The notes under the pieces: model-generated
The model's database searches: none
Told to the model about the DNA's origin: nothing
Seen by the model: only the letters and a program-made list of their open reading frames with translations
Position numbers and translations under genes: made by a program
Shown: one piece after another, positions 1 to 40,729 of the stretch
How positions within the stretch are numbered: position 1 is the first letter of the stretch
How the letters are laid out: every line of letters starts with the position of its first letter
Source: a virus
Length of the DNA stretch: 40,729 nt
Virus record (IMG/VR): IMGVR_UViG_3300020202_000147
Coordinates: 1 to 40,729 of that record
Strand: one strand, 5' to 3'

Positions 1-93
1 GCTAATCCAGTAAAAATAGCTCTCCTGCTTCACGCCGAGTTCCTTCAAACGCTTCGCCAATTCCAGGCTACAAACTTGATCTTCCAGCTTCAT
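1..93 (-). CDS. Small conserved phage protein, truncated by window edge
   Basis: The ORF starts at ATG 93 and runs off the left edge after 31 codons. The N-terminus reads MKLEDQVCSLELAKRLKELG followed by a VKQES...YW segment. This resembles a short hypothetical protein common in environmental phages and prophages; that recognition is from memory and no function is known. The start overlaps the preceding stop as ATGA. If the contig is circular, reading continues at 40729 and adds Arg-Arg-His-Tyr-Glu-Glu-Glu before a TAG, giving a 38-residue protein. Confidence 0.6.
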   Translation of the reverse strand, partial: MKLEDQVCSLELAKRLKELGVKQESYFYWIS

Positions 94-206
94 TTCGCCC
101 CCATCTTCTCGTTGTAGGATTTAAGAGCGTCATTCATGCTTACGATTATTTTCTTTAAATCATCCTCTGCTCTTAAATTCATTGGCTTCTTCAAAAACTC
201 GATCAT
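90..206 (-). CDS. 38-residue hypothetical protein
   Basis: This short ORF is tied to both neighbours by ATGA overlaps: its ATG (206-204) overlaps the TGA of the coiled-coil gene above, and its own TGA overlaps the ATG of the next gene. It begins MIEFLKKPMN and is mostly charged and helical, with no recognisable domain. Coupling on both sides is the main reason to believe it. Function unknown. Confidence 0.55.
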   Translation of the reverse strand: MIEFLKKPMNLRAEDDLKKIIVSMNDALKSYNEKMGAK

Positions 207-517
207 ATCTCTTGCTGTTCCAGCCAGTCGGCGCAGAGGGCACGCATCATCTTCAATCCCGCTTCATAGTTTTCAATGGTTTCTCGGCATTGCTCAATCT
301 CTTTCCTCAGCTCCGCGATCTCTTTCATATGCTTTGCAACCGCTTTATTTGCATCCAAGATGTGCTGATGAAGCTCGGCGATTTCCTTGTCCTTTTCCTC
401 AAGGGCTTTCTTCATATCGAATGGATTAACACAGCTAGTAATGATCCGTTTTTGACAGTGAGGACAATCCATAACTAAGTCATTCATAGCATCATCAACT
501 ATCTTCTCGTTATCCAT
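203..517 (-). CDS. Coiled-coil protein with N-terminal CxxC
   Basis: The 104-residue protein has a CPHC motif near residue 19 and another Cys near residue 29, enough for a small metal-binding knuckle. A long heptad-rich, Glu/Lys-rich helix follows (about residues 35-95), predicted to be a coiled coil. It overlaps the next upstream gene by 8 nt and the next downstream gene by 4 nt, so it belongs to a coupled early operon. No family recognised. The similar gene at 1862-2410 also combines Cys residues with a coiled coil. Confidence 0.65.
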   Translation of the reverse strand: MDNEKIVDDAMNDLVMDCPHCQKRIITSCVNPFDMKKALEEKDKEIAELHQHILDANKAVAKHMKEIAELRKEIEQCRETIENYEAGLKMMRALCADWLEQQEI

Positions 518-788
518 TCTCTCCCTCTTGGCTTCGGATGGCTGTGGCGATTTCTTCTATGTTCGTATTACACATACATTTTTCACAGCCGTACCACTCT
601 TCTTCATCTGAGTGATCATCGTGTTTTATAAAATCCTTTTCCGCAATCCTCGCATCAATCTCAATTTGCTCTGCTCTTGCGGCTTTAAGAGCCTCTTCAA
701 TAAGACCCACCTTCTCAATGTAAGGTTTATCGCTACAGCATGTAAGCAAGTAACCCAATAATTCCTCAGCCTTATCCTTGTCTTTCAT
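510..788 (-). CDS. Hypothetical protein with CxxCxC cluster
   Basis: The 92-residue protein starts at ATG 788, which overlaps the upstream TGA as ATGA. The N-terminal half is helical (LLGYLLTCC then EEALKAARAEQIEIDARIAE). The C-terminal half has an acidic stretch followed by CEKCMC, a possible metal site. No family recognised. Operonic position and overlaps support coding. Confidence 0.6.
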   Translation of the reverse strand: MKDKDKAEELLGYLLTCCSDKPYIEKVGLIEEALKAARAEQIEIDARIAEKDFIKHDDHSDEEEWYGCEKCMCNTNIEEIATAIRSQEGENG

Positions 789-970
789 TTTTTAACCTCT
801 CGGATTTCATATCGCCACGGAGCAACATTGCCAACAAACTCTTCTGCCGCTGCTTCAGCTTCTTCTTTCGTGTTAAATACTTGCTCGTTTATTTTATCAA
901 ACGCACCCCAGCAACAGTCGTAGCTGTCCATTAAAGAATCTTCACACCAAGCGTAGACTTTATATTTCAT
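785..970 (-). CDS. Small hypothetical protein (61 residues)
   Basis: I choose ATG 970 (MKYKVYAWCED...) rather than the upstream ATG 1018, because an AAAAGG ribosome site lies 6-7 nt before it. A further ATG at 976 has no room for a ribosome site. The protein has the alternating beta/alpha look of a small phage fold, with a DSYDCCW segment and a helix containing EEAEAAAEEF. It ends in an ATGA overlap with the next gene. Function unknown. Confidence 0.6.
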   Translation of the reverse strand: MKYKVYAWCEDSLMDSYDCCWGAFDKINEQVFNTKEEAEAAAEEFVGNVAPWRYEIREVKK

Positions 971-1052
971 TCCCATCCTTTTTATTAAATGCTGGCTCGG
1001 CTGTTTTCGCCTTTCCATCCAGATGAACCGGAAGTCGCCGATAGTTTTTCAA
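960..1052 (-). CDS. Possible 30-residue ORF with TTG start
   Basis: A TTG overlapping the TGA of the upstream small ORF (TTGA) opens a 30-residue basic frame, MKNYRRLPVHLDGKAKTAE..., that overlaps the start of the next gene by 11 nt. There is no good ribosome site. It fills an otherwise empty 80-nt gap and follows the coupling pattern of its neighbours. It could equally be chance. Confidence 0.25.
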   Translation of the reverse strand: MKNYRRLPVHLDGKAKTAEPAFNKKDGNEI

Positions 1053-1192
1053 GGACACCAATTAAATGCTGGCGGCGGGTGATTCATAGTCATACGAGCG
1101 TCATATTGACACTTTGCCCGCAATGATTCGCCGGTGCTCATCGCCGAAGAGTTCATCAGGTTATCAGCCACGCCAGCAAAACTTATTTCCAT
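1049..1192 (-). CDS. 47-residue hypothetical protein
   Basis: ATG 1192 is preceded by AAGGG. The ORF ends in HPPPAFNWCP and has a Cys in its middle (RAKCQYDAR). No family recognised. It occupies the only sizeable gap in this stretch. A 13-bp direct repeat (ATTAAATGCTGGC, plus strand) sits at its 3-prime end (1061-1073) and again at 984-996, so part of this sequence may have been duplicated. Confidence 0.45.
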   Translation of the reverse strand: MEISFAGVADNLMNSSAMSTGESLRAKCQYDARMTMNHPPPAFNWCP

Positions 1193-1199
1193 CCCTTGT

Positions 1200-1388
1200 T
1201 CAGGCCTTATTGACCGAGACAGTCATGGATTTTAAAATCTCTCGCCGCATAATTTCTTCAAGCTGCCTGTCAAACTCTCGATCAATCATCATATGAAGGC
1301 GCGGAAATAAAAACGATTTTAAGACCAGTTCGCTTCCTAAGAACGATAGTATCAGCCCTAAAGCAACCGCAAAAATAAACTCTTTCAC
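1200..1388 (-). CDS. Small single-pass membrane protein
   Basis: The start is GTG 1388, overlapping the upstream TGA as GTGA. Residues 3-20 (EFIFAVALGLILSFLGSE) form one transmembrane segment, followed by an amphipathic charged helix with REFDRQLEEIMRREI. Orientation and function are unknown. A holin, a superinfection-exclusion protein or a membrane anchor would all fit. Confidence 0.6.
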   Translation of the reverse strand: MKEFIFAVALGLILSFLGSELVLKSFLFPRLHMMIDREFDRQLEEIMRREILKSMTVSVNKA

Positions 1389-1612
1389 TTAGTCTTCCTC
1401 TTCGCCGGGAGCGTGATGGTGCATGGCTTTATTCTTCCAATCAATCCGCAGCTTTGCCTTCGTCTAAACTCTATAGCTTCTTTCCTGCTATAAAAAATAT
1501 TCGCCTGAAATTCATGGCCATTACCTTGGAACAAAGGATCAAGCTCCTCAATGTCACAAACAACTGCCCAAGCCTTAATCTTCTTCTCACGCCGAGGTGA
1601 TTTATCCAGCAT
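1385..1612 (-). CDS. Hypothetical protein (~75 residues)
   Basis: A small mixed alpha/beta protein with KAWAVVCDIEELDP and EAIEFRRRQSCG segments. ATG 1612 or the preceding in-frame TTG 1615 may be the start. An AGGAG site is 9 nt from the TTG and 12 nt from the ATG, so the TTG is a real alternative. It overlaps the upstream stop. No family recognised. Confidence 0.55.
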   Translation of the reverse strand: MLDKSPRREKKIKAWAVVCDIEELDPLFQGNGHEFQANIFYSRKEAIEFRRRQSCGLIGRIKPCTITLPAKRKTK

Positions 1613-1865
1613 CAAAAATTCTATCTCCTTCCGAGATTTTTATAATTTGCCCTATTTCTTCACAACTCATCTCAATATCTGGAAGATTGGAGTTCCATTT
1701 AAACCTTGGCCTAAAATCTCCGTCTCCATCTGCATAAAAAATGACGTATCGACTCGATCCCCATGAGCCCAATTTTTGCATGTACTTCAACGCTGAAAGA
1801 AAGTAAGGAACCCACCGAGCTTTCATTTCGCATTCGATAACAAATTTCAAATTTTCCTCGCTCAT
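1602..1865 (-). CDS. Hypothetical protein (87 residues)
   Basis: The start ATG 1865 overlaps the TGA of the upstream gene (ATGA). A longer reading to 1925 would invade that gene without a ribosome site. The protein is rich in aromatic residues (RWVPYFLSALKYMQK; RYVIFYADGDGDFRPRF), suggesting a small soluble alpha/beta fold. No recognised domain. Confidence 0.6.
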   Translation of the reverse strand: MSEENLKFVIECEMKARWVPYFLSALKYMQKLGSWGSSRYVIFYADGDGDFRPRFKWNSNLPDIEMSCEEIGQIIKISEGDRIFDAG

Positions 1866-2410
1866 CGTCCACCAGCCTTTAGCAACGCCTTTGCTTTGTC
1901 GGCCCACGAACAAACCACGGTGCATCCGGCTTCTATGTCGTGGCCATAGTGTTTTAACTGAGACATGTATTCAACCATTTCCCGCAGCGCCTTGTTCTGG
2001 GCTTCAAGTTGCGCAATCACTTTGTTACGGCCAGTTTCATCCATATAGATCTCGTGGATAGTCCAGCCAATCTTTTGAGCTTCTAACAGGGCGGTCTTGA
2101 GTCGCTCAATCTCCGCGTCCTTCTCCCTCAACTCTTTCTGATACCCAAACATCATTTCGGTATCGCCGTCCAATCGTCTTTGTAGTTCCTTGCTTTCTGC
2201 GTCCTTCTTCTCTAGGAGCGCAGTAAGCCTATTTCTTTTCTCGACGCTCCAACAATACTCACACCATCCGTGCGGTATTCCATACTCATCAACCGTTTCA
2301 GGATACTTTTCCTCTTTTGGAAGTCCGACAAAATGTTCGCAGTCTCCACGGCCCAGCCCTGCAAACCGGCACCAGACACGCTTCGCTTCTTCTCTGCTCG
2401 AGGGATTCAT
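1862..2410 (-). CDS. Cys-containing coiled-coil protein
   Basis: The 182-residue protein has an N-terminal region with Cys and His residues (WCRFAG, DCEHFVG, HGWCEYCW; about residues 13-52), compatible with zinc binding. A long Glu/Lys/Leu-rich coiled coil follows (about 55-150) and then a C-terminal region with two Cys. It starts at ATG 2410, overlapping the upstream stop. Comparable coiled-coil accessory proteins are frequent in early regions of phages. Function unknown. Confidence 0.6.
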   Translation of the reverse strand: MNPSSREEAKRVWCRFAGLGRGDCEHFVGLPKEEKYPETVDEYGIPHGWCEYCWSVEKRNRLTALLEKKDAESKELQRRLDGDTEMMFGYQKELREKDAEIERLKTALLEAQKIGWTIHEIYMDETGRNKVIAQLEAQNKALREMVEYMSQLKHYGHDIEAGCTVVCSWADKAKALLKAGGR

Positions 2411-2559
2411 GGCTTCCTCATCTCAATTACATCTCCTGCTGGCCTTGCTCCGCAACCCGTACACCTCGGAGGTAGGGGCGGTGTTACTCCCATCCATACG
2501 CCTACAAACCCTCTTACATCACCGCCGCATAGCGAACAACTTCCAATTCTTTGTTCCAT
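2407..2559 (-). CDS. Zinc-ribbon microprotein
   Basis: ATG 2559 has a strong GGAGAGAGG ribosome site just upstream, so I reject the longer frame to 2673. The 50-residue product contains CSLCGG near residue 8 and CTGCGARP near residue 35, a two-knuckle zinc ribbon. It ends in an ATGA overlap. It is one of about a dozen small Cys-rich proteins in this phage. The target (nucleic acid or host protein) cannot be deduced. Confidence 0.65.
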   Translation of the reverse strand: MEQRIGSCSLCGGDVRGFVGVWMGVTPPLPPRCTGCGARPAGDVIEMRKP

Positions 2560-2645
2560 ATCCCTCTCTCCTTTTAAACCCACCAGACGCCCCAAGTAGC
2601 CAGCATCTCTGCCGCAACTGAAGATCCTCACGGTCTCTTCGCGTC

Positions 2646-2707
2646 CAGTGGGTAACTTTTTAGTGACCAGCAACGGCTTTACAGCAAATCCCGTTGCGTT
2701 TCTTCAC
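2646..2707. repeat. Dispersed imperfect repeat, copy C
   Basis: On the minus strand this segment carries GTGAAGAAACGCAA and, further on, CCGTTGCTGGTCAC followed by an A-rich run and CCACTG. Nearly the same order and spacing of blocks occurs at 39976-40036, and a shorter version at 3467-3496. The copy spans the 3-prime end of the methyltransferase gene and the non-coding stretch after it. Confidence 0.5.
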
Positions 2708-3407
2708 ACTTAACTGGCGTTGTAAACAAACTCTTCGTCGTTGCTCGAAGCCGTTTCTTTGCGATCCCGCAGTATTTTTCGTTGATTTCGATGCCGATGC
2801 CGTTACGGTTTAGCTCTTTACATGCAACTAGCGTGGTGCCCGAACCGAGGAATGGGTCAAGGACTGTGTCGCCACCATTACTTAACCGAAGGATAAGGCG
2901 TTTTATAATTCCAACGTTTTTGGGACAGGGATGATCTTTTAAGTTTTTAATCTCGTCACTGTTTCCGCCCTCGTAATGAATTGCATCTCCCTTTATGATG
3001 CCGTTAATTGAACCAAACCCCTTAACGTCTGAGCCATAACACAGAATTGGCTGCCACTGATTAACTCCATAATCTCCATAGGTATTTGTTCCTCGCCAAG
3101 CCCAGGCGATAATCCAATCGGCTTTAGGGTATTCGAATACATGCCTTAAGCCGCAGAAGGTGGCAGTTCTGTTCGCTAATTTGCTGGCCTTTGCTATCGC
3201 CGGAACGACAACGGCTCTTAGGTTTTCAAGGCTGTCCTCATACGAAAGGTATTTATAGCCAATTCCATAAGGCGGATCTGTAAGCGTTAAATCAACTTTA
3301 GGAAGCATCGGCATAACCGCCAAACAATCCCCGTGATAGATTTTTATATCCGGGTCTTTTTCTTCGTAATACAGATAGTCTTTAAGCTCTTTCAAATTCC
3401 ATCCCAC
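2679..3407 (-). CDS. DNA N6-adenine/N4-cytosine methyltransferase (class beta)
   Basis: The 242-residue enzyme would transfer a methyl group from S-adenosylmethionine to an exocyclic amino group of DNA. Motif IV DPPY is at residues 44-47, and the SAM-binding DPFLGSGTT motif is at about 184-192. The catalytic motif therefore precedes the cofactor motif, the class beta order of the N6_N4_Mtase family. GIGIEINEKYC follows as the SAM-contacting acidic loop. No restriction enzyme gene lies beside it, so it is a solitary phage methylase, probably used to evade host restriction or for regulation. Recognition sequence unknown. Its 5-prime end overlaps the small zinc-finger gene. Confidence 0.9.
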   Translation of the reverse strand: MGWNLKELKDYLYYEEKDPDIKIYHGDCLAVMPMLPKVDLTLTDPPYGIGYKYLSYEDSLENLRAVVVPAIAKASKLANRTATFCGLRHVFEYPKADWIIAWAWRGTNTYGDYGVNQWQPILCYGSDVKGFGSINGIIKGDAIHYEGGNSDEIKNLKDHPCPKNVGIIKRLILRLSNGGDTVLDPFLGSGTTLVACKELNRNGIGIEINEKYCGIAKKRLRATTKSLFTTPVKCEETQRDLL

Positions 3408-3477
3408 AGATGACGCCGTGTCTCTCGGCTTCTTGTTTGTCTTCGAATGTTTTTGGGCACCACTTACAGCGGTACAT
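3382..3477 (-). CDS. 31-residue C2HC zinc-finger microprotein
   Basis: The product is essentially one zinc finger: Cys4-x2-Cys7-x12-His20-x3-Cys24, with Tyr2 and Phe11 in the usual hydrophobic positions (YRCKWCPKTF). ATG 3477 lies within the end of the upstream gene, and the ORF overlaps the methyltransferase start by 26 nt. Spacing close to the classical C2H2 pattern makes chance unlikely. It may bind nucleic acid, but no target is visible. Confidence 0.6.
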   Translation of the reverse strand: MYRCKWCPKTFEDKQEAERHGVICGMEFERA

Positions 3478-3772
3478 CGTGACCAGCAACAGCCTGTTTC
3501 GTTTCAGCCCGATTTTCCTCACGCTTCACGGTTTCGATAAACAAAGGACCGTGCTTGTCGAAAATCGCAAGGCCGTGATTTAAAGCCTGAGCTTGTGGCC
3601 CAGTGACTTCGATTTCTTTCGCAGCCTTCAAAGCAGCCTTCAAATCTTTCCGTGACCAGTGGGCCCCAATCAGTATTCCTGGACCGCTTCTAAACGTGTG
3701 AATGTCACCTTTCGGTTTTAACATCTTCAAAGCTTGCTCATAAGATACGAAAACTCTCTCGTCTTTACTCAT
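3464..3772 (-). CDS. Conserved phage hypothetical protein
   Basis: The 102-residue protein has the pattern IHTFRSGPGILIGAHW...A.EIEVTGPQAQALNHGL...GPLFIET. I recognise this as a small conserved protein of many environmental phages, but it has no assigned function. It starts with an ATGA overlap (ATG 3772). The charged C-terminal tail lies over repeat copy B and may have been replaced by recombination. Confidence 0.7.
   Translation of the reverse strand: MSKDERVFVSYEQALKMLKPKGDIHTFRSGPGILIGAHWSRKDLKAALKAAKEIEVTGPQAQALNHGLAIFDKHGPLFIETVKREENRAETKQAVAGHDVPL
3467..3496. repeat. Dispersed imperfect repeat, copy B (short)
   Basis: The minus strand reads CAGGCTGTTGCTGGTCACG then ATGTACCGCTG. It matches the core of the copies at 2646-2707 and 39976-40036. 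Here the repeat spans the end of one ORF and the ATG of the zinc-finger microprotein, just as the 40-kb copy spans the junction of a secreted protein and a zinc-ribbon gene. Confidence 0.45.
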
Positions 3773-3939
3773 CTTAGCCTCTCCGCAATCAGCTCGAGAG
3801 CCTTTACCTTCCGCAACTCAAGATCATCGGCGCATTCGCAACTGTGTTCGCATATTTCAATTTGCCCAAATTCGTCCACCGCCCAAACCTCACCAGAGAA
3901 TAGGAGCGATAAAAACAATAAAGCCAGTTTTTGTTTCAT
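3769..3939 (-). CDS. Small secreted Cys-rich protein
   Basis: ATG 3939 overlaps the TGA of the upstream microprotein. The 56-residue product has a clear signal peptide, MKQKLALLFLSLLFSGEVWA, with cleavage after VWA. The mature part of about 36 residues contains CEHSCEC, a likely disulfide or metal-binding knot, followed by an amphipathic helix. It should act in the periplasm or envelope. Superinfection exclusion or lysis control is possible, but no family is recognised. Confidence 0.65.
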   Translation of the reverse strand: MKQKLALLFLSLLFSGEVWAVDEFGQIEICEHSCECADDLELRKVKALELIAERLR

Positions 3940-4007
3940 TGTCCTTCCTGCGCCGTCCAGATAACCGCAGCGAGCGTTACACCAATACAAATCCCTACTA
4001 ACAGCAT
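3936..4007 (-). CDS. 23-residue membrane microprotein
   Basis: The ORF is linked by a TGATG overlap upstream (ATG 4007 with GAGAGGG 7 nt before it) and an ATGA overlap downstream. The sequence is almost entirely one hydrophobic segment, MLLVGICIGVTLAAVIWTAQ. An ATG at 4013 is an alternative start. Its coupling to a secreted protein suggests an envelope role. Short length limits confidence. Confidence 0.45.
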   Translation of the reverse strand: MLLVGICIGVTLAAVIWTAQEGQ

Positions 4008-4165
4008 CAACATACCCTCTCCCATTCGTAAATAGATCCGCAGGCCAGACAGTGGATCTTGTTTTCGTATCTCTCCCAACCGTTAACGGACATTAAAATT
4101 CCGCAGCTCTCGCAGTCCTGGGGATGATCCCATTCGTTACCGAGACTTTTCCGGCTCATGTCCAT
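4007..4165 (-). CDS. Zinc-ribbon microprotein (52 residues)
   Basis: ATG 4165 overlaps the TAA of the zinc gene upstream as TAATG. The longer frame to 4273 would cover that gene entirely and is rejected. The motifs are CESCGILM and HCLACGSIY, about 20 residues apart, forming a classical zinc ribbon, with a C-terminal Cys. Two zinc proteins in a row suggests a paired function or a tandem capture. Confidence 0.6.
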   Translation of the reverse strand: MDMSRKSLGNEWDHPQDCESCGILMSVNGWERYENKIHCLACGSIYEWERVC

Positions 4166-4314
4166 TAGTACACGAACCTCAGTTCGACTTTTTTCTTCTT
4201 CGCGCACTTGGTACAAAGGCCGCTGGATGGTTTTGTGATCCAGTTCCGAATTTTTTTGCCGCATTTCCCACATTTGTAATCAAACGCCGATTTTTCGTTT
4301 TTAGCAGTTGGCAT
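4165..4314 (-). CDS. Zinc-ribbon microprotein (49 residues)
   Basis: It starts at ATG 4314 inside the end of the HNH gene and ends TAATG into the next zinc protein. The knuckles are YKCGKCGKKI (about residue 14) and GLCTKCAKKKK (about residue 34). The very basic tail is compatible with nucleic-acid binding. Not assigned to a family. Confidence 0.6.
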   Translation of the reverse strand: MPTAKNEKSAFDYKCGKCGKKIRNWITKPSSGLCTKCAKKKKVELRFVY

Positions 4315-4711
4315 CTTGTCCCCTCGCGATCTCGTTTAGTTTTTGAGATAAATCAGCGTACATTTTTTCGTGATAGCCCCTATCTTGCCAGGTTCTAAAA
4401 CAGGCCTTTTGTTTTGCGATCCTCCGAAGCTCCAAAAACCCGTCTTTTTCCCTGCCTTCAACCAGCTCGAAAACTTGCAATGCCACGTCTTTCTGCCCAA
4501 AGCTTTTGGCCGTGTGGCACGCCGAGCAAAGAATTGTCAGGTTCCTAATGTCGTAAAACAGTTGCTTGCAGGTCCTCGAAAAACAGTGATCAATTTGCAG
4601 GTTGTTAAACGATCCGCATAACTCACAGGTATCCCCACGTAACAACCGGACGATTTTTCTGAGTAGCTGCCAGTTCTTGTTGATCAACGTCTTGATGCTC
4701 GGGCGCTTCAT
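4301..4711 (-). CDS. HNH endonuclease-like protein
   Basis: The 136-residue protein has the HNH zinc-finger pattern: CELCG (about residue 30), the catalytic-type LQIDHCFSR (about residue 43), then NLTILCSACH (about residue 64). The C-terminal half is helical and charged. The spacing resembles the NinG/Rap group of lambdoid recombination nucleases. Position directly downstream of the helicase gene (ATGA overlap) supports a role in DNA replication or recombination rather than homing. Likely a metal-dependent nicking or structure-specific nuclease. Confidence 0.75.
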   Translation of the reverse strand: MKRPSIKTLINKNWQLLRKIVRLLRGDTCELCGSFNNLQIDHCFSRTCKQLFYDIRNLTILCSACHTAKSFGQKDVALQVFELVEGREKDGFLELRRIAKQKACFRTWQDRGYHEKMYADLSQKLNEIARGQDANC

Positions 4712-5586
4712 CGTCCAATCGCCAATTTCGCTTCGTAGCGGTTGTTGTAAAACCGGTATGTCTCGCCAGAGAAAAACAGCTCAAATGATCCAACCGGCCC
4801 GAACCTGTTCTTAGCTATCTGGATCTTGAAGTTGTTTCCCAGTTCCGTTGGTTCCTTTAGCTGGTGCATTAGGAGAACGTGATCGCTCATTTCCTCGATT
4901 GCACCGGTACCCTTCAGGTTGGCGATCGTTGGCGCGTCCTCTCCCTGCCTGTTAATTTGTGACAGAACTACAACCGCCATCTTGTGCCGCATTGCCACTT
5001 CTTTCAAAAACCGGAGGTAGTTAGTAAGACTTTCCCACTGCGTTTGTTTGCCCTCGGAGCGGATGTGCTGGATGTGGTCCAGGATTAAAACATCAGGTCT
5101 GAACTCTAGATGATCAATCAGTGTATAAAGCTCATTCTCGGTGTAGCAGTAATCGTCAATGATCCGGATAGGCAGATCTGCGATCTCGGCTACAAATCTG
5201 TTCATCTTGTGGTCTGTTTCCGGGTTCGTCCTGCCCATAATTAAATCAAAACCGTTCACGCCGAACTCGCTGCAAAACATCCGTTCAATGATCGTTTCTT
5301 TAGTCATCTCGAGACTTAAAAACGCGACCTTTTTTCTCATTTTTGCAATGTGAACCGCAGCCTGACAAACAAGCGTCGTTTTACCGATACCAGGCCGCGC
5401 GGCGATAGTCGTAAGCTGCGCTTTGTGCAGTCCGAAAATTCCCTTGTCTAGAACTTCCAGGCCTGTTTCGAAATCTGGCTTTCCGGTTCTGGATTTGACG
5501 TTTTCGACAAATCTTGTAAGCGTTTCTGCCAGTGGTTCAAACTTTGGATAGAATTTCTCAGGTTTTCGTCCGCCAATTTCAGGCAT
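4708..5586 (-). CDS. DnaB-type replicative helicase, RecA core only
   Basis: The 292-residue protein contains the DnaB C-terminal RecA-like ATPase: Walker A ARPGIGKT at residues 63-70, SLEM after strand 2, Walker B PDVLILDH at about 164-171, and VVVLSQINR at about 206-213. It should hydrolyse ATP to unwind DNA at the phage fork. The usual N-terminal helical domain of DnaB (about 100-150 residues) is missing; only about 40 residues precede the ATPase core. The preceding 105-residue gene overlaps it by 139 nt and may supply that role. The upstream gene is a replication-initiator-like protein. Confidence 0.9.
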   Translation of the reverse strand: MPEIGGRKPEKFYPKFEPLAETLTRFVENVKSRTGKPDFETGLEVLDKGIFGLHKAQLTTIAARPGIGKTTLVCQAAVHIAKMRKKVAFLSLEMTKETIIERMFCSEFGVNGFDLIMGRTNPETDHKMNRFVAEIADLPIRIIDDYCYTENELYTLIDHLEFRPDVLILDHIQHIRSEGKQTQWESLTNYLRFLKEVAMRHKMAVVVLSQINRQGEDAPTIANLKGTGAIEEMSDHVLLMHQLKEPTELGNNFKIQIAKNRFGPVGSFELFFSGETYRFYNNRYEAKLAIGR

Positions 5587-5765
5587 AAGTCGGCATCCTC
5601 TACTAGCTTCTGGTTGTCAAAATGCTTGGTTTTTAAACGCGTCATGGTTTCGTAACAAAAATCAAAATCAACCTTGCTGGCGATAACGTTCTCCCGGCAG
5701 ATTGCGATAAGACCGTTGTAGTAGTCGTACCGCTTACCTAACAGGGAAAGGTTTGTCCCATCCAT
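5448..5765 (-). CDS. Helical protein overlapping helicase start
   Basis: ATG 5765 has an excellent AAGGA site 7 nt upstream, so I shorten the frame that would begin at 5810. The 105-residue product is mostly helical, with two Cys early and an amphipathic C-terminal half (LADENLRNSIQSLNHWQKRLQDL). It overlaps the helicase gene by 139 nt in another frame and the initiator by 32 nt. The context suggests a helicase loader, or a detached DnaB N-terminal domain. I do not see sequence proof of either. Confidence 0.6.
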   Translation of the reverse strand: MDGTNLSLLGKRYDYYNGLIAICRENVIASKVDFDFCYETMTRLKTKHFDNQKLVEDADLCLKLADENLRNSIQSLNHWQKRLQDLSKTSNPEPESQISKQAWKF

Positions 5766-6405
5766 CGTCGGTTCCTTTTGGTTTTTTCCCGTCCCTAAAG
5801 TCCCTTTCAAGCCACTCGAAGACCGTTCCAGGGTTCATCCGGAAAATGTTCCGTCTAGCCGCTGAGGCGATATAGCTTGAAATTCGGGTGCTTAAGAAAT
5901 CCGGGGGCCATTGCTCCACGATCGCCGTCTTCTGGGCTTCAGTAAGTCCGGCGAAAAGGTCGTGTGCTAAAAGATTTTTTGGTAATAAAGGGGTGGGCGC
6001 GCTCTCCTTCTCCTTCTTATTCTCTTCTCCTTCTCCTTCTAGGTGGACATTTTCCGGAGACTGTCCTGCTCGTGTCCGGACTTTTCGCGTGTAATCGTCT
6101 ATAGACTCTTTCATTTTCGGGACGCTAACGCGCATCTCAAACTCATCGGAGTTGTCTGTAAGTAGCGCGAGCGCGGCGCACCTGCGCAACACCCGACGCA
6201 CGGTCGTGGGCCGTACGCGGCACAGCGACTCCACGAAAGCCCACCGACAAACAAACTCTGGGTTGTCGTTTTTTGATTTGATCTTTTCACCGACAAACTC
6301 AAGAATTGCGAAATAAATTCCATAACCCTGCATACCCTCATCAAAAATTAGAGCCTGAATCTTCTCGTCTTTTAGAGCTGACGTTTGATGCTTAAACCAC
6401 TTCAT
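5734..6405 (-). CDS. Replication initiator-like protein (Lin1244/DUF4373-like N-terminus)
   Basis: The 223-residue protein starts MKWFKHQTSALKDEKIQALI followed by GYGIYFAILEFVGE. This matches the Lin1244/Lin1753 N-terminal winged-helix domain of phage replisome-organiser proteins (family knowledge). The middle is a charged linker (about 115-145). The C-terminal part has PPDFLSTRISSYIASAARRN and NPGTVFEWLERDF, a small helical DNA-binding-type tail. The following helicase gene supports a role in loading the replication fork. A replication origin may lie within or near this gene, but I could not identify iterons. Confidence 0.75.
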   Translation of the reverse strand: MKWFKHQTSALKDEKIQALIFDEGMQGYGIYFAILEFVGEKIKSKNDNPEFVCRWAFVESLCRVRPTTVRRVLRRCAALALLTDNSDEFEMRVSVPKMKESIDDYTRKVRTRAGQSPENVHLEGEGEENKKEKESAPTPLLPKNLLAHDLFAGLTEAQKTAIVEQWPPDFLSTRISSYIASAARRNIFRMNPGTVFEWLERDFRDGKKPKGTDDGWDKPFPVR

Positions 6406-6447
6406 TTACTTACTTTCTCCCCTAGTGGGGGTAGGGAAAAAACTGAC

Positions 6448-6855
6448 TTAAAAGAGCAAAAAATTTTTCTTCTTAATGAACCTAGCGCGTTTTAAATCGC
6501 TTTTCTCAGGTTCGTATTCATAGCCCAGTGTCTCAACTAAAAGATCTAGGCGTTTCTCAAGCATCCTAATGTCTTTTTCGATGGTCTTCCTGCGGCAGGT
6601 AGCAAAATTCAAATCTCCTGAGCAATCCAAAAACGAAAACTCCTCATTCCAGACCTCAATAGGGGTGGATTGCGGTTGAGTGTTTTGCGGATAGGTAAAT
6701 TCTTGCTTTTCATCGGGAACCCTGTTGCATCCACAAATAATCAGTACCAACACACTTACAATAAAGATCCCCTGCGCTCCGACGGCTCTCGGTTTGTGTG
6801 CGGAGTTGGCTTTGATGGGATTTTGGGGCCAATCTTTTCGCAGGGGCCGAATCAT
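6448..6855 (-). CDS. Putative lipoprotein
   Basis: The 135-residue protein has a hydrophobic stretch GIFIVSVLVLIICGC at about residues 29-43 ending in a lipobox-like IICGC, so Cys is probably lipidated after signal peptidase II cleavage. The N-region before it is unusually long (28 residues), and a later non-ATG start is possible. The mature part is hydrophilic with two further Cys and a charged helical C-terminus. Start ATG 6855 overlaps the upstream stop (ATGA). Function unknown; an envelope role such as lysis or exclusion is likely. Confidence 0.6.
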   Translation of the reverse strand: MIRPLRKDWPQNPIKANSAHKPRAVGAQGIFIVSVLVLIICGCNRVPDEKQEFTYPQNTQPQSTPIEVWNEEFSFLDCSGDLNFATCRRKTIEKDIRMLEKRLDLLVETLGYEYEPEKSDLKRARFIKKKNFLLF

Positions 6856-7118
6856 TGCCTCACCGGAATTAATTTGTATGCTTCATCCCCGAACTGATAA
6901 ACGCTGACCGCAAAACTCGATGACACGGGATCAAAACAGATCTGAATAAGTCCGCTGTCAAAAAGCTCGATCAGGATCTCTTCGGACTTTTCAGGGCCCC
7001 AGAGAATGAATACCGGGTACTCTGTTTTTTTAAGGAAATTTCTTATAACCTGCGTGATGACTTTCTGTTCGTCTTGCGGAAGGTCTGCGTACTTTACGGG
7101 AGGTATTTCAATCATCAT
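6852..7118 (-). CDS. Hypothetical protein (88 residues)
   Basis: A compact alpha/beta protein starting MMIEIPPVKYADLPQDEQKV, then a helix, EYPVFILWGPE and a C-terminal beta-rich SSSFAVSVYQFGDEAYKL. The start overlaps the stop of the small lipoprotein gene (ATGATG). No family recognised. It sits between two lipoprotein genes, so it may be a cytoplasmic partner of an envelope function. Confidence 0.6.
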   Translation of the reverse strand: MMIEIPPVKYADLPQDEQKVITQVIRNFLKKTEYPVFILWGPEKSEEILIELFDSGLIQICFDPVSSSFAVSVYQFGDEAYKLIPVRQ

Positions 7119-7231
7119 TTATTCATCCAACTGTTAACAACGCGCAAGGCGTTTTCTGTTTCGGATCGTTCTGAATGGGCACAGCCACAAAAAAGCACGG
7201 CCAGAAGAACTAAAAAAGCTCTACTCTTCAT
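7115..7231 (-). CDS. 38-residue lipoprotein
   Basis: The ORF from ATG 7231 encodes MKSRAFLVLLAVLFCGC followed by a short polar mature part (about 22 residues). The VLFC/FCGC box is a good signal peptidase II site, giving a very small outer- or inner-membrane lipoprotein. The longer frame to 7351 is shadowed by the next gene. Size and type resemble outer-membrane spanins (Rz1-like) or entry-exclusion lipoproteins, but there is no matching inner-membrane spanin overlapping it. Confidence 0.5.
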   Translation of the reverse strand: MKSRAFLVLLAVLFCGCAHSERSETENALRVVNSWMNK

Positions 7232-7451
7232 AGGTTTCTTGAAAAGCGTCTTCGTTGCCGTTGACGTAAAAATCGTGGAGCGTGTAAAGCCAGGTCTCTG
7301 CGTCCTCTGATTTCTGCTCCAGGAATGGGAGGTATGGGTCAAGATTATCAAACAGCTCCTTGACGAATTCTTGCTGCGCTGGCGTGCTCAGCTCATCAAT
7401 AAGCTCGTATAACTCTTGAACCATGTCCCACTCCTTAGAGGTTTCAGACAT
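7221..7451 (-). CDS. Acidic hypothetical protein (76 residues)
   Basis: A highly acidic, helical protein (VQELYELIDELSTPAQQEFV then LFDNLDPYLPFLEQ) with no Cys and strong negative charge. The ATG shares a nucleotide with the stop of the SSB-like gene. Small acidic early proteins often bind host enzymes or mimic DNA, but nothing here identifies a target. Function unknown. Confidence 0.6.
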   Translation of the reverse strand: MSETSKEWDMVQELYELIDELSTPAQQEFVKELFDNLDPYLPFLEQKSEDAETWLYTLHDFYVNGNEDAFQETYEE

Positions 7452-7915
7452 TAAAAGGGTAGATTGTCATCGTCGGGTTGCAGGTCGGAATCAACGTCAA
7501 TTACAGGAACGCCAGACTCCACAGGTTGCTTATAAGCGAGCTTCTTACCGAGCGGCCTAATAGTCTCCACCGACTGAAAGCCGTTCTGCTCATTCCATAG
7601 CATTTTTACTTTCATGCCTTTTAAAGCGTCTAAATCAAAATCCATGTCTGGATGTGCGCCTTCTACAAGCGGAATGAGGTACTTGAGTAAAAGGTTGGAT
7701 TTTTCCCCATAGTTGAAGGTCATCCATCGAGAGTAATGAGGATATTGGAGCCCGTCGATCTTGAATTTAAGCCTTACTGCTGGCTTTCTCTTACTCTCGC
7801 CCTTGAACTTAAATTCATGGTCTTGCTCGTACTTAATTTCCTCGATGGTTCCTGTTACAAAATCATCTGTTGGCACTTTCTCGTAATCTTTATTTTCGGT
7901 TTTTGGCGGTTTCAT
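7451..7915 (-). CDS. Single-stranded-DNA-binding-like protein
   Basis: The 154-residue protein has a beta-rich core at about residues 17-120 (VTGTIEEIKYE...RKPAVRLKFKIDG...RWMTFNYGEKSNLLLKYL) that suits an OB fold. An acidic tail ends exactly in DDNLPF. An acidic C-terminal tip ending Pro-Phe is the hallmark of bacterial and phage SSB, used to recruit repair and replication proteins. It lies in the replication/recombination cluster near the RecB-like nuclease. The core is not close enough to canonical SSB for me to call the family, so this is inference from tail, fold and context. Confidence 0.65.
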   Translation of the reverse strand: MKPPKTENKDYEKVPTDDFVTGTIEEIKYEQDHEFKFKGESKRKPAVRLKFKIDGLQYPHYSRWMTFNYGEKSNLLLKYLIPLVEGAHPDMDFDLDALKGMKVKMLWNEQNGFQSVETIRPLGKKLAYKQPVESGVPVIDVDSDLQPDDDNLPF

Positions 7916-7948
7916 CGGTCTATCTCCGTTTTCTTTAATTTTTTAACA

Positions 7949-8269
7949 CTAAACAGCTTGGCTGTGCTCCACCGGCAGCTTTTCCCGTATCTCAGCTAAA
8001 GCCATTAAAACAGCGTCAAGCTTCGCGTCTAACGCTTTGAAATACGCGGTTGTCCTGTGCCCGTTACCAGAAGCTTTTTCGCGCTTTGGGCTAATACCAA
8101 GACCCTTTCTGACTTTCGCAACGGTCGTAAGCGCTACGTCCCGGCCGTTTTCGCGCTCGAATGCGGCGCGGATCTCTTCGTCTGTAATCTCGCACTTGTT
8201 GTACTTCGTGTTAGCCTCAATAAGCTTTCCAAGCTTCAAAATCAGCGCATGCCCCAAAAATCTTTTCAT
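7949..8269 (-). CDS. Hypothetical, possibly DNA-binding protein
   Basis: ATG 8269 follows a GGAAACCACG spacer, and the frame to 8380 lies inside the nuclease gene. The 106-residue protein begins MKRFLGHALILKLGKLIEAN and has a central DEEIRAAFERENGRDVALTTVAKVRKGLG segment that looks like a helix-turn-helix (D-V-A-L-T-T-V-A-K-V-R recognition pattern). The C-terminal helix is Ala/Leu-rich. It lies between the nuclease and SSB genes. A small replication or recombination regulator is likely. Confidence 0.6.
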   Translation of the reverse strand: MKRFLGHALILKLGKLIEANTKYNKCEITDEEIRAAFERENGRDVALTTVAKVRKGLGISPKREKASGNGHRTTAYFKALDAKLDAVLMALAEIREKLPVEHSQAV

Positions 8270-8300
8270 CGTGGTTTCCTTTTTCTTTGAATTTGCGAAG

Positions 8301-9152
8301 CTAGATACCGAACCGTTTCTTAAAGGCTTCGCGGTCCTTAAGAAACATTTCGAAGTATTGGTCAATCCTGGTTTCAACAATGGGCTTCGAAAACCCCTGC
8401 TGCGTTTTGTTGTTTAAGGGTACAATCACCATCTGCTTTACGTTTTCGTAACCTTTCATCTTTGCGTAGGCTGCCATCTGTTTGAAGTTTTTCACCTTGT
8501 CAGCAGTTCTTTTAACATCAAAGACCGTGAACACTTCTTGGGCGCCGTCAAACTTGGGGATACCGGTAAAATCAGGGCCGCCGCAGTAGACATGCTCTTC
8601 ATTAATGCTTCTTGGGGCGTTTGCCATTGCTCTAATCGGGTGCTTCTCCAGAAAGTTAGGAAATGACCACCCGTTACACTCAAGCTTTAAGCTGCCCTTT
8701 GTAACAATCACAATGTCTGTCCATGTTCCTGGAACATCTTTTGCTTCTTTCCAGACACCGGTCTCGATGTAATCAGCGACCTGGGCATGGCAAAGGTTGG
8801 ATTGTGCCGCGTACTGAGCTAATTCTTCAGGCGAGCAGTACATATCTGCGTCAAAACCAATAATTGACGTGACTGAAGGGTAAGGCTTTCCATCAATAAC
8901 CTTAATGCGAATGTCTGCACGTTCTTTTTGAATTCTCTCGACAATGGCCTGCTCTTCACAGGCCTTGAAGTTTTCGTAACAAGTTTTTTGGAGCTGCTTC
9001 TGCCAACGATCGATGGTTTCGTCTACCGTTTCCTCGGGGAGCTTCATCGATGACAAATCCCCTTCGACATCAACCTGAAAACCTGGGCGGCTGTTCTCGT
9101 AGCTTCCGCGAGAGATAACCCCACTAAAACTACTGCTGATCTTTATTTTCAT
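8301..9152 (-). CDS. PD-(D/E)XK (RecB/Cas4-like) nuclease
   Basis: The 283-residue protein contains PSVTSIIG (about residue 92), the initial strand/helix of RecB-like nucleases. Then come GGPDFTGIPKFDG, ending in the first acidic residues, and the catalytic TVFDVKRT (Asp-Val-Lys; about residues 220-227). QMAAYAKMKGY, the conserved Q-x3-Y helix of the RecB family, follows. It should be a metal-dependent DNA exonuclease for phage recombination, like lambda Exo-type enzymes. A recognisable recT/bet annealase is absent; the SSB-like protein may be the partner. Confidence 0.75.
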   Translation of the reverse strand: MKIKISSSFSGVISRGSYENSRPGFQVDVEGDLSSMKLPEETVDETIDRWQKQLQKTCYENFKACEEQAIVERIQKERADIRIKVIDGKPYPSVTSIIGFDADMYCSPEELAQYAAQSNLCHAQVADYIETGVWKEAKDVPGTWTDIVIVTKGSLKLECNGWSFPNFLEKHPIRAMANAPRSINEEHVYCGGPDFTGIPKFDGAQEVFTVFDVKRTADKVKNFKQMAAYAKMKGYENVKQMVIVPLNNKTQQGFSKPIVETRIDQYFEMFLKDREAFKKRFGI

Positions 9153-9339
9153 CGATTTTTTTCACCTCATCCTTGTCCGTCAAAAAATCCCCGTTCAGAG
9201 CCATGCCCAACCTGGTCATGTTCAGTTTCTTTTCTTCCATGATCTCTTTAGAGGTCTTCCACTTTCCTAATGGTGCAAACGGTACGTTGATCCAATGCAG
9301 GAAGTCGTTTACGATCTCAGGCTCGTCAGGATTTTTCAT
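9130..9339 (-). CDS. Hypothetical protein (69 residues), possible HTH
   Basis: A small charged protein whose centre reads WKTSKEIMEEKKLNMTRLGMALNGDFLTDKDE, a pattern similar to short winged-helix or KTSxEIx segments that bind DNA. The ends overlap both neighbouring genes (14 and 23 nt), typical of this operon. No firm family. Confidence 0.5.
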   Translation of the reverse strand: MKNPDEPEIVNDFLHWINVPFAPLGKWKTSKEIMEEKKLNMTRLGMALNGDFLTDKDEVKKIDENKDQQ

Positions 9340-9499
9340 TTTTCTCAGCCTCTTCCATGTTCATAAAATCAGTGGTTTCGTAGGCGAATTTAGGGTCTAA
9401 CGTCGATGCAAGTATTCTGTCGCCGTCCATAATGTTGTAGCGCATCAGGTATCCGCCAAATTGAAGCGCGATTTTTTCAGTCTTGACCGTGTACCTCAT
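9326..9499 (-). CDS. Hypothetical protein (57 residues)
   Basis: ATG 9499 overlaps the TGA of the upstream membrane-protein gene, so the frame to 9574 is rejected. The product is a small beta-rich protein (MRYTVKTEKIALQFGGYLMR then DGDRILASTLD) with an acidic tail. No family recognised. Confidence 0.5.
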   Translation of the reverse strand: MRYTVKTEKIALQFGGYLMRYNIMDGDRILASTLDPKFAYETTDFMNMEEAEKNEKS

Positions 9500-9654
9500 T
9501 TTGTCCCCCCATCCCATACCGAGAAGATCAGGACAAGCCCACCTGCGCAGATGAAAGTGGTTGCAAGGAACCAATGGCCTCTAACGTCCATAAACGTATC
9601 CATTTCGCTTAAAAGCCCATGCAAAGGAGCTAGGATCTTAAAGACCGTATTCAT
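9496..9654 (-). CDS. Small membrane protein (52 residues)
   Basis: Coupled by ATGA at both ends. The N-terminal amphipathic region is followed by one transmembrane segment at about residues 29-46 (FLATTFICAGGLVLIFSVW) with a short polar tail. It lies a little downstream of the secreted RlpA-like protein, so a holin-like or envelope role is conceivable, but a single membrane segment is weak evidence. Confidence 0.55.
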   Translation of the reverse strand: MNTVFKILAPLHGLLSEMDTFMDVRGHWFLATTFICAGGLVLIFSVWDGGTK

Positions 9655-9851
9655 GATGCCTCCTCAATCTCGTCGTCGATGTATTCTTCGAAACAGTCCT
9701 CGAGGTTTGAATGGTCATAATCCCCTGACTTAATCGCTTCAATCGCCTCGTCATAGGCCCGGTTGGTCGCATCGTCACCAGACTCCATGTTCGGGTTGTA
9801 GGTCACGCTTACTTGCTTAATCAGAGACACAAGAACAGTTACTTTTTTCAT
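9651..9851 (-). CDS. Acidic hypothetical protein (66 residues)
   Basis: Starts MKKVTVLVSLIKQVSVTYNP with a beta hairpin, then a strongly acidic helical C-terminus (EDCFEEYIDDEIEEAS). Coupled by ATGA to the RlpA-like gene above and the membrane protein below. No family recognised. DNA mimicry or a protein-inhibitor role would be speculation. Confidence 0.55.
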   Translation of the reverse strand: MKKVTVLVSLIKQVSVTYNPNMESGDDATNRAYDEAIEAIKSGDYDHSNLEDCFEEYIDDEIEEAS

Positions 9852-10297
9852 AAAGTCACCTCGACAGGAATTTCACCGTAAGCAACGCCAGACTTTGTAT
9901 AACCGCGCTTCCCACCGAGAGCATCAAAGGCTGCAGGGGTCAAATCCACAATCACACCGCGCTGCCTCTGCTTCTTGCCTGGCCCCAAGTCGTTGTGCGT
10001 ACAAACGATTGATTTGCCGTTGGAGATGTTCCGCACGCTTACGGATCGCCCGAAGTTCCTCGACCACATTGCGCAGGATATCGAGCTCTCGTTGAACCTC
10101 TCGCCCGATGCAGTCCACAGACCTGAATTTCCTTCCGCCTTCGTACTCTTCGAGTCGTACCATGTCGCTATTCCTTTCACTGTTTCAGCGTATGCCGATT
10201 TCGAAGTCTGGGTCAGCGAAGCTGCCGCAAAAAACAACATCGTAAAGACTACGGTATGGCTCCACCGCTTTTCGTATTTGGATGAACATAGGGTCAC
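9848..10297 (-). CDS. Secreted RlpA-like double-psi beta-barrel protein
   Basis: The C-terminal part matches RlpA: GIATWYDSK, then TASGERFN, FGRSVSVRNISNGKSIVC, THNDLGP (the catalytic-type Asp) and GVIVDLTPAAFDALGG. RlpA proteins cleave naked peptidoglycan glycan strands as lytic transglycosylases. The preceding KYEKRWSHTVVFTMLFF...SAYA segment is a signal peptide with cleavage before ETVKG. I choose GTG 10297 because it gives a normal-length signal. The open frame continues upstream to 10468, with ATG 10405 as an alternative. It is the best candidate in the window for the lysis enzyme, or it may cut the wall during entry. Confidence 0.7.
   Translation of the reverse strand: MTLCSSKYEKRWSHTVVFTMLFFAAASLTQTSKSAYAETVKGIATWYDSKSTKAEGNSGLWTASGERFNESSISCAMWSRNFGRSVSVRNISNGKSIVCTHNDLGPGKKQRQRGVIVDLTPAAFDALGGKRGYTKSGVAYGEIPVEVTL
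9924..10163 (-). CDS. Overlapping coiled-coil ORF inside the RlpA gene
   Basis: An ATG (10163) with AAAGGA 8 nt upstream opens a 79-residue frame wholly inside the RlpA-like gene. The product looks protein-like: EVQRELDILRNVVEELRAIR and a further helix with HLQRQINRLYAQR, a strong heptad coiled coil, ending CDCGFDPCSL. RlpA in the other frame is well conserved, so this would be true dual coding, as in phage spanin and lysis genes. Chance is not excluded. Confidence 0.3.
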   Translation of the reverse strand: MVRLEEYEGGRKFRSVDCIGREVQRELDILRNVVEELRAIRKRAEHLQRQINRLYAQRLGARQEAEAARCDCGFDPCSL

Positions 10298-10400
10298 GGC
10301 TTGCCGCGTATCCAATTTCGGAAAGTCGGATGACTTTCGCCGCAAGACACCGTATGTCGATGTTCTTTTCCTCTTCACAGGTTTTCTCGTTTCTTGGCAT
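10185..10400 (-). CDS. Hypothetical protein overlapping RlpA 5-prime region
   Basis: ATG 10400 opens a 71-residue frame with credible composition (CLAAKVIRLSEIGYAASRDP then AVEPYRSLYDVVFCGS). It fills the region where the RlpA frame is a poor, very basic N-terminal extension. I infer that this gene comes first and RlpA starts within it at GTG 10297, a 113-nt overlap. The assignment of these two frames is uncertain. Confidence 0.4.
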   Translation of the reverse strand: MPRNEKTCEEEKNIDIRCLAAKVIRLSEIGYAASRDPMFIQIRKAVEPYRSLYDVVFCGSFADPDFEIGIR

Positions 10401-10401
10401 T

Positions 10402-10839
10402 TCATTTCAAGACCGCCTTTCTTTTGTGATATGTACTGCAGTTTTCTGTGAACTCCACAAACCTGCAATTCTCGAAAGAGTAGTCTTGATCTGAATTGAT
10501 TCTGTCTACAGTTGGTCGTTTTAATTCAGCGCCATGATCTCTAACCCAAAGCCTCTTGATATCATTCAGGGTTAAATGGCACTTAATCCCTTTACCGAAG
10601 TAATACTCCCAGCTTTTACTGCTCTTAGATGAACACCGCGCTTTTATCCTTCGTAAGACATACTTGAAGTACGTTTCTGTCCCCACCTGCTTGCATGACA
10701 AAAAATACTTTTGGAACGAAGCTTTTAGCTTTTCGGTGTTTTTTGCATACCGCGCTCGCTGCCGCTCGTTAATTTTGTCTTTATGCCGGAGGTATTTCTT
10801 CCGCTGGCGTTCTCGTTCTTTTTCTTTGTCTTTGTACAT
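10402..10839 (-). CDS. HNH-family endonuclease (homing-type)
   Basis: ATG 10839 is preceded by GGGGGAAAG. The 145-residue protein has a very basic N-terminal helix (KEKERERQRKKYLRHKDKI). Its C-terminal domain has RPTVDRINSDQDYSFENCRF, the hallmark of phage HNH proteins in which Asp-Arg-Ile-Asn carries the catalytic region and Asn-Cys-Arg closes the zinc-less HNH fold. Such genes are often free-standing homing endonucleases. It sits immediately after two tandem terminators, at the boundary of the lysogeny and early regions. Confidence 0.75.
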   Translation of the reverse strand: MYKDKEKERERQRKKYLRHKDKINERQRARYAKNTEKLKASFQKYFLSCKQVGTETYFKYVLRRIKARCSSKSSKSWEYYFGKGIKCHLTLNDIKRLWVRDHGAELKRPTVDRINSDQDYSFENCRFVEFTENCSTYHKRKAVLK

Positions 10840-10857
10840 CTTTCCCCCATTGGGCAC

Positions 10858-10899
10858 AAAAAAAGCCCAGTTAGATCAGGGCGTCCTGATTAACTAGGC
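10858..10899 (-). terminator. Rho-independent terminator, strong
   Basis: On the minus strand a GC-containing stem with arms GCC/GGC, AGTTA/TAACT and TCAGG/CCTGA around an ACG-type loop is followed by seven T residues. It ends transcription arriving from the ribbon-helix-helix/attachment region. It is the second of two terminators in tandem. Confidence 0.8.
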
Positions 10900-10908
10900 C
10901 TTAAAAAT

Positions 10909-10943
10909 GAAAAGCCCAAATCAGGTTTGACCCTGTTTGGGCT
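10909..10943 (-). terminator. Rho-independent terminator, upstream of a tandem pair
   Basis: Stem arms AGCCCAAA/TTTGGGCT and CAGG/CCTG enclose a TCAAA-type loop on the minus strand, followed by TTTTC and more T-rich sequence. Together with the next hairpin it forms a tight insulator between the lysogeny module and the HNH/early operon. Confidence 0.75.
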
Positions 10944-10968
10944 GTTAGCTTTGTATCTTTAGGTTATT

Positions 10969-10996
10969 TGGCGGGGGGGAGGATCGAACTCCCGAC
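10969..10996 (-). other. Probable attachment-site core: 3-prime end of a host tRNA gene
   Basis: The minus strand carries a perfect tRNA T-arm (GGGAG-TTCGATC-CTCCC) followed by CCCCGCC, a seven-nucleotide acceptor 3-prime strand, and the discriminator A. No matching 5-prime half (GGCGGGG, D-arm, anticodon arm) lies upstream, so it is not a tRNA gene. A tRNA 3-prime fragment about 700 bp from a tyrosine integrase gene is the usual form of attP for phages that integrate into tRNA genes and restore them. A GGCGGGG acceptor with A73 would fit an elongator tRNA-Met, but the isotype is a guess. Confidence 0.75.
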
Positions 10997-11235
10997 AGAC
11001 ATACTACTACGCCAAATGCACTAAGGATAAAGGGCTAACAGCCCTAGAGGAATAAATAGGGTGCAGACCGCACATGATTAGGCTTTCGACGGCCCGACAG
11101 AAGACAGAGGAACGATCCGCACCCGTGGAGTGGAAAAGGGGTTTGGTTTGTCTTCTGCCATTTGTGTTTCGTCGAAATTTAATCATGTTGTGCATCGAAT
11201 TATATTCCTCTTGTTTCAAATAACAACAACAATTT
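10997..11235. other. Gene-free region beside the attachment core
   Basis: About 240 bp with no convincing gene. It holds a small hairpin (GGGCT-AAC-AGCCC near 11027-11046) and imperfect repeats around the tRNA-like core, as expected for integrase arm-type or core binding sites. A minus-strand frame from 11219 and a 27-codon frame inside it lack ribosome sites and are not called. Confidence 0.5.
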
Positions 11236-11481
11236 TCAACTTTCTAACAATTTCTCTAACACCATCTTGCTATATGCCGCATAAATCAAATGCTCGTCTG
11301 CTGCACACTCCAAACAAAACCGCATGTACTTCGAATATCCTTCTTCATTCTCAAACCGCGCTGTTTTGTAGACGTCACCTATTTCTATAAACTTGCCGCA
11401 GTTTGCGCAATAACCTGTTGACCGCTTACAGCGGTGCTCGGTTATTTGCGGTTTGATTTCTTTTTCTTTCCTTCGCGCCAA
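11236..11481 (-). CDS. Zinc-ribbon protein
   Basis: I choose TTG 11481, with AGGAG 8 nt upstream. The longer GTG-started frame to 11505 has no ribosome site and lies deeper inside the preceding gene. The protein (81 residues) has a basic N-terminus, GYCANCGKFIEIGD, FENEEGYSKYMRFCLECA, and a helical C-terminus. CxxC...CxxC spaced about 30 residues apart is a treble-clef or ribbon zinc site. It overlaps the ribbon-helix-helix gene by 40 nt and is probably co-transcribed from the promoter at 11635-11663. Confidence 0.6.
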   Translation of the reverse strand: MARRKEKEIKPQITEHRCKRSTGYCANCGKFIEIGDVYKTARFENEEGYSKYMRFCLECAADEHLIYAAYSKMVLEKLLES

Positions 11482-11612
11482 GATGAAATCTCCTGCAATT
11501 CCCACCGCATTAAATGAAGGACGTAATCCTTGATGGTAGTATTGCGTTTTACAGCCTCCAACTTTATAGCCTTATGCGTGTCGTCATCTATATCTATCAC
11601 TAATCGCTTCAT
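11442..11612 (-). CDS. Ribbon-helix-helix regulator (Arc/CopG type)
   Basis: The 56-residue protein starts MKRLVIDIDDDTHKAIKLEA followed by VKRNTTIKDYVLHLM. A short N-terminal strand, helix, turn and second helix is the standard ribbon-helix-helix dimer, whose strand inserts into the DNA major groove. ATG 11612 has a GGAGG site. Its promoter carries a perfect inverted repeat over the -10 element, so autorepression is likely. Its location between integrase and attP suggests control of excision or of the downstream zinc-ribbon gene. Confidence 0.75.
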   Translation of the reverse strand: MKRLVIDIDDDTHKAIKLEAVKRNTTIKDYVLHLMRWELQEISSWREGKKKKSNRK

Positions 11613-11634
11613 ACCACCTCCGACTGATACTTTA

Positions 11635-11663
11635 ATTGTACATTAGTACATCGGGACAGTCAA
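11635..11663 (-). promoter_or_regulatory. Sigma70-like promoter of the RHH gene
   Basis: Minus strand -35 TTGACT (11663-11658), 17-bp spacer, -10 TACAAT (11640-11635). This is close to consensus and lies 23 nt before the ribbon-helix-helix ATG. Confidence 0.8.
11637..11650. promoter_or_regulatory. Operator: TGTAC-N4-GTACA inverted repeat
   Basis: A perfect palindrome TGTAC-ATTA-GTACA overlaps the -10 box and spacer of the RHH promoter. Short inverted repeats with A/T spacers are typical RHH-dimer sites, so the gene product is the likely ligand. Confidence 0.6.
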
Positions 11664-11692
11664 CACTAATCTTTAATTATTTTTAAAGCCTC

Positions 11693-11719
11693 AAAAACCC
11701 CTTATTTTCCAAGGGTTTT
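11693..11719 (-). terminator. Terminator after integrase gene
   Basis: Minus strand AAAACCCTT, loop GGAAAAT, then AAGGGGTTTTT with one mismatch and a T run. It overlaps the integrase stop codon and separates integrase mRNA from the promoter of the RHH gene. Confidence 0.65.
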
Positions 11720-12623
11720 AAGCGTATTCCTGTTTTAGCTTGTCGATTTCTTTCTTGGTGTGCTCGAATGAAAGATGGGTATATTCTGCGGTCTGGTTGA
11801 TGTGGGCGTGCCCTGCCAGTTCCTTTACAACCGCTAAGGGAGCGCCAGCCTCGACCATTTCGGTTACGTAGCCGTGACGTTTTGCGTGCGGAAACGCCCT
11901 GACCCCCACGTCAAGGCCGCGCTCCCTGATCATTTTGTGGACTCTGTTTCCACTAAGCCTAACCCCGTCCTCCCTTGGGAAAAGGGGCATATGTGGTTCT
12001 GCCAACCCCTGCTCTTTTAGGAAGGATAGGTAGATCCTCATATATAAAGCGTTACTTCGAGAGATCGGAATCCACCTAAAACCGTCCCTTTTACCATGCT
12101 TTACGTGTATCCCCCGTCGTCCTGACCTGAAATCGACATCACCTACATTTAATGAAGTCAGTTCGGTCTTCCTTATACCCGAAGCTTCGAAAAGTATCAT
12201 AATTGCTACATCTCGTACGGTCATAAAGGGAGATGCCCAAAGTCTCTGCCAAAGCTCCTTCCTTATAACGGTCGGTTCTTTCTTGGGGCCCTTCCTATAT
12301 TTGAACCCCTCTGCCATCGGATTGTGAGGGATGATCTGCGCCCGGTGTTTCGCCCACCAGTAGAAGTCCTTCATATAGGTAAAGGCTTTGTATGTGGTAT
12401 TCCTGTCCCAAGGTTTCCGAACCCCCTTTTCGGCCGCGCGAAGAATCAGACCATGAATGGTGTTGTACTCCGGTATCCAGAGGATCTCCCCACCATGAAG
12501 CGCGTAGAGCGACTTTAACAGATAGACCTTATTCTCAATCGTCTTCCGCTTCAGGTTCAGATCGTTGGCGAGATAGTGCGCGTACTTTTCTAAAGTGTTT
12601 AGTTGTTCAGGCATGAGCCGCAT
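11718..12623 (-). CDS. int: Tyrosine recombinase (phage integrase)
   Basis: The protein has an N-terminal SAM-like core-binding domain (EKYAHYLANDLNLKRKT) and a catalytic domain with all expected residues: Arg in EASGIRKTEL (about 151), Lys in HVKHGKR, His-x-x-Arg in PHAKRHGYVT (about 246-249), His in ELAGHAH (about 272), and the Tyr nucleophile in TAEYTH (about 281). The frame is open to ATG 12683, but the predicted transcription start is only a few nt before that codon, so I prefer ATG 12623 (MRLMPEQLN). It should join attP near 10.98 kb to the 3-prime end of a host tRNA gene. Confidence 0.92.
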   Translation of the reverse strand: MRLMPEQLNTLEKYAHYLANDLNLKRKTIENKVYLLKSLYALHGGEILWIPEYNTIHGLILRAAEKGVRKPWDRNTTYKAFTYMKDFYWWAKHRAQIIPHNPMAEGFKYRKGPKKEPTVIRKELWQRLWASPFMTVRDVAIMILFEASGIRKTELTSLNVGDVDFRSGRRGIHVKHGKRDGFRWIPISRSNALYMRIYLSFLKEQGLAEPHMPLFPREDGVRLSGNRVHKMIRERGLDVGVRAFPHAKRHGYVTEMVEAGAPLAVVKELAGHAHINQTAEYTHLSFEHTKKEIDKLKQEYA

Positions 12624-12695
12624 ATTAATCCCAGATTTTAATTTTGTGGGGACAAAAATCCGGGTTTTAAAAGCAAGTGTCATGCCTGAATGCGA

Positions 12696-12724
12696 ACTAT
12701 AGAGGGTGTTCGGAACTTTGACAA
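12696..12724 (-). promoter_or_regulatory. Sigma70-like promoter for integrase
   Basis: Minus strand -35 TTGTCA (12724-12719), 17-bp spacer, -10 TATAGT (12701-12696). The predicted start point near 12689 lies upstream of the integrase coding sequence. Confidence 0.7.
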
Positions 12725-12746
12725 ATCTTTAGAAGTGCACAATAAT
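12718..12746 (+). promoter_or_regulatory. Divergent sigma70-like promoter pointing into the HTH gene
   Basis: Plus strand TTGACA (12718-12723), 17-bp spacer, AATAAT (12741-12746). The -35 box overlaps that of the integrase promoter. Its transcript would be antisense to the HTH repressor-like gene, since no plus-strand gene follows. Confidence 0.55.
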
Positions 12747-12752
12747 TTGTGC
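12737..12752. promoter_or_regulatory. Operator-like palindrome GCACAA-TAAT-TTGTGC
   Basis: A perfect 6-bp inverted repeat with a four-base spacer covers the -10 of the divergent plus-strand promoter and lies 3 bp beyond the HTH stop codon. The core AATAATT flanked by CACRA halves recurs at 12964-12980 and 13031-13047, so all three may bind the HTH protein. Confidence 0.55.
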
Positions 12753-12754
12753 AA

Positions 12755-12964
12755 TTAAAACTTAAGAAGCTTCCAAAGCTCGGTATTGAGGGCTTTTGCT
12801 ATTCTGACAAGAACGTCAAAGGACGGGTTTTTAGGGTTTCTACCCTCTAAATTCTGAAGGTATTTCACGCTTATTTGAGCTTTCTCGGCAAGCTCGGTTT
12901 GTGTCAATCCGCTTTTCTGCCTTAACGTGTAAATCTTAAAACCGAGTTTTCTGCGATTATCCAC
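12755..12964 (-). CDS. HTH (Cro/CI-type) regulator
   Basis: The 69-residue protein is one HTH_3 domain: LGFKIYTLRQKSGLTQTELA (helices 1-2) and AQISVKYLQNLEGRNPKNPS (recognition helix and following), with FDVLVRIAKALNTELWKLLKF closing it. It lacks the CI dimerisation/peptidase domain, so it is Cro-sized. The start is GTG 12964, directly at an operator-like inverted repeat and without a ribosome site. A GATAAT box 5 nt before GTG would give a leaderless mRNA, as for lambda cI. It is the probable lysogeny regulator. Confidence 0.8.
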   Translation of the reverse strand: MDNRRKLGFKIYTLRQKSGLTQTELAEKAQISVKYLQNLEGRNPKNPSFDVLVRIAKALNTELWKLLKF

Positions 12965-13047
12965 ACGAATAATTATCGTGAAAGTTGCTGAAGATAAGAA
13001 CCATCTATCGAGGGCATTTTATTTTACGCGTGTAAATTATTCTTGTG
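12964..13047. promoter_or_regulatory. Upstream control region of the HTH gene with two operator-like sites
   Basis: Three elements are visible: CACGA-N7-TCGTG at 12964-12980 covering the GTG start; TTTAC-GCGT-GTAAA at about 13022-13036; and a related TGTAAATTATTCTTGTG at 13031-13047. The first and last share an AATAATT-like core and CACRA half with the site at 12737-12752. Possible promoters are weak, for example TTAACA with a 19-bp gap to TAAAAT on the minus strand. Confidence 0.45.
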
Positions 13048-13780
13048 TTAACGGAATGAAATCGGCCTGCTCGCCTTCAATCACGATGCCAACCCCGATC
13101 GTCGGTTTGTTCTTTAAAGGCTTCCCGTATCTAAAAGCATAAGCCTCAACATCGATCAAACATCCGACGTTAAGTCCAAAGATCGTGTTATATCCGTTCG
13201 AGTGGTACATCGCCCCACCGAACGAATGCAGATGACCGATGACCGTGTTCATTCTTTTAATACATGCGGCGTTAATTGCCCCTGACTGGCCGCTGAACCC
13301 CTCCCCGTGAAAGTAAAGGACATTATCAATAATCAGCTCATCCTGCCACGTCCAGCCCTTGGGAGCCTCTAAAAACTCGGATGTCTTCCTTATAAAATAA
13401 GAAGGAATGCCGACCTCCTTAGCCATCTTGAAGGGTCTTGAGGTGTGGTTCGAATTACAGACCTGGACTCTAGGGAAAAGGCAGTACAGCTCCTTCAGGA
13501 ACTTAATCGCCGCGCGAATTTCATCCATAGCCCCCATTGCGTCAGGCTCCGGCCGGTGCCTACTTATAATATGGAAGTCAACCTCATCCCCGATGCAGAC
13601 AACTTTAGTGCATTTGAACTTCTTATAGGTATCACTGAGGAAATCAAGGGCGTGTTTATGCTGGAACGGGGCGTGCAGATCCGAAATGACTAATACGGTG
13701 TCCTTGGCAGGTTTTCTGTCAGTCTGCGGTGTGTTCTTTTTTAATTTGTTTGTTGGCGACCAAGGACGCCAGATGTTCAA
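13037..13780 (-). CDS. Calcineurin-like metallophosphatase
   Basis: The 247-residue protein has the metallophosphoesterase motifs in order: ISDLHAP (residues 32-38), CIGDEVDFH (62-70), CNSNHTSR (108-115, in place of the usual GNHD/E), YFHGE and VIGHLHSF. These bind two metal ions and hydrolyse phosphodiesters or phosphomonoesters. It is the last gene of the late module, next to the papain-like gene. Phage members of the family are thought to act on DNA or nucleotides, but the substrate here is unknown. The Gly-to-Ser change in the GNH motif is unusual but leaves the metal ligands. Confidence 0.85.
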   Translation of the reverse strand: MNIWRPWSPTNKLKKNTPQTDRKPAKDTVLVISDLHAPFQHKHALDFLSDTYKKFKCTKVVCIGDEVDFHIISRHRPEPDAMGAMDEIRAAIKFLKELYCLFPRVQVCNSNHTSRPFKMAKEVGIPSYFIRKTSEFLEAPKGWTWQDELIIDNVLYFHGEGFSGQSGAINAACIKRMNTVIGHLHSFGGAMYHSNGYNTIFGLNVGCLIDVEAYAFRYGKPLKNKPTIGVGIVIEGEQADFIPLTQE

Positions 13781-13788
13781 AAGAACTC

Positions 13789-14313
13789 CTAGACGGTTCT
13801 TAGAACTTCCATGAAATCTTTATGATCTGCGATTTCTTCTAGTCTCTCTTGAGGGTTGGAGGACTCGCAGTCTTTGAAAAATTTATCGCTGGTGGCTTCG
13901 TAAAGGACGGCCCAAGTCTCTTCGTCGCACTTGCTGAATTTTTTATTACCGATCTTTTCGGCAAGTTTTCCCTTAATCTTGGGGTGTAGGAAAAACGTCA
14001 AAGCCTGGGTTGCGACATCTAAATAAGAGTACGGAGTACCCAGTCTTTTTTCTGTGATGATATCAATCGCTGCCTTGTGGAAAGCACTTAGCCACCTCAC
14101 TCGAAATACCCTGATCTTCGACTCGTCATATTTGGTAATGGGCGAGAATTTGCTTTTCATCCACGCGCCATCAGTCTCGTAAATCTGGTTATTTGCGACG
14201 ATCGCAACATGCGAGACTTTCCCGAACGTAAACAGACCGATCAACTTAGACACAAACCCCGTTCCGAACACGAAAATAATATCCCCTGTTTCGTACAGCG
14301 CTGATGGCTTCAT
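13789..14313 (-). CDS. YiiX/NlpC-P60-like permuted papain-fold protein
   Basis: The 174-residue protein has LYETGDIIFVFGT at the N-terminus, then VSHVAIVANNQIYETDGAW with the His in SHVAIV, and KKFSKCDEETWAVLY with the Cys. In the permuted family the His strand precedes the Cys helix, as here. Such enzymes cleave or transfer amide or thioester bonds, including peptidoglycan stems. In phages they can act as virion-associated wall hydrolases or lipid-modifying enzymes. No signal peptide is visible. The ATG overlaps the upstream stop. Confidence 0.75.
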   Translation of the reverse strand: MKPSALYETGDIIFVFGTGFVSKLIGLFTFGKVSHVAIVANNQIYETDGAWMKSKFSPITKYDESKIRVFRVRWLSAFHKAAIDIITEKRLGTPYSYLDVATQALTFFLHPKIKGKLAEKIGNKKFSKCDEETWAVLYEATSDKFFKDCESSNPQERLEEIADHKDFMEVLRTV

Positions 14314-14477
14314 GATTTCGCCGCAGTTCTGGCAGCGATGATCATGCAGTTTTGGATGAATTCGACTTTTTGCTCATCATCCATCGTTTCCCATGCTTTA
14401 TGCAGAAGCATGATCGCTTCAGCTCCTGGGATTAACTCAACCGCTTTTACTGCTCTCTTGCCAAGTTTAGTTTTCAT
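14310..14477 (-). CDS. 55-residue hypothetical protein
   Basis: ATG 14477 lies within the end of the previous gene, and the TGA overlaps the next ATG. The sequence is helical: KAVELIPGAEAIMLLHKAWE then DDEQKVEFIQNCMIIAARTA. No family recognised; coding support is from coupling and composition. Confidence 0.55.
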   Translation of the reverse strand: MKTKLGKRAVKAVELIPGAEAIMLLHKAWETMDDEQKVEFIQNCMIIAARTAAKS

Positions 14478-14685
14478 CGGGGTTTATGACCTCAGGGGTT
14501 AGTAGTGCGCTGCAAGAGTGGTCAAAGATTTGAATATCTTCTATTAGCCAGCGGCGCTGTGCTTTTTTGAAGACAAGCGAAGGATCAGCGTCGAGAGCTT
14601 CTAAATAGATCCTTAAAGTATTAAGCATTTTTAGGGCTTCTTCGATGACTTCTCTAAGTTCGCTGACGCGCTCTTTATTGTCCAT
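14467..14685 (-). CDS. Hypothetical helical protein (72 residues)
   Basis: Starts MDNKERVSELREVIEEALKM, a coiled-coil-like helix, and ends with an acidic tail. The first base of its ATG overlaps the stop of the membrane coiled-coil gene. Function unknown; it belongs to the small gene cluster between fibre and papain-like genes. Confidence 0.55.
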   Translation of the reverse strand: MDNKERVSELREVIEEALKMLNTLRIYLEALDADPSLVFKKAQRRWLIEDIQIFDHSCSALLTPEVINPDEN

Positions 14686-15017
14686 TAAGGTATTAAAACC
14701 GTGAGAGCTTTTATTAATTCCGGAAAGACAGCAGCGTTGAGTTCCTTGCTGATTACAAATAGAAAAAATGATCCGCTTACAATCATATTGATTTTGAAGA
14801 ATTTAATGGCCTGCTTGCTGGCTTTTTCAAATAAAAGAATGTCCTGGTTCGAGTGTGTTGTTAGGCGGTCTGATAAACTGGACATTTTTTCTACTTCGCG
14901 GCGGTATACTTCTGACTCTTCGATGTGTTTGTTGAATTTCGCCCGGTCTTCATCAATAAACGCTTTTATGTACTTAATATCCGTTCTCAGCTCTGCCAGC
15001 TCAGACTCGATACTCAT
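14685..15017 (-). CDS. Coiled-coil membrane protein
   Basis: The 110-residue protein has an N-terminal coiled coil (ESELAELRTDIKYIKAFIDE...) and a C-terminal membrane segment at about residues 76-92 (INMIVSGSFFLFVIS), with a second hydrophobic stretch at the end (LIKALTVLIP). This layout resembles small holin or XhlA-like proteins of phages. It follows the fibre cluster, a usual place for lysis genes. Assignment as a holin is inference. Confidence 0.55.
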   Translation of the reverse strand: MSIESELAELRTDIKYIKAFIDEDRAKFNKHIEESEVYRREVEKMSSLSDRLTTHSNQDILLFEKASKQAIKFFKINMIVSGSFFLFVISKELNAAVFPELIKALTVLIP

Positions 15018-15036
15018 TTATGGTTACTAGCCTCCG

Positions 15037-16431
15037 TTAAGTTATGGTTGCTGTTCTGCGTCTTGCTGCAGGAGCGGCACCACCTTCTGACGGTCTTAAT
15101 GCCACCTGATAACCGGCTGTGTCATCAGAAAGTGTCCAGGTAATCGTTTGATTTCCAGTGGCTCCTGCCGGAGCGATTTCCTTGTCAAATATGATCAAAT
15201 CACGATTTGCTGTATTGATCACTCGCTGGGTGTAGCCGTTACCTGGCCCAGCCGAAAGTGCAGAAGTCGAAGAGTCCACCGTCCCCATCACAAGACTAAA
15301 AGCGCCATCAGTCGCTGTTGTAAGAGAATCGCAATCAGAAACGCTGGAAGGGTCAACGTTGAAATTGTAAGTGGATGTTGTGTCCTCAACGGTTGTTGTG
15401 TTGACACCTGTATAGGTTGCTATAACAACTCCCCAAGCTCCTGAGCTGTTTGAAGTCCAAGCGTATGATGCTGGCTCTGAGCCGCCAGCAACTCGGTAAG
15501 CTACAAGCCCAACAAACACACCTGTTTCATTACGAAGTGAACCGATTGTGGTAAATGAGTTCGCGCCGTTGTTGTCAACTATTGAAGTGGCCGGATTGTT
15601 TGCGTAGACAAACGCAATCACGACATCACCAGATGTAACACCGGTAGGTTTTGTAATGCTGATTGCTGTTCCAGAGCTGCCTGTGGCGTTGCCTGTTCCG
15701 CTTGCCCTAACAGTAATCAGTGCTTTTTGAAACGTTGCCATCGTGGCACCGCTACGGGATACACCGTCCCCAGACCAAGTTGCAGTAACTGATGGAGTGC
15801 TCGTTGATGTAAGAACCCTAATAGCCGTACCGACAGCCTTGTAAGAGGCAGTTCCGGAGCCTTGTGTTTCATTCTGGATATTCGTAAACGAGTTATTGAC
15901 GCTAGAGATCGTGTCAGTATCACCACCGCCACCTGTAACACGATATCCCCACGCAGCGACAACCAATTCGTTGTTTTTGCTTGTTGTACCACTAGCGGTT
16001 ACCGCTTGTGTTGTAACTGTGTTTGTGTATGCGGTGGTGCCAGTCTTGTCCAGTGGGGATGGCCGCCAGGGCCCTTCGAATTCCCGGATTATTGTGGCGT
16101 GTTGATCAGCGGTATTCTGAGTAAAACCCCAAGTCGTTCCGTCTGCAGCCTGAACAACCCGATATCCGATGGCAGTTGAATCGGAGTTGGTTGTATCAGC
16201 GTTTTCAACCGCCTCTAGAAGCGTTCCGGCTACTACGAGATCAGTGTCGTCACCGGCAAAGCATGTTACTACGATCAAATTTCCAGCGGTTGGCGATCCA
16301 GCGAATGTCGCATTGACATTTGAACTACTAGGAGAATCGTTAACAGCTTCCTGAACAATATCCCCGAACGCCGCAAATGCAGTCTTATGCAGGCTCAGAA
16401 ACAGGATCAACAATAATAGGAGTTTCTTCAT
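15037..16431 (-). CDS. Secreted beta-rich fibre/adhesin-like protein with duplicated domain
   Basis: The 464-residue protein begins with a signal peptide, MKKLLLLLILFLSLHKTAFA. Two homologous beta-sandwich domains follow, about 22-235 and 237-450. Each has the order SPTAGNLIVV or GVTSGDVVIA, then GYRVVQAADGTTW or AYRVAGGSEPASY, then a FEG or YTG segment. The composition is Thr/Ser/Gly-rich with few charges, like exported adhesins and phage fibre knobs. It lies at the end of the tail module. It could be a receptor-binding component or a host-surface protein made by the phage. Confidence 0.65.
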   Translation of the reverse strand: MKKLLLLLILFLSLHKTAFAAFGDIVQEAVNDSPSSSNVNATFAGSPTAGNLIVVTCFAGDDTDLVVAGTLLEAVENADTTNSDSTAIGYRVVQAADGTTWGFTQNTADQHATIIREFEGPWRPSPLDKTGTTAYTNTVTTQAVTASGTTSKNNELVVAAWGYRVTGGGGDTDTISSVNNSFTNIQNETQGSGTASYKAVGTAIRVLTSTSTPSVTATWSGDGVSRSGATMATFQKALITVRASGTGNATGSSGTAISITKPTGVTSGDVVIAFVYANNPATSIVDNNGANSFTTIGSLRNETGVFVGLVAYRVAGGSEPASYAWTSNSSGAWGVVIATYTGVNTTTVEDTTSTYNFNVDPSSVSDCDSLTTATDGAFSLVMGTVDSSTSALSAGPGNGYTQRVINTANRDLIIFDKEIAPAGATGNQTITWTLSDDTAGYQVALRPSEGGAAPAARRRTATIT

Positions 16432-16885
16432 AGTCCCTTATAAAATTGCTTGGTTTGTCCCCGTAGGAAAACGCCCTAGCAGCAGCGTTAGCAATTGCGA
16501 AACTAGGTTCAATCTCTATAGCTTTACCATTCGCATCCCGGTACACATTTGGACATTCGATGCGCTCACTACGAATCCTTTCGTAAGTGTTGTCACCAAT
16601 CTCCACCTCGCCGGAATCCTCCAGTTCTTTTTGTCGTTCCGGATCACGAGTAATAAGTAAGACGTATTTTCGTTCGAGATAGCAGGAGGTTCCGTCGTCA
16701 GTTAGTTTCCAGCCTTTGGCAGAAAGCTCCTCAAGCACCGGATTAAGCGACTCTTTGCTTGAAGCGTCAGCGGATGGAAAATAGCTTTCTATGTTCTCAG
16801 AAATCTCGTTAGTAGCTTCAAGTGTTTCGTCAGCAGACGCGGCAGGAGAAATCAACAAAAGAAGGATAAGAATTAATCGTCCCAT
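16385..16885 (-). CDS. Secreted hypothetical protein
   Basis: ATG 16885 overlaps the end of the large fibre gene. MGRLILILLLLISPAASA is a signal peptide. The mature protein (about 148 residues) is acidic, with an alpha/beta central part (KGWKLTDDGTSCYLERKYVL), two Cys that may form a disulfide, and a C-terminal helical part. It overlaps the next gene by 47 nt. No family recognised. The flanking fibre genes suggest a periplasmic partner or chaperone, which is inference. Confidence 0.6.
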   Translation of the reverse strand: MGRLILILLLLISPAASADETLEATNEISENIESYFPSADASSKESLNPVLEELSAKGWKLTDDGTSCYLERKYVLLITRDPERQKELEDSGEVEIGDNTYERIRSERIECPNVYRDANGKAIEIEPSFAIANAAARAFSYGDKPSNFIRDYEETPIIVDPVSEPA

Positions 16886-19074
16886 GTACCCGTCCAGCAA
16901 ACGGAAAACCAAGTGGGGGTTCCGGAGACTGATGCGATATCCACATCAACACGATCTCCGGCAGCGATAGTTGCATCTCCGTCCAATGAAGTGTCTGTGT
17001 CTGGTGTCGAGATGCAGGCGAGATCAACAGAGTCCATATCAGCTGCAGTCCCGTCATCAACCTGCAACATCATATTGACTGTCTGATCTGACTCACACCA
17101 AAGTTTGGTTACTGTAAACCCGTTTGCCGTATCATTCACCCAAACGCTTTTATCATCGGTAGAAGCTGTCGGATCAACGGTGCGGTAGCATTTGGTATCT
17201 GTGTAAGTCTCGGCATCAGCCGCAACGTCGTTTGTTGAAAGCGTGAGACTTCTGCCAGCAGTTAGGGCTGTTTTACTAACAGAAATTGCCGCTGATGAGT
17301 TAATGTCTGCGTTCGTGATCGAATCGTCGGCGATTTCCCCACCCGTACCACCATCCACCGCACCGGCGGCGATTTCGTCGTCTTGAATGCCCAGGGCCTT
17401 AACAGAAACACCGCCGAAAGCTCCGACAGTAAAATTAGTGGTGTCAAACGAAGCAATGCCTGGTGTTGTCACAGTGGCAATGTCAGCAGAAACGATGGCT
17501 TTCCCTGCCACCGCACTTGATGCTTTTAATCCGGTGGTAAAATCAACCGTATCTGCGGAAACTACCTGAACACCGTCTTCTGACACGTTAATCGATCCGC
17601 CACCGGCAGAGGTTTGATCGGTGTAAGTGCAGTCAATTTCCGTGTTGGCTGAATCATAAGTACAAATTTTTGTGTCAGTTAACGTTCCTAAATCTGTGTT
17701 TTCAACCGCGCTCGCGCTATCTACTGTAATGTTGTTCGGAACCTGGGCATCCGTAACCGATCCTTGCAAGGCATCGAGATCGAGCACGCTTTCTAGTTCA
17801 GTCTCAACAGCCGCCTCGTCAAGATCCACAGATCCAAGCCCCGTACCGTCCACATCGCCTACGATATCGAGTGTGGACTCAAGTGTGGACTCGCCAGTTG
17901 CGTCAACCGCGTCGAGGCCATTAATCGTTCCAGTACCAGTAAGAGAGAGGGTTGGAGCAGATAGCGTTGTGGTTGTAAATGTTCCGGTGTTATCAAGGGA
18001 TGCAACGTCCGTAATCGCACCTCCAGCACGCACTCCAAATCCGATTGTTGAGGTGCTATTGGTTCCATTCATCGCGTTCCAGTATCCTGAGATCCTAAGA
18101 GCGCTTCTTCTCGTTCCGGCTTCATCTTCTGCGTCTAAAATAATCCCGGCTCCGAACCCTGCGGCAACGGTGCCTGTGGACATATGAACGTAACGGAGGA
18201 CTGACGTAATGGAATTTGTTGCAGAATCTTCAATTTCAGCCTGGAACTTTGAAAGCGGAGAAGTACAACCAACACAAAGTCTGTCGTTTGTGTCGTCCCA
18301 GAAAAGATTGGCGTTATCCTGCGTAATCAGACCAGAGGTTGTGACGTAAGGAATTGAACCAAGTGTCAGGTCAGATAATTTAAGTCCGGAGAGTGTCGGC
18401 CCGGTGCCGAACACGGCCAACCCGGTTCCCGTTTCATCCGAAAGCGCTGCAGCTAGACCTGCGGAGTTGGAAAGGTCTTCTTCGTAATCAGTGCACGACT
18501 CCACCGCGCCAGAAGCATCCACGCCAAGCGGAGCATTGCCAGCGGCACAATTTGCGCCATTCGCTGCTAAAGCCGTTGCTGTAGTCGCTGCACCGCCCTC
18601 AGATGCACTTCCGGCGTAGTTTCCCGTAGTCTCAGTGCCGAGCGTCACACCATCGTCTTTGATAGAAACAGTCCCACCGGCGGTAACGCCGAAATTATTA
18701 GAATCAAAAGATGCAATGCCTGGGGTTGTGGTGGTTGCAAAATCAGTTGAGACAACCGCCTTCCCTGACGCTGACGTGGTAACCGTGAGACCACTGGTAA
18801 AATTAATCGTGTCCGCACTGGTAACATGAACGCCGTCATTAGAGACCCGAACCGTCCCACCGCTCCCACCGGCCGCCGTATCATCATCCTGGCACGTCCA
18901 CACACCCGAGCCTTGAGATTTAAGGACTTTCCCAGACGCGCAGTTAATGGTTATGTCAGACTCCGACTCCGCACCGACATAATCCGGTTTGCTTGTGAAC
19001 GGATTAAATTTCTTCGCTGCATAGACATTGGAACACAGAGCCAAAAACAAAAGAACAAGAAACGCTTTTTTCAT
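16873..19074 (-). CDS. Large signal-peptide tail-fibre-like protein
   Basis: The 733-residue protein begins MKKAFLVLLFLALCSNVYA, with cleavage before AKKFNPFTSKPDYVG, a motif I have seen at the start of many environmental phage fibres. It is Ser/Thr/Gly/Asp-rich and repetitive. A unit of about 70 residues (GTVRVSNDGVHV...TPGIASFD) at 73-142 recurs at about 489-560 (INVSEDGVQV...TPGIASFD). Asp-rich passages such as TLDIVGDVDGTGLGSVDLDE resemble fibre shaft repeats. The C-terminal 110 residues form a Cys-containing beta domain like that of the 28.4-kb fibre. Probable receptor-binding fibre, unusual in having a Sec signal. Confidence 0.7.
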   Translation of the reverse strand: MKKAFLVLLFLALCSNVYAAKKFNPFTSKPDYVGAESESDITINCASGKVLKSQGSGVWTCQDDDTAAGGSGGTVRVSNDGVHVTSADTINFTSGLTVTTSASGKAVVSTDFATTTTPGIASFDSNNFGVTAGGTVSIKDDGVTLGTETTGNYAGSASEGGAATTATALAANGANCAAGNAPLGVDASGAVESCTDYEEDLSNSAGLAAALSDETGTGLAVFGTGPTLSGLKLSDLTLGSIPYVTTSGLITQDNANLFWDDTNDRLCVGCTSPLSKFQAEIEDSATNSITSVLRYVHMSTGTVAAGFGAGIILDAEDEAGTRRSALRISGYWNAMNGTNSTSTIGFGVRAGGAITDVASLDNTGTFTTTTLSAPTLSLTGTGTINGLDAVDATGESTLESTLDIVGDVDGTGLGSVDLDEAAVETELESVLDLDALQGSVTDAQVPNNITVDSASAVENTDLGTLTDTKICTYDSANTEIDCTYTDQTSAGGGSINVSEDGVQVVSADTVDFTTGLKASSAVAGKAIVSADIATVTTPGIASFDTTNFTVGAFGGVSVKALGIQDDEIAAGAVDGGTGGEIADDSITNADINSSAAISVSKTALTAGRSLTLSTNDVAADAETYTDTKCYRTVDPTASTDDKSVWVNDTANGFTVTKLWCESDQTVNMMLQVDDGTAADMDSVDLACISTPDTDTSLDGDATIAAGDRVDVDIASVSGTPTWFSVCWTGTWDD

Positions 19075-19325
19075 CAGAAGACCTTGTGGTAATAGTCGAA
19101 ACTTAAACTTGCGCGGTTAGTCCAATTGGTCTCGTAAGTACCCGGATTGCCTTTGGCGTATTGGTAAGTATCCGCACCGGCAGAAACGGTTTCTTTTAGG
19201 ATGTACCAAGACCCGTCGGCCCTGACATACCCGTAATAATTTGGAGAGGCGTCATCGTCCTTGTCGGCAATCACATACCCCGAGAGCGTGTGATCGAGCG
19301 TATAAACGTAATTCGAGTTCCCCAT
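19074..19325 (-). CDS. Small beta-rich tail-associated protein
   Basis: The 83-residue protein (YVYTLDHTLSGYVIADKDDD; YYGYVRADGSWYILKE) is Tyr/Asp-rich and beta-like. Similar short proteins sit beside phage tail fibres and can be structural adaptors. The ATG (19325) abuts the stop of the coiled-coil gene. Function inferred from position only. Confidence 0.55.
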   Translation of the reverse strand: MGNSNYVYTLDHTLSGYVIADKDDDASPNYYGYVRADGSWYILKETVSAGADTYQYAKGNPGTYETNWTNRASLSFDYYHKVF

Positions 19326-19768
19326 TATTTATGGGCCTCGTTTTTAATCGCTTCGATGCCGTCAAAAACGCTCTGAATCCATTTTTCTTTTCTCTCGACG
19401 GCAGCTTCTCTGACCGAAAGTCTTGTCTCTTGCTCCCGAAGCGCCCATTGGAATTCAGTCTGTTGCCGTTCTTTTTCAAGCACACTCTGAAGCTTGGACT
19501 CGGTTTCTTTCTGGACATGCTCGATTGCGTTCGTCCGGAGCTTGATGTTTTCCTGTTCCTTGCGAAGCGCTGACTTCTCGATTTCAAACGCTTTCTTTTC
19601 TTTCTCGATCTCGTCTAGGATCTCGTTCGCGCGTTTATTTAACGCGTCTACTTCCTTTTCTTTCCCTCTGACCCAATCAAGAATCCGCGCCTTCTCAGAC
19701 TCCAGCTTCTCGATCTCCGCTCGTAAAACTTTGATATGCTCACTCTTTGCCGCGACTTCGGTTGACAT
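19325..19768 (-). CDS. Coiled-coil protein
   Basis: The 147-residue product is almost one continuous heptad coiled coil (IEKLESEKARIL; KRANEILDEIEKEKKA; ALRKEQENIKLR). It starts after a terminator, just below the 568-residue internal virion protein, with GGAGAAA before the ATG. It may be a scaffold or fibre-shaft component. No family is recognised and sequence similarity to generic coiled coils is not informative. Confidence 0.6.
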   Translation of the reverse strand: MSTEVAAKSEHIKVLRAEIEKLESEKARILDWVRGKEKEVDALNKRANEILDEIEKEKKAFEIEKSALRKEQENIKLRTNAIEHVQKETESKLQSVLEKERQQTEFQWALREQETRLSVREAAVERKEKWIQSVFDGIEAIKNEAHK

Positions 19769-19791
19769 CGTTTTTCTCCTTTAAAGTAAAA

Positions 19792-19846
19792 AAGCCACAA
19801 GACGTTTTGTCCTGTGGCTTAGGCCCGTTTCCGGGGTAAAGCGGTT
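19792..19846 (-). terminator. Tandem-hairpin terminator (copy 1)
   Basis: On the minus strand a small CCCG-GAAA-CGGG tetraloop hairpin (19821-19840) preceded by CCGCTTTA is followed by the terminator stem AAGCCACA/TGTGGCTT and a run of T. It lies right after the stop of the 19866-21572 gene. A similar tandem architecture with shared CCG-TTTACCCC...GGGCCT sequence occurs at 34458-34520. Confidence 0.75.
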
Positions 19847-19865
19847 AAAACTTAGTTAAATTGAG

Positions 19866-21572
19866 TTATTCTTGGGTTAAAAATCTCCTACCTTGCGCTA
19901 ACGCGTTGGCCATCGGCAAGCGTTTTATAGCATCACTTTTACCGGCCTTTCCGGCTGCGTACAGAGTGCGAGCCGTAATGCCCTTACCACCCTGATAAAG
20001 CTTCCTGGCAATAATGGGTATCCATAGCTTCGGGTTAATGACAGCGCCAGCCGATAAGCCTGAATCAACTATGTCTAATAGATTATTCCTGCTGGCTACA
20101 CTAGCCCTACCCTTTGCGACGCTGGCAACGTCGATCAGTTTTGATATCTTTCGATTTTTTTCTCCGATCTCGGGAACAGCTTGCCCAAGAGAACGTCTTA
20201 ATCCTCCAGTATATTCCTGACGGGTCATGATCTCTGGCGATGTTGTTGAAGAATCGTAAGGCGCGGCTTTTTTTGTTTTCATTAAAGCGTCTTGATCTCT
20301 TCGCAGACGCAAAACCTCTTTCGCGCTGAACTCTTTTGGCCTTTCACCGACCTTTATTGTTTCTTTCCGAGAAATGCCCTTTATCTCCGGTCTTAGCTCA
20401 AATTCTTCCTTTGGGCTAATTGAAACAATTTTTCTTGGCCGAACTCCGGCGCCGCCCGGAACATTCATTGCAACGATGTCTTCAGGGTTTTCGACAAATG
20501 TTTTGTCGGTAAGAATTTCTCTTAACGGATCTGATTTTTGATACTTACCGCTCTTTGTGTTTTTAACAGATTGATATTTTGTTCTATCTTGAAACTGCTT
20601 TAAAGGACCCTTCATGTCTTTTGAAAATACTTCTGTGATCTGTGGCTTTACAGACTTACCGGCAGGCCCCATCACAAATTGTGAAGTTTCTACGTTTTCA
20701 AAAACAGGCTCGGTTAACCTTTCTCCGCGAACGATATCATTTTTAACAGCCATAACTTTTTCCGCTGCTGGAGTGTCGCCACGCCTTTTGTACCACTTAG
20801 TTAAAGCATCCATGCGCCTTAAAGCAGGGGAAACGGAAATTTTAGCGGTGGAATTTTCAGCAAGTCGATCAACCTCATCCATGTATGCATCGATGTTAGA
20901 CTGGGCTGCGCGACGCGTGCCTTCTGCGCTTCCTCGAAGAACCCCCTCATCGAGCGCCGTCTTTGCAATCTTTTCGCTTCGCTTGGCAAATCTGCCAGTT
21001 GGGTGCAGGATGTTTTGAGCTATCCTGGTTCCGGCCTGCTCCATTCCTGGAGCCAACCGCCTAGCTGCACCAGCAACACCTTTTCCGGCGCCATAACCTG
21101 CGAGCATTTCCGTTCCAAGTCCGATTAGTTGACCAGTGCTAGAAACCGGTCTCGGAGCAACTGGAAATCCGACTGCGGTTTCTGGGGTAGCCAACGGTGT
21201 TTGAAGTATTGATTTATAAGCCGCTGCCGGACCGCCTCTTGCAAACTCTTTAAAGTGTCTTCCTGGATTTTTAGCTGCCTCAAATCCGCGCTCAAGGCTT
21301 TCACCTGGATATCCAGAAATAATCTTTGAAATAGGCTCCCGGCCAATGTCTGTTAAGCCTTGAGTAACCCCATGTGCTGCAGAAGCGACAATTCCAGGAA
21401 CATCTTCTTTAACCGGCCAGTATGGGGTTTTGGGTTCGGCGGCAGTCTTACCGTCGCCAGCTTTTGGCCTTGTTGCCTGAAACAAATCATCTAAAGACGG
21501 TTTTCCCTCAACTGGTGCCTTTGGTCTTGTTGCTAAGAATAGATCGTCTAAACTCGGTCGTTCGGCTGCCAT
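19866..21572 (-). CDS. Internal virion (ejection-type) protein with SLDDLF repeats
   Basis: The 568-residue protein starts with two copies of PSLDDLFxATRPKA (about residues 6-19 and 24-37). A long, basic, Ala/Gly/Lys-rich chain follows, with predicted amphipathic helices and a glycine-rich membrane-like segment at about 150-165 (IGLGTEMLAGYGAGKGVAGA). Size, composition and location between small internal proteins and fibres resemble podovirus ejection proteins, which are delivered with the DNA. The N-terminal motifs match ones in the scaffold and in the secreted plus-strand protein. Assignment is by composition and context. Confidence 0.65.
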   Translation of the reverse strand: MAAERPSLDDLFLATRPKAPVEGKPSLDDLFQATRPKAGDGKTAAEPKTPYWPVKEDVPGIVASAAHGVTQGLTDIGREPISKIISGYPGESLERGFEAAKNPGRHFKEFARGGPAAAYKSILQTPLATPETAVGFPVAPRPVSSTGQLIGLGTEMLAGYGAGKGVAGAARRLAPGMEQAGTRIAQNILHPTGRFAKRSEKIAKTALDEGVLRGSAEGTRRAAQSNIDAYMDEVDRLAENSTAKISVSPALRRMDALTKWYKRRGDTPAAEKVMAVKNDIVRGERLTEPVFENVETSQFVMGPAGKSVKPQITEVFSKDMKGPLKQFQDRTKYQSVKNTKSGKYQKSDPLREILTDKTFVENPEDIVAMNVPGGAGVRPRKIVSISPKEEFELRPEIKGISRKETIKVGERPKEFSAKEVLRLRRDQDALMKTKKAAPYDSSTTSPEIMTRQEYTGGLRRSLGQAVPEIGEKNRKISKLIDVASVAKGRASVASRNNLLDIVDSGLSAGAVINPKLWIPIIARKLYQGGKGITARTLYAAGKAGKSDAIKRLPMANALAQGRRFLTQE

Positions 21573-21599
21573 TAAGTTAGTCCTTTTGAGGTCGATAAT

Positions 21600-21854
21600 G
21601 TGGTCATGGATAATAGAGAAAATCTTACAAACTTATTCGACGAAGTTTTTAACGACGTGTACTCGAAATTCAAACTTGAGCCAATTTTAAAAAAACAGTT
21701 TGAAGACATCGGCGTCGCTAACTCCTATCTTGGAAAATCATATGACGAAGAAAAGAAATTCCTCATTGCGCTTATTGAGGCAACTGCCATTAGAGAGAGA
21801 AGCGTCTTCCGCGAATTGCTTATTCGCCTGAAGCTGCGCGGCTTTTTTGATTAA
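21600..21854 (+). CDS. Plus-strand small helical protein
   Basis: Start GTG 21600 with GAGGT 8 nt upstream, or ATG 21606. The 84-residue product has an amphipathic helical look (LTNLFDEVFNDVYSKFKLEP; REL LIRLKLRG). It is divergent from the minus-strand internal virion gene, with only 27 nt between them, so any promoter must lie within coding sequence. It is one of only two plus-strand genes in the window and probably a recent acquisition. No family recognised. Confidence 0.5.
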   Translation: MVMDNRENLTNLFDEVFNDVYSKFKLEPILKKQFEDIGVANSYLGKSYDEEKKFLIALIEATAIRERSVFRELLIRLKLRGFFD

Positions 21855-22018
21855 CGCTTTCCACTCTTCGGACTCTCGAAGCTCAATATTCATTAATACG
21901 TCATCTGCGAAACTCACTCAATCACCGCTTTCCTAACATTCCTATCGTTTTAAAGATTGTCCCCACAAACTGAAATTTCCGTTGTAGCATGTTCGCCATC
22001 TCAAATTTTGGAGGAAAC

Positions 22019-22438
22019 ATGAAAACGTTTCTGATTTTAATTACGCTATTTTGCATAACAAGCAATAGCTTCGCACAATCTGATTTTGCCGAGGCTACTG
22101 GCGAAATGGCTGATCGTGCGATGCGTTTGAGACAGATAGAACTTCAAGAGCAGCAAATGATGAACAACGCCAGACTTGCCCAGATGCAACAAATAGCGCA
22201 AATCAATGAGCAAGAGGCACAAGCGCAAATAGATGCTCAACAAAGAGCTAACACAATGGCGTTTCTTGATGCTCATCCAGATATTGTTTTCCGCTCTCCA
22301 GAATATAATCAAATCGCAGATCTTGTTGAGCTCGGATATGATCCTGAAGACGCTTACAAAATCGTCGTTAATAGAAGATCCCAAAAAAAGCCTTCTCTGG
22401 ACGAAATATGGGAACAAACACATCCAACTATTTCTTAG
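22019..22438 (+). CDS. Plus-strand secreted protein with virion-protein motifs
   Basis: ATG 22019 has a perfect GGAGG site 5 nt upstream. The 139-residue protein has a signal peptide MKTFLILITLFCITSNSFA. Its mature start SDFAEATGEMADRAMRLRQIE resembles the N-terminus of the convergent gene (SFADVTGDLANRAFQLRQLR). A Gln-rich coiled coil follows (MQQIAQINEQEAQAQIDAQQ). It ends KKPSLDEIWEQTHP, like the PSLDDLFxATRP repeats of the internal virion protein. It looks like a chimaera of phage morphogenesis segments behind a signal peptide. Its 3-prime end overlaps the convergent gene by 11 nt. Confidence 0.7.
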   Translation: MKTFLILITLFCITSNSFAQSDFAEATGEMADRAMRLRQIELQEQQMMNNARLAQMQQIAQINEQEAQAQIDAQQRANTMAFLDAHPDIVFRSPEYNQIADLVELGYDPEDAYKIVVNRRSQKKPSLDEIWEQTHPTIS

Positions 22439-23390
22439 ATTCAAGGTATTGCATAATGGTAGCATCATCTGCCCCATGCGCCTTAGCTGCTGAATAAAAA
22501 GCCTCTTCACCAATAGCCCATTCGGGAACATTAGCGCTTTGACGTTGCTCCTGTTTGTACCCTTCACGGCCTCGCGTTCGAACATTTCTCCTGTAAGCGT
22601 CATAAAAACTTTCTAACTCTTCTAGCGCCGGGTATAAAGCTTCTGGGTTGCTAGTAAAGCCTCCCAAGTAATCATTGGCTAGACGCTCGTATTCTTCAGG
22701 CCGCGTCGTTACGCCTGATTGCACAAGTAGCTTTGCCGCGATAGCTCCACCAAGCCACCGCCTTAAATTTTGAGCTTCAGCGCTAAGTGGCAGCTTTTTT
22801 CCCATAAAGCCTTTTTGCTCAAACGCAAGATCGCGTCTAAAAGATTTTGACGTTCCGTCAGGAAAAAGAGTCTGTCTCGCTTTTGGAATATTAATAAGCG
22901 CCTCTTCAGCAAGCGTGTCTTTTCCAGATTCACTGGTCGGAACACCTTTAGCCTCCTGCTTGATCCGTTCAATCTCGGCCAAGCTCTTTGTATCTACATA
23001 TTCCTTCGGCATTCCATAGGCGTCATATTTCGTAGTTAGAGAATTATCCGGCGGCTTCCCGGACTGATTTTTCATTCGGTTCACTTTTGCTTCAGCCAGA
23101 TCTGCTTGAGCTAATGAGCGCCTAGTATCAGCCTGGCTTTTTTGATAAGTTTGGCTGAGGGATGGATCGTAATCAACCGAAAGAGTTCTTTGGGTTTCGC
23201 CGGGTAAAAGTCCGAACAATCTTCTAGGACCGTGCGTTTCTTGAGGGGTTATTGTTACACCTTTTGTTTTCAGCTCTGCTTCTTTAAGTGTTCGGTCATA
23301 AAGATTCTGATCTTCCTGATTTCTTAATTGCCGAAGTTGAAATGCCCTATTAGCTAAATCTCCGGTTACATCCGCAAATGATCTTCCCAT
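22428..23390 (-). CDS. Putative internal virion protein
   Basis: The 320-residue hydrophilic helical protein begins MGRSFADVTGDLANRAFQLR and has a coiled-coil N-terminal third. A Ser/Thr linker and a globular helical C-terminus follow (AQNLRRWLGGAIAAKLLVQS; NPEALYPALEELESFYDAYR). It is in line with the 266-residue glycine-zipper protein and the 568-residue protein, as for podovirus ejection proteins. It ends 11 nt inside the convergent plus-strand gene. No family recognised. Confidence 0.6.
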   Translation of the reverse strand: MGRSFADVTGDLANRAFQLRQLRNQEDQNLYDRTLKEAELKTKGVTITPQETHGPRRLFGLLPGETQRTLSVDYDPSLSQTYQKSQADTRRSLAQADLAEAKVNRMKNQSGKPPDNSLTTKYDAYGMPKEYVDTKSLAEIERIKQEAKGVPTSESGKDTLAEEALINIPKARQTLFPDGTSKSFRRDLAFEQKGFMGKKLPLSAEAQNLRRWLGGAIAAKLLVQSGVTTRPEEYERLANDYLGGFTSNPEALYPALEELESFYDAYRRNVRTRGREGYKQEQRQSANVPEWAIGEEAFYSAAKAHGADDATIMQYLESKK

Positions 23391-23394
23391 TATC

Positions 23395-24195
23395 TCACCT
23401 AGTAAAGTTTTTACTTGCGTTCATAAACGCAATGAAAGTTGGGTCTTTTTTCATGTTAGTACTATCGCTAAAGCTTTTTCCGGGAACGCTGATTCTTGGG
23501 TCGTAGGTGGGCGCTTGAGGCGTTTGATTTATCTTTGGGCTCTTTAGCGCTTGTTGTGTAAAGTAAGCATTTCCACCACCGGCTAATGCCGACGCCATTG
23601 GATCTTCATAAGCATCCGCCTCCTGCATCTGAAGACCGCGTCTTGAGAGTTCGTTTCCGCTCTCTGTCCTAAAAACATCCAGATCGAAGTTCGCTGCCTC
23701 GTTCTCCTGCCCGAAATTAAACGTATTAAGATCCTGCAGTCGCGCGGTGTTCGTGTCCCGTTCTTCATTCCGACGGGCTAAATCCTCAATATCAATTCTG
23801 TTGGTGTATAAGTTCTTTTCCCGACCGGCTTCTCTGAGTGCACGACCGATCACTTCGTCATAAGCCGCTGCGTTTCTGGAAAGCCCCATACCGGACAGAC
23901 GGTTGTTTAAATCAGCCTTCGTATCTTCAAGATCCCGGTCTTGCTCGATCTCGAAGTTCTTCAACAAAGCATCACGCCGGGCCGGGTCATAACCAACACC
24001 CTGACCCTGGGCGCGTTCCATCGTGATCTTGGTAATCAGGTCTTCGACAGGCCTTAAATGCTGAGTATGAGGAGGACGATACCCGGAGTATTTGGGCATC
24101 GCATCCGACACGCCCTTCATTTTTTTGTTCTTGGCTTTAGCGCCCATGTATCCGCCGAGCGCGCCGCCAGCAGCTAATAATGCAAGTCCGAGCAT
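23395..24195 (-). CDS. Putative internal virion/ejection protein with glycine zipper
   Basis: The 266-residue protein starts MLGLALLAAGGALGGYMGAK, a glycine-zipper membrane helix seen at the N-terminus of many podovirus internal proteins. A basic loop (KAKNKKMKG) and long helical, Arg/Asp/Asn-rich coiled regions follow, with a disordered C-terminus. The ATG has an AAAGGAGG site. Family resemblance suggests a P22 gp7-type ejection protein that helps DNA cross the envelope, but I see no direct homology. Confidence 0.65.
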   Translation of the reverse strand: MLGLALLAAGGALGGYMGAKAKNKKMKGVSDAMPKYSGYRPPHTQHLRPVEDLITKITMERAQGQGVGYDPARRDALLKNFEIEQDRDLEDTKADLNNRLSGMGLSRNAAAYDEVIGRALREAGREKNLYTNRIDIEDLARRNEERDTNTARLQDLNTFNFGQENEAANFDLDVFRTESGNELSRRGLQMQEADAYEDPMASALAGGGNAYFTQQALKSPKINQTPQAPTYDPRISVPGKSFSDSTNMKKDPTFIAFMNASKNFTR

Positions 24196-24208
24196 TTAAA
24201 ATCCTCCT

Positions 24209-24352
24209 TTAAGGCTCTAACGCAGCAACTCTATCTTCTAGAGCCTGCAGATATTCAAGTAGTAATGAAATTAAGATTTGTAGTTCTTCTAAACTCTGGT
24301 TCTTTGGGTCCCGGTTAATCCAGGGTTCAAGGTCGTTGATATCAACCGTCAT
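24209..24352 (-). CDS. 47-residue leucine-rich helical protein
   Basis: ATG 24352 overlaps the upstream TGA (ATGA). The product begins MTVDINDLEPWINRDPKNQS and ends with a leucine-rich helix (LEELQILISLLLEYLQALED). It may be a small coiled-coil structural or assembly factor. It precedes the AAAGGAGG site of the next gene by only a few bases. Confidence 0.55.
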   Translation of the reverse strand: MTVDINDLEPWINRDPKNQSLEELQILISLLLEYLQALEDRVAALEP

Positions 24353-24735
24353 TTAATCAGCCCAATCGCTTTCGCTTCTTCAAACTCAGCAGCCGTCAGC
24401 TTTAAAAGCTCGCGTTTTCTCTGTTCAACCTGCGCTTTTTTGGCCTCGTCTTTTTCTTTCTCCGAATTATCAATCTTTATTTTCTTCCCGAAAGGAACGT
24501 GATTAATCGTCCAATACTTCCGGTCAGTCCGGTCACTCGGAAGATCGCTTGGTTTAATTCGGTGGATCGGACGGCCCCAATACCCAAGCTGTTTCACAAC
24601 GTCTTCCAGCGTGTCTTTTGAGCCTTCCAAGTAATTAATCACTGAAACCCCACCATCTTCGCGCTGGACGGCGTAAAGTTCCGCAAATGCGTCATGAGAA
24701 ATAAAAAGAGAGATTAAAAGGATAAGAATAATCAT
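24349..24735 (-). CDS. Secreted hypothetical protein
   Basis: ATG 24735 overlaps the fibre stop (ATGA); the upstream extension is a basic out-of-frame shadow. MIILILLISLFISHDAFA is a signal peptide. The mature part (110 residues) has YAVQREDGGVSVINYLEGSK, a GYWGRPIHRIKPSDLP segment and a long charged C-terminal helix. Comparable protein ends follow fibre genes in other phages, where they serve as small chaperones or adaptors, but that comparison is loose. Confidence 0.6.
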   Translation of the reverse strand: MIILILLISLFISHDAFAELYAVQREDGGVSVINYLEGSKDTLEDVVKQLGYWGRPIHRIKPSDLPSDRTDRKYWTINHVPFGKKIKIDNSEKEKDEAKKAQVEQRKRELLKLTAAEFEEAKAIGLIK

Positions 24736-26102
24736 CGTCTGAAATCTCCAAATGCAACGGCGGTTACGACCGCGCTGTCTCTTGCGGTGCCGCCTTCGTC
24801 TTCTGTTGTTATTGATGAAGAGCCTGTTGCCTGCGCATAACACGTTGGAATATTCGGGCTTCCGGCGCTTGCAGAACCCCCGTTCGCAACGCAGGCGTAA
24901 TTCGCGGTATTAAAATCAGCGTCCCAGGTAACCGTATAATCCCCGGTTCCGTTGTCAGTAAGGGATGAAACGTTGTAAGACTGCCTAATGGCAATGGTTC
25001 CGGTGCCGTCAAAATTCACCCATCCGCCAATAATCTCTCTTTCCGTAAGAGCGTGTGCGGTCATCGTGTCTTGTGACGTGAAAAGGTTTGATGCGTCGGA
25101 GTTGATTGAACCGATAAGTCTGTAATTCGTAACCCCCGTCGGCGCAGACGAGCTTTCTGAGAATGTCACCGAGAAAGTCTTCACAGACTCCTGGTCTGCC
25201 ACGCCGTAGACGTAGTATCTCTTAGGCCCACCTGTCACCGATCCTGTGTCAAGTCCAGATCCGCCGGTTAACGGCGCATCCGTAGAAGTCGTGACCGTGA
25301 CATCTTGGCTTAAAATTCTATATTTCCCGTTGATGTAAAGAGCGCCGGGTGTAACCTTAAAAGACGTGTGCGCGTTCCACGAAACATACGCACCCTGAGC
25401 AAACCCCTGCGGCGTTCTTCCTGTCGGAGAGAACCGTCTGACCGGCTGCCCGTTCGTTAAGATGTCCTCAAGCGTAGCCTCGCTCGCAGCATCATTGATG
25501 GACTGGAACGGCCCCGTCGCACAGCTTGTCGATCTTAAATCTTGGATAGATACGATCTGCGTTGCATCCGTCGAGGCTCGGAACAGCTTCACGGAGTTGG
25601 CCGGTTGGGAAGGTTCTGACCCGTCAATCGTCTGTGTCTGGGAAGTGAACGATCCGCTTGTTAAAAGATAGTAATACGTCCATTTATTAGCCTCTAACGT
25701 CGCAGACGTGGAGGATGTCTTTTCGACTCTGTACCCGTCGGGGTACGCAACCCCGGCCGGGATGGTAAGCACAAGACTTGAACTGGTTGATGGTAATAGT
25801 CCTGAATAAACAAGATCACCGCAGCTTGCGCCTTCGGCGGTCCTAACCCTCGGATTGGCATCATCGGCCATGTTTTCTTCACCGATGGTGTCCGCCTTGA
25901 TCTGACCGGAGGACTGTGCGCTTCCGGCGTACACGCCGCGAATGTTGTTTACGCTATTCGCAAGCGTCGTGCGGTCCCGGTTCAACTGCCCGACAAGATC
26001 CGTCTGTCCGGCAACATAATTCGACTCAAGACTTGCGACATCGGCGAACGCCGGAGAGGTTATTAAGAATAAGAACAGGCTATATCGAAACAATTTTTGC
26101 AT
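24732..26102 (-). CDS. Secreted fibre/tail protein with knob domain
   Basis: ATG 26102 has GAAGGA upstream; the longer frame is inside the upstream gene. The signal peptide is MQKLFRYSLFLFLITSPAFA. The mature protein (about 436 residues) has an N-terminal coiled stretch (VAGQTDLVGQLNRDRTTLAN). Beta-rich repeats follow (SSSLVLTIPAGVAYPDGYRV; WNAHTSFKVTPGALYINGKY), then a C-terminal part YTVTWDADFNTANYACVANG ... VAFGDFRR, which I recognise as a phage fibre tip fold. Probable receptor-binding or auxiliary fibre, but with a Sec signal. Confidence 0.65.
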   Translation of the reverse strand: MQKLFRYSLFLFLITSPAFADVASLESNYVAGQTDLVGQLNRDRTTLANSVNNIRGVYAGSAQSSGQIKADTIGEENMADDANPRVRTAEGASCGDLVYSGLLPSTSSSLVLTIPAGVAYPDGYRVEKTSSTSATLEANKWTYYYLLTSGSFTSQTQTIDGSEPSQPANSVKLFRASTDATQIVSIQDLRSTSCATGPFQSINDAASEATLEDILTNGQPVRRFSPTGRTPQGFAQGAYVSWNAHTSFKVTPGALYINGKYRILSQDVTVTTSTDAPLTGGSGLDTGSVTGGPKRYYVYGVADQESVKTFSVTFSESSSAPTGVTNYRLIGSINSDASNLFTSQDTMTAHALTEREIIGGWVNFDGTGTIAIRQSYNVSSLTDNGTGDYTVTWDADFNTANYACVANGGSASAGSPNIPTCYAQATGSSSITTEDEGGTARDSAVVTAVAFGDFRR

Positions 26103-27660
26103 GTTTTTTCCTTCGGTCAGGTTCGACATCGTATCGGATAGATCGAAAAGACATTTTTTGATTAACGTTATAATTGCTGAGCCTAAACTGCACCGAGTCA
26201 GAAACAAGATCCACGAGGTGCATCTGATCCGTCGAAGACTCGAAGTCCGCCGGGTCACTATCAAGATCAATCGCTTCTAAAGGATAGTTCTCGCCTTCCA
26301 TGTACTGCTGGTAAGTCAGAAACGCTTCATTTTCGTAACCTTTCAAGACTTCAATATCAAACGACCACGATCCTTCGTTCGGAGTATCCACATACAGGTT
26401 CGAGTATTTCTTGAACCAGGACACGTCCAGCTTTGAGCCTTTGTATTCCTCTTCGGTTCTAAGGCCTGTCATTAAAACGGTGGGGATTAAACTTCCGTCA
26501 TCTTGCATCTCGGTTGAATACTGCGTCCTGTAATCCGCGACTTTAAAAACCCTTGCTCCGTCCGTGTGTTTCCTGGCGAATAAATGCTCACCTTTGAATT
26601 TCGTGGAACTCAGAGCCACTGACGCGCTAAATCCGTATGTGTGCGGCCCGTAGATACATGGCGAACCGGTGTCTTTGTTGACATTGATCGTGTCGAAATG
26701 AAGCGTGTAGTCGTTTTCCATCGACGCATCGATCGCAACCGAAAGCTTGTACAGATTGTCAACGTGCTCGGCGCAGGCGTCTTTTACTTTGGCAGGGTTA
26801 ATTCGTCTTAGGAATGGTTCAACATCGTAGGAAATAAGTCTTACTTTTGAACCGTCAAACGCATAAACCCCGATCTCGTTTTCCGGGGAATAACCGAGGA
26901 ACCAAAGTTCATCACCGACCTTTTTGACCGTCTGAGGAGCAACGCACCCACCCTGGAAACTCATCTGCTCCGGCCGCCAGTTTGACGGAGAACCGATGAT
27001 GTAATAAACCCAGATTGAGTTAGTTCTGAGGATCACCAAGCGCCCGTTCATGATCATCAACTTTTCAGGAACGTCACCGCGAGCCGGAGGCTGTGTGTCT
27101 ACGTTGATCGCCGCCCAACGGATCGGAACACCGCCCATGTCTGCCAGGTCATCTGTCCAAACCAGTTCGTTATTCGCCGTGATCCCGAAGGCTCGGTTGG
27201 TTTCTTTGGCGATAATGATGTCTTTTAGGAGAATTGACTCTCCGGAGGTATTTGTAATCAGTCGTTTCACCACCGATATCCCGTCATATTCAAAAAACCC
27301 GTCTTTCGGGTTCGCAAAGTACGTCTTATCCCGTAAATTCGCGGCCTGTTTAATGACGCCAGGCGTCAACCCGGTCAAAAGCTCCGTAAATTCATTCGCA
27401 CCAAAATTCTTTTTCATGATCTTGTCATCCACGCACACTAAGACATCTTGTTTGTCTTCGTTGTCGTTGTAATTGACAAAAATCCCGGTCGGAGCGTTCG
27501 TCCCGATCGTGTCCCCGTGATACCGGACTGATCCTTTGATCTGTTCAAAGACTTCCTGGTGCGTCATATCCACGTTCTGCATTAAAAAGAACTGGTTCTC
27601 GGGTGTGTCGTATGCCTTAAGTCTTAAATTAACGCCGCCTTTCGGTCTGATCTCTGGCAT
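26080..27660 (-). CDS. Tail nozzle/tubular-like protein
   Basis: The 526-residue protein (MPEIRPKGGVNLRLKAYDTP...) has repeated beta-strands with AxxRDKTYFANPKDGFFEYD, ELVWTDDLADMGGVP and NGRLVILRTNSIWVYYI segments. The repeat pattern suggests a beta-propeller, as in the gp10-type tail hub/nozzle of P22-like phages and T7 gp12. It has no signal peptide, unlike its neighbours, in keeping with assembly inside the cell. The assignment is from pattern and gene order. Confidence 0.65.
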   Translation of the reverse strand: MPEIRPKGGVNLRLKAYDTPENQFFLMQNVDMTHQEVFEQIKGSVRYHGDTIGTNAPTGIFVNYNDNEDKQDVLVCVDDKIMKKNFGANEFTELLTGLTPGVIKQAANLRDKTYFANPKDGFFEYDGISVVKRLITNTSGESILLKDIIIAKETNRAFGITANNELVWTDDLADMGGVPIRWAAINVDTQPPARGDVPEKLMIMNGRLVILRTNSIWVYYIIGSPSNWRPEQMSFQGGCVAPQTVKKVGDELWFLGYSPENEIGVYAFDGSKVRLISYDVEPFLRRINPAKVKDACAEHVDNLYKLSVAIDASMENDYTLHFDTINVNKDTGSPCIYGPHTYGFSASVALSSTKFKGEHLFARKHTDGARVFKVADYRTQYSTEMQDDGSLIPTVLMTGLRTEEEYKGSKLDVSWFKKYSNLYVDTPNEGSWSFDIEVLKGYENEAFLTYQQYMEGENYPLEAIDLDSDPADFESSTDQMHLVDLVSDSVQFRLSNYNVNQKMSFRSIRYDVEPDRRKKHAKIVSI

Positions 27661-28439
27661 TAGTTCCCACCGCCCATCAAAACCACTCTCCGGCGCACCG
27701 CATCACAATCCGTATACGCTGAGGACGGGCCGCCTGACGGTGGCACGATCGCAACACCTTTAACAATTCTGTATTCGTCTAACCAGCCATGCATCGGAAG
27801 CGCACCGGTGTCGCCACGACCTCCAATGCCGATAGCTCCGGTTTTGTTTGAGACAGCCGAAGCGTCTGTGGCTGTTGATCCGATCTGGGCACCGTCAACG
27901 TACATCTTGAAATCGTTCCCGGTTCTTAAAAGCGTAACGTGATACCAAACATCAATCGAAGGACTCCATGCATTTGAAACGGCAATTACGTTTGACCCGG
28001 CATCCTGAACTGTAAAATCAAGAGTTCCGGCTGCATTCCAAAAGAAAACGATTTCGTTCGTCGCATCCTGTCTTTGGTACAGAAACGACCGGCTGGCAGA
28101 CACGTCCGCGAAATACACCCAAAAATCGATCGTGAAGGCTCCGGTGTCGAAGTGAATGTCATCCGTGTCCGCAAACGATAACCAGTCCCCTGTACCGTCA
28201 AACTTTCCTGATGCGCCACCGAACTGACTCTTAGCGGTGTCTATCTGGGCATGCCCGTTCGCTGTGATCGACTTCGCGCCATTGTCCGAGTCTGTAAACG
28301 TCGTAGATTCATCCGTGCCGTCCATGTGCAGCATCAAGGACGTGTCGTCAACGTCATAACAAGACGTGGTGCTCGCAGCAAAACACAGCGCTGGCGAGAT
28401 AAGGATCAGAGTTAAAAGACTAAGTGTTTTATTCAGCAT
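27660..28439 (-). CDS. Secreted LamG/concanavalin-A-like lectin domain protein
   Basis: After a signal peptide (MLNKTLSLLTLILISPALCF), one jelly-roll LamG_3-type domain covers most of the 259 residues. Its hallmarks are DDTSLMLHMDGTDESTTFTD, KFDGTGDWLSFADTDD, FTIDFWVYF, WYHVTLLRTGNDFKMYVDG and GWLDEYRIVKG. This fold binds glycans and is common in phage tail fibres and adhesins. The start overlaps the fibre gene upstream by 11 nt. It probably helps bind host surface sugars. Confidence 0.75.
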   Translation of the reverse strand: MLNKTLSLLTLILISPALCFAASTTSCYDVDDTSLMLHMDGTDESTTFTDSDNGAKSITANGHAQIDTAKSQFGGASGKFDGTGDWLSFADTDDIHFDTGAFTIDFWVYFADVSASRSFLYQRQDATNEIVFFWNAAGTLDFTVQDAGSNVIAVSNAWSPSIDVWYHVTLLRTGNDFKMYVDGAQIGSTATDASAVSNKTGAIGIGGRGDTGALPMHGWLDEYRIVKGVAIVPPSGGPSSAYTDCDAVRRRVVLMGGGN

Positions 28440-29487
28440 CGATTGTGTAGTTGATTTTTACCTGTACGCCCGTAACCGTCCCCGTGACTGCCCCACCGTC
28501 GATTGCAATGTAATCTCCTGCATCGATCGTGGGATTTGTAAGGCTTCCGTCATCGGCTGCGCCGGTGTTACCGCAGGTAATTGTGGTGTCAACGGTTGAA
28601 CAGTTATCTCCGTTCCCGTCGCACTCCTGGACATCAATCACCGCAGACTCACCCGTTCCTGCCGGATCAACGATACAGGTAATACTTGTGATCGTGATCG
28701 GGTCAGCGACTTTATCCACATAAATCAAATCTGTGGCTGCCGGGCTTTCGTAGTAAATGGGATAGCTTTTCTTGTAGGTCACGACTCGTTTACTTGCACC
28801 GTAATACGCGAACTGGTCGTCTGATGTATCCACCGCAACTTCACCAGCTGCGTCAACGGTTGGCCCTGTTCCGCTTGGGATGGCTAATGACGATGTAGTA
28901 ATTGTGCTACCAGTGATCGTTGCGTTTCCGCTCACCCGGAGCGTGCTGTGAATGTGCGTTGTTACCGCAGACACCGCATCCGCTGAGGCGTTTACAAACA
29001 CCGCGTTTGCGCTCGAGCGAAGAACTCCGCCCGATTTAACGTGCACCGCATCAAACGATGCTTTTGACATCACGACGTTTCCGCTCGCGGTTAAGGTTGT
29101 GCTGACACTCACTGTGTTGGCAGATACAACGATCCCGTCTGGTAGAACGAACGTGTTGTCTGACGAAACGCCAAGTCTTACTCTCTGGCCGGAGGTTGTT
29201 AGCCAAGCCAAATACTGGTCGTTCCCAATATTCACGACATCTTTTGAGCTCACAACGTTCCGGGTGCTTAACACACCGCCGGAGTTAAACGACGCGTAAT
29301 TAACTGTTCCGCCAAGGATCGTGACGCCGTAAAGGTTCGTCAACGTGTCCGACTGAAGAACCTGCGTTGCTTCGAGCGAGGTTCTGACGATCGTTTCATT
29401 GGAAGAAACAACACCAGATCCGGTTTCTGTTTCCCACGCAAACGCGTTTGAGCTTAAAAGCAAAAGAATGGCTAGAATTTTCTTCAT
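28429..29487 (-). CDS. Secreted tail-fibre-like protein
   Basis: ATG 29487 overlaps the O-antigen-ligase-like stop (ATGA). The signal peptide is MKKILAILLLLSSNAFA. A Ser/Thr/Val-rich shaft with repeats follows (VVSANTVSVSTTLTASGNVV; AVSAVTTHIHSTLRVSGNAT). The C-terminal Cys-containing beta domain (ITITSITCIVDPAGTGESAV; DAGDYIAIDGGAVTGTVTGV) resembles the end of the 733-residue protein. A role as fibre or surface adhesin is likely. Export by Sec is the oddity. Confidence 0.65.
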   Translation of the reverse strand: MKKILAILLLLSSNAFAWETETGSGVVSSNETIVRTSLEATQVLQSDTLTNLYGVTILGGTVNYASFNSGGVLSTRNVVSSKDVVNIGNDQYLAWLTTSGQRVRLGVSSDNTFVLPDGIVVSANTVSVSTTLTASGNVVMSKASFDAVHVKSGGVLRSSANAVFVNASADAVSAVTTHIHSTLRVSGNATITGSTITTSSLAIPSGTGPTVDAAGEVAVDTSDDQFAYYGASKRVVTYKKSYPIYYESPAATDLIYVDKVADPITITSITCIVDPAGTGESAVIDVQECDGNGDNCSTVDTTITCGNTGAADDGSLTNPTIDAGDYIAIDGGAVTGTVTGVQVKINYTIDAE

Positions 29488-30593
29488 GAATAGTCCTCTT
29501 GTAATAAAGCCTCGACGCAAGCGAGCATGTAACAGGCAAGCCCGGCGAACCGCCCTAGATGAAATGGAAAATGGAATAAGGAAACGACCACTAACGGGAT
29601 AAGAATAGAAATCGCCATCCGGTGTCGATGAAACGTCAGATCAATCCGCGACCAGATGTTTTTAAAATAACAGTAAAGAAGAACAAGCCCGATAATCCCG
29701 GCCTCAAAGATCCACTGGATGAATTCGTTATGAGCCCAGGTCCAGGTCTGCGGCTGGCCGTTCTCCTGAAGTGTGGTAAATCCTGTGACCGCCCATGACC
29801 CGAGCCCCATCCCGAACCAGGGTTTTGACCCTGCGATATAGTTGATCCCTGCAAACCAGATATTGAAGCGTTTCGGGAACTGCCCGGACGGCATATCGAT
29901 TTTCAGGATGTAAAACACCCCGGCTGCGACCGCTGCGATGAACACAGCCCAGAATATTTTTTTGTTCTTGTGCCACAACAGAAACAGAAGCGAAGCGATC
30001 AAGGCCACCACCGCCGTTGACGACTTCCCGAACCACAACAAAGGAATGCAGATGATTGCGTTGAACGGATTGGCTGCGAAGATGAACGGGAACGCCATCG
30101 CCGCCAGACAACCGAGGTTTGCTTTCAGGCCCATAAACCCAACCTGATCCGGCTCCGGCATGTTCTGGGGCATGGAACTTTTGAAAATAGGATCAATGTT
30201 GTGGATCTGCAGAGCTAACCAGATCACGTTCAGGGCGCAAAATAATGCGAGTAAATTCCCGATCGCTTTAAAATCTAAATCAACTCTCTCGGCCAGTTCT
30301 TTGATCAGCGCAACGCCGAGGAAAAAGTTAAGAAGTTTTAGTCTTGAGTTCGGAGTGAAATGAAACAGAACTGTATTTAAAATGACGTAGGCTAAAATCA
30401 AGGCAAGGTAGAAGTTCGTGAACGGGCGCGTTCTCGGAACGAACAAACACACCGCCAAAAACCCCATAACCCCGTACTGGAAGAACATCTCCTGCGGTGC
30501 GTAGAAATGCAGACCAGGAATATAGAACGTTGTGCATCCGATCAGAAAGAATTTGAGGTAAGTATCGAAGGAGATCCTTTGGATGGCGCTCAA
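29484..30593 (-). CDS. O-antigen ligase/polymerase-like membrane protein (Wzy_C family)
   Basis: The 369-residue protein has about ten hydrophobic segments. It also has the long periplasmic loop typical of Wzy/WaaL, with WFGMGLGSWAVTG (about residue 260) and WAHNEFIQWIFEAGIIGLVL (about 287). The latter is the conserved H-N-x-x-x-Q-x-x-x-E-x-G-x-x-G-L signature of Wzy_C enzymes that ligate or polymerise undecaprenyl-linked O-antigen. Upstream and downstream genes are coupled by 4-nt overlaps, so it is a proper operon member between neck and fibre genes. It probably alters the host surface polysaccharide. Substrate is unknown. Confidence 0.85.
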   Translation of the reverse strand: MSAIQRISFDTYLKFFLIGCTTFYIPGLHFYAPQEMFFQYGVMGFLAVCLFVPRTRPFTNFYLALILAYVILNTVLFHFTPNSRLKLLNFFLGVALIKELAERVDLDFKAIGNLLALFCALNVIWLALQIHNIDPIFKSSMPQNMPEPDQVGFMGLKANLGCLAAMAFPFIFAANPFNAIICIPLLWFGKSSTAVVALIASLLFLLWHKNKKIFWAVFIAAVAAGVFYILKIDMPSGQFPKRFNIWFAGINYIAGSKPWFGMGLGSWAVTGFTTLQENGQPQTWTWAHNEFIQWIFEAGIIGLVLLYCYFKNIWSRIDLTFHRHRMAISILIPLVVVSLFHFPFHLGRFAGLACYMLACVEALLQEDYS

Positions 30594-31756
30594 AGTACGT
30601 CCTCGATTTTGTCATAGTAATACTGAGCGCCGTGTTCCGAGCTGTCACCGTCCGGAACCGTGTCCGTTAACGACGTATCTTCAGAGTCCTGCTCAAACTC
30701 ATCCTGCGCGTCTGCGATGTCATCAATAAGCCCCTGCGGCACGTCTTTCCCTGCCCACTCCAGAAGTCTTTTTTCAAGTTTGTAAGAGGCTAACCGGTGC
30801 CATTTCGTCGGGAGTAAAATTCGGTCTGAGTCGAGCCACAGGAACGGATGTTTCATGAAAAACCGGTATTTAAGGGTCTCGGCTCCGTCCGGTTTCGGCC
30901 ATAAAAGCACCGTCTGTCTTTCGATCTCTGTATCACCAGGTGCCAGGGTTCCGAGTGTCCGTGATCCGTCCTCTGTCTGGATCGTGATCTTTCCGCCGGT
31001 CTTGTCGGATTTTCCGATCGAGACAAGCGTGTTCACGGTCTTTAGCGTCACGACCTGGTTGCTGCCGTTTAATTCAACGTTCTCCGAGTCAATCTCACCG
31101 CCAATAAAGCCTTGAATATTGACCTGTATGCCAACATCACCAATTTCGTAGTCAACGTTGTCCCCTGACGCACCACGATATTTTTCCATTAGTTGAATGC
31201 GGCGCGGGCTTATGTATTTCCCGATCTTGTAAGTAAGCGAGTCGCCGGAGCGTTTAAGTCTCAACCCGACATCGTTAAGGTTAAAGATGTTGAAATTTGA
31301 GGTCACGATATCCGACCCGGCTTTAACGTTAATATTTGAGGTCGTCTTGGATGCGAGGGAGGAAAACACCTTGATCTTGGAAGCGGAGGTCAGCTGCGCG
31401 TCATATCCAACCATCTCGCCGAACGTGTAAATAAGCGGTTTTCCGGAGGTGGACTGCTGCAGCCGGATCTTTCGAAAAAACTCCTGCGGATTTTTATAAG
31501 TTAAATAATCAGGACGTGAAGATGGGCCTTGCAATGAATGCGGAACGAAATTATCAAAATGTTTGTTTAAGACGTACTCATCTGCCCCCGAGATCGTGTT
31601 GATCTGACCTCTTGACTGTCTGAAATCAGATTTAACCCGGTACCAGAGATCTTCAATGACGAAATTTCCTTCGCGCTTGGCAATATCTAAATGCCCAGCG
31701 TCGTCCGGAAGCTCGGCTTTGTTTAATGCATGTCTGACATATAACCCGAATAGCAT
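30590..31756 (-). CDS. Putative neck / head-tail connector protein
   Basis: The 388-residue protein follows a terminator and has AGGT before ATG 31756. Its segments GADEYVLNKHFDNFVPHSLQ, NPQEFFRKIRLQQ, and a late KWHRLASYKLEKRLLEWAGK resemble those of short-tailed phage neck proteins that follow the capsid gene. A Gly/Asp-rich beta stretch (KSDKTGGKITIQTEDGSRTL) lies in the middle. The C-terminus is acidic. Assignment is by position between capsid and tail genes plus a general likeness, not a firm family hit. Confidence 0.55.
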   Translation of the reverse strand: MLFGLYVRHALNKAELPDDAGHLDIAKREGNFVIEDLWYRVKSDFRQSRGQINTISGADEYVLNKHFDNFVPHSLQGPSSRPDYLTYKNPQEFFRKIRLQQSTSGKPLIYTFGEMVGYDAQLTSASKIKVFSSLASKTTSNINVKAGSDIVTSNFNIFNLNDVGLRLKRSGDSLTYKIGKYISPRRIQLMEKYRGASGDNVDYEIGDVGIQVNIQGFIGGEIDSENVELNGSNQVVTLKTVNTLVSIGKSDKTGGKITIQTEDGSRTLGTLAPGDTEIERQTVLLWPKPDGAETLKYRFFMKHPFLWLDSDRILLPTKWHRLASYKLEKRLLEWAGKDVPQGLIDDIADAQDEFEQDSEDTSLTDTVPDGDSSEHGAQYYYDKIEDVL

Positions 31757-31773
31757 TTAAACCTCGTAAGAAA

Positions 31774-31796
31774 GCCGGGGGCTGTGAACCCCCGGC
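31774..31796 (-). terminator. Rho-independent terminator after the capsid cluster
   Basis: Perfect arms GCCGGGGG/CCCCCGGC with a seven-base loop, then TTTCTT on the minus strand. It lies 7 nt beyond the stop of the secreted decoration-like gene and would reduce transcription into the neck gene, giving high capsid expression. Confidence 0.8.
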
Positions 31797-31802
31797 AATC
31801 CG

Positions 31803-32312
31803 TTAGACAATCGTGATATAAGCAAGCGATGTGTCTTCACCGTTACCAGAAGCAGCGGTGGTTTCGAGAGCGAAACCAAGCTGATTGATGGTGTTGGAAG
31901 TCACAAGCGAAGCATCACCTGACGTGCTGACGAACAGAGCATTACCAGAAGTAACTGTCTCTGTGGTCTTAATGCCGACATAGCCTTTGCCGCGAACAAT
32001 CGCCATTCCTGTATTTCCGGAGGCAATCGTTGTTTGAGCAACACCAGCGACACGCACACCATCTGCCGAAGCGGAAGAAACGCGAACCTGGAACGCGCCG
32101 TAATCTGCATCATGAGCGGTGTTGTTCACATCAAACACAAGCACCGTTCCCTGAGACACAAGCGTTGTTTCGTTCGAGGCTACGCGAACTGTCACCCAGC
32201 AATCATCCGACGAACCTTCCACGTTTCTGCCTTCCGCGCACTGAAGAGCAAATGCGTTAGAAGCAGAAACAAGGAGGATCGCAAACAAGAAAACTAAATG
32301 TTTAAGTTTCAT
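31803..32312 (-). CDS. Secreted decoration-like protein
   Basis: Located directly after the capsid gene with AAGGAGG before ATG 32312. The N-terminus MKLKHLVFLFAILLVSASNA followed by FA is a Sec signal, and the mature protein starts LQCAEGRNV. Repeated beta segments (VRVASNETTLVSQGTVLVFD; GVAQTTIASGNTGMAIVRGK; GYVGIKTTETVTSGNALFVS) resemble the beta-tulip DUF2190-type decoration proteins that stud HK97-fold capsids. The position is the standard one for a decoration protein. A signal peptide on such a protein is unexpected. It may instead coat the cell surface. Confidence 0.6.
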   Translation of the reverse strand: MKLKHLVFLFAILLVSASNAFALQCAEGRNVEGSSDDCWVTVRVASNETTLVSQGTVLVFDVNNTAHDADYGAFQVRVSSASADGVRVAGVAQTTIASGNTGMAIVRGKGYVGIKTTETVTSGNALFVSTSGDASLVTSNTINQLGFALETTAASGNGEDTSLAYITIV

Positions 32313-32325
32313 AGATCCTCCTTCC

Positions 32326-33345
32326 TTAGAAGCCAGCGCCGGTATAAACCGACTGGAATTTGGGGCCAGACAAGCAGAACTGACCCATGATTAGAGTTTT
32401 TGCCACTTCCTGGAACACGTCATAAGCTTCAATAAAATCCCCGATTTTAAAGTTCGCATCTTTCAGAGCTTTAAATTTGAGGAATTTGGTATTAAGAGCG
32501 TATAAATGACCAGAGGCAACGTTATCGCCCCACGCGACACGGCAATCTGCCATGTACATCAGGTGCGGATAACCAACCTTGGCATCTTTTCCACCCGAGT
32601 CCGCAAAACGCTCGTTCGCTTGCAGCGAAATCTGGAAAGCATCCCAGATCGTGCGAGTCGTGAGCATCAGGTTCGGACGGTTCATGCCGAAGGATGCGCC
32701 GTTATAGACATCCTGAACAACCTGACGACCGGCGTTGTTGGTATTCCATGCCGTCGCTGAAGCAATCGAAGTCGTGACAACACGGCTGCGTGCTTTTGTG
32801 TAGGTTGTTTTGGAAACGCCTGTTCCCGGAATATCCTGCGTTGCGGTATCAGGAACTAAGTCCCGAAGCCCTAACCATCCAAACTGGCTGCCTTGATCGC
32901 TTGCGCTGGCAGCGCCGTTTAATTGGTTAGATCCGCAAAGATAGATGTCCAGTGCGTTGTGAATAGATTCTTTTGTTTGCTCAACCTTTGACTTCAAGAG
33001 ACTAACTGCTTTCGCTTCACCAGCGTTTAAAGCCAGGTCAGTCGTGTAAAGATGCGTTGTGCCGTAAAAAATCGCCGGGCTATAAAGAAACGCATCAATA
33101 CCTTCTTGTTCGTCAACGTTAAGAACTGCACCACGTCGTGTACCGCCAACCGCTGCAGAGTCACCAATAATTGCAGGTTCATTAAATTCACGGCCGCCAT
33201 CCTCAACTTCAAGCATTCCGCCTTTGTCTTTGATCTCAGACAAAAGGGCGTTGTTTTGGACGATGCTGGATTTAATGTTCCCGGCAATCTTCTCTTTGGT
33301 TACGGCCCACAACGCGCGTAATGAGTTATCTGTGGGTTTTCCCAT
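32326..33345 (-). CDS. Major capsid protein
   Basis: The 339-residue protein has an N-terminal helix (NSLRALWAVTKEKIAGNIKS), FNEPAIIGDSAAVGGTRRGA, PAIFYGTTHLYTTDLALNAG and GMNRPNLMLTTRTIWDAFQI. These are typical of an HK97-fold coat protein of the group with no cleaved N-domain. It sits between scaffold and decoration genes, and the terminator beyond suggests abundant expression. It should form the icosahedral shell. The family is assigned by context and shape. Confidence 0.8.
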   Translation of the reverse strand: MGKPTDNSLRALWAVTKEKIAGNIKSSIVQNNALLSEIKDKGGMLEVEDGGREFNEPAIIGDSAAVGGTRRGAVLNVDEQEGIDAFLYSPAIFYGTTHLYTTDLALNAGEAKAVSLLKSKVEQTKESIHNALDIYLCGSNQLNGAASASDQGSQFGWLGLRDLVPDTATQDIPGTGVSKTTYTKARSRVVTTSIASATAWNTNNAGRQVVQDVYNGASFGMNRPNLMLTTRTIWDAFQISLQANERFADSGGKDAKVGYPHLMYMADCRVAWGDNVASGHLYALNTKFLKFKALKDANFKIGDFIEAYDVFQEVAKTLIMGQFCLSGPKFQSVYTGAGF

Positions 33346-33358
33346 TTCGATTTACCTT

Positions 33359-34399
33359 TTAGGAACGAATTTCTTCGAGTCCTTGTGAGAAAATTTCGTC
33401 TAGGTTGGACGCTTCAGGCTTGGCACTGGCTGGAACACGGGAAGCCGGTTTTGCAGGAGTGCGTTTAGTCGCGTCCTTCGACTCGGTAAAAACCTTTTTG
33501 ATCGCTTCTTTTTCCGTACGCCCAAGCTTCGCTAAAGCCAAACGGTACATCTCATCAAGCGAGATTCGCTTTCCGTCGTCGTCTTTCAATCCTGAAAAAC
33601 GCGCCATTGTGGAAAGCTCTTCTTGTGTAAGCTTGATTCCAGACTTCTGTTTTTCAGAAATCCAGGACTCGACTTCCCGAACCGCTTCTTTGCGCTCGAA
33701 CTCTTGCTTCTCAGCAAGAAGCTGCTGTTCTTTGCGCTCTTGTTCCTGGCGGTACTGGTCAAACTCACGTCTGACGCTGATCACCTGGGAGTCTCGGGAG
33801 TAATCGACGGGTTGTCCGTTCTGCCCTGCGAGGGGTCCTACGGGGTTCTTACCTTGTGCGATTAAGGATACGTCTTTAGCGAAGGCTGAAATCTGTGTTG
33901 CGAGTTGATCGGAACCGTGCTGGTAGACATGCCAGAAATTATGAAAAAACGACATATCTTCCGGGCCCGGCTTTACCGCTCCCCACGCTTGGGATTCCTT
34001 GGCCTCTTTTTCCTCAAATTGTTTCTGTAATTCCGCAGCTTTCTTGCGTTCCTCTGCTGCCTGCATCGTCTTCCGGGTATAGTCCGACTGGCGCAGAAAT
34101 CCTTCTTTAAGAAGTGGGTTCCTATCCAGGAACGCCTGAAATTCTTTCTCGTTCTTAAAGGCGACTTTGCGCGCTTCGTCTAACGTGATCTCGCCAAAGG
34201 GTGTCTCGACGGCAGGTTGTTCTGCCTCGTCAACTTGTCCTTCAGGTTGAACTTCTTCCGGTTGGCTAGTTTCTTCAGGACTACCAGCCTTATCCTTGAG
34301 AGCTTCACCAAAAATATCCGAGATGCTTTCCGGGGCTGCGCTTGCCTCGGGAACGCTTGTCTCCGCAATATCTGGTGCTGCTTGCTCGATGTCTTCCAT
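33359..34399 (-). CDS. Scaffolding protein
   Basis: The 346-residue protein is acidic and disordered at the N-terminus (Glu/Pro/Ser-rich). It has a middle part with FKNEKEFQAFLDRNPLLKEG, a long coiled coil (QYRQEQERKEQQLLAEKQEF) and a basic linker before the end. It lies directly before the capsid gene, as scaffold genes do. An ESISDIFGEALKD motif (about residues 24-36) and a C-terminal ASNLDEIFSQGLEEI resemble the SLDDLF motif in the internal protein. The C-terminal end in P22-type scaffolds binds coat protein. Confidence 0.8.
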   Translation of the reverse strand: MEDIEQAAPDIAETSVPEASAAPESISDIFGEALKDKAGSPEETSQPEEVQPEGQVDEAEQPAVETPFGEITLDEARKVAFKNEKEFQAFLDRNPLLKEGFLRQSDYTRKTMQAAEERKKAAELQKQFEEKEAKESQAWGAVKPGPEDMSFFHNFWHVYQHGSDQLATQISAFAKDVSLIAQGKNPVGPLAGQNGQPVDYSRDSQVISVRREFDQYRQEQERKEQQLLAEKQEFERKEAVREVESWISEKQKSGIKLTQEELSTMARFSGLKDDDGKRISLDEMYRLALAKLGRTEKEAIKKVFTESKDATKRTPAKPASRVPASAKPEASNLDEIFSQGLEEIRS

Positions 34400-34457
34400 G
34401 AATTTGCTCCGTTGTTGGCGGATTCCATTCGGATTGTCCGCGTGTTTAAAAACAAAA

Positions 34458-34520
34458 AACCCAAGCCGAGATTTTTAGTCTCAACTTGGGTTCAGGCCCA
34501 CGCTTGTGGGGTAAAACCGC
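34458..34520 (-). terminator. Tandem-hairpin terminator (copy 2)
   Basis: The minus strand has a CCCAC-AAGC-GTGGG hairpin preceded by GCGGTTTTACC, then the stem AACCCAAG/CTTGGGTT with inner GAGA/TCTC and a T run. It sits after the small gene at 34541-34642. The order and sequence of the first hairpin resemble the terminator at 19.8 kb. Confidence 0.75.
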
Positions 34521-34540
34521 TACTACCTAATTTTTAATAA

Positions 34541-34642
34541 CTAGATCTTGTCTTTTAACCTCGAGATAAAACCGGGAAATAATCGCTCCATATTTTTCAG
34601 GTACGCGACTAAATGCCCGATTAGGTTATCCACTTCACGCAT
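34541..34642 (-). CDS. 33-residue helical protein
   Basis: The ORF starts ATG 34642 within the end of the upstream gene (ATGCGTGA overlap) and encodes MREVDNLIGHLVAYLKNMER then LFPGFISRLK. It is helical, basic at the end and without known family. It lies between portal-side small genes and a terminator. Coding support is the overlap and composition only. Confidence 0.45.
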   Translation of the reverse strand: MREVDNLIGHLVAYLKNMERLFPGFISRLKDKI

Positions 34643-34793
34643 CAACTTTTTTCTTTTTTTTCGGTTCTGGTTCGTCTTTGGGTTCGTTTTGTTTGTTCAA
34701 AAGATGCAAACACACAACGCGCAACGCGATCAGATCCCGGTCATACGGGTTCCGGGGATTATTTAACTGTTTTAGTGCTTCTTCGAGTTCCAT
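34635..34793 (-). CDS. 52-residue protein with lysine-rich tail
   Basis: ATG 34793 overlaps the TGA of the zinc-containing gene (TGATG). Begins MELEEALKQLNNPRNPYDRD, and its middle DLIALRVVCLHLLNKQ is helical. It ends with a run of five lysines encoded by an A-rich stretch, which could allow ribosome or polymerase slippage. No family recognised. Confidence 0.5.
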   Translation of the reverse strand: MELEEALKQLNNPRNPYDRDLIALRVVCLHLLNKQNEPKDEPEPKKKKKVDA

Positions 34794-35113
34794 CACATTT
34801 CTCCGTTCTTTATTTTCTGGGCCCTGACTCTTCGCATTCCCTCTTCGAGGATGGGCGTTATGTCACTCTTCGGGCGGCTGAAAACTTGGTTGATCTTTGC
34901 ATCCCCGATGGGCATAAGCCCACGTGCTTTCGCTTTCTTCTCAGCATCTCTTGTCCCGTACGTGATCATTCCGAGTCCTAGATTAAACTTTGGGCTTACA
35001 TCCGGGACATAATGGGTCTCGTTCACAGGCCCGTTGCATAATTCGCAGGCGTGAGTTTCTTTTCCGCCCGTGATCGTGACTTTGTTATGTTTGCAAATCT
35101 CGAAATAAATCAC
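34793..35113 (-). CDS. Zinc-knuckle head-module protein
   Basis: The 106-residue protein is ATGA-coupled to the portal gene. It has ICKHN near residue 6 and HACELCNGPVNETHYV near residue 22 (a CxxC site with flanking His/Cys), then an Arg/Lys-rich C-terminal half with LMPIGDAKINQVFSRPKSDI. Similar small zinc proteins lie after portal genes in some phages. It may assist portal or scaffold assembly. Function unknown. Confidence 0.6.
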   Translation of the reverse strand: MIYFEICKHNKVTITGGKETHACELCNGPVNETHYVPDVSPKFNLGLGMITYGTRDAEKKAKARGLMPIGDAKINQVFSRPKSDITPILEEGMRRVRAQKIKNGEM

Positions 35114-37134
35114 GCCTGAGCCCCGGCCATGAGCCCGGCATTTGCAGTCATGTCTGATTTCGCCTGACTGGGTTTCTGCTGGCCCTGCACCTGTTGCATA
35201 AGCGCCTCTAAATCGCGCATCATCATCGCTAACGGCCCGTCTGGTCCGCCGATGCCAGGCACCATCATTTCCATTTTTGCGATCTTTTCATGATCAGCGA
35301 ATATTTCCATGATGCGTTTAAGTGCACCTTGATAATCCTCACCAAGCTCTTCAACGCTCATCGGAGCGCCGCTCAATGTCAGGTCTAAGACCTGCTGATC
35401 CACGTTTCTAACAGGCACATCAATCAAGAACCCTTCAGGGTCACGAACTTCGAGGTTGTTTACATACTCCATAACAACGCGCTCGCCGTTTAATTTTTTC
35501 TTGCCGCCAAGTAACGGCTCCATAGCCTTAATATCCATGATCGCTTCTTTGATCGTGCGGCGTTTAAGTTCCCGGTTCGGCATCACGAACGTTTCAATGT
35601 TGATATCGACGTTGAATTTCGCCTGAAGGTCTTGAGGGAATACTTCTCTGGCCTCTTCCTCGCCGGTTGTCTTAGATTTCACCGTGATATTCCTGGGGTC
35701 TTTCATGTTCTTCTGCGTCAGTTTCGCCCAGTCGTAAAAGAACCCGACCAGAAAGTCTTTGAACTTATCGACTTTATAAGCGCCCTGGGAGTTATCCTGC
35801 TGCGCGATCTGTTCTGACTCAGTTGCTGTCTTTTTCTTCTCTTGAACGGCCACTTGCGCAAAAGCCGGTTTACGGGACAGTTCGTCAAATACGCGCTTGC
35901 ACAGGTCAAACATCACATTGTGATCCGCGCTGAGTTCCTGATCCTGGATCTGGTGCACCAGTGCGCGAATATCCAAGCCGGGAGGCAGGTTGTTTAGCGA
36001 GATTAATTCAAGATCCTCGTCTTTAAGCCATTTCGAGATGTTTTCCTTACCCATCCCGTCTTTGCCGCCCTTGACCAAAGTCCGAGTCCGGGAGCGTTTA
36101 AGGTGCTTAAGCATCTTGCTCATCAAATAATCAATCGTGCACAGGATCGCCTCAAGCTTCCATGCCTCGGACGGAGGAATGAACCCGTCGCACGGGTCGT
36201 TTAACGCAAGGAGATGGATGGGATAGCCTTTATCATCCGGACCGTTTCCACGATCCCAGTCTTCGTAGGCCAGGACTGTTTTAACTTCCTGATCTTCCGA
36301 CAAAACAAGGCGTTTTAAAGGGCCGCCGTCATCACCCTTGATCCAGATATAAAAGATTTTCTCGAACAGAAGATCGTCTTTTGCGAGATCCTCTTTTTTC
36401 ATGTCTTCTTTGTCCACGTCCAGCAGATCAGCGTACTGTTTGCCCTTTAACTGGCTGACCGCGTTCTGGTCAAGCGTCGGATCGCTCTTTAAACACTCAA
36501 GAGACACAATATCCACAAACCCAAGATACGGGCTTTCCTGGTAGTTATAGAGCGTCTGGAACGGTGGTCTGATCAGGTTCTCAGGCAGTATCTTGCAAGG
36601 TCTAACTTTGTTCGATACCGGGATCTGTTTAAACGCTGTGGGATTGTTCGGATCAATTAACTCATTCGAGTCCTGCGTCCTGTAGTCGTAATCGATATAA
36701 AACACCGCCAAAGAAGCCAGCTGTTCATCTACTAAACCGGCACGCATCATCGCTTTTAACGAGCGGTTGTCCTTGATGTCGTCATTGACGATCTGCTGCA
36801 GGTTCTCGGTGTTCCGTACTTCTGTAGGGTTCTCGGTGTCTCTTGCAGATAAATCAATTTCCGGGTTCTTGTAATACACAGACCCGTTAAAGTCCTCAAC
36901 TGCGGAATACAGAAGATTGAAGGTTTCATGCGTGTATTTGTTCTTCGTCTTTTGGTACCCGAACGCCTCGGAGTTGTACCGCTTCTTTGCGACCTTGTAT
37001 TTCTCCATGATCTGCATACGGTGGTATTTATTGGCTGTCTTCGCGCGGTTTCGCCAGAGCTGGACTTGTTTCTCGTCCAGCATGTCTTTTTTAAGCGGAA
37101 GTACCTTTTCCTGGTCGTCGGTAAGTTCAGGCAT
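35110..37134 (-). CDS. Portal protein
   Basis: I choose ATG 37134 (MPELTDDQEK), which overlaps the terminase stop by 8 nt and has GAGGAAA upstream, over the frame to 37182. The 674-residue protein has a long helical N-terminal part (RNRAKTANKYHRMQIMEKY), a central alpha/beta portion, YLMSKMLKHLKRSRTRTLVK, and PAFAQVAVQEKKKTATESEQ. The last is close to the P22-type portal signature with its Thr-Ala-Thr-Glu block. The C-terminal helical tail ends with a MMMRDLEALMQQVQGQQ coiled coil. It should form the dodecameric DNA channel next to the terminase. Confidence 0.85.
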   Translation of the reverse strand: MPELTDDQEKVLPLKKDMLDEKQVQLWRNRAKTANKYHRMQIMEKYKVAKKRYNSEAFGYQKTKNKYTHETFNLLYSAVEDFNGSVYYKNPEIDLSARDTENPTEVRNTENLQQIVNDDIKDNRSLKAMMRAGLVDEQLASLAVFYIDYDYRTQDSNELIDPNNPTAFKQIPVSNKVRPCKILPENLIRPPFQTLYNYQESPYLGFVDIVSLECLKSDPTLDQNAVSQLKGKQYADLLDVDKEDMKKEDLAKDDLLFEKIFYIWIKGDDGGPLKRLVLSEDQEVKTVLAYEDWDRGNGPDDKGYPIHLLALNDPCDGFIPPSEAWKLEAILCTIDYLMSKMLKHLKRSRTRTLVKGGKDGMGKENISKWLKDEDLELISLNNLPPGLDIRALVHQIQDQELSADHNVMFDLCKRVFDELSRKPAFAQVAVQEKKKTATESEQIAQQDNSQGAYKVDKFKDFLVGFFYDWAKLTQKNMKDPRNITVKSKTTGEEEAREVFPQDLQAKFNVDINIETFVMPNRELKRRTIKEAIMDIKAMEPLLGGKKKLNGERVVMEYVNNLEVRDPEGFLIDVPVRNVDQQVLDLTLSGAPMSVEELGEDYQGALKRIMEIFADHEKIAKMEMMVPGIGGPDGPLAMMMRDLEALMQQVQGQQKPSQAKSDMTANAGLMAGAQA

Positions 37135-38422
37135 CGATTTCCTCATAGCGTCTTTCCGCTTGTCTCTTTTCCATCCATTCAAAATGGTCTAATGAGCCCT
37201 TCACGATCGGCTGATCTTGTTTACTAAGCGACGGACGGCTCATCACGATATATCTTCCGGCATCGCAAAGATGATCCTTGTCCTTGTACGGGACGGGCTT
37301 GGAGACCCCGAGCGTGGTTTCTCTTTCCTCAGCCCAGTGATAGATCATCAGTTCAGCGCGGTAGTTGGTAAGCGTGTTGAAGATCTTTATTTTGTTGTTC
37401 TTCAGGTACTCGGCAAAGCGGTTGATCCCGGCCATCACGTCATTCTCGGCTGGCCAGGGCTGTATCCCTGTATCCGAATATTCGTCGTAGAGCGTGTAGA
37501 GATTTCCAAGTGCGTTTCTCTGGTTCTTGATCTTTGCGGCCGGGTCAATCAGCCAGAGTTTCGGGTTCCAGTGCTTGATCGCGTCCATCACCTCAGATGC
37601 GCGTTTGTTCTGTTCGTAATACTCTTTGATAAAATAAATGCATCCGGCATCATCAATCGCGGCCAGCAGCGCTGCGGTCGTTCCTGACACCGCCACGTCG
37701 ATACACGCAACCGTTTCCCACCAATCCGGGATCTCCTTCGGTTCGATCACATGCGTATTCTCATCAAACTCCGGCCAGATAAGCCCCGTAAAATCCTCAA
37801 AACTGGCTTCATGCTCCTGCCTGAAATTGCGCTCGCTCATCTGCGCTTTTGCTTCTTTGATCTCAGAGCGTGGGATATACGGGTTATCCTCGGTCTTGGC
37901 TTGATAGCTGTTGTAACCGTTCTCTTTGCGCTGCCCTTTCATCCAAAGCTGCCAGAAATGGTTCTTCCCCTTCGGTGTACCAATGAATAACGCAGGAGCC
38001 TGACGGTCTGTGAGCATGGGCCTGATAATCTCCTGCCAGACGTTCGGTTTCATCGATGCGTATTCGTCCAGCACGACATAATCAAGCCCAACCCCCCTTA
38101 AACTGTCCTCGTTATCCGCGCCTTTTAAACAGATCGATGAACCGTTGATTAGCTGCACTTCAAGCTCAACCTCGTTCTTCTTTGCGATCAAATGCTCAGG
38201 CGTCATTTTTAGGAGCATCTCCCAGGAGATCATCTTCGCCTGTTTGTACGTCGGCGCCACATACCAGATAAGCGCGTGTTTTGTCTCAAGCGCCTTTGTC
38301 AGCATCTTCACGATCGCCAGCACCGTTTTCCCGAACCTGCGCCCGGCGGCTACCACGATAAACCTGGCCGGGTCATTGAAGATCTGGTACTGCAAATCGT
38401 GGAGCTTGTAAGTGATTTTCAT
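37127..38422 (-). CDS. terL: Terminase large subunit
   Basis: The 431-residue protein carries a Walker A AAGRRFGKT at 25-33, a Walker B YVVLDE at 115-120, coupling motif GTPKGKNHF (about 148-156), and the nuclease acidic sites CIDVAVSG (about 240), LIDPAAK (about 294) and HLCDAGRYI (about 393). It packages DNA into the prohead through the portal and cuts it. The start overlaps the putative small subunit. It is the clearest gene of the head module. Confidence 0.95.
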   Translation of the reverse strand: MKITYKLHDLQYQIFNDPARFIVVAAGRRFGKTVLAIVKMLTKALETKHALIWYVAPTYKQAKMISWEMLLKMTPEHLIAKKNEVELEVQLINGSSICLKGADNEDSLRGVGLDYVVLDEYASMKPNVWQEIIRPMLTDRQAPALFIGTPKGKNHFWQLWMKGQRKENGYNSYQAKTEDNPYIPRSEIKEAKAQMSERNFRQEHEASFEDFTGLIWPEFDENTHVIEPKEIPDWWETVACIDVAVSGTTAALLAAIDDAGCIYFIKEYYEQNKRASEVMDAIKHWNPKLWLIDPAAKIKNQRNALGNLYTLYDEYSDTGIQPWPAENDVMAGINRFAEYLKNNKIKIFNTLTNYRAELMIYHWAEERETTLGVSKPVPYKDKDHLCDAGRYIVMSRPSLSKQDQPIVKGSLDHFEWMEKRQAERRYEEIDA

Positions 38423-38633
38423 TCCCTGCCTTCTCGATCTTGATCACGATCTCGCCTTTCATTCCCTCTCCGCCAAGCTTTATTCTTCGGGCGAGCACCT
38501 TCCCTGCGAGATCCCGTATCAGGAGGAACTTTCTCTTCTCATCCGTGCCGTTCAAGATCCTTATTGCCCCGTTCACGGTCAGCGTTTCTAGCTCGTGTAT
38601 TCTTAATTCCGCTGTTTTGCTTTTTCTTCCCAT
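38373..38633 (-). CDS. Putative terminase small subunit
   Basis: The 86-residue protein, MGRKSKTAELRIHELETLTV, is basic with a helical N-terminus and overlaps the large subunit by 50 nt, as small subunits often do. Its middle GAIRILNGTDEKRKFLLIRD is compatible with a helix-turn-helix or oligomerisation unit. No classical HTH could be confirmed, so the call is mainly by position. Confidence 0.5.
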   Translation of the reverse strand: MGRKSKTAELRIHELETLTVNGAIRILNGTDEKRKFLLIRDLAGKVLARRIKLGGEGMKGEIVIKIEKAGNENHLQAPRFAVPDLQ

Positions 38634-38681
38634 GATTAAAAGTAATTAAGTCCTTTACTTAAAATAATTTGTATTCGCGGT

Positions 38682-38909
38682 TCAGAAGTAATATCTCGCG
38701 TGGTCGAGTTTTCTTAAAAGCAGCGCACCAAACGTAAAAGAGATCCCAATTTGAAGAACCCCGAAACTATAAGGTTGCGGCATGGCCAGTAGATCAAAGG
38801 CGTAAAGTAGATTAGCCAGGTAATCAGACAGAAGAGCGCATAAAAGAACCAGGGTATAGATGACAATCTCTTCAAAAATGAACTTTTGCCCGTCACTCCA
38901 GCTCCTCAT
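38682..38909 (-). CDS. Two-pass membrane protein
   Basis: The 75-residue protein has transmembrane segments at about 13-38 (EEIVIYTLVLLCALLSDYLA) and 49-66 (FGVLQIGISFTFGALLLRKL). A short charged C-terminus follows. Position just before the small terminase and size suit a class II holin, but a host-membrane accessory role is also possible. Coupled to the upstream zinc protein by ATGA. Confidence 0.6.
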   Translation of the reverse strand: MRSWSDGQKFIFEEIVIYTLVLLCALLSDYLANLLYAFDLLAMPQPYSFGVLQIGISFTFGALLLRKLDHARYYF

Positions 38910-39040
38910 TGTTTCTCAGCTCTTTCTTCCCGGTAACACTCAATGCAGTAATGGATCTTGTTAAGGGTTCGGGTTTCCCCGGCTTTTAGCTTCTTCTCGC
39001 ATTTACAACAGAACTCAATCACAGCAGGTCTTTTAGCCAT
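38906..39040 (-). CDS. Zinc-ribbon microprotein (44 residues)
   Basis: Starts at ATG 39040 in the end of the membrane protein gene. Two knuckles, FCCKCEKKL (about residue 12) and YCIECYREE (about residue 33), form a treble-clef-type zinc site. The sequence around them is basic. Short zinc proteins in this position are not characterised. Confidence 0.6.
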   Translation of the reverse strand: MAKRPAVIEFCCKCEKKLKAGETRTLNKIHYCIECYREERAEKQ

Positions 39041-39207
39041 TTCCAAACTAGGAAGCCGCCAACGACGATGATTAACCCGAACGCCGCAAGGACCGCGTAA
39101 AGTGCATTAAATAAAGCTTCCATATCGGAATGAGCTTTCCGTTCTCGGATAAGTGGGCCAGCCCCAGGGTTTTCTTTAACGCTACCCTTTTTCTCCTGAC
39201 CCACCAT
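39019..39207 (-). CDS. Small single-pass membrane protein
   Basis: A polar 28-residue N-terminal part is followed by one transmembrane segment (FNALYAVLAAFGLIIVVGGF) and KWLKDLL at the C-terminus. An internal ATG 39123 would remove the polar part. First gene after the 39.26-kb terminator, so it may head the late transcript. A holin or antiholin role is possible. Confidence 0.55.
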   Translation of the reverse strand: MVGQEKKGSVKENPGAGPLIRERKAHSDMEALFNALYAVLAAFGLIIVVGGFLVWKWLKDLL

Positions 39208-39258
39208 CTGAAAAGTCTGTAAACGATCCCCTGTGCCGGATTAGCCACAAAAAGAAAA

Positions 39259-39291
39259 AGCCCTAGAAGTCCGGTTAGGACAACTAGGGCT
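39259..39291 (-). terminator. Rho-independent terminator
   Basis: Arms AGCCCTAG/CTAGGGCT and GTCC/GGAC with a short loop, then TTTTTCTTTTT on the minus strand. It lies about 10 nt after the kissing-loop-like structure at 39301-39369 and separates the early gene at 39415-39849 from the late module. Confidence 0.8.
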
Positions 39292-39300
39292 TAGTAAAGA

Positions 39301-39369
39301 CTCTATGGGGGATAGAGTGAAAATTTATATTCCTTCTGTTTTTCTCTATCCCCCGATAGGCAAACAGAA
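39301..39369 (-). other. Structured RNA element, possible kissing-loop attenuator
   Basis: Two hairpins are visible. A long one has arms TTCTGTTT/AAACAGAA enclosing CTATC/GATAG with loop CCCC on the plus strand, so GGGG on the minus strand. A short one (CTCTAT-GGGGG-ATAGAG on the plus strand) has a complementary loop. GGGGGATAGAG at 39307-39317 can instead pair fully with CTCTATCCCCC at 39344-39354. These mutually exclusive pairings just before a terminator suggest attenuation or antitermination. Confidence 0.55.
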
Positions 39370-39414
39370 TTTAGCTTAATTCCGTGACAAGTTTATAATA
39401 TTGGCAGAATTTCG

Positions 39415-39849
39415 CTAGACTAAATCCTTGCTTTTTTTGATGTTTATTTCGCCAAACTCAGGGCCAAAATCCATGGCGCCGTTTCGGTCAGTGATAATTC
39501 GGAGGGCTCGCTTGAGGTTCTCGGATTTGTCGGTTGGTGCGAGGATTTCTTTGGAAAGATGGATTAACGTTTCTTGCGCCACATAGGCCACAAGATTGTA
39601 GGGGATTTTAAAGACCTCATTGACCTCAACTCTTTTACAAAGTTCATCGACGAAACGAATGCGCTCGTCGCTGTGGTTGTCAAGGCATTGTCTGTCCGGA
39701 TAATAGAGCTCGTTTGTTTTTAAAAGTTCCTGGTCTTGAATTTGGGCGCATATATCAGAGACTGCGCCGTCTAAACTGTGCCCTGAAGCAATGTGTTCCC
39801 TGTAACTTAATAAAACGGCTCTAATCCGATCCTTCAGTCCTACACTCAA
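39415..39849 (-). CDS. Hypothetical protein (144 residues)
   Basis: Starts by TTG 39849, overlapping the upstream TGA, with an AGGAGG site close by; a GTG start at 39882 is an alternative without a good ribosome site. Helical protein: LKDRIRAVLLSYREHIASGH, DERIRFVDELCKRVEVNEVF, AQETLIHLSKEILAP. No family recognised. It precedes the RNA structure at 39.3 kb and is probably the last gene of the early transcript. Confidence 0.6.
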   Translation of the reverse strand: MSVGLKDRIRAVLLSYREHIASGHSLDGAVSDICAQIQDQELLKTNELYYPDRQCLDNHSDERIRFVDELCKRVEVNEVFKIPYNLVAYVAQETLIHLSKEILAPTDKSENLKRALRIITDRNGAMDFGPEFGEINIKKSKDLV

Positions 39850-39998
39850 TTTTCCTCCTCTCTTAATTTCTCGTCCGGCCACACCGGCGTTGATTCAAGT
39901 TGTCCCGAGTCACAACTCGGACAGTTCTTAAGCGCGTATTTAGACCTAAATTCAAGTTCATGACCACAGTTGTTGCAGTGGTACTTTCTTGTGACCAT
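39846..39998 (-). CDS. Zinc-ribbon microprotein (50 residues)
   Basis: ATG 39998 overlaps the TGA of the upstream secreted-protein gene (TGATG). Zinc knuckles YHCNNCGHEL (about residue 6) and NCPSCDSG (about residue 27) form a rubredoxin-like ribbon. The 5-prime end lies in repeat copy A, whose counterparts at 2.7 and 3.5 kb also precede Cys motifs. Confidence 0.65.
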   Translation of the reverse strand: MVTRKYHCNNCGHELEFRSKYALKNCPSCDSGQLESTPVWPDEKLREEEN

Positions 39999-40036
39999 CA
40001 ACGGTTTTCTTCGCCTCTTACCTTGGGTTTCTTCAC
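39976..40036. repeat. Dispersed imperfect repeat, copy A
   Basis: Minus strand blocks GTGAAGAAACCCAA and CCGTTGATGGTCAC then AGAAAGTACCACTG. Same block order and nearly the same spacing as 2646-2707. It spans the junction between the secreted protein gene and the zinc-ribbon start. Confidence 0.5.
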
Positions 40037-40339
40037 ATCTGCGTCATACACCCTTCTAGTTGTGCCCCACCCGTTATCAAAAACTACACGTTTACCGATG
40101 GACCCACGCTCCCTAATGACAATCTCTTTTGCTTCTTCACAGACAGGACTGCTTTCTGCGCTGTGCTCACAAAAACCCAAAACTTTTTCTACCCAACCAA
40201 TCGAACAAGGGTTCTTAGGCGCGTCCATCGCGAGCGCAATCACTCTGCGTTGGAGATTTTTTGAGCAATCAAGGTTTTCGATACCGTGCGCTGGCGTACA
40301 GGTAATCGCAAACAATAAAATAAAAGCAATTGGCCTCAT
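39998..40339 (-). CDS. Secreted Cys-rich protein
   Basis: The 113-residue protein has a signal peptide MRPIAFILLFAITCTPAHG. The mature part has Cys in LDCSKN, NPCSIG, GFCEHS and PVCEEA, enough for two disulfides, in a helical region (LQRRVIALAMDAPK). A basic C-terminal tail follows. ATG 40339 overlaps the upstream TGA. Periplasmic location is likely. An inhibitor or exclusion role is speculation. Confidence 0.6.
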   Translation of the reverse strand: MRPIAFILLFAITCTPAHGIENLDCSKNLQRRVIALAMDAPKNPCSIGWVEKVLGFCEHSAESSPVCEEAKEIVIRERGSIGKRVVFDNGWGTTRRVYDADVKKPKVRGEENR

Positions 40340-40476
40340 CGCCCCGCGTCCTCAAGGCGGCTCAACTCCATCGATGTTTTTCGGTCCTCATAGTAGTAGC
40401 CGCCACAAACGGGACATTGACGCCTGAACTTATTGGCGATATTGGCCAATGCTGGTAATTCGATGTGACAGTTCAT
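40336..40476 (-). CDS. Zinc-binding microprotein (46 residues)
   Basis: ATG 40476 has GGAGGAGA upstream, and the frame to 40563 is a shadow of the next gene. MNCHIELPALANIANKFRRQ then CPVCGGYYYEDRKT supplies one CxxC knuckle plus Cys3 and His4, a compact four-ligand site. Coupled to both neighbours by ATGA. No family recognised. Confidence 0.6.
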   Translation of the reverse strand: MNCHIELPALANIANKFRRQCPVCGGYYYEDRKTSMELSRLEDAGR

Positions 40477-40613
40477 TTCTCCTCCAGAGCATCTAGGATC
40501 TTGGCGTTGAGGTGTTCGCATGCCCCAAATCCGCAGGAAGCACACCAACCGTAAGCCTTCCACTCATAAAAAACTTGTTTAGGTCTGGGTTTCTGCTTCT
40601 TTCTCTTCTTCAT
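40473..40613 (-). CDS. Zinc-binding microprotein (46 residues)
   Basis: ATG 40613 overlaps the TGA of the next gene upstream. Very basic N-terminus (KKRKKQKPRPKQ), then GWCASCGFGACEHLNAKILD with CxxC and CxH ligands. The basic part may bind nucleic acid. No family recognised. Confidence 0.55.
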   Translation of the reverse strand: MKKRKKQKPRPKQVFYEWKAYGWCASCGFGACEHLNAKILDALEEK

Positions 40614-40672
40614 CTCGGAAGTCCGCAGGTCATACAGTTTCCGTCCTCGTCAAACTTGTTGTGTTCACACAT
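40610..40672 (-). CDS. 20-residue CxH/CxxC microprotein
   Basis: ATG 40672 has AAAGGAGAAAG upstream. The product begins MCEHNKF and ends CMTCGLPR, so the CxH and CxxC ligands could hold one zinc. ATGA-coupled downstream. It is the first gene seen at this end of the window and small enough to be doubtful. Confidence 0.4.
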   Translation of the reverse strand: MCEHNKFDEDGNCMTCGLPR

Positions 40673-40729
40673 AACGCTTTCTCCTTTGTCGCCTATAGTT
40701 GACGACTACTCTTCTTCATAGTGCCTCCG

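What the first reader, a model, noticed from the sequence alone, without database searches (positions are those of the whole stretch)
10969..10996. tRNA 3-prime-end attachment core without a tRNA gene
A perfect T-arm plus seven acceptor bases and discriminator A lie about 700 bp from the integrase stop, with no 5-prime partner. It should be identical to the end of a host tRNA gene (possibly tRNA-Met by the GGCGGGG acceptor), so it can reveal the host.
Basis: partly seen in the sequence, partly recalled or inferred. Interest (0 to 1): 0.7.

Follow-up and report, generated by a model that had tools for sequence, protein, structure and literature searches.

The report
Phage attachment site inside structured RNA
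A bacterial virus keeps the spot it uses to slot into a host tRNA gene in the middle of what looks like a small structured RNA gene of its own, so integration would cut that RNA gene in two and wire the host and virus genes together in a new way.

Summary
The tRNA 3' end is real, single-copy and on the minus strand (10969-10993 exact). The 25-mer is the exact end of tRNA(CAT) genes in Acidobacteriota, Omnitrophota and one Woesebacteria genome, so it is a phage attP core. It narrows the host but does not name it; Omnitrophota fit best. The larger find is around it. The core sits in a ~280-nt unit read in the direction of the integrase gene: sigma-70-like promoter, two interleaved 12-13-bp stems (possible H-type pseudoknot), arm A, tRNA end, arm B (A pairs with B around the core), then terminators. 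Two other phages have the same unit with the same spacings, although one shares only the integrase module (67% identity) and the other only the head genes (integrase 29%). The stems differ in sequence but keep pairing; Rfam has no match. Integration at the core would split the unit: B plus terminators go behind the rebuilt tRNA, while promoter plus stems face the host gene after the tRNA, which in three Omnitrophota is tilS or tilS-like. Anatomy is well supported; transcription, integration and function are inferred. No lysogen was found, and only three phages carry it.

The parts
11718..12683 (-). tyrosine integrase, 321 aa, XerC-like, stop 722 bp from the att core
   Evidence: PF00589 7.5e-23; XerC-type NCBIfam models below their cut-offs
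11199..11226 (-). sigma-70-like promoter TTGTTA-16-TATAAT; predicted start about 11192
   Evidence: only promoter-like site in 10800-11300 (shuffles mean 0.9); same spacer and place in both relatives
11149..11160 (-). stem P, 5' arm
11112..11124 (-). stem S, 5' arm
11095..11106 (-). stem P, 3' arm (order p<s<p'<s', interleaved)
11059..11071 (-). stem S, 3' arm
11034..11044 (-). arm A (GGGCTGTTAGC), pairs with B around the att core
10969..10996 (-). attP core: GTC + T-arm + seven acceptor bases + A73 of a tRNA(CAT) gene
10977..10993 (-). T-arm; its 7-nt loop between two 5-bp inverted arms is a plausible crossover place (inference)
10939..10949 (-). arm B (GCTAACAGCCC)
10913..10943 (-). terminator-like hairpin T1, followed by TTTT; 5' arm overlaps B by 5 nt
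   Evidence: sequence, fold; NOT reported by the consensus scan in the window, reported in both relatives
10857..10899 (-). terminator-like hairpin T2, followed by a T run
   Evidence: fold; not reported by the scan in the window; in rel a T2 is reported, in L116 only part of one
10939..11044 (-). hairpin spanning attP; present only while the phage DNA is not integrated (inference)
   Evidence: DNA fold z -6.3

Best explanation
This is the phage attP, built as a transcription unit that integration splits. Shown by sequence: integrase, then a promoter, two interleaved conserved stems, arm A, the 3' end of a tRNA(CAT) gene, arm B, terminator-like hairpins, all in one direction. Inferred: the XerC-like integrase recombines the tRNA end with the same end of a host tRNA(CAT) gene, most likely in an Omnitrophota bacterium. 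In free phage DNA the unit gives a ~280-nt structured RNA that stops at T1/T2. After integration the unit is cut: B-T1-T2 lie directly behind the rebuilt tRNA and keep its promoter from reading into the adjoining HNH and lytic-transglycosylase-like genes, while the promoter and stems lie at the other junction and read into the host gene behind the tRNA, which in three Omnitrophota is tilS or tilS-like and would otherwise lose its upstream promoter. The A:B hairpin can exist only in the unintegrated form.
For: Exact 25-mer in tRNA(CAT) genes; L116's different core is exact in a tRNA(CAT) gene of 1 of 193 Omnitrophota and 0 of 149 Acidobacteriota. Same layout in three phages: -10 to p 38/39/38 nt, p to s 24/22/22, p' to s' 23/21/21, s' to A 14/14/19, A to T-arm 40/39/34, predicted transcript 280/273/281 nt. 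Interleaved stems: 0 of 500 shuffles for each phage, 0 of 2978 random stretches of the three phages. A:B 11 pairs, all kept in 3 of 3, 4 changed on both sides; with the T-arm 0 of 500 shuffles. Promoter with 16-nt spacer at one place in 3 of 3. Not coding: 72% nucleotide but 35% amino-acid identity, substitutions 20/25/17 by codon position. tilS at +19 in L011 and +40 in L158; tilS-like ORF at +149 in L014.
Against: Three phages only, two sharing the integrase module. No lysogen or junction seen; no expression data. Single-sequence folds of the window contain P but not S, so the two stems may alternate. On the MAFFT alignment 11 of 58 window pairs break in L116, 7 of them in P; those 7 vanish only when I place one inserted base pair by hand. 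The innermost stem is lost in rel. The terminator scan misses T1 and T2 in the window. HP1 attP also has an 11-bp inverted repeat around its tRNA end, so A:B alone is not unique. The target of rel (tRNA-Asp type) was not found exactly in 384 Omnitrophota or 199 Acidobacteriota, so the tilS argument covers two of three phages.
Confidence: 0.5

Rival explanations
1. Ordinary attP: the inverted repeats are binding sites for integrase, excisionase or host factors on duplex DNA; no RNA matters.
For: attP sites carry such arms: P4 has annotated attP arm repeats on both sides of its core. HP1 attP has an 11-bp inverted repeat around its tRNA end.
Against: Pfam finds only the catalytic domain in two integrases and that plus weak core-binding hits in the third, no arm-binding domain. 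P and S differ in sequence between phages, P even between integrases 67% identical, but keep pairing. A promoter sits at a fixed distance in 3 of 3.
Confidence: 0.25
2. Retroregulation of the integrase as at lambda sib: read-through int mRNA carries the att-spanning hairpin, is cut by RNase III and decays; integration separates the hairpin arms and spares int mRNA.
For: Same topology: int, att, long hairpin, same direction, hairpin arms on both sides of the core. Lambda's sib distal to int is described in PMC2951348 (passages); the RNase III step is recalled.
Against: The unit has its own promoter-like site downstream of int; the interleaved stems are not needed for this.
Confidence: 0.15
3. 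Terminator/antiterminator switch: A:B blocks T1 in free phage, T1 forms in the prophage.
For: B overlaps the 5' arm of T1 in all three (5, 3 and 5 nt by the element borders; 10 nt by the longer arms in rel).
Against: T1 and 6-7 bp of A:B coexist in the predicted fold, and a second hairpin T2 follows.
Confidence: 0.05
4. A ~60-aa protein gene overlaps the region (window 11186-11007).
For: An ORF is open over the region in all three (translated by eye); a 65-residue match window-L116 at 35% identity, E 6e-7.
Against: Nucleotides are 72% identical there but residues 35%; substitutions 20/25/17 by codon position.
Confidence: 0.03

Closest known systems
attP sites of tyrosine-integrase phages in tRNA 3' ends (P4, HP1 and many prophages)
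   Same: tRNA 3' end as core, integrase next to it, no full target tRNA in the phage; HP1 also has an inverted repeat around its tRNA end
   Different: No interleaved stems above chance beside the P4 or HP1 core (scores 13-16 against 26-30.5)
Lambda int/sib retroregulation (sib seen in passages of PMC2951348; RNase III mechanism recalled)
   Same: RNA structure downstream of int whose link to int is broken by integration
   Different: Here the hairpin straddles the core itself, and the unit has its own promoter-like site
Integration-dependent immunity of phage BPs (abstract of PMC4557955)
   Same: attP lies inside a gene whose product changes on integration
   Different: There a repressor protein; here the overlapping ORF shows no sign of coding
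tRNA-dependent lysogeny (abstract of PMC10865867)
   Same: attP and host tRNA gene
   Different: There the core is ~10 bp and the phage brings its own tRNA; here the core reaches the tRNA 3' end and there is no tRNA gene in the window
STAXI motif RF01728 (section of PMC2864571)
   Same: Pseudoknot structures near XerDC-type integrases
   Different: Repeated pseudoknots; no Rfam match here
KplE1 intS promoter overlapping attL (passages of PMC2951348)
   Same: Promoter placed at the attachment region of a tRNA-targeting element
   Different: There the promoter drives int; here it points away from int, across attP

Membership tests
tRNA-3'-end attP of a tyrosine integrase | Core identical to the 3' end of a host tRNA gene | tested here: met
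   25-mer in 20 genome stretches, 15 with an ARAGORN tRNA(CAT) at the place; the phage's actual host is not known
tRNA-3'-end attP of a tyrosine integrase | Integrase gene beside the core | tested here: met
   PF00589, stop 722 bp away
tRNA-3'-end attP of a tyrosine integrase | Single core copy in phage DNA, attL/attR in a lysogen | tested here: inconclusive
   single copy; no close prophage in 384 Omnitrophota by capsid or integrase
tRNA-dependent lysogeny | Phage-encoded tRNA of the target isotype | tested here: not met
   no tRNA in the window
Integration-dependent immunity | attP inside the repressor coding sequence | tested here: not met
   the ORF over the region shows no coding constraint
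Lambda sib-type retroregulation | Structured RNA downstream of int, unlinked by integration | tested here: inconclusive
   layout and folds fit; transcription and unlinking are inferred
Lambda sib-type retroregulation | RNase III cleavage and 3' decay of int mRNA | not testable with these tools
   needs RNA work
STAXI or any Rfam family | Covariance-model match | tested here: not met
   none at gathering in the window; only matches far below gathering in the three units
tRNA or tmRNA gene | Complete fold found by ARAGORN | tested here: not met

The most novel reading that the evidence does not exclude
A new class of phage noncoding RNA gene that contains attP and is cut in two by integration, so that the intact ~280-nt pseudoknotted RNA exists only while the phage is unintegrated; the two halves take on new jobs in the lysogen, one as terminator for the rebuilt tRNA, the other as a substitute promoter and leader for the host gene tilS.
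Probability: 0.35. Interest if true: 0.8.

Novelty: new variant of a known kind. Interest (0 to 1): 0.6.

Why it matters
tRNA genes are favoured phage targets, yet how a phage handles a tRNA that is followed closely by a gene such as tilS (essential in many bacteria; recalled) is seldom asked. This layout offers a testable answer: bring a promoter for what lies behind the tRNA and terminators for the tRNA itself. If the RNA acts on its own, it would be an RNA version of integration-dependent control, known so far (in the papers seen here) from a protein. It also links three uncultured-virus genomes to each other, and two of them to a host group through tRNA genes of Omnitrophota.

Tried and rejected
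Antiterminator: I first took the A/B/T1 overlap for a switch; folds show T1 and most of A:B together and a second hairpin follows, so I rate it low. Protein gene across the region: rejected. tRNA or tmRNA remnant: no ARAGORN or Rfam support. Nested rod of the window's own minimum-energy fold: not kept in L116, only P and S are. Full-length R1 match at L011:1385-1482 is an ordinary tRNA with its terminator. More members: viral-contig scans with the core, integrase, TerL, capsid and A/B patterns gave only rel and L116 as carriers; phages and plasmids by DNA: none; model R1 in 45 other virus records: none, with no positive control inside that call. Host by integrase: 331 of 384 Omnitrophota match at 1e-15 but the best rows are only about 27-39% identical, a XerC/D-like background. 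Host by capsid: 3 of 384, weak. Exact target of rel: 0 of 384 and 0 of 199; a 2-mismatch relative in one Omnitrophota of 17 genomes searched is tRNA-Asp. Control phages with distant integrases and P4, HP1, P22 were used; the P22 stretch held neither int nor the att site, so it is no control. Paper searches (listings) showed no description of a structured RNA spanning attP; this is no proof of absence.

Full report
WHAT IS THERE. The minus strand at 10993-10969 carries the last 25 bases of a tRNA: T-arm GGGAG-TTCGATC-CTCCC, acceptor CCCCGCC, A73. No tRNA or tmRNA is found in the window, and the core has one copy. The window is a 40,729-bp virus record, without identical ends in a simple end-word test. 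The integrase (11718-12683, minus) is 722 bp away.

WHICH tRNA, WHICH HOST. The exact 25-mer occurs in 20 stretches of the genome collection. By record title 16 are Acidobacteriota-type (several from the same MAG), 2 Omnitrophica, 1 Woesebacteria and 1 an unassigned bacterium. ARAGORN calls tRNA(CAT) at the match in 15 of 20; two of the others are cut by the contig end and three (L016, L018, L022) have only a tRNA 3' half. In the Acidobacteriota genes the acceptor begins GGCTGGG and CCA is encoded; in the two Omnitrophota genes it begins GGCGGGG, the perfect partner, and one of them (L011) has no encoded CCA, like the phage. L116, a related phage with another core (GGCGG T-stem, TCCCGCC), matches a tRNA(CAT) gene exactly in 1 of 193 Omnitrophota and in 0 of 149 Acidobacteriota. 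Omnitrophota is therefore the best host guess, not a proof. ARAGORN labels CAT as Met; beside tilS it could also be tRNA-Ile2 (recalled knowledge). The core of the third phage, rel, looks like tRNA-Asp, because its closest match among 17 genomes (2 mismatches) is tRNA-Asp in one Omnitrophota genome; it was not found exactly in 384 Omnitrophota or 199 Acidobacteriota.

TWO RELATIVES SHARE THE LAYOUT. rel (IMGVR_UViG_3300021061_000035, 38.8 kb) shares head genes (TerL 70%, capsid 78%) but its integrase is 29% identical. L116 (IMGVR_UViG_3300020202_000118, 43.6 kb) shares the integrase (67%) but its TerL is 37-38% identical over about 205 residues. Downstream of the integrase both have a tRNA 3' end inside an inverted repeat, followed by terminator-like hairpins. 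Among 46 T-arm-like sites in 149 fetched loci (1.2 Mb, with overlapping copies), every site with a flanking perfect stem of 11 bp or more belongs to one of these three attP sites.

THE UNIT. All three have, in order: promoter-like site with 16-nt spacer, stems P and S with interleaved arms (p, s, p', s'), A, tRNA end, B, T1, and a further hairpin. Spacings agree closely: -10 to p 38/39/38; p to s 24/22/22; s to p' 5/3/11; p' to s' 23/21/21; s' to A 14/14/19; A to T-arm 40/39/34; T-arm to B 27/28/32; predicted RNA 280/273/281 nt. An outer stem at the base (AGAGGAATA/TATTCCTCT in the window) also exists in all three, but its 5' arm overlaps the -10 region; I do not rely on it.

TESTS. Interleaved stem pairs as strong as observed: 0 of 500 shuffles for each phage and 0 of 2978 random stretches of the same phages, whose maximum was 23 against 26, 30.5 and 28.5 observed. 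A:B: 11 pairs, all kept in 3 of 3 sequences, 4 changed on both sides; with the T-arm, 7 two-sided pairs, 0 of 500 shuffles, and 0 when slid by 1-3 columns. The T-arm changes follow the host tRNA and say nothing about the phage RNA. Stem pairs named from the window alone: 11 of 58 break in L116, against 22.8 on average and a minimum of 11 in 5000 control mutants (1 of 5000 as low). Of the 11, seven lie in P, where the automatic alignment misplaces one inserted base; by hand P has 0 broken, 1 two-sided, 2 one-sided, 8 same and 1 inserted pair, and S 0 broken, 5 one-sided, 8 same; the other four lie in the A-B hairpin inside the 11-bp A:B stem. L116 folds at -149.7 kcal/mol against -102.6 (sd 5.9) for 100 window mutants with the same substitutions scattered. 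The ORF over the region is not coding by two tests: 72% nucleotide against 35% residue identity, and 20/25/17 substitutions at codon positions 1/2/3 of 58 each. Rfam: nothing at gathering in the window, only matches far below gathering in the three units.

RESULTS AGAINST. The minimum-energy folds of the window contain P but not S; S appears in the two-sequence consensus. P and S may thus form a pseudoknot or take turns. The innermost stem ATTTGGCG/CGCCAAAT is kept in L116 but not in rel. The consensus scan does not report T1 or T2 in the window, though it reports T1 in both relatives and T2 in rel. HP1 attP, one of two classical controls that could be read, has an 11-bp inverted repeat around its tRNA-Leu half (tRNA name recalled); such a length occurs in 1 of 2000 random window positions. 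So a hairpin around a tRNA-end attP is not unique; the interleaved stems are absent from P4 and HP1. No relatives of the unit were found in 45 further virus records, or in phages or plasmids by DNA.

HOW IT MOST LIKELY WORKS. Recombination at the shared tRNA end would leave, at one junction, host tRNA 5' part + phage core + B-T1-T2 + HNH and lytic-transglycosylase-like genes; at the other, integrase + promoter + P/S + A + core + host DNA. In L011 the next host gene starts 19 nt after the tRNA and is tilS; in L158 40 nt after, also tilS (NCBIfam TIGR02432, 3e-47 and 3e-56); in L014 an ORF 149 nt after begins like TilS (by eye). Of the other 12 tRNA genes checked (Acidobacteriota, Woesebacteria), 9 have no ORF of 80 aa or more on that strand within 300 nt (some contigs end first), and 3 have an ORF not tested for family. 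So in these Omnitrophota tRNA and tilS may be one operon (inference); phage terminators behind the tRNA would cut tilS off, and the phage promoter would replace the lost one. Shown: the parts, their order, conservation and host gene order. Inferred: transcription, recombination, rescue of tilS, insulation of phage genes. Not explained by this: why the interleaved stems are conserved; a function of the RNA itself, or int retroregulation as at lambda sib, remains open.

NOVELTY. A tRNA-end attP is well known. A conserved, promoter-led, interleaved-stem unit that contains attP and is split by integration matches none of the systems I compared; paper searches (listings only, plus the abstracts, passages and section named above) showed none. 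I call it a new variant of a known kind, with a more novel reading kept open.

Noticed in passing
2410-2703 (-): Short zinc-ribbon-like ORF, 77-79% identical in both relatives over about 50 residues although their head or integrase modules differ; no PHROG match at 0.01.
   Followed up: partly
11442-11612 (-) and 11236-11505 (-): Between integrase and promoter: a ParD-like ribbon-helix-helix ORF (PF09386, 4.6e-6) and a weak zinc-finger-like ORF; rel has a weak RHH and L116 a zinc-ribbon-like ORF there. Possible excisionase or regulator.
   Followed up: partly
9848-10857 (-): HNH endonuclease and DPBB lytic-transglycosylase-like ORFs directly behind T2.
   Followed up: partly
L016, L018, L022: Contigs (two Blastocatellia, one unassigned bacterium) with tRNA-Met 3' halves starting at the anticodon loop and no 5' half: likely att ends of other elements using the same tRNA.
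   Followed up: no
L156:383-509 (-): HP1 attP: 11-bp inverted repeat TGGTATTTAAA/TTTAAATACCA around its tRNA 3' half.
   Followed up: partly
13037-13780 (-): Metallophosphoesterase-like protein, phrog_221, 1.1e-51.
   Followed up: no
L027:11264-11335: The relative rel carries a tRNA-His(GTG) gene; the window has none.
   Followed up: no

Follow-up and report, generated by a model that had tools for sequence, protein, structure and literature searches.

The window analysed here is an uncultivated virus record of 40,729 bp, in which all recognisable genes lie on the minus strand (Table 1). The gene order around the locus of interest is metallophosphoesterase, a small HTH gene, tyrosine integrase, a ParD-like ribbon-helix-helix (RHH) gene, attP, and the early or replication genes. 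The HTH gene has the metallophosphoesterase and the integrase as its neighbours, and the placement of an HTH regulator beside an integrase in a temperate phage, which bears on the reading given in an earlier note on this DNA, is supported by Pfam matches to HTH_3 and Phage_integrase and by an attP that equals a tRNA 3' end. In the early region, two ORFs were recognised by eye from their translations, one DNA methyltransferase-like (2679-3407) and one HNH-like (4301-4711); no restriction enzyme partner for the HTH gene was seen in the window.

Table 1. Genes and predicted regulatory features of the window
Feature	Position	Strand	Details
Terminase large subunit	37127-38422	minus	
Portal-like protein and structural genes		minus	between terminase and metallophosphoesterase in the listed gene order
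Metallophosphoesterase	13037-13780	minus	
Site 3	13029..13047		no dyad; lies over the 3' end of the metallophosphoesterase gene
Proposed operator O1, GCCCTC-GATA-GATGGT	13000..13015	minus	centre -43 from GTG
Candidate weak -35, TTCTTA (3/6)	12995..13000	minus	17 nt from GATAAT; overlaps O1 by one base
Candidate -10, GATAAT	12972..12977	minus	7 nt before in-frame GTG (12964); predicted leaderless-type promoter
Site 2, CACGAATAATTATCGTG, CACGA-N7-TCGTG	12964..12980	plus	5-bp-arm dyad, 7-nt spacing; overlaps -10 and start codon
HTH gene, 69 aa, single-domain XRE/HTH_3	12755..12964	minus	GTG start; Pfam HTH_3 1.1e-12
Site 1, TGCACAA-TAAT-TTGTGCA	12736..12753	both	7-bp arms; one base after HTH stop codon
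Putative antisense promoter, TTGACA(12718-12723)-17-AATAAT(12741-12746)	12718..12746	plus	no plus-strand gene ahead
Putative integrase promoter, TTGTCA(12724-12719)-17-TATAGT(12701-12696)	12696..12724	minus	12 nt before int ATG
Tyrosine integrase, 321 aa	11718..12683	minus	Pfam Phage_integrase 7.5e-23; phrog_1 2.8e-29
ParD-like RHH gene	11442..11612	minus	Pfam ParD 4.6e-6; equivalent in sibling phage
attP core, 28 nt	10969..10996	minus	matches a tRNA-Met(CAT) 3' end from two Omnitrophota genomes
DnaB-type helicase	4708-5586	minus	early/replication genes, past attP

The 28-nt attP sequence exactly matches a tRNA-Met(CAT) 3' end present in 2 of 270 Omnitrophota genomes, and the 24-nt attP core was found in none of the 214 Pseudomonadota genomes. 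The integrase and the attP at a host tRNA show by computation that the phage is temperate; its hosts are probably uncultured Omnitrophota bacteria. Searches with the integrase and the terminase in Omnitrophota returned distant matches only, no close integrase relatives were found in viral contigs or GTDB genomes, the attP pattern gave no matches in viral contigs, and megablast of half of the window against phages gave zero matches. The nearest relative found, the sibling phage IMGVR_UViG_3300021061_000035, has a terminase 70% identical to that of the window, and in it, too, the metallophosphoesterase is followed in turn by the integrase, the RHH gene and an attP resembling a tRNA end. An RHH gene occupies the place of the HTH gene there, and RHH genes flank the integrase on both sides. 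No HTH gene of the family described below was detected in this sibling (G001) by the family HMM, nor between its metallophosphoesterase and integrase.

Several further similarities were observed on the far side of the integrase. Differing tRNA 3'-end-like stretches lie just downstream of the integrase-RHH pair in the sibling phages (window 10969-10996; L008 ~4213-4243), and in both a similar terminator (agccca...tgggctttt) follows. The RHH promoter predicted in the window (minus strand, 11637-11663) reads TTGACT-17-TACAAT with a TGTAC-TAAT-GTACA dyad, and the combination of TTGAC(T/A)-17-TACAAT with a GTAC-N3/4-GTAC dyad is common to the RHH promoters of the window and of L008 (~3829-3863). 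This arrangement suggests that, in two related phages, the RHH gene downstream of the integrase encodes a second small regulator whose autoregulation is conserved.

The HTH gene product is the sole XRE protein found in the window, where the family HMM matches nothing else. The closest relatives, L011 and L014, were retrieved with the HTH protein as query against GTDB species genomes and share with it about 48-55% identity, a YLQ.LEG recognition helix and a ~70-aa HTH_3 domain. The sigma-contact motif is TQE in most relatives but TQT in the window, where the acidic helix-2 residue is replaced by T. The protein matched the PADLOC Control_protein model at 2.1e-7, and C.BclI and C.AhdI were among the matches of a profile search; its NCBIfam matches were all far below the curated cut-offs. 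Both best relatives come from genomes of the same phylum set, the Omnitrophota. L011 is a prophage-like contig with the order terminase small subunit - HTH - integrase; in L014, an Omnitrophota genome, the HTH gene is followed by what PADLOC identifies as a type II restriction enzyme (a BglII-like assignment was not borne out by Pfam).

Family homologues were detected in 43 of the 285 Omnitrophota genomes sampled (E<=1e-10) and in none of the 214 Pseudomonadota genomes. Many of these relatives lie in defence or mobile islands rather than next to integrases. In the Omnitrophota loci L082-L117, the family HTH genes are mostly solitary and oriented against the flanking genes, often with RadC, ORF6N, TIR, Vsr or other island genes nearby; in L121 (2980-3489), an Omnitrophota-like viral record or restriction island, two tandem family HTH genes stand beside a type II restriction enzyme and a methyltransferase. 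The more distant viral HTH matches (L120-L143) are mostly ordinary XRE genes that lack the promoter. A limited literature search found no description of the family. The HTH gene of the window, carried by a phage, encodes a regulator of a known kind, and its family is widespread in an uncultured phylum.

For phylogenetic footprinting, the upstream regions of the relatives were laid out by start codon. A dyad of the form ACC-N10/12-GGT, centred at -47 to -39 (~43 bp upstream), is present in 25 of 33 relatives, compared with a mean of 0.16 and a maximum of 3 in shuffled sequences; dyads with arms of at least 5 occur in this register in 21 of 32 relatives (2.3 expected). In 18/33 relatives (1.2 expected; n=32 in that test), but in only 4/69 neighbouring genes, a -10 box ends 6-8 nt ahead of the start codon, whereas Shine-Dalgarno-like motifs precede 6/33 family members and 31/69 neighbouring genes. 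With a -10 box at this distance, transcription would begin on the start codon or right beside it, as it does for leaderless mRNAs; these predictions support a leaderless-type promoter for the HTH gene. The earlier note had also guessed at leaderless translation. The guess is upheld in that the -10-to-start spacing is conserved in dozens of relatives; the distance it gave is not, as the GTG lying 5 nt after GATAAT is out of frame and the in-frame GTG follows after 7 nt. A second dyad over the -10 box was rejected as a family feature because of its weak enrichment (17/32 relatives versus 8.7 expected; maximum 16). In viral contigs, the strict pattern CCATCNNNNGATGGTTNTTA gave 62 matches, none of which precedes a relative of the HTH gene; the motif alone is therefore not diagnostic.

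In the window, the corresponding site is the proposed operator O1. Its right arm, GATGGT, is identical to those of L011 and L014, and its left arm is degenerate (4 of 6 pairs), with GCC instead of the family ACC. The presence of CC-N10-GG in register at -43 has a P of 0.006; by themselves, sites resembling O1 are about as frequent in the window as chance predicts, and a scan of the rest of the phage revealed no further operator copy in excess of chance. Aligned in register, the promoter region of the window is identical to that of L011 at 31/59 positions and to that of L014 at 28/59, values reached by 0 and 1 of 500 shuffles, respectively, and the -35 register is shared with both relatives, which have TTGTTA. 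O1 lies within the interval treated in the earlier note (12684-13047) yet is absent from it. Judged from these comparisons, the interval is a real regulatory region, and its predicted central control site is none of the three that had been proposed.

The homology of the gene, of its predicted promoter and of the candidate operator was established computationally, and we consider it probable that this phage gene belongs to a family of small autoregulators common in Omnitrophota and controls itself via O1 from a leaderless-type promoter. The gene would be read from TTCTTA-17-GATAAT-7-GTG, and its product, presumably as a dimer, would bind its own promoter at O1, abutting the weak -35 box, so that occupancy of O1 would set the level of the protein's own mRNA. 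Because lambda CI at OR2 on PRM and the controller proteins show this geometry, the protein would most likely activate its promoter at a low dose and repress it at a higher one; repression may be exerted through site 2 over the -10 box. The integrase just downstream has a putative promoter of its own and would be the gene most likely co-regulated. Dimer binding, the sign of regulation and the effect on integrase and lysogeny are what we infer from this layout; for lysogeny, a role is suggested by the position next to the integrase, in both the window and L011, and by the lack of any other XRE protein in the phage. Counting against the autoregulator model are the degenerate left half of O1, the TQT motif, the lack of such an HTH gene in sibling G001, the island settings of the relatives, and the one clear operator versus the two tandem boxes of controllers.

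Two well-studied systems offer the closest parallels. At lambda PRM/OR2, a leaderless-type repressor mRNA is combined with a weak -35 box and an operator centred at about -42/-43. With O1 near -43, a poor -35, a good -10 and a predicted leaderless start, the HTH promoter would have this layout and would resemble controller promoters as well. The window also resembles the lambda CI system in having the regulator near the integrase of a temperate phage. Unlike CI, however, the 69-aa HTH protein has no C-terminal dimerisation/cleavage domain, and the window has neither a divergent Cro-type gene nor three-operator right and left control regions. The R-M controller (C) proteins, such as C.PvuII, C.AhdI and C.Csp231I, are, like the HTH protein, single-domain HTH proteins (~70-80 aa), and their mRNAs are commonly leaderless and autoregulated (PMC4824078; PMC2997769). 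The HTH gene would share with them a leaderless-type promoter and a dyad control site in its own promoter near the -35 box, and two of its relatives adjoin type II restriction enzymes. In contrast to C proteins, it has no adjacent restriction enzyme or methyltransferase, one clear operator of different sequence instead of two tandem C-boxes (OL, OR), and TQT in place of the SQE contact motif. Other single-domain XRE proteins (the SinR N-domain, DdrO and RstR) are similar over the HTH domain but have no operon or extra domain in common with it. By analogy, the HTH protein may work like an R-M controller or like CI at PRM.

The affinity to controllers raises the alternative that the HTH gene is mobile, controller-protein-like cargo that regulates only itself and plays no part in lysogeny, the real repressor of the phage being encoded elsewhere, for example by the RHH gene at 11442-11612. 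The diverse neighbours of the relatives, including type II restriction enzymes (L014, L121) and defence genes, are consistent with such cargo, as are the RHH genes retained around the integrase of the sibling phage that lacks the HTH gene and the absence of another operator copy above chance in the window. The position directly upstream of the integrase, the like pairing in L011 and the status as the only XRE protein in the phage argue against it, and we regard this explanation as rather unlikely.

In the earlier note, the region had been described as a lysogeny switch in which a CI-like repressor acts on three sites with an AATAATT core and a divergent plus-strand promoter produces antisense RNA controlling the HTH gene. 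All of its elements are present in the DNA: the GCACAA-TAAT-TTGTGC palindrome on the plus -10 box (site 1) is real and one pair longer than stated, the plus promoter alone in the window reaches an 11/12 sigma70 match and scores best there, and CACRA-N4-TYGTG and CACRA-N7-TYGTG occur once each in the window, both in this region, at site 1 and site 2, respectively. However, the half-sites are 4, 7 and ~9 nt apart, so the three sites cannot be one operator type; site 3 is no dyad, and the relatives share a different dyad, at -43. The plus -35 box mirrors that of the integrase promoter, and neither a plus-strand gene nor a partner repressor was found. A switch in the CI/Cro sense is not borne out, given the lack of a divergent partner gene and of a second operator copy above chance, and the model as a whole appears highly improbable. 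Within the self-regulation that we favour, site 2 is a possible second (repressing) site, and it is not conserved.

The remaining elements of that model lie in the 74-bp gap between the HTH gene and the integrase. The two promoters said to share a -35 region are present as quoted. Among dinucleotide shuffles of the gap, 0.07% gave a plus-strand match of 11/12 or more, 1.4% a minus-strand match of 10/12 or more, and 0.1% matches of 10/12 or more on both strands. Since TTTGACAAA can be read as a -35 box on either strand, the two promoters are interdependent, and the predicted pair is one -35 coincidence, not two. The minus-strand promoter is the natural, putative promoter of the integrase. No plausible plus-strand gene lies ahead of the plus promoter in the ORF list, and this promoter faces only the HTH gene, in antisense orientation. 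No close relative carrying the HTH-integrase gap was found.

Whether the GCACAA palindrome and the plus promoter arose by coincidence in AT-rich DNA, the latter as a by-product of the integrase -35 box and the former as no more than a weak RNA hairpin behind the HTH stop codon, seems to us evenly balanced. The double reading of the -35 box favours coincidence, and the 11000-15000 region holds a chance number of promoter-like sites (6 found, 6.1 expected). Dyads like site 1 with arms of at least 7 number 17 in the window, and an arm of at least 6 in the gap has a P of about 0.14. As RNA, site 1 would form a 7-bp hairpin (-7.7 kcal/mol, z -2.85) with no U-run on either side, for which reason a terminator was rejected. 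The rarity of both promoters together in the gap shuffles stands against coincidence. Site 1 may be an mRNA 3' structure, a site of the integrase promoter, or chance. A more elaborate proposal, in which a controller-type, self-activating leaderless regulator, from a family otherwise scattered over host islands, would serve an Omnitrophota phage as a lysogeny timer with the integrase and antisense promoters interlocked via the shared -35 element, is in our view improbable.

Gene control in uncultured Omnitrophota and their phages has been almost unstudied. The conserved control site described here is one that inspection by eye had overlooked, and the phage member adjoining an integrase links the HTH family to mobile DNA. 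The predicted leaderless-type, autoregulated HTH genes, with their predictable operator, would provide a directly testable set of promoters.

Follow-up and report, generated by a model that had tools for sequence, protein, structure and literature searches.

Predicted Sec signals on cement-like and fibre-like proteins of a podovirus-like phage and a possible completion of its virions outside the inner membrane

The window analysed here, i.e., the whole 40.7 kb stretch of an IMG/VR virus record, harbors a minus-strand late operon of head and tail genes, and nine open reading frames (ORFs) with putative Sec signals were examined in this region. Several genes of the module lack such signals: those of the major capsid protein (32326..33345, minus strand; phrog_9953), an adaptor/neck-like protein (30590..31756, minus; called by position and by conservation in the related viruses L003 and L013), a nozzle/head-closure-like protein (26080..27660, minus; phrog_3287 and phrog_578) and two ejection-type internal proteins assigned by position (22428..23390 and 19866..21572, both minus). 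The second of these, the third ejection-type protein, carries N-terminal PSLDDLFxATRP repeats; it has S/L-x-D/E-I/L-F motifs (e.g., SISDIF, LDEIF, PSLDDLF), perhaps docking sites for a common partner, in common with a scaffold-like protein (33359-34399, minus). The product of 11718-12683 (minus) resembles, as judged by eye, a tyrosine recombinase (integrase), which makes a temperate lifestyle possible.

The nine ORFs had been singled out in a first-pass annotation as bearing Sec signals, and all nine are present at the starts claimed there, each with a hydrophobic stretch followed by a small-x-small motif. Cleavage is predicted directly after MKLKHLVFLFAILLVSASNAFA in the protein starting at 32312, MKKILAILLLLSSNAFA at 29487, MQKLFRYSLFLFLITSPAFA at 26102, MIILILLISLFISHDAFA at 24735, MKKAFLVLLFLALCSNVYA at 19074, MGRLILILLLLISPAASA at 16885, MKKLLLLLILFLSLHKTAFA at 16431 and MKTFLILITLFCITSNSFA at 22019 on the plus strand; for the protein starting at 28439, the signal MLNKTLSLLTLILISPALCFA is given as cut before AS, and the scorer places cleavage two residues further on. 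With a rule-based scorer calibrated on twelve known E. coli signal peptides, the nine reached 7.47-10.68 as compared with 7.13-10.30 for the E. coli set, i.e., all of them lie within or above the E. coli range, which bears out the signals as claimed. The n-, h- and c-regions and the signal peptidase I site expected of Sec substrates were recognizable throughout; the positive n-region, claimed for all nine, is present in the others but not in 24349-24735, which has no K or R there. The accompanying claim that the portal, capsid, scaffold, neck, nozzle and internal proteins are devoid of signals was borne out as well: most of the remaining head/tail genes score nothing, the highest value among them is 5.2 (23395-24195), and none passes the threshold.

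As a control, the same scoring was applied to P22, BUCT555, Mx9, HMO-2011, Octadecabacter DB virus 2 and three metagenomic phages. The threshold was reached by 10 of the 63 ORFs of the window vs. 4 of the 294 from the eight control phages (Fisher p = 9e-6). The tenth ORF of the window, 9848-10468 (score 7.1), was left out of the nine; among the four control hits, one is a clear membrane protein, the P22 Rz spanin, and none belongs to the virion modules of the eight phages. Overall, export of the nine proteins is strongly predicted, to the point of near certainty.

The signals recur in relatives. Scanning with the capsid protein retrieved L002, L003 and L004 (73-79% identical), and scanning with the protein encoded next to it (decoration protein, see below) additionally retrieved L011 and the more distant L013; L022 represents the same contig as L013, L059 the same contig as L022, and L014 lies on the L003 contig. 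A search for related phages with the same signals, as proposed in the first-pass annotation, recovered them in orthologues from L003, L013 and L022. Thus, 5/8 of the minus-strand exported proteins have an L003 orthologue, always with a signal, and three of these five are also found, signals included, in L013, while L022 adds an orthologue of the 16873-19074 protein and further exported proteins. By region, identity amounts to 25-64% in the signals and 43-92% over the first 60 mature residues, i.e., the signals persist despite divergence of their residues, and the chain after the cleavage site is mostly better conserved. Exceptions are the LamG protein described below, in which conservation is higher in the signal than at the mature start, and the decoration protein compared with L013, where both are equally conserved.

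This conservation also bears on the possibility that the signals reflect hydrophobic N-termini arisen by chance or starts that were mis-called. Shine-Dalgarno pairing is strong at 32312 (-11.7) and at 22019 on the plus strand (-9.3) and moderate (-4.8 to -6.4) at 29487, 26102, 24735, 16885 and 16431, but it is weak at 19074 (-3.3) and absent at 28439, a start that overlaps the end of the preceding gene, and the last two cases could be taken as wrong starts. Still, misreading is unlikely because the orthologues in the relatives retain the signals, and chance is opposed by the scores of all nine ORFs and their excess over the controls; on the conservation of the signals this explanation was rejected and is scarcely credible.

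The first exported protein of the late operon (31803..32312, minus; signal score 10.7) is encoded directly after the major capsid gene and shows similarity to Phage_cement_2 (PF09956), amounting to 21.7 bits in the window, below the curated cut-off of 24, and to 24.2 and 28.8 bits in L002 and L004; a match to this family was reported for neither L003 nor L013. Its AFA site and a Cys pair are conserved in six sequences. The predicted structure is poor (mean pLDDT 43), and a profile search against solved structures returned chance matches only. Judging by family resemblance and gene position, this protein looks like a relative of cement proteins and hence like a part of the virion.

Several other exported products of the operon resemble fibres. 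The protein encoded by 28429..29487 (minus; score 9.6) has a mature start conserved in L003: identity is 92% over the first 60 mature residues and 32% beyond them, so by sequence it is a conserved anchor running from the cleavage site on, followed by a variable distal part. It is followed by a LamG (concanavalin-like lectin) domain protein (27660..28439, minus; score 8.6; PF13385, E 1e-19), the Cys pair of which is retained in L003, and, past the nozzle gene, by a tail-fibre protein (24732..26102, minus; score 8.1; phrog_11355 tail fiber) with signal-bearing orthologues in L003 and L013. The C-terminal domain of the latter is common to tail fibres of HMO-2011, Octadecabacter DB virus 2 and others, and the modules of these two phages contain no signals. 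A small protein encoded after the fibre (24349..24735, minus; score 7.5) likewise has orthologues in L003 and L013, both with a signal. Towards the operon end, a protein without assigned family (16385..16885, minus; score 10.7) precedes a Ser/Thr-rich fibre-like one (15037..16431, minus; score 9.8; 26.6% Ser+Thr), and family searches gave no match for either. The proteins at 15037, 16385 and 24349 show no virion homology at all, which counts against assembly of the exported proteins into particles. The same can be said of the L003 operon end, which carries signal-less proteins where the window has exported ones.

Four signal-less proteins are encoded at the operon end in L014:10672-13703 (plus), where the window has three exported ones, suggesting that exported and non-exported sets may exchange. 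Two fibre-like, signal-bearing proteins were also seen in a distant virus with a capsid 22% identical (L016:10131-11180 and L010:19893-20966).

The most telling arrangement is that of the exported tail fibre encoded by 16873..19074 (minus; score 9.6), in which the anchor motif KFNPFT stands directly past the cleavage site, the mature N-terminus being AKKFNPFTSKPDYVG. The middle of this protein matches fibres such as L026:8267-9682, which is signal-less and matches many PHROG tail-fibre families. IMG/VR was scanned for DNA encoding KFNPFTxKLDY, which occurs in 37 stretches; in 32/37, many of them near-duplicates and hence not 32 independent cases, the K is residue 4 (Met-x-x-KFNPFT) and no signal is present. 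Four of the remaining five have signal-like N-termini, i.e., L059 (the relative of the window), L066, L068 and L050, and the fifth, L060, has merely two extra residues before the anchor. In the window, L066, L068 and L050, the predicted cleavage leaves two residues ahead of KFNPFT, and in L022 it leaves four; the L050 signal scores 5.98, under the threshold. Since the PHROG families of the capsid or portal proteins in L066, L068 and L050 differ from those of the window, roughly four phage types seem to have the anchor-after-signal arrangement. A similar anchor opens the annotated tail fibre of the cultured podovirus S-RIP1 (YP_007676445, beginning MGVKLNPFTGKLD), which ends in the fibre chaperone domain Peptidase_S74; for 16873-19074 there was no Pfam match, and so this domain was not detected. 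The anchor begins at index 2 of the mature window protein, which is its position in ordinary fibres after Met removal. The predicted removal of the signal is therefore one that regenerates the N-terminus used by ordinary, non-exported fibres. The unrelated virus L068 has three adjacent exported proteins (L068:2038-5251, minus), one of which contains a right-handed beta-helix domain and has 10 Cys in its chain.

The same survey informs the idea that the N-terminal segments stay uncleaved, holding virion parts at the inner face of the membrane during assembly. Hydrophobic segments could serve as such anchors, and two L066 proteins have anchor-like N-termini; nevertheless, clear small-x-small sites occur in all nine proteins, the AFA site is kept in the six decoration proteins, and the fibre anchor begins exactly past the predicted cleavage site, making permanent membrane attachment highly improbable.

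The composition of the mature chains was considered next to their predicted location. Cys residues number 2 in the protein at 31803, 4 at 28429, 2 at 27660, 4 at 24732, 0 at 24349, 0 at 22019, 12 at 16873, 2 at 16385 and 2 at 15037, and conserved pairs sit just past the cleavage site in the decoration protein (six sequences) and in 16873-19074. Against this, three exported proteins of L022 have odd counts; parity is a weak argument because even counts fail in some exported proteins of the relatives. The Cys pattern thus supports an oxidizing compartment, short of proof. Ser and Thr together make up 18.6-26.6% of 6/9 mature chains vs. 7.8-16.9% in cytoplasmic-type genes.

A membrane protein of the Wzy_C type (O-antigen ligase/polymerase/O-OTase superfamily) is encoded by 29484..30593 (minus; PF04932, E 6e-15) within the overlapping late structural operon, an unusual place for a glycan enzyme, and it is kept in L003 and L013. 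Its predicted structure is poor (mean pLDDT 49), and a profile search against solved structures gave no match. Members of this superfamily transfer lipid-linked glycans to lipid A, growing O-antigen or periplasmic proteins, and those that modify proteins are often encoded next to their targets (PMC3643930). PglL/PilO O-oligosaccharyltransferases similarly combine a Wzy_C enzyme with neighboring genes for exported Ser/Thr-rich proteins. Identity with PglL was nonetheless rejected: the protein has the Wzy_C domain, but PglL_A (PF15864) found no match in the window or the relatives, and the PglL_B residues seem, by eye, to be absent. An O-antigen polymerase or ligase is equally possible, and modification of the O-antigen, as carried out by the gtr genes of P22 or by the phage-acquired Wzy-beta (PMC4815439), would be the ordinary alternative role.

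The ninth exported protein (22019..22438, plus; score 8.7; strong ribosome site) stands apart. Its gene is reversed relative to the late operon and lies between minus-strand ejection-type genes. After the signal the protein resembles the N-terminus of the ejection-type protein 22428-23390 (z = 9.6, 0/500 shuffles), and near its end it resembles the PSLDDLFxATRP repeats of 19866-21572 (z = 5.6), so that it appears to be an exported mimic of ejection-protein N-termini. P22 has a reversed gene, sieA, directly after ejection gene 16; the ninth protein shares with SieA the reversed orientation beside ejection genes, but it has no reported SieA similarity and differs in resembling ejection-protein N-termini. 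It is a probable candidate for a superinfection-exclusion factor, functionally separate from the late-operon exported proteins, and it might act as a periplasmic decoy spoiling ejection by superinfecting relatives. A reversed small exported protein of 90 aa with two mature Cys (L014:9860-10132, minus) adjoins the third ejection-type gene of a relative.

The first-pass annotation had left two roles for the signals side by side: export to the host envelope, e.g., for exclusion, and assembly outside the inner membrane. The envelope role is the better reading for 22019-22438, and the Wzy_C gene points towards the cell surface. Extended to the whole set, it would make the exported proteins non-virion factors that mask or occupy receptors (preventing superinfection or the sticking of progeny to debris) or alter adhesion, and exported phage proteins of this kind exist, e.g., lambda Lom (PMC12309495). 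At the same time, it is hard to see what a cement-family protein encoded next to the capsid gene would do in the envelope, a fibre anchor with the N-terminus of ordinary fibres is left unexplained, and the genes sit inside the overlapping late operon; as a general account this role is possible, if rather unlikely. Assembly outside the inner membrane is the less apt reading for the ninth protein, but the cement relative, the fibre domains and the regenerated N-terminus argue for it in the late operon, and we lean towards the view that the coat and fibre proteins of this operon are exported, processed and added to particles there. A dual use, with part of the exported pool on particles and part coating the host envelope during infection, draws on the evidence for both, since fibres bind their receptors wherever they meet them; it is less parsimonious and appears improbable.

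On the preferred reading, i.e., completion of particles outside the inner membrane, the late operon would encode a cement/decoration protein and tail or lectin-domain fibres as Sec precursors. These would be exported by the host Sec system, relieved of their signals by signal peptidase I and folded outside the cytoplasm; disulfides could form there, and the Wzy_C membrane enzyme encoded by the phage might glycosylate these proteins. The signal-less capsid, portal, nozzle and ejection proteins would assemble in the cytoplasm as usual. As the inner membrane is breached by lysis proteins, the mature coat and fibre proteins accumulated outside it would become accessible to DNA-filled particles, which would be completed there. 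From the signals, their conservation, the homologies and the predicted cleavage, all read from sequence, we infer actual export, disulfides, particle attachment, lysis timing and glycosylation. The term "periplasm" presupposes a two-membrane host; in the search for a host, GTDB genomes yielded no protein related to the capsid or nozzle protein, and no tRNA turned up. Cultured phage records gave no near-DNA match to the window and no match for the decoration, 28429, 16873 or Wzy_C proteins.

If true, this would mean that receptor-binding parts can be folded, oxidized, perhaps glycosylated and attached in another compartment, with consequences for the way host recognition is established and for the site at which assembly finishes. 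It would also matter for annotation, since fibre genes with signal peptides may be taken for host genes. More tentatively, several unrelated lineages of tailed phages could complete their virions outside the cytoplasm with Sec-exported, processed, disulfide-bonded and phage-glycosylated fibres and cement proteins mounted at lysis, which would provide virions with oxidized or glycan-coated surfaces unattainable by cytoplasmic assembly; such a generalization is doubtful but conceivable. We know of no tailed phage that mounts fibres outside the cytoplasm. An incomplete search of the literature turned up no description of tailed-phage fibres or cement proteins with signal peptides, which is weak evidence of novelty, and cytoplasmic assembly is the general assumption for tailed phages (PMC9067925).

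Among known systems, Sec signals are also carried in tailed phages by lambda Lom and the Rz1-type spanins; these function in lysis or at the host envelope and are homologous neither to fibres nor to cement proteins. The window decoration protein shares with Phage_cement_2 proteins the domain similarity (in the window below the cut-off) and the position after the capsid gene, but differs in its signal peptide and in the Cys pair between the cleavage site and the domain. The KFNPFT-anchored fibres, e.g., that of S-RIP1, have the same or a closely related anchor at an equal distance from the mature N-terminus; these ordinary fibres are made without a signal peptide, whereas the window fibre has one and shows no detectable Peptidase_S74. 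A parallel in assembly is provided by inoviruses, whose coat proteins carry signal peptides: there, too, virion proteins with cleaved signals are added to the virion outside the cytoplasm. Inovirus assembly makes use of the host secretion machinery (PMC4823517). Membership of this group (filamentous particle, ssDNA, extrusion genes) was rejected, since the terminase, portal and capsid genes of the window are those of a tailed phage. In inoviruses the coat proteins reside in the inner membrane and virions leave the cell by extrusion, with no lysis, whereas the window represents a dsDNA podovirus-like phage with signal-less capsid, portal and ejection proteins.

Follow-up and report, generated by a model that had tools for sequence, protein, structure and literature searches.

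The cytoplasm is generally assumed to be where structural proteins of tailed phages fold and assemble. The closest described counterparts of the protein studied here belong to the Pfam family PF09956 (Phage_cement_2), which we take to be the renamed DUF2190, in agreement with the annotation of Microcystis phage MinS1. Our protein is encoded in the window, by which we mean the whole 40,729-nucleotide stretch of viral DNA analysed (IMG/VR record IMGVR_UViG_3300020202_000147). By sequence comparison it was found to carry a leader with a conserved cleavage site and conserved cysteines, to match the PF09956 family and to be linked to the capsid gene. PF09956 proteins of Arthrobacter phages Molivia, Amigo and TripleJ and of MinS1 match the same profile over their core and also have head genes as neighbours. 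However, the seven PF09956/DUF2190-type proteins that we compared, a small set from mostly actinobacterial phages, have neither a leader nor an N-terminal cysteine loop; the domain starts at residue 10-15 in the full matches among them but at residue 49 in the window protein, and their genes precede the capsid gene, whereas the window gene follows it.

Two other kinds of described protein occupy a comparable place or role. In Myxococcus phage Mx9, p82 ("putative major virion structural protein") is encoded in the same slot, directly after a homologous capsid gene, but unlike the window protein it has no leader, and no sequence relation between the two is detectable. Decoration proteins of the lambda gpD type would share a role in stabilising the capsid from outside; however, the Pfam and PHROG matches of the window proteins included no gpD family. 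Sec signal peptides have been described on genes of Porphyromonas gingivalis phages, including capsid genes, where the capsid leaders were attributed to a prohead protease, the remaining ones conforming to the Bacteroidetes Q rule (PMC10367356). In contrast, position +1 is occupied by L, F or I in the proteins studied here, and Pfam and PHROG searches of head genes recognised no protease. We found no clear precedent for exported decoration or fibre proteins in the literature, of which subscription journals were thinly covered.

The gene, its orthologs and the capsid gene

The features at and around the gene are as follows, all on the minus strand.

32326..33345, minus: major capsid gene, without leader (phrog_9953, E 4.6e-27)
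32317..32323, minus: Shine-Dalgarno sequence AAGGAGG, 4 nt 5' of the ATG
31803..32312, minus: decoration/cement-like gene with leader, 169 aa
32247..32312, minus: Sec signal peptide, residues 1-22, predicted cleavage after AFA
32199..32240, minus: loop between C25 and C38, predicted disulfide, both cysteines conserved in 7/7
31806..32246, minus: mature part, PF09956-like across residues 49-157 (21.7 bits)
31774..31796, minus: terminator-like hairpin 3' of the decoration-like gene, 10-bp stem with 8 G-C pairs, followed by TTTCTT

We confirmed the minus-strand open reading frame 32312-31803 in the window. Its start lies 13 bp past the stop codon of the capsid gene, and the terminator-like hairpin begins 6 nt beyond its end, which bears out the earlier placement of the gene, made from the sequence alone, downstream of the capsid and before a terminator. 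Read by eye, all seven orthologs have a GC-rich hairpin beyond the stop codon; these hairpins are unrelated in sequence, and those of L004 and L009 have a weak T-tract. Apart from the ATG, the GTG at codon 31 alone among the early in-frame starts has a Shine-Dalgarno-like sequence upstream; we rejected it because it is not conserved, residue 31 being I, S or Y in some orthologs. The start that includes the putative signal peptide, with AAGGAGG in front of it, is thus upheld.

Besides the window copy, we identified six orthologs in IMG/VR contigs (L002, L003, L004, L009, L012 and L014; about 45-63% identity), all of them uncultivated; two additional scans yielded no further orthologs, and tblastn found no relatives of the protein among deposited phages. 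A search of the genome contig collection with the decoration and capsid profiles yielded no host. As is the case for PF09956 members, the gene lies among head genes in the window and five relatives, and in these 6 of the 7 records it directly follows the capsid gene on the same strand. The linkage was counted as 6/7 because the decoration gene of L009 departs from this arrangement: the segment L009:3-1298 is inverted relative to the window, so that the decoration and capsid genes are convergent, probably through misassembly or rearrangement. Likewise, in L002:2966-4129 the connector and ligase genes are flipped relative to the window, again a probable misassembly or rearrangement.

Leader, cysteine pair and mature part

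The leader with its predicted cut site reads MKLKHLVFLFAILLVSASNAFA|LQC and is of the Sec/signal-peptidase-I type. It consists of an n-region with K2 and K4, a 9-residue core with a mean Kyte-Doolittle value of 3.5, and the segment ASNAFA|LQC; under our own heuristic scoring rule, which was used for all leader calls instead of SignalP, the protein shows a positive n-region, a hydrophobic core, an AxA site and no further transmembrane segment. A comparable leader score arose with a frequency of 5e-5 in 20,000 shuffles of the protein's own letters under the same rule. Among the orthologs, AFA at -3 to -1 is invariant in 7/7 while its codons vary synonymously, and the hydrophobic leader ending in AFA is kept in all of them, the start of the L009 leader being lost at the contig end. 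Identity in the leader outside AFA averages only 26%, versus 53% in the mature part (seven orthologs). Since AFA stays invariant despite codon changes while the remaining leader drifts, selection appears to act on a signal-peptidase-I site, not on a capsid-binding helix. We rejected a lipoprotein (signal peptidase II) because the cysteine sits at +3, directly after Q, T or N in every ortholog, and there is no lipobox. The sequence-only reading, which had described the first 22 residues as a classical signal peptide ending in ASNAFA, is therefore well founded, the leader being a textbook one, and the leader-bearing protein is very probably exported.

C25 and C38 are the only cysteine columns in the alignment of the mature part, and both are invariant in 7/7, whereas the alignment of the capsid proteins contains no invariant cysteine column. 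A conserved pair so close behind the predicted cut agrees with export and oxidation of the protein, with a putative disulfide. The pair went unremarked in the sequence-only reading, as did the Pfam cement match and the numerous other late genes with leaders.

These observations bear on the alternative that the hydrophobic N-terminus does not export the protein at all, being either retained or cut by a phage prohead protease and acting on the capsid in the cytoplasm. The explanation given for the capsid signal peptides of the Porphyromonas phages, cleavage by the prohead protease, speaks for it (PMC10367356). However, the invariant AFA, the presence of charged, hydrophobic and polar parts in the leaders of all orthologs, the paired cysteines in the mature protein, the lack of a recognised protease noted above and the occurrence of like leaders on unrelated fibre-like proteins (next section) make this quite improbable. 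Thus, of the two possibilities raised by the sequence-only reading, an exported product and a role of the hydrophobic N-terminus on the capsid, the former is favoured and the latter is not, given that neither the AxA cleavage site nor the cysteine pair varies.

As to the identity of the mature part, PF09956 is the top family for 5 of the 7 orthologs, with scores of 28.4 (L004), 27.3 (L009), 24.0 (L002), 22.5 (L014) and 21.7 bits (window). Relative to the curated cut-off of 24 bits, the first three reach it and the last two fall just under it; L003 and L012 gave no PF09956 match in the Pfam profile scan. The scores are low, yet they are in range, as five comparison proteins (from four phages in which they bear a DUF2190 or head-decoration annotation, or their tblastn relatives) scored 19.8-61.9 bits in the same scan. 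The head decoration family phrog_122 is a weak second witness from PHROG. Alignment by hhalign against seven DUF2190/decoration proteins gave a plausible register that was not significant, a PDB sequence search with the protein returned no match, and AlphaFold models built from 4 full-length and 7 mature sequences had pLDDT values of 34 and 36. The proposed DUF2190-type identity is thus supported by sequence: the match is weak but recurs among the orthologs, three of which reach the cut-off, the window copy lying just below it.

The weak PF09956 scores, the two orthologs that lack a match, the non-significant hhalign result and the empty PDB search speak for the alternative that the mature part is an unrelated beta-rich exported protein that lies after the capsid gene by chance. 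We consider this quite improbable, as five orthologs match PF09956 before any other family, three of them at or above the cut-off, the gene is where a decoration gene is expected, and phrog_122 agrees.

Leaders on other late genes

Leaders were also called on other late genes of the window, which are listed here together with two further genes, for an O-antigen-ligase-like protein and an integrase.

29484-30593, minus: O-antigen-ligase-like (Wzy_C) membrane protein, within the late cluster (E 6.3e-15)
28429..29487, minus: repeat-rich late protein, leader MKKILAILLLLSSNAFA, kept in the L003 ortholog
27660..28439, minus: LamG/concanavalin-like protein with leader (PF13385, E 9.7e-20); leader and two cysteines kept in L003
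24732..26102, minus: tail-fibre-like protein with leader (phrog_11355 tail fiber, E 6.5e-12); leader kept in L003 and L012
24349..24735, minus: 128-aa protein with leader, kept in L003 and L012
16873..19074, minus: 733-aa fibre-like protein with leader (heuristic scan)
16385-16885: short ORF with leader, weak start signal
15037..16431, minus: 464-aa late protein with leader (heuristic scan)
11718-12683, minus: tyrosine integrase (PF00589, E 7.5e-23)

The 733-aa and 464-aa proteins have no Pfam or PHROG match; a weak PF09956-like stretch (14.4 bits) lies inside the former at 18751-18945 on the minus strand. Leaders are absent in the window from the terminase, portal, scaffold, capsid, 388-aa connector-like and head-closure proteins, and also from the long 320- and 568-aa proteins, and the glycine-rich hydrophobic start of a 266-aa protein (23395-24195) is more like a membrane segment than a leader.

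The same heuristic scan also called many leaders among the late genes in the two long relatives. Among cultured phages with homologous capsids, BUCT555 and Mx9 have no strong leader and ppBjS10J-1 has one doubtful ORF. A Fisher test on the leader counts gave p 4e-4, a value that is indicative only, as it rests on heuristic counts of script-called ORFs, several of which in G005 resemble plain membrane anchors. The C-terminal domain of the tail-fibre-like protein also occurs in cultured phages such as Octadecabacter DB virus 2 and HMO-2011, in proteins without leaders. The presence of leaders on most candidate surface or fibre proteins suggests that part of the virus coat leaves the cytoplasm instead of assembling there.

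Two side observations concern the distribution of leaders. In a contig of a different phage (L035, 51.7 kb), two adjacent late ORFs at 3466-5324 bear leaders, and one of them shares the four-cysteine C-terminal domain of the repeat-rich protein; the trait may therefore be wider than this phage group. In the window, a lone plus-strand gene at 21989-22438 has a leader followed by AEATGEMADRAMRLRQ, which resembles the start of its opposite-strand neighbour 22428-23390 (ADVTGDLANRAFQLRQ), as if it were an inverted, leader-bearing partial paralog of the latter.

L003 and L012 also have the Wzy_C ligase-like gene, and L002 has it in inverted orientation; it may change the surface sugars of the host, in lysogeny or in the lytic cycle. 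The phage, bearing an integrase, may be temperate; no provirus of it was found in the genome collection.

The neighbouring ligase-like gene makes envelope modification plausible. In the main rival explanation, the decoration gene has been repurposed to encode a secreted non-virion protein that acts in or on the host envelope, alongside the O-antigen-ligase-like protein and the rest of the exported late proteins, and alters the cell surface, for example by hindering superinfection or re-adsorption of progeny. A leader alone suffices for export, the ligase-like gene belongs to this late cluster, and Sec-signal genes of the Porphyromonas phages have been interpreted as envelope modifiers (PMC10367356). 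Against this, the gene has kept its link to the capsid gene and is followed by a terminator, an arrangement in line with expression at capsid-like levels; a second decoration gene was not found; and the homologue of a tail fibre, a virion part in other phages, has a leader as well. We hold this explanation to be rather unlikely. Accordingly, repurposing away from the virion, as had been suggested from the sequence alone, is not borne out by a gene that has remained linked to the capsid gene and has no rival as decoration candidate among the genes found.

Proposed addition of exported proteins to the virion

The tie to the capsid gene, the position of the terminator and the failure to find a second decoration candidate point to a virion role, and from these we infer attachment of the decoration-like protein to the virion. 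To the reading that a decoration protein of the cement type has been adapted for export, is oxidised in the periplasm and joins the particle late, we give about an even chance. The leaders kept across relatives on the fibre, LamG, repeat-rich and 128-aa proteins, and their absence from core head genes and from BUCT555 and Mx9, also speak for it; the low family scores and the two orthologs without a Pfam match speak against it. In this scheme, a cement protein of the PF09956 kind would carry a cleavable Sec signal peptide and a short cysteine loop; the precursor would cross the host inner membrane, signal peptidase I would cut after AFA, and the C25-C38 disulfide would form in the periplasm. 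The terminase, portal, scaffold, capsid, connector-like and head-closure proteins would remain cytoplasmic. Because heads form in the cytoplasm, contact with the capsid would have to wait for lysis, and late addition is a required step, the cytoplasmic capsid and the periplasmic protein being separated until then; we found no precedent for such a step, which weighs against the scheme. When the inner membrane opens at lysis, the waiting mature protein would bind the outside of the capsid, and candidate fibres and further surface proteins of the phage group would be exported in the same way.

Extended to the whole particle, this would amount to a virion of two compartments, with the core head and connector made in the cytoplasm and the decoration and fibres exported by the host Sec system, given their disulfides in the periplasm and joined to the particle at lysis, a generalisation that we put forward tentatively, at somewhat less than even odds. 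If the leader-bearing decoration and fibre proteins are parts of the virion, then a portion of a tailed virion would be made in the oxidising periplasm; otherwise, genes linked to the capsid gene would have been turned into genes for proteins that act on the envelope. Either outcome would alter the annotation of such late genes.
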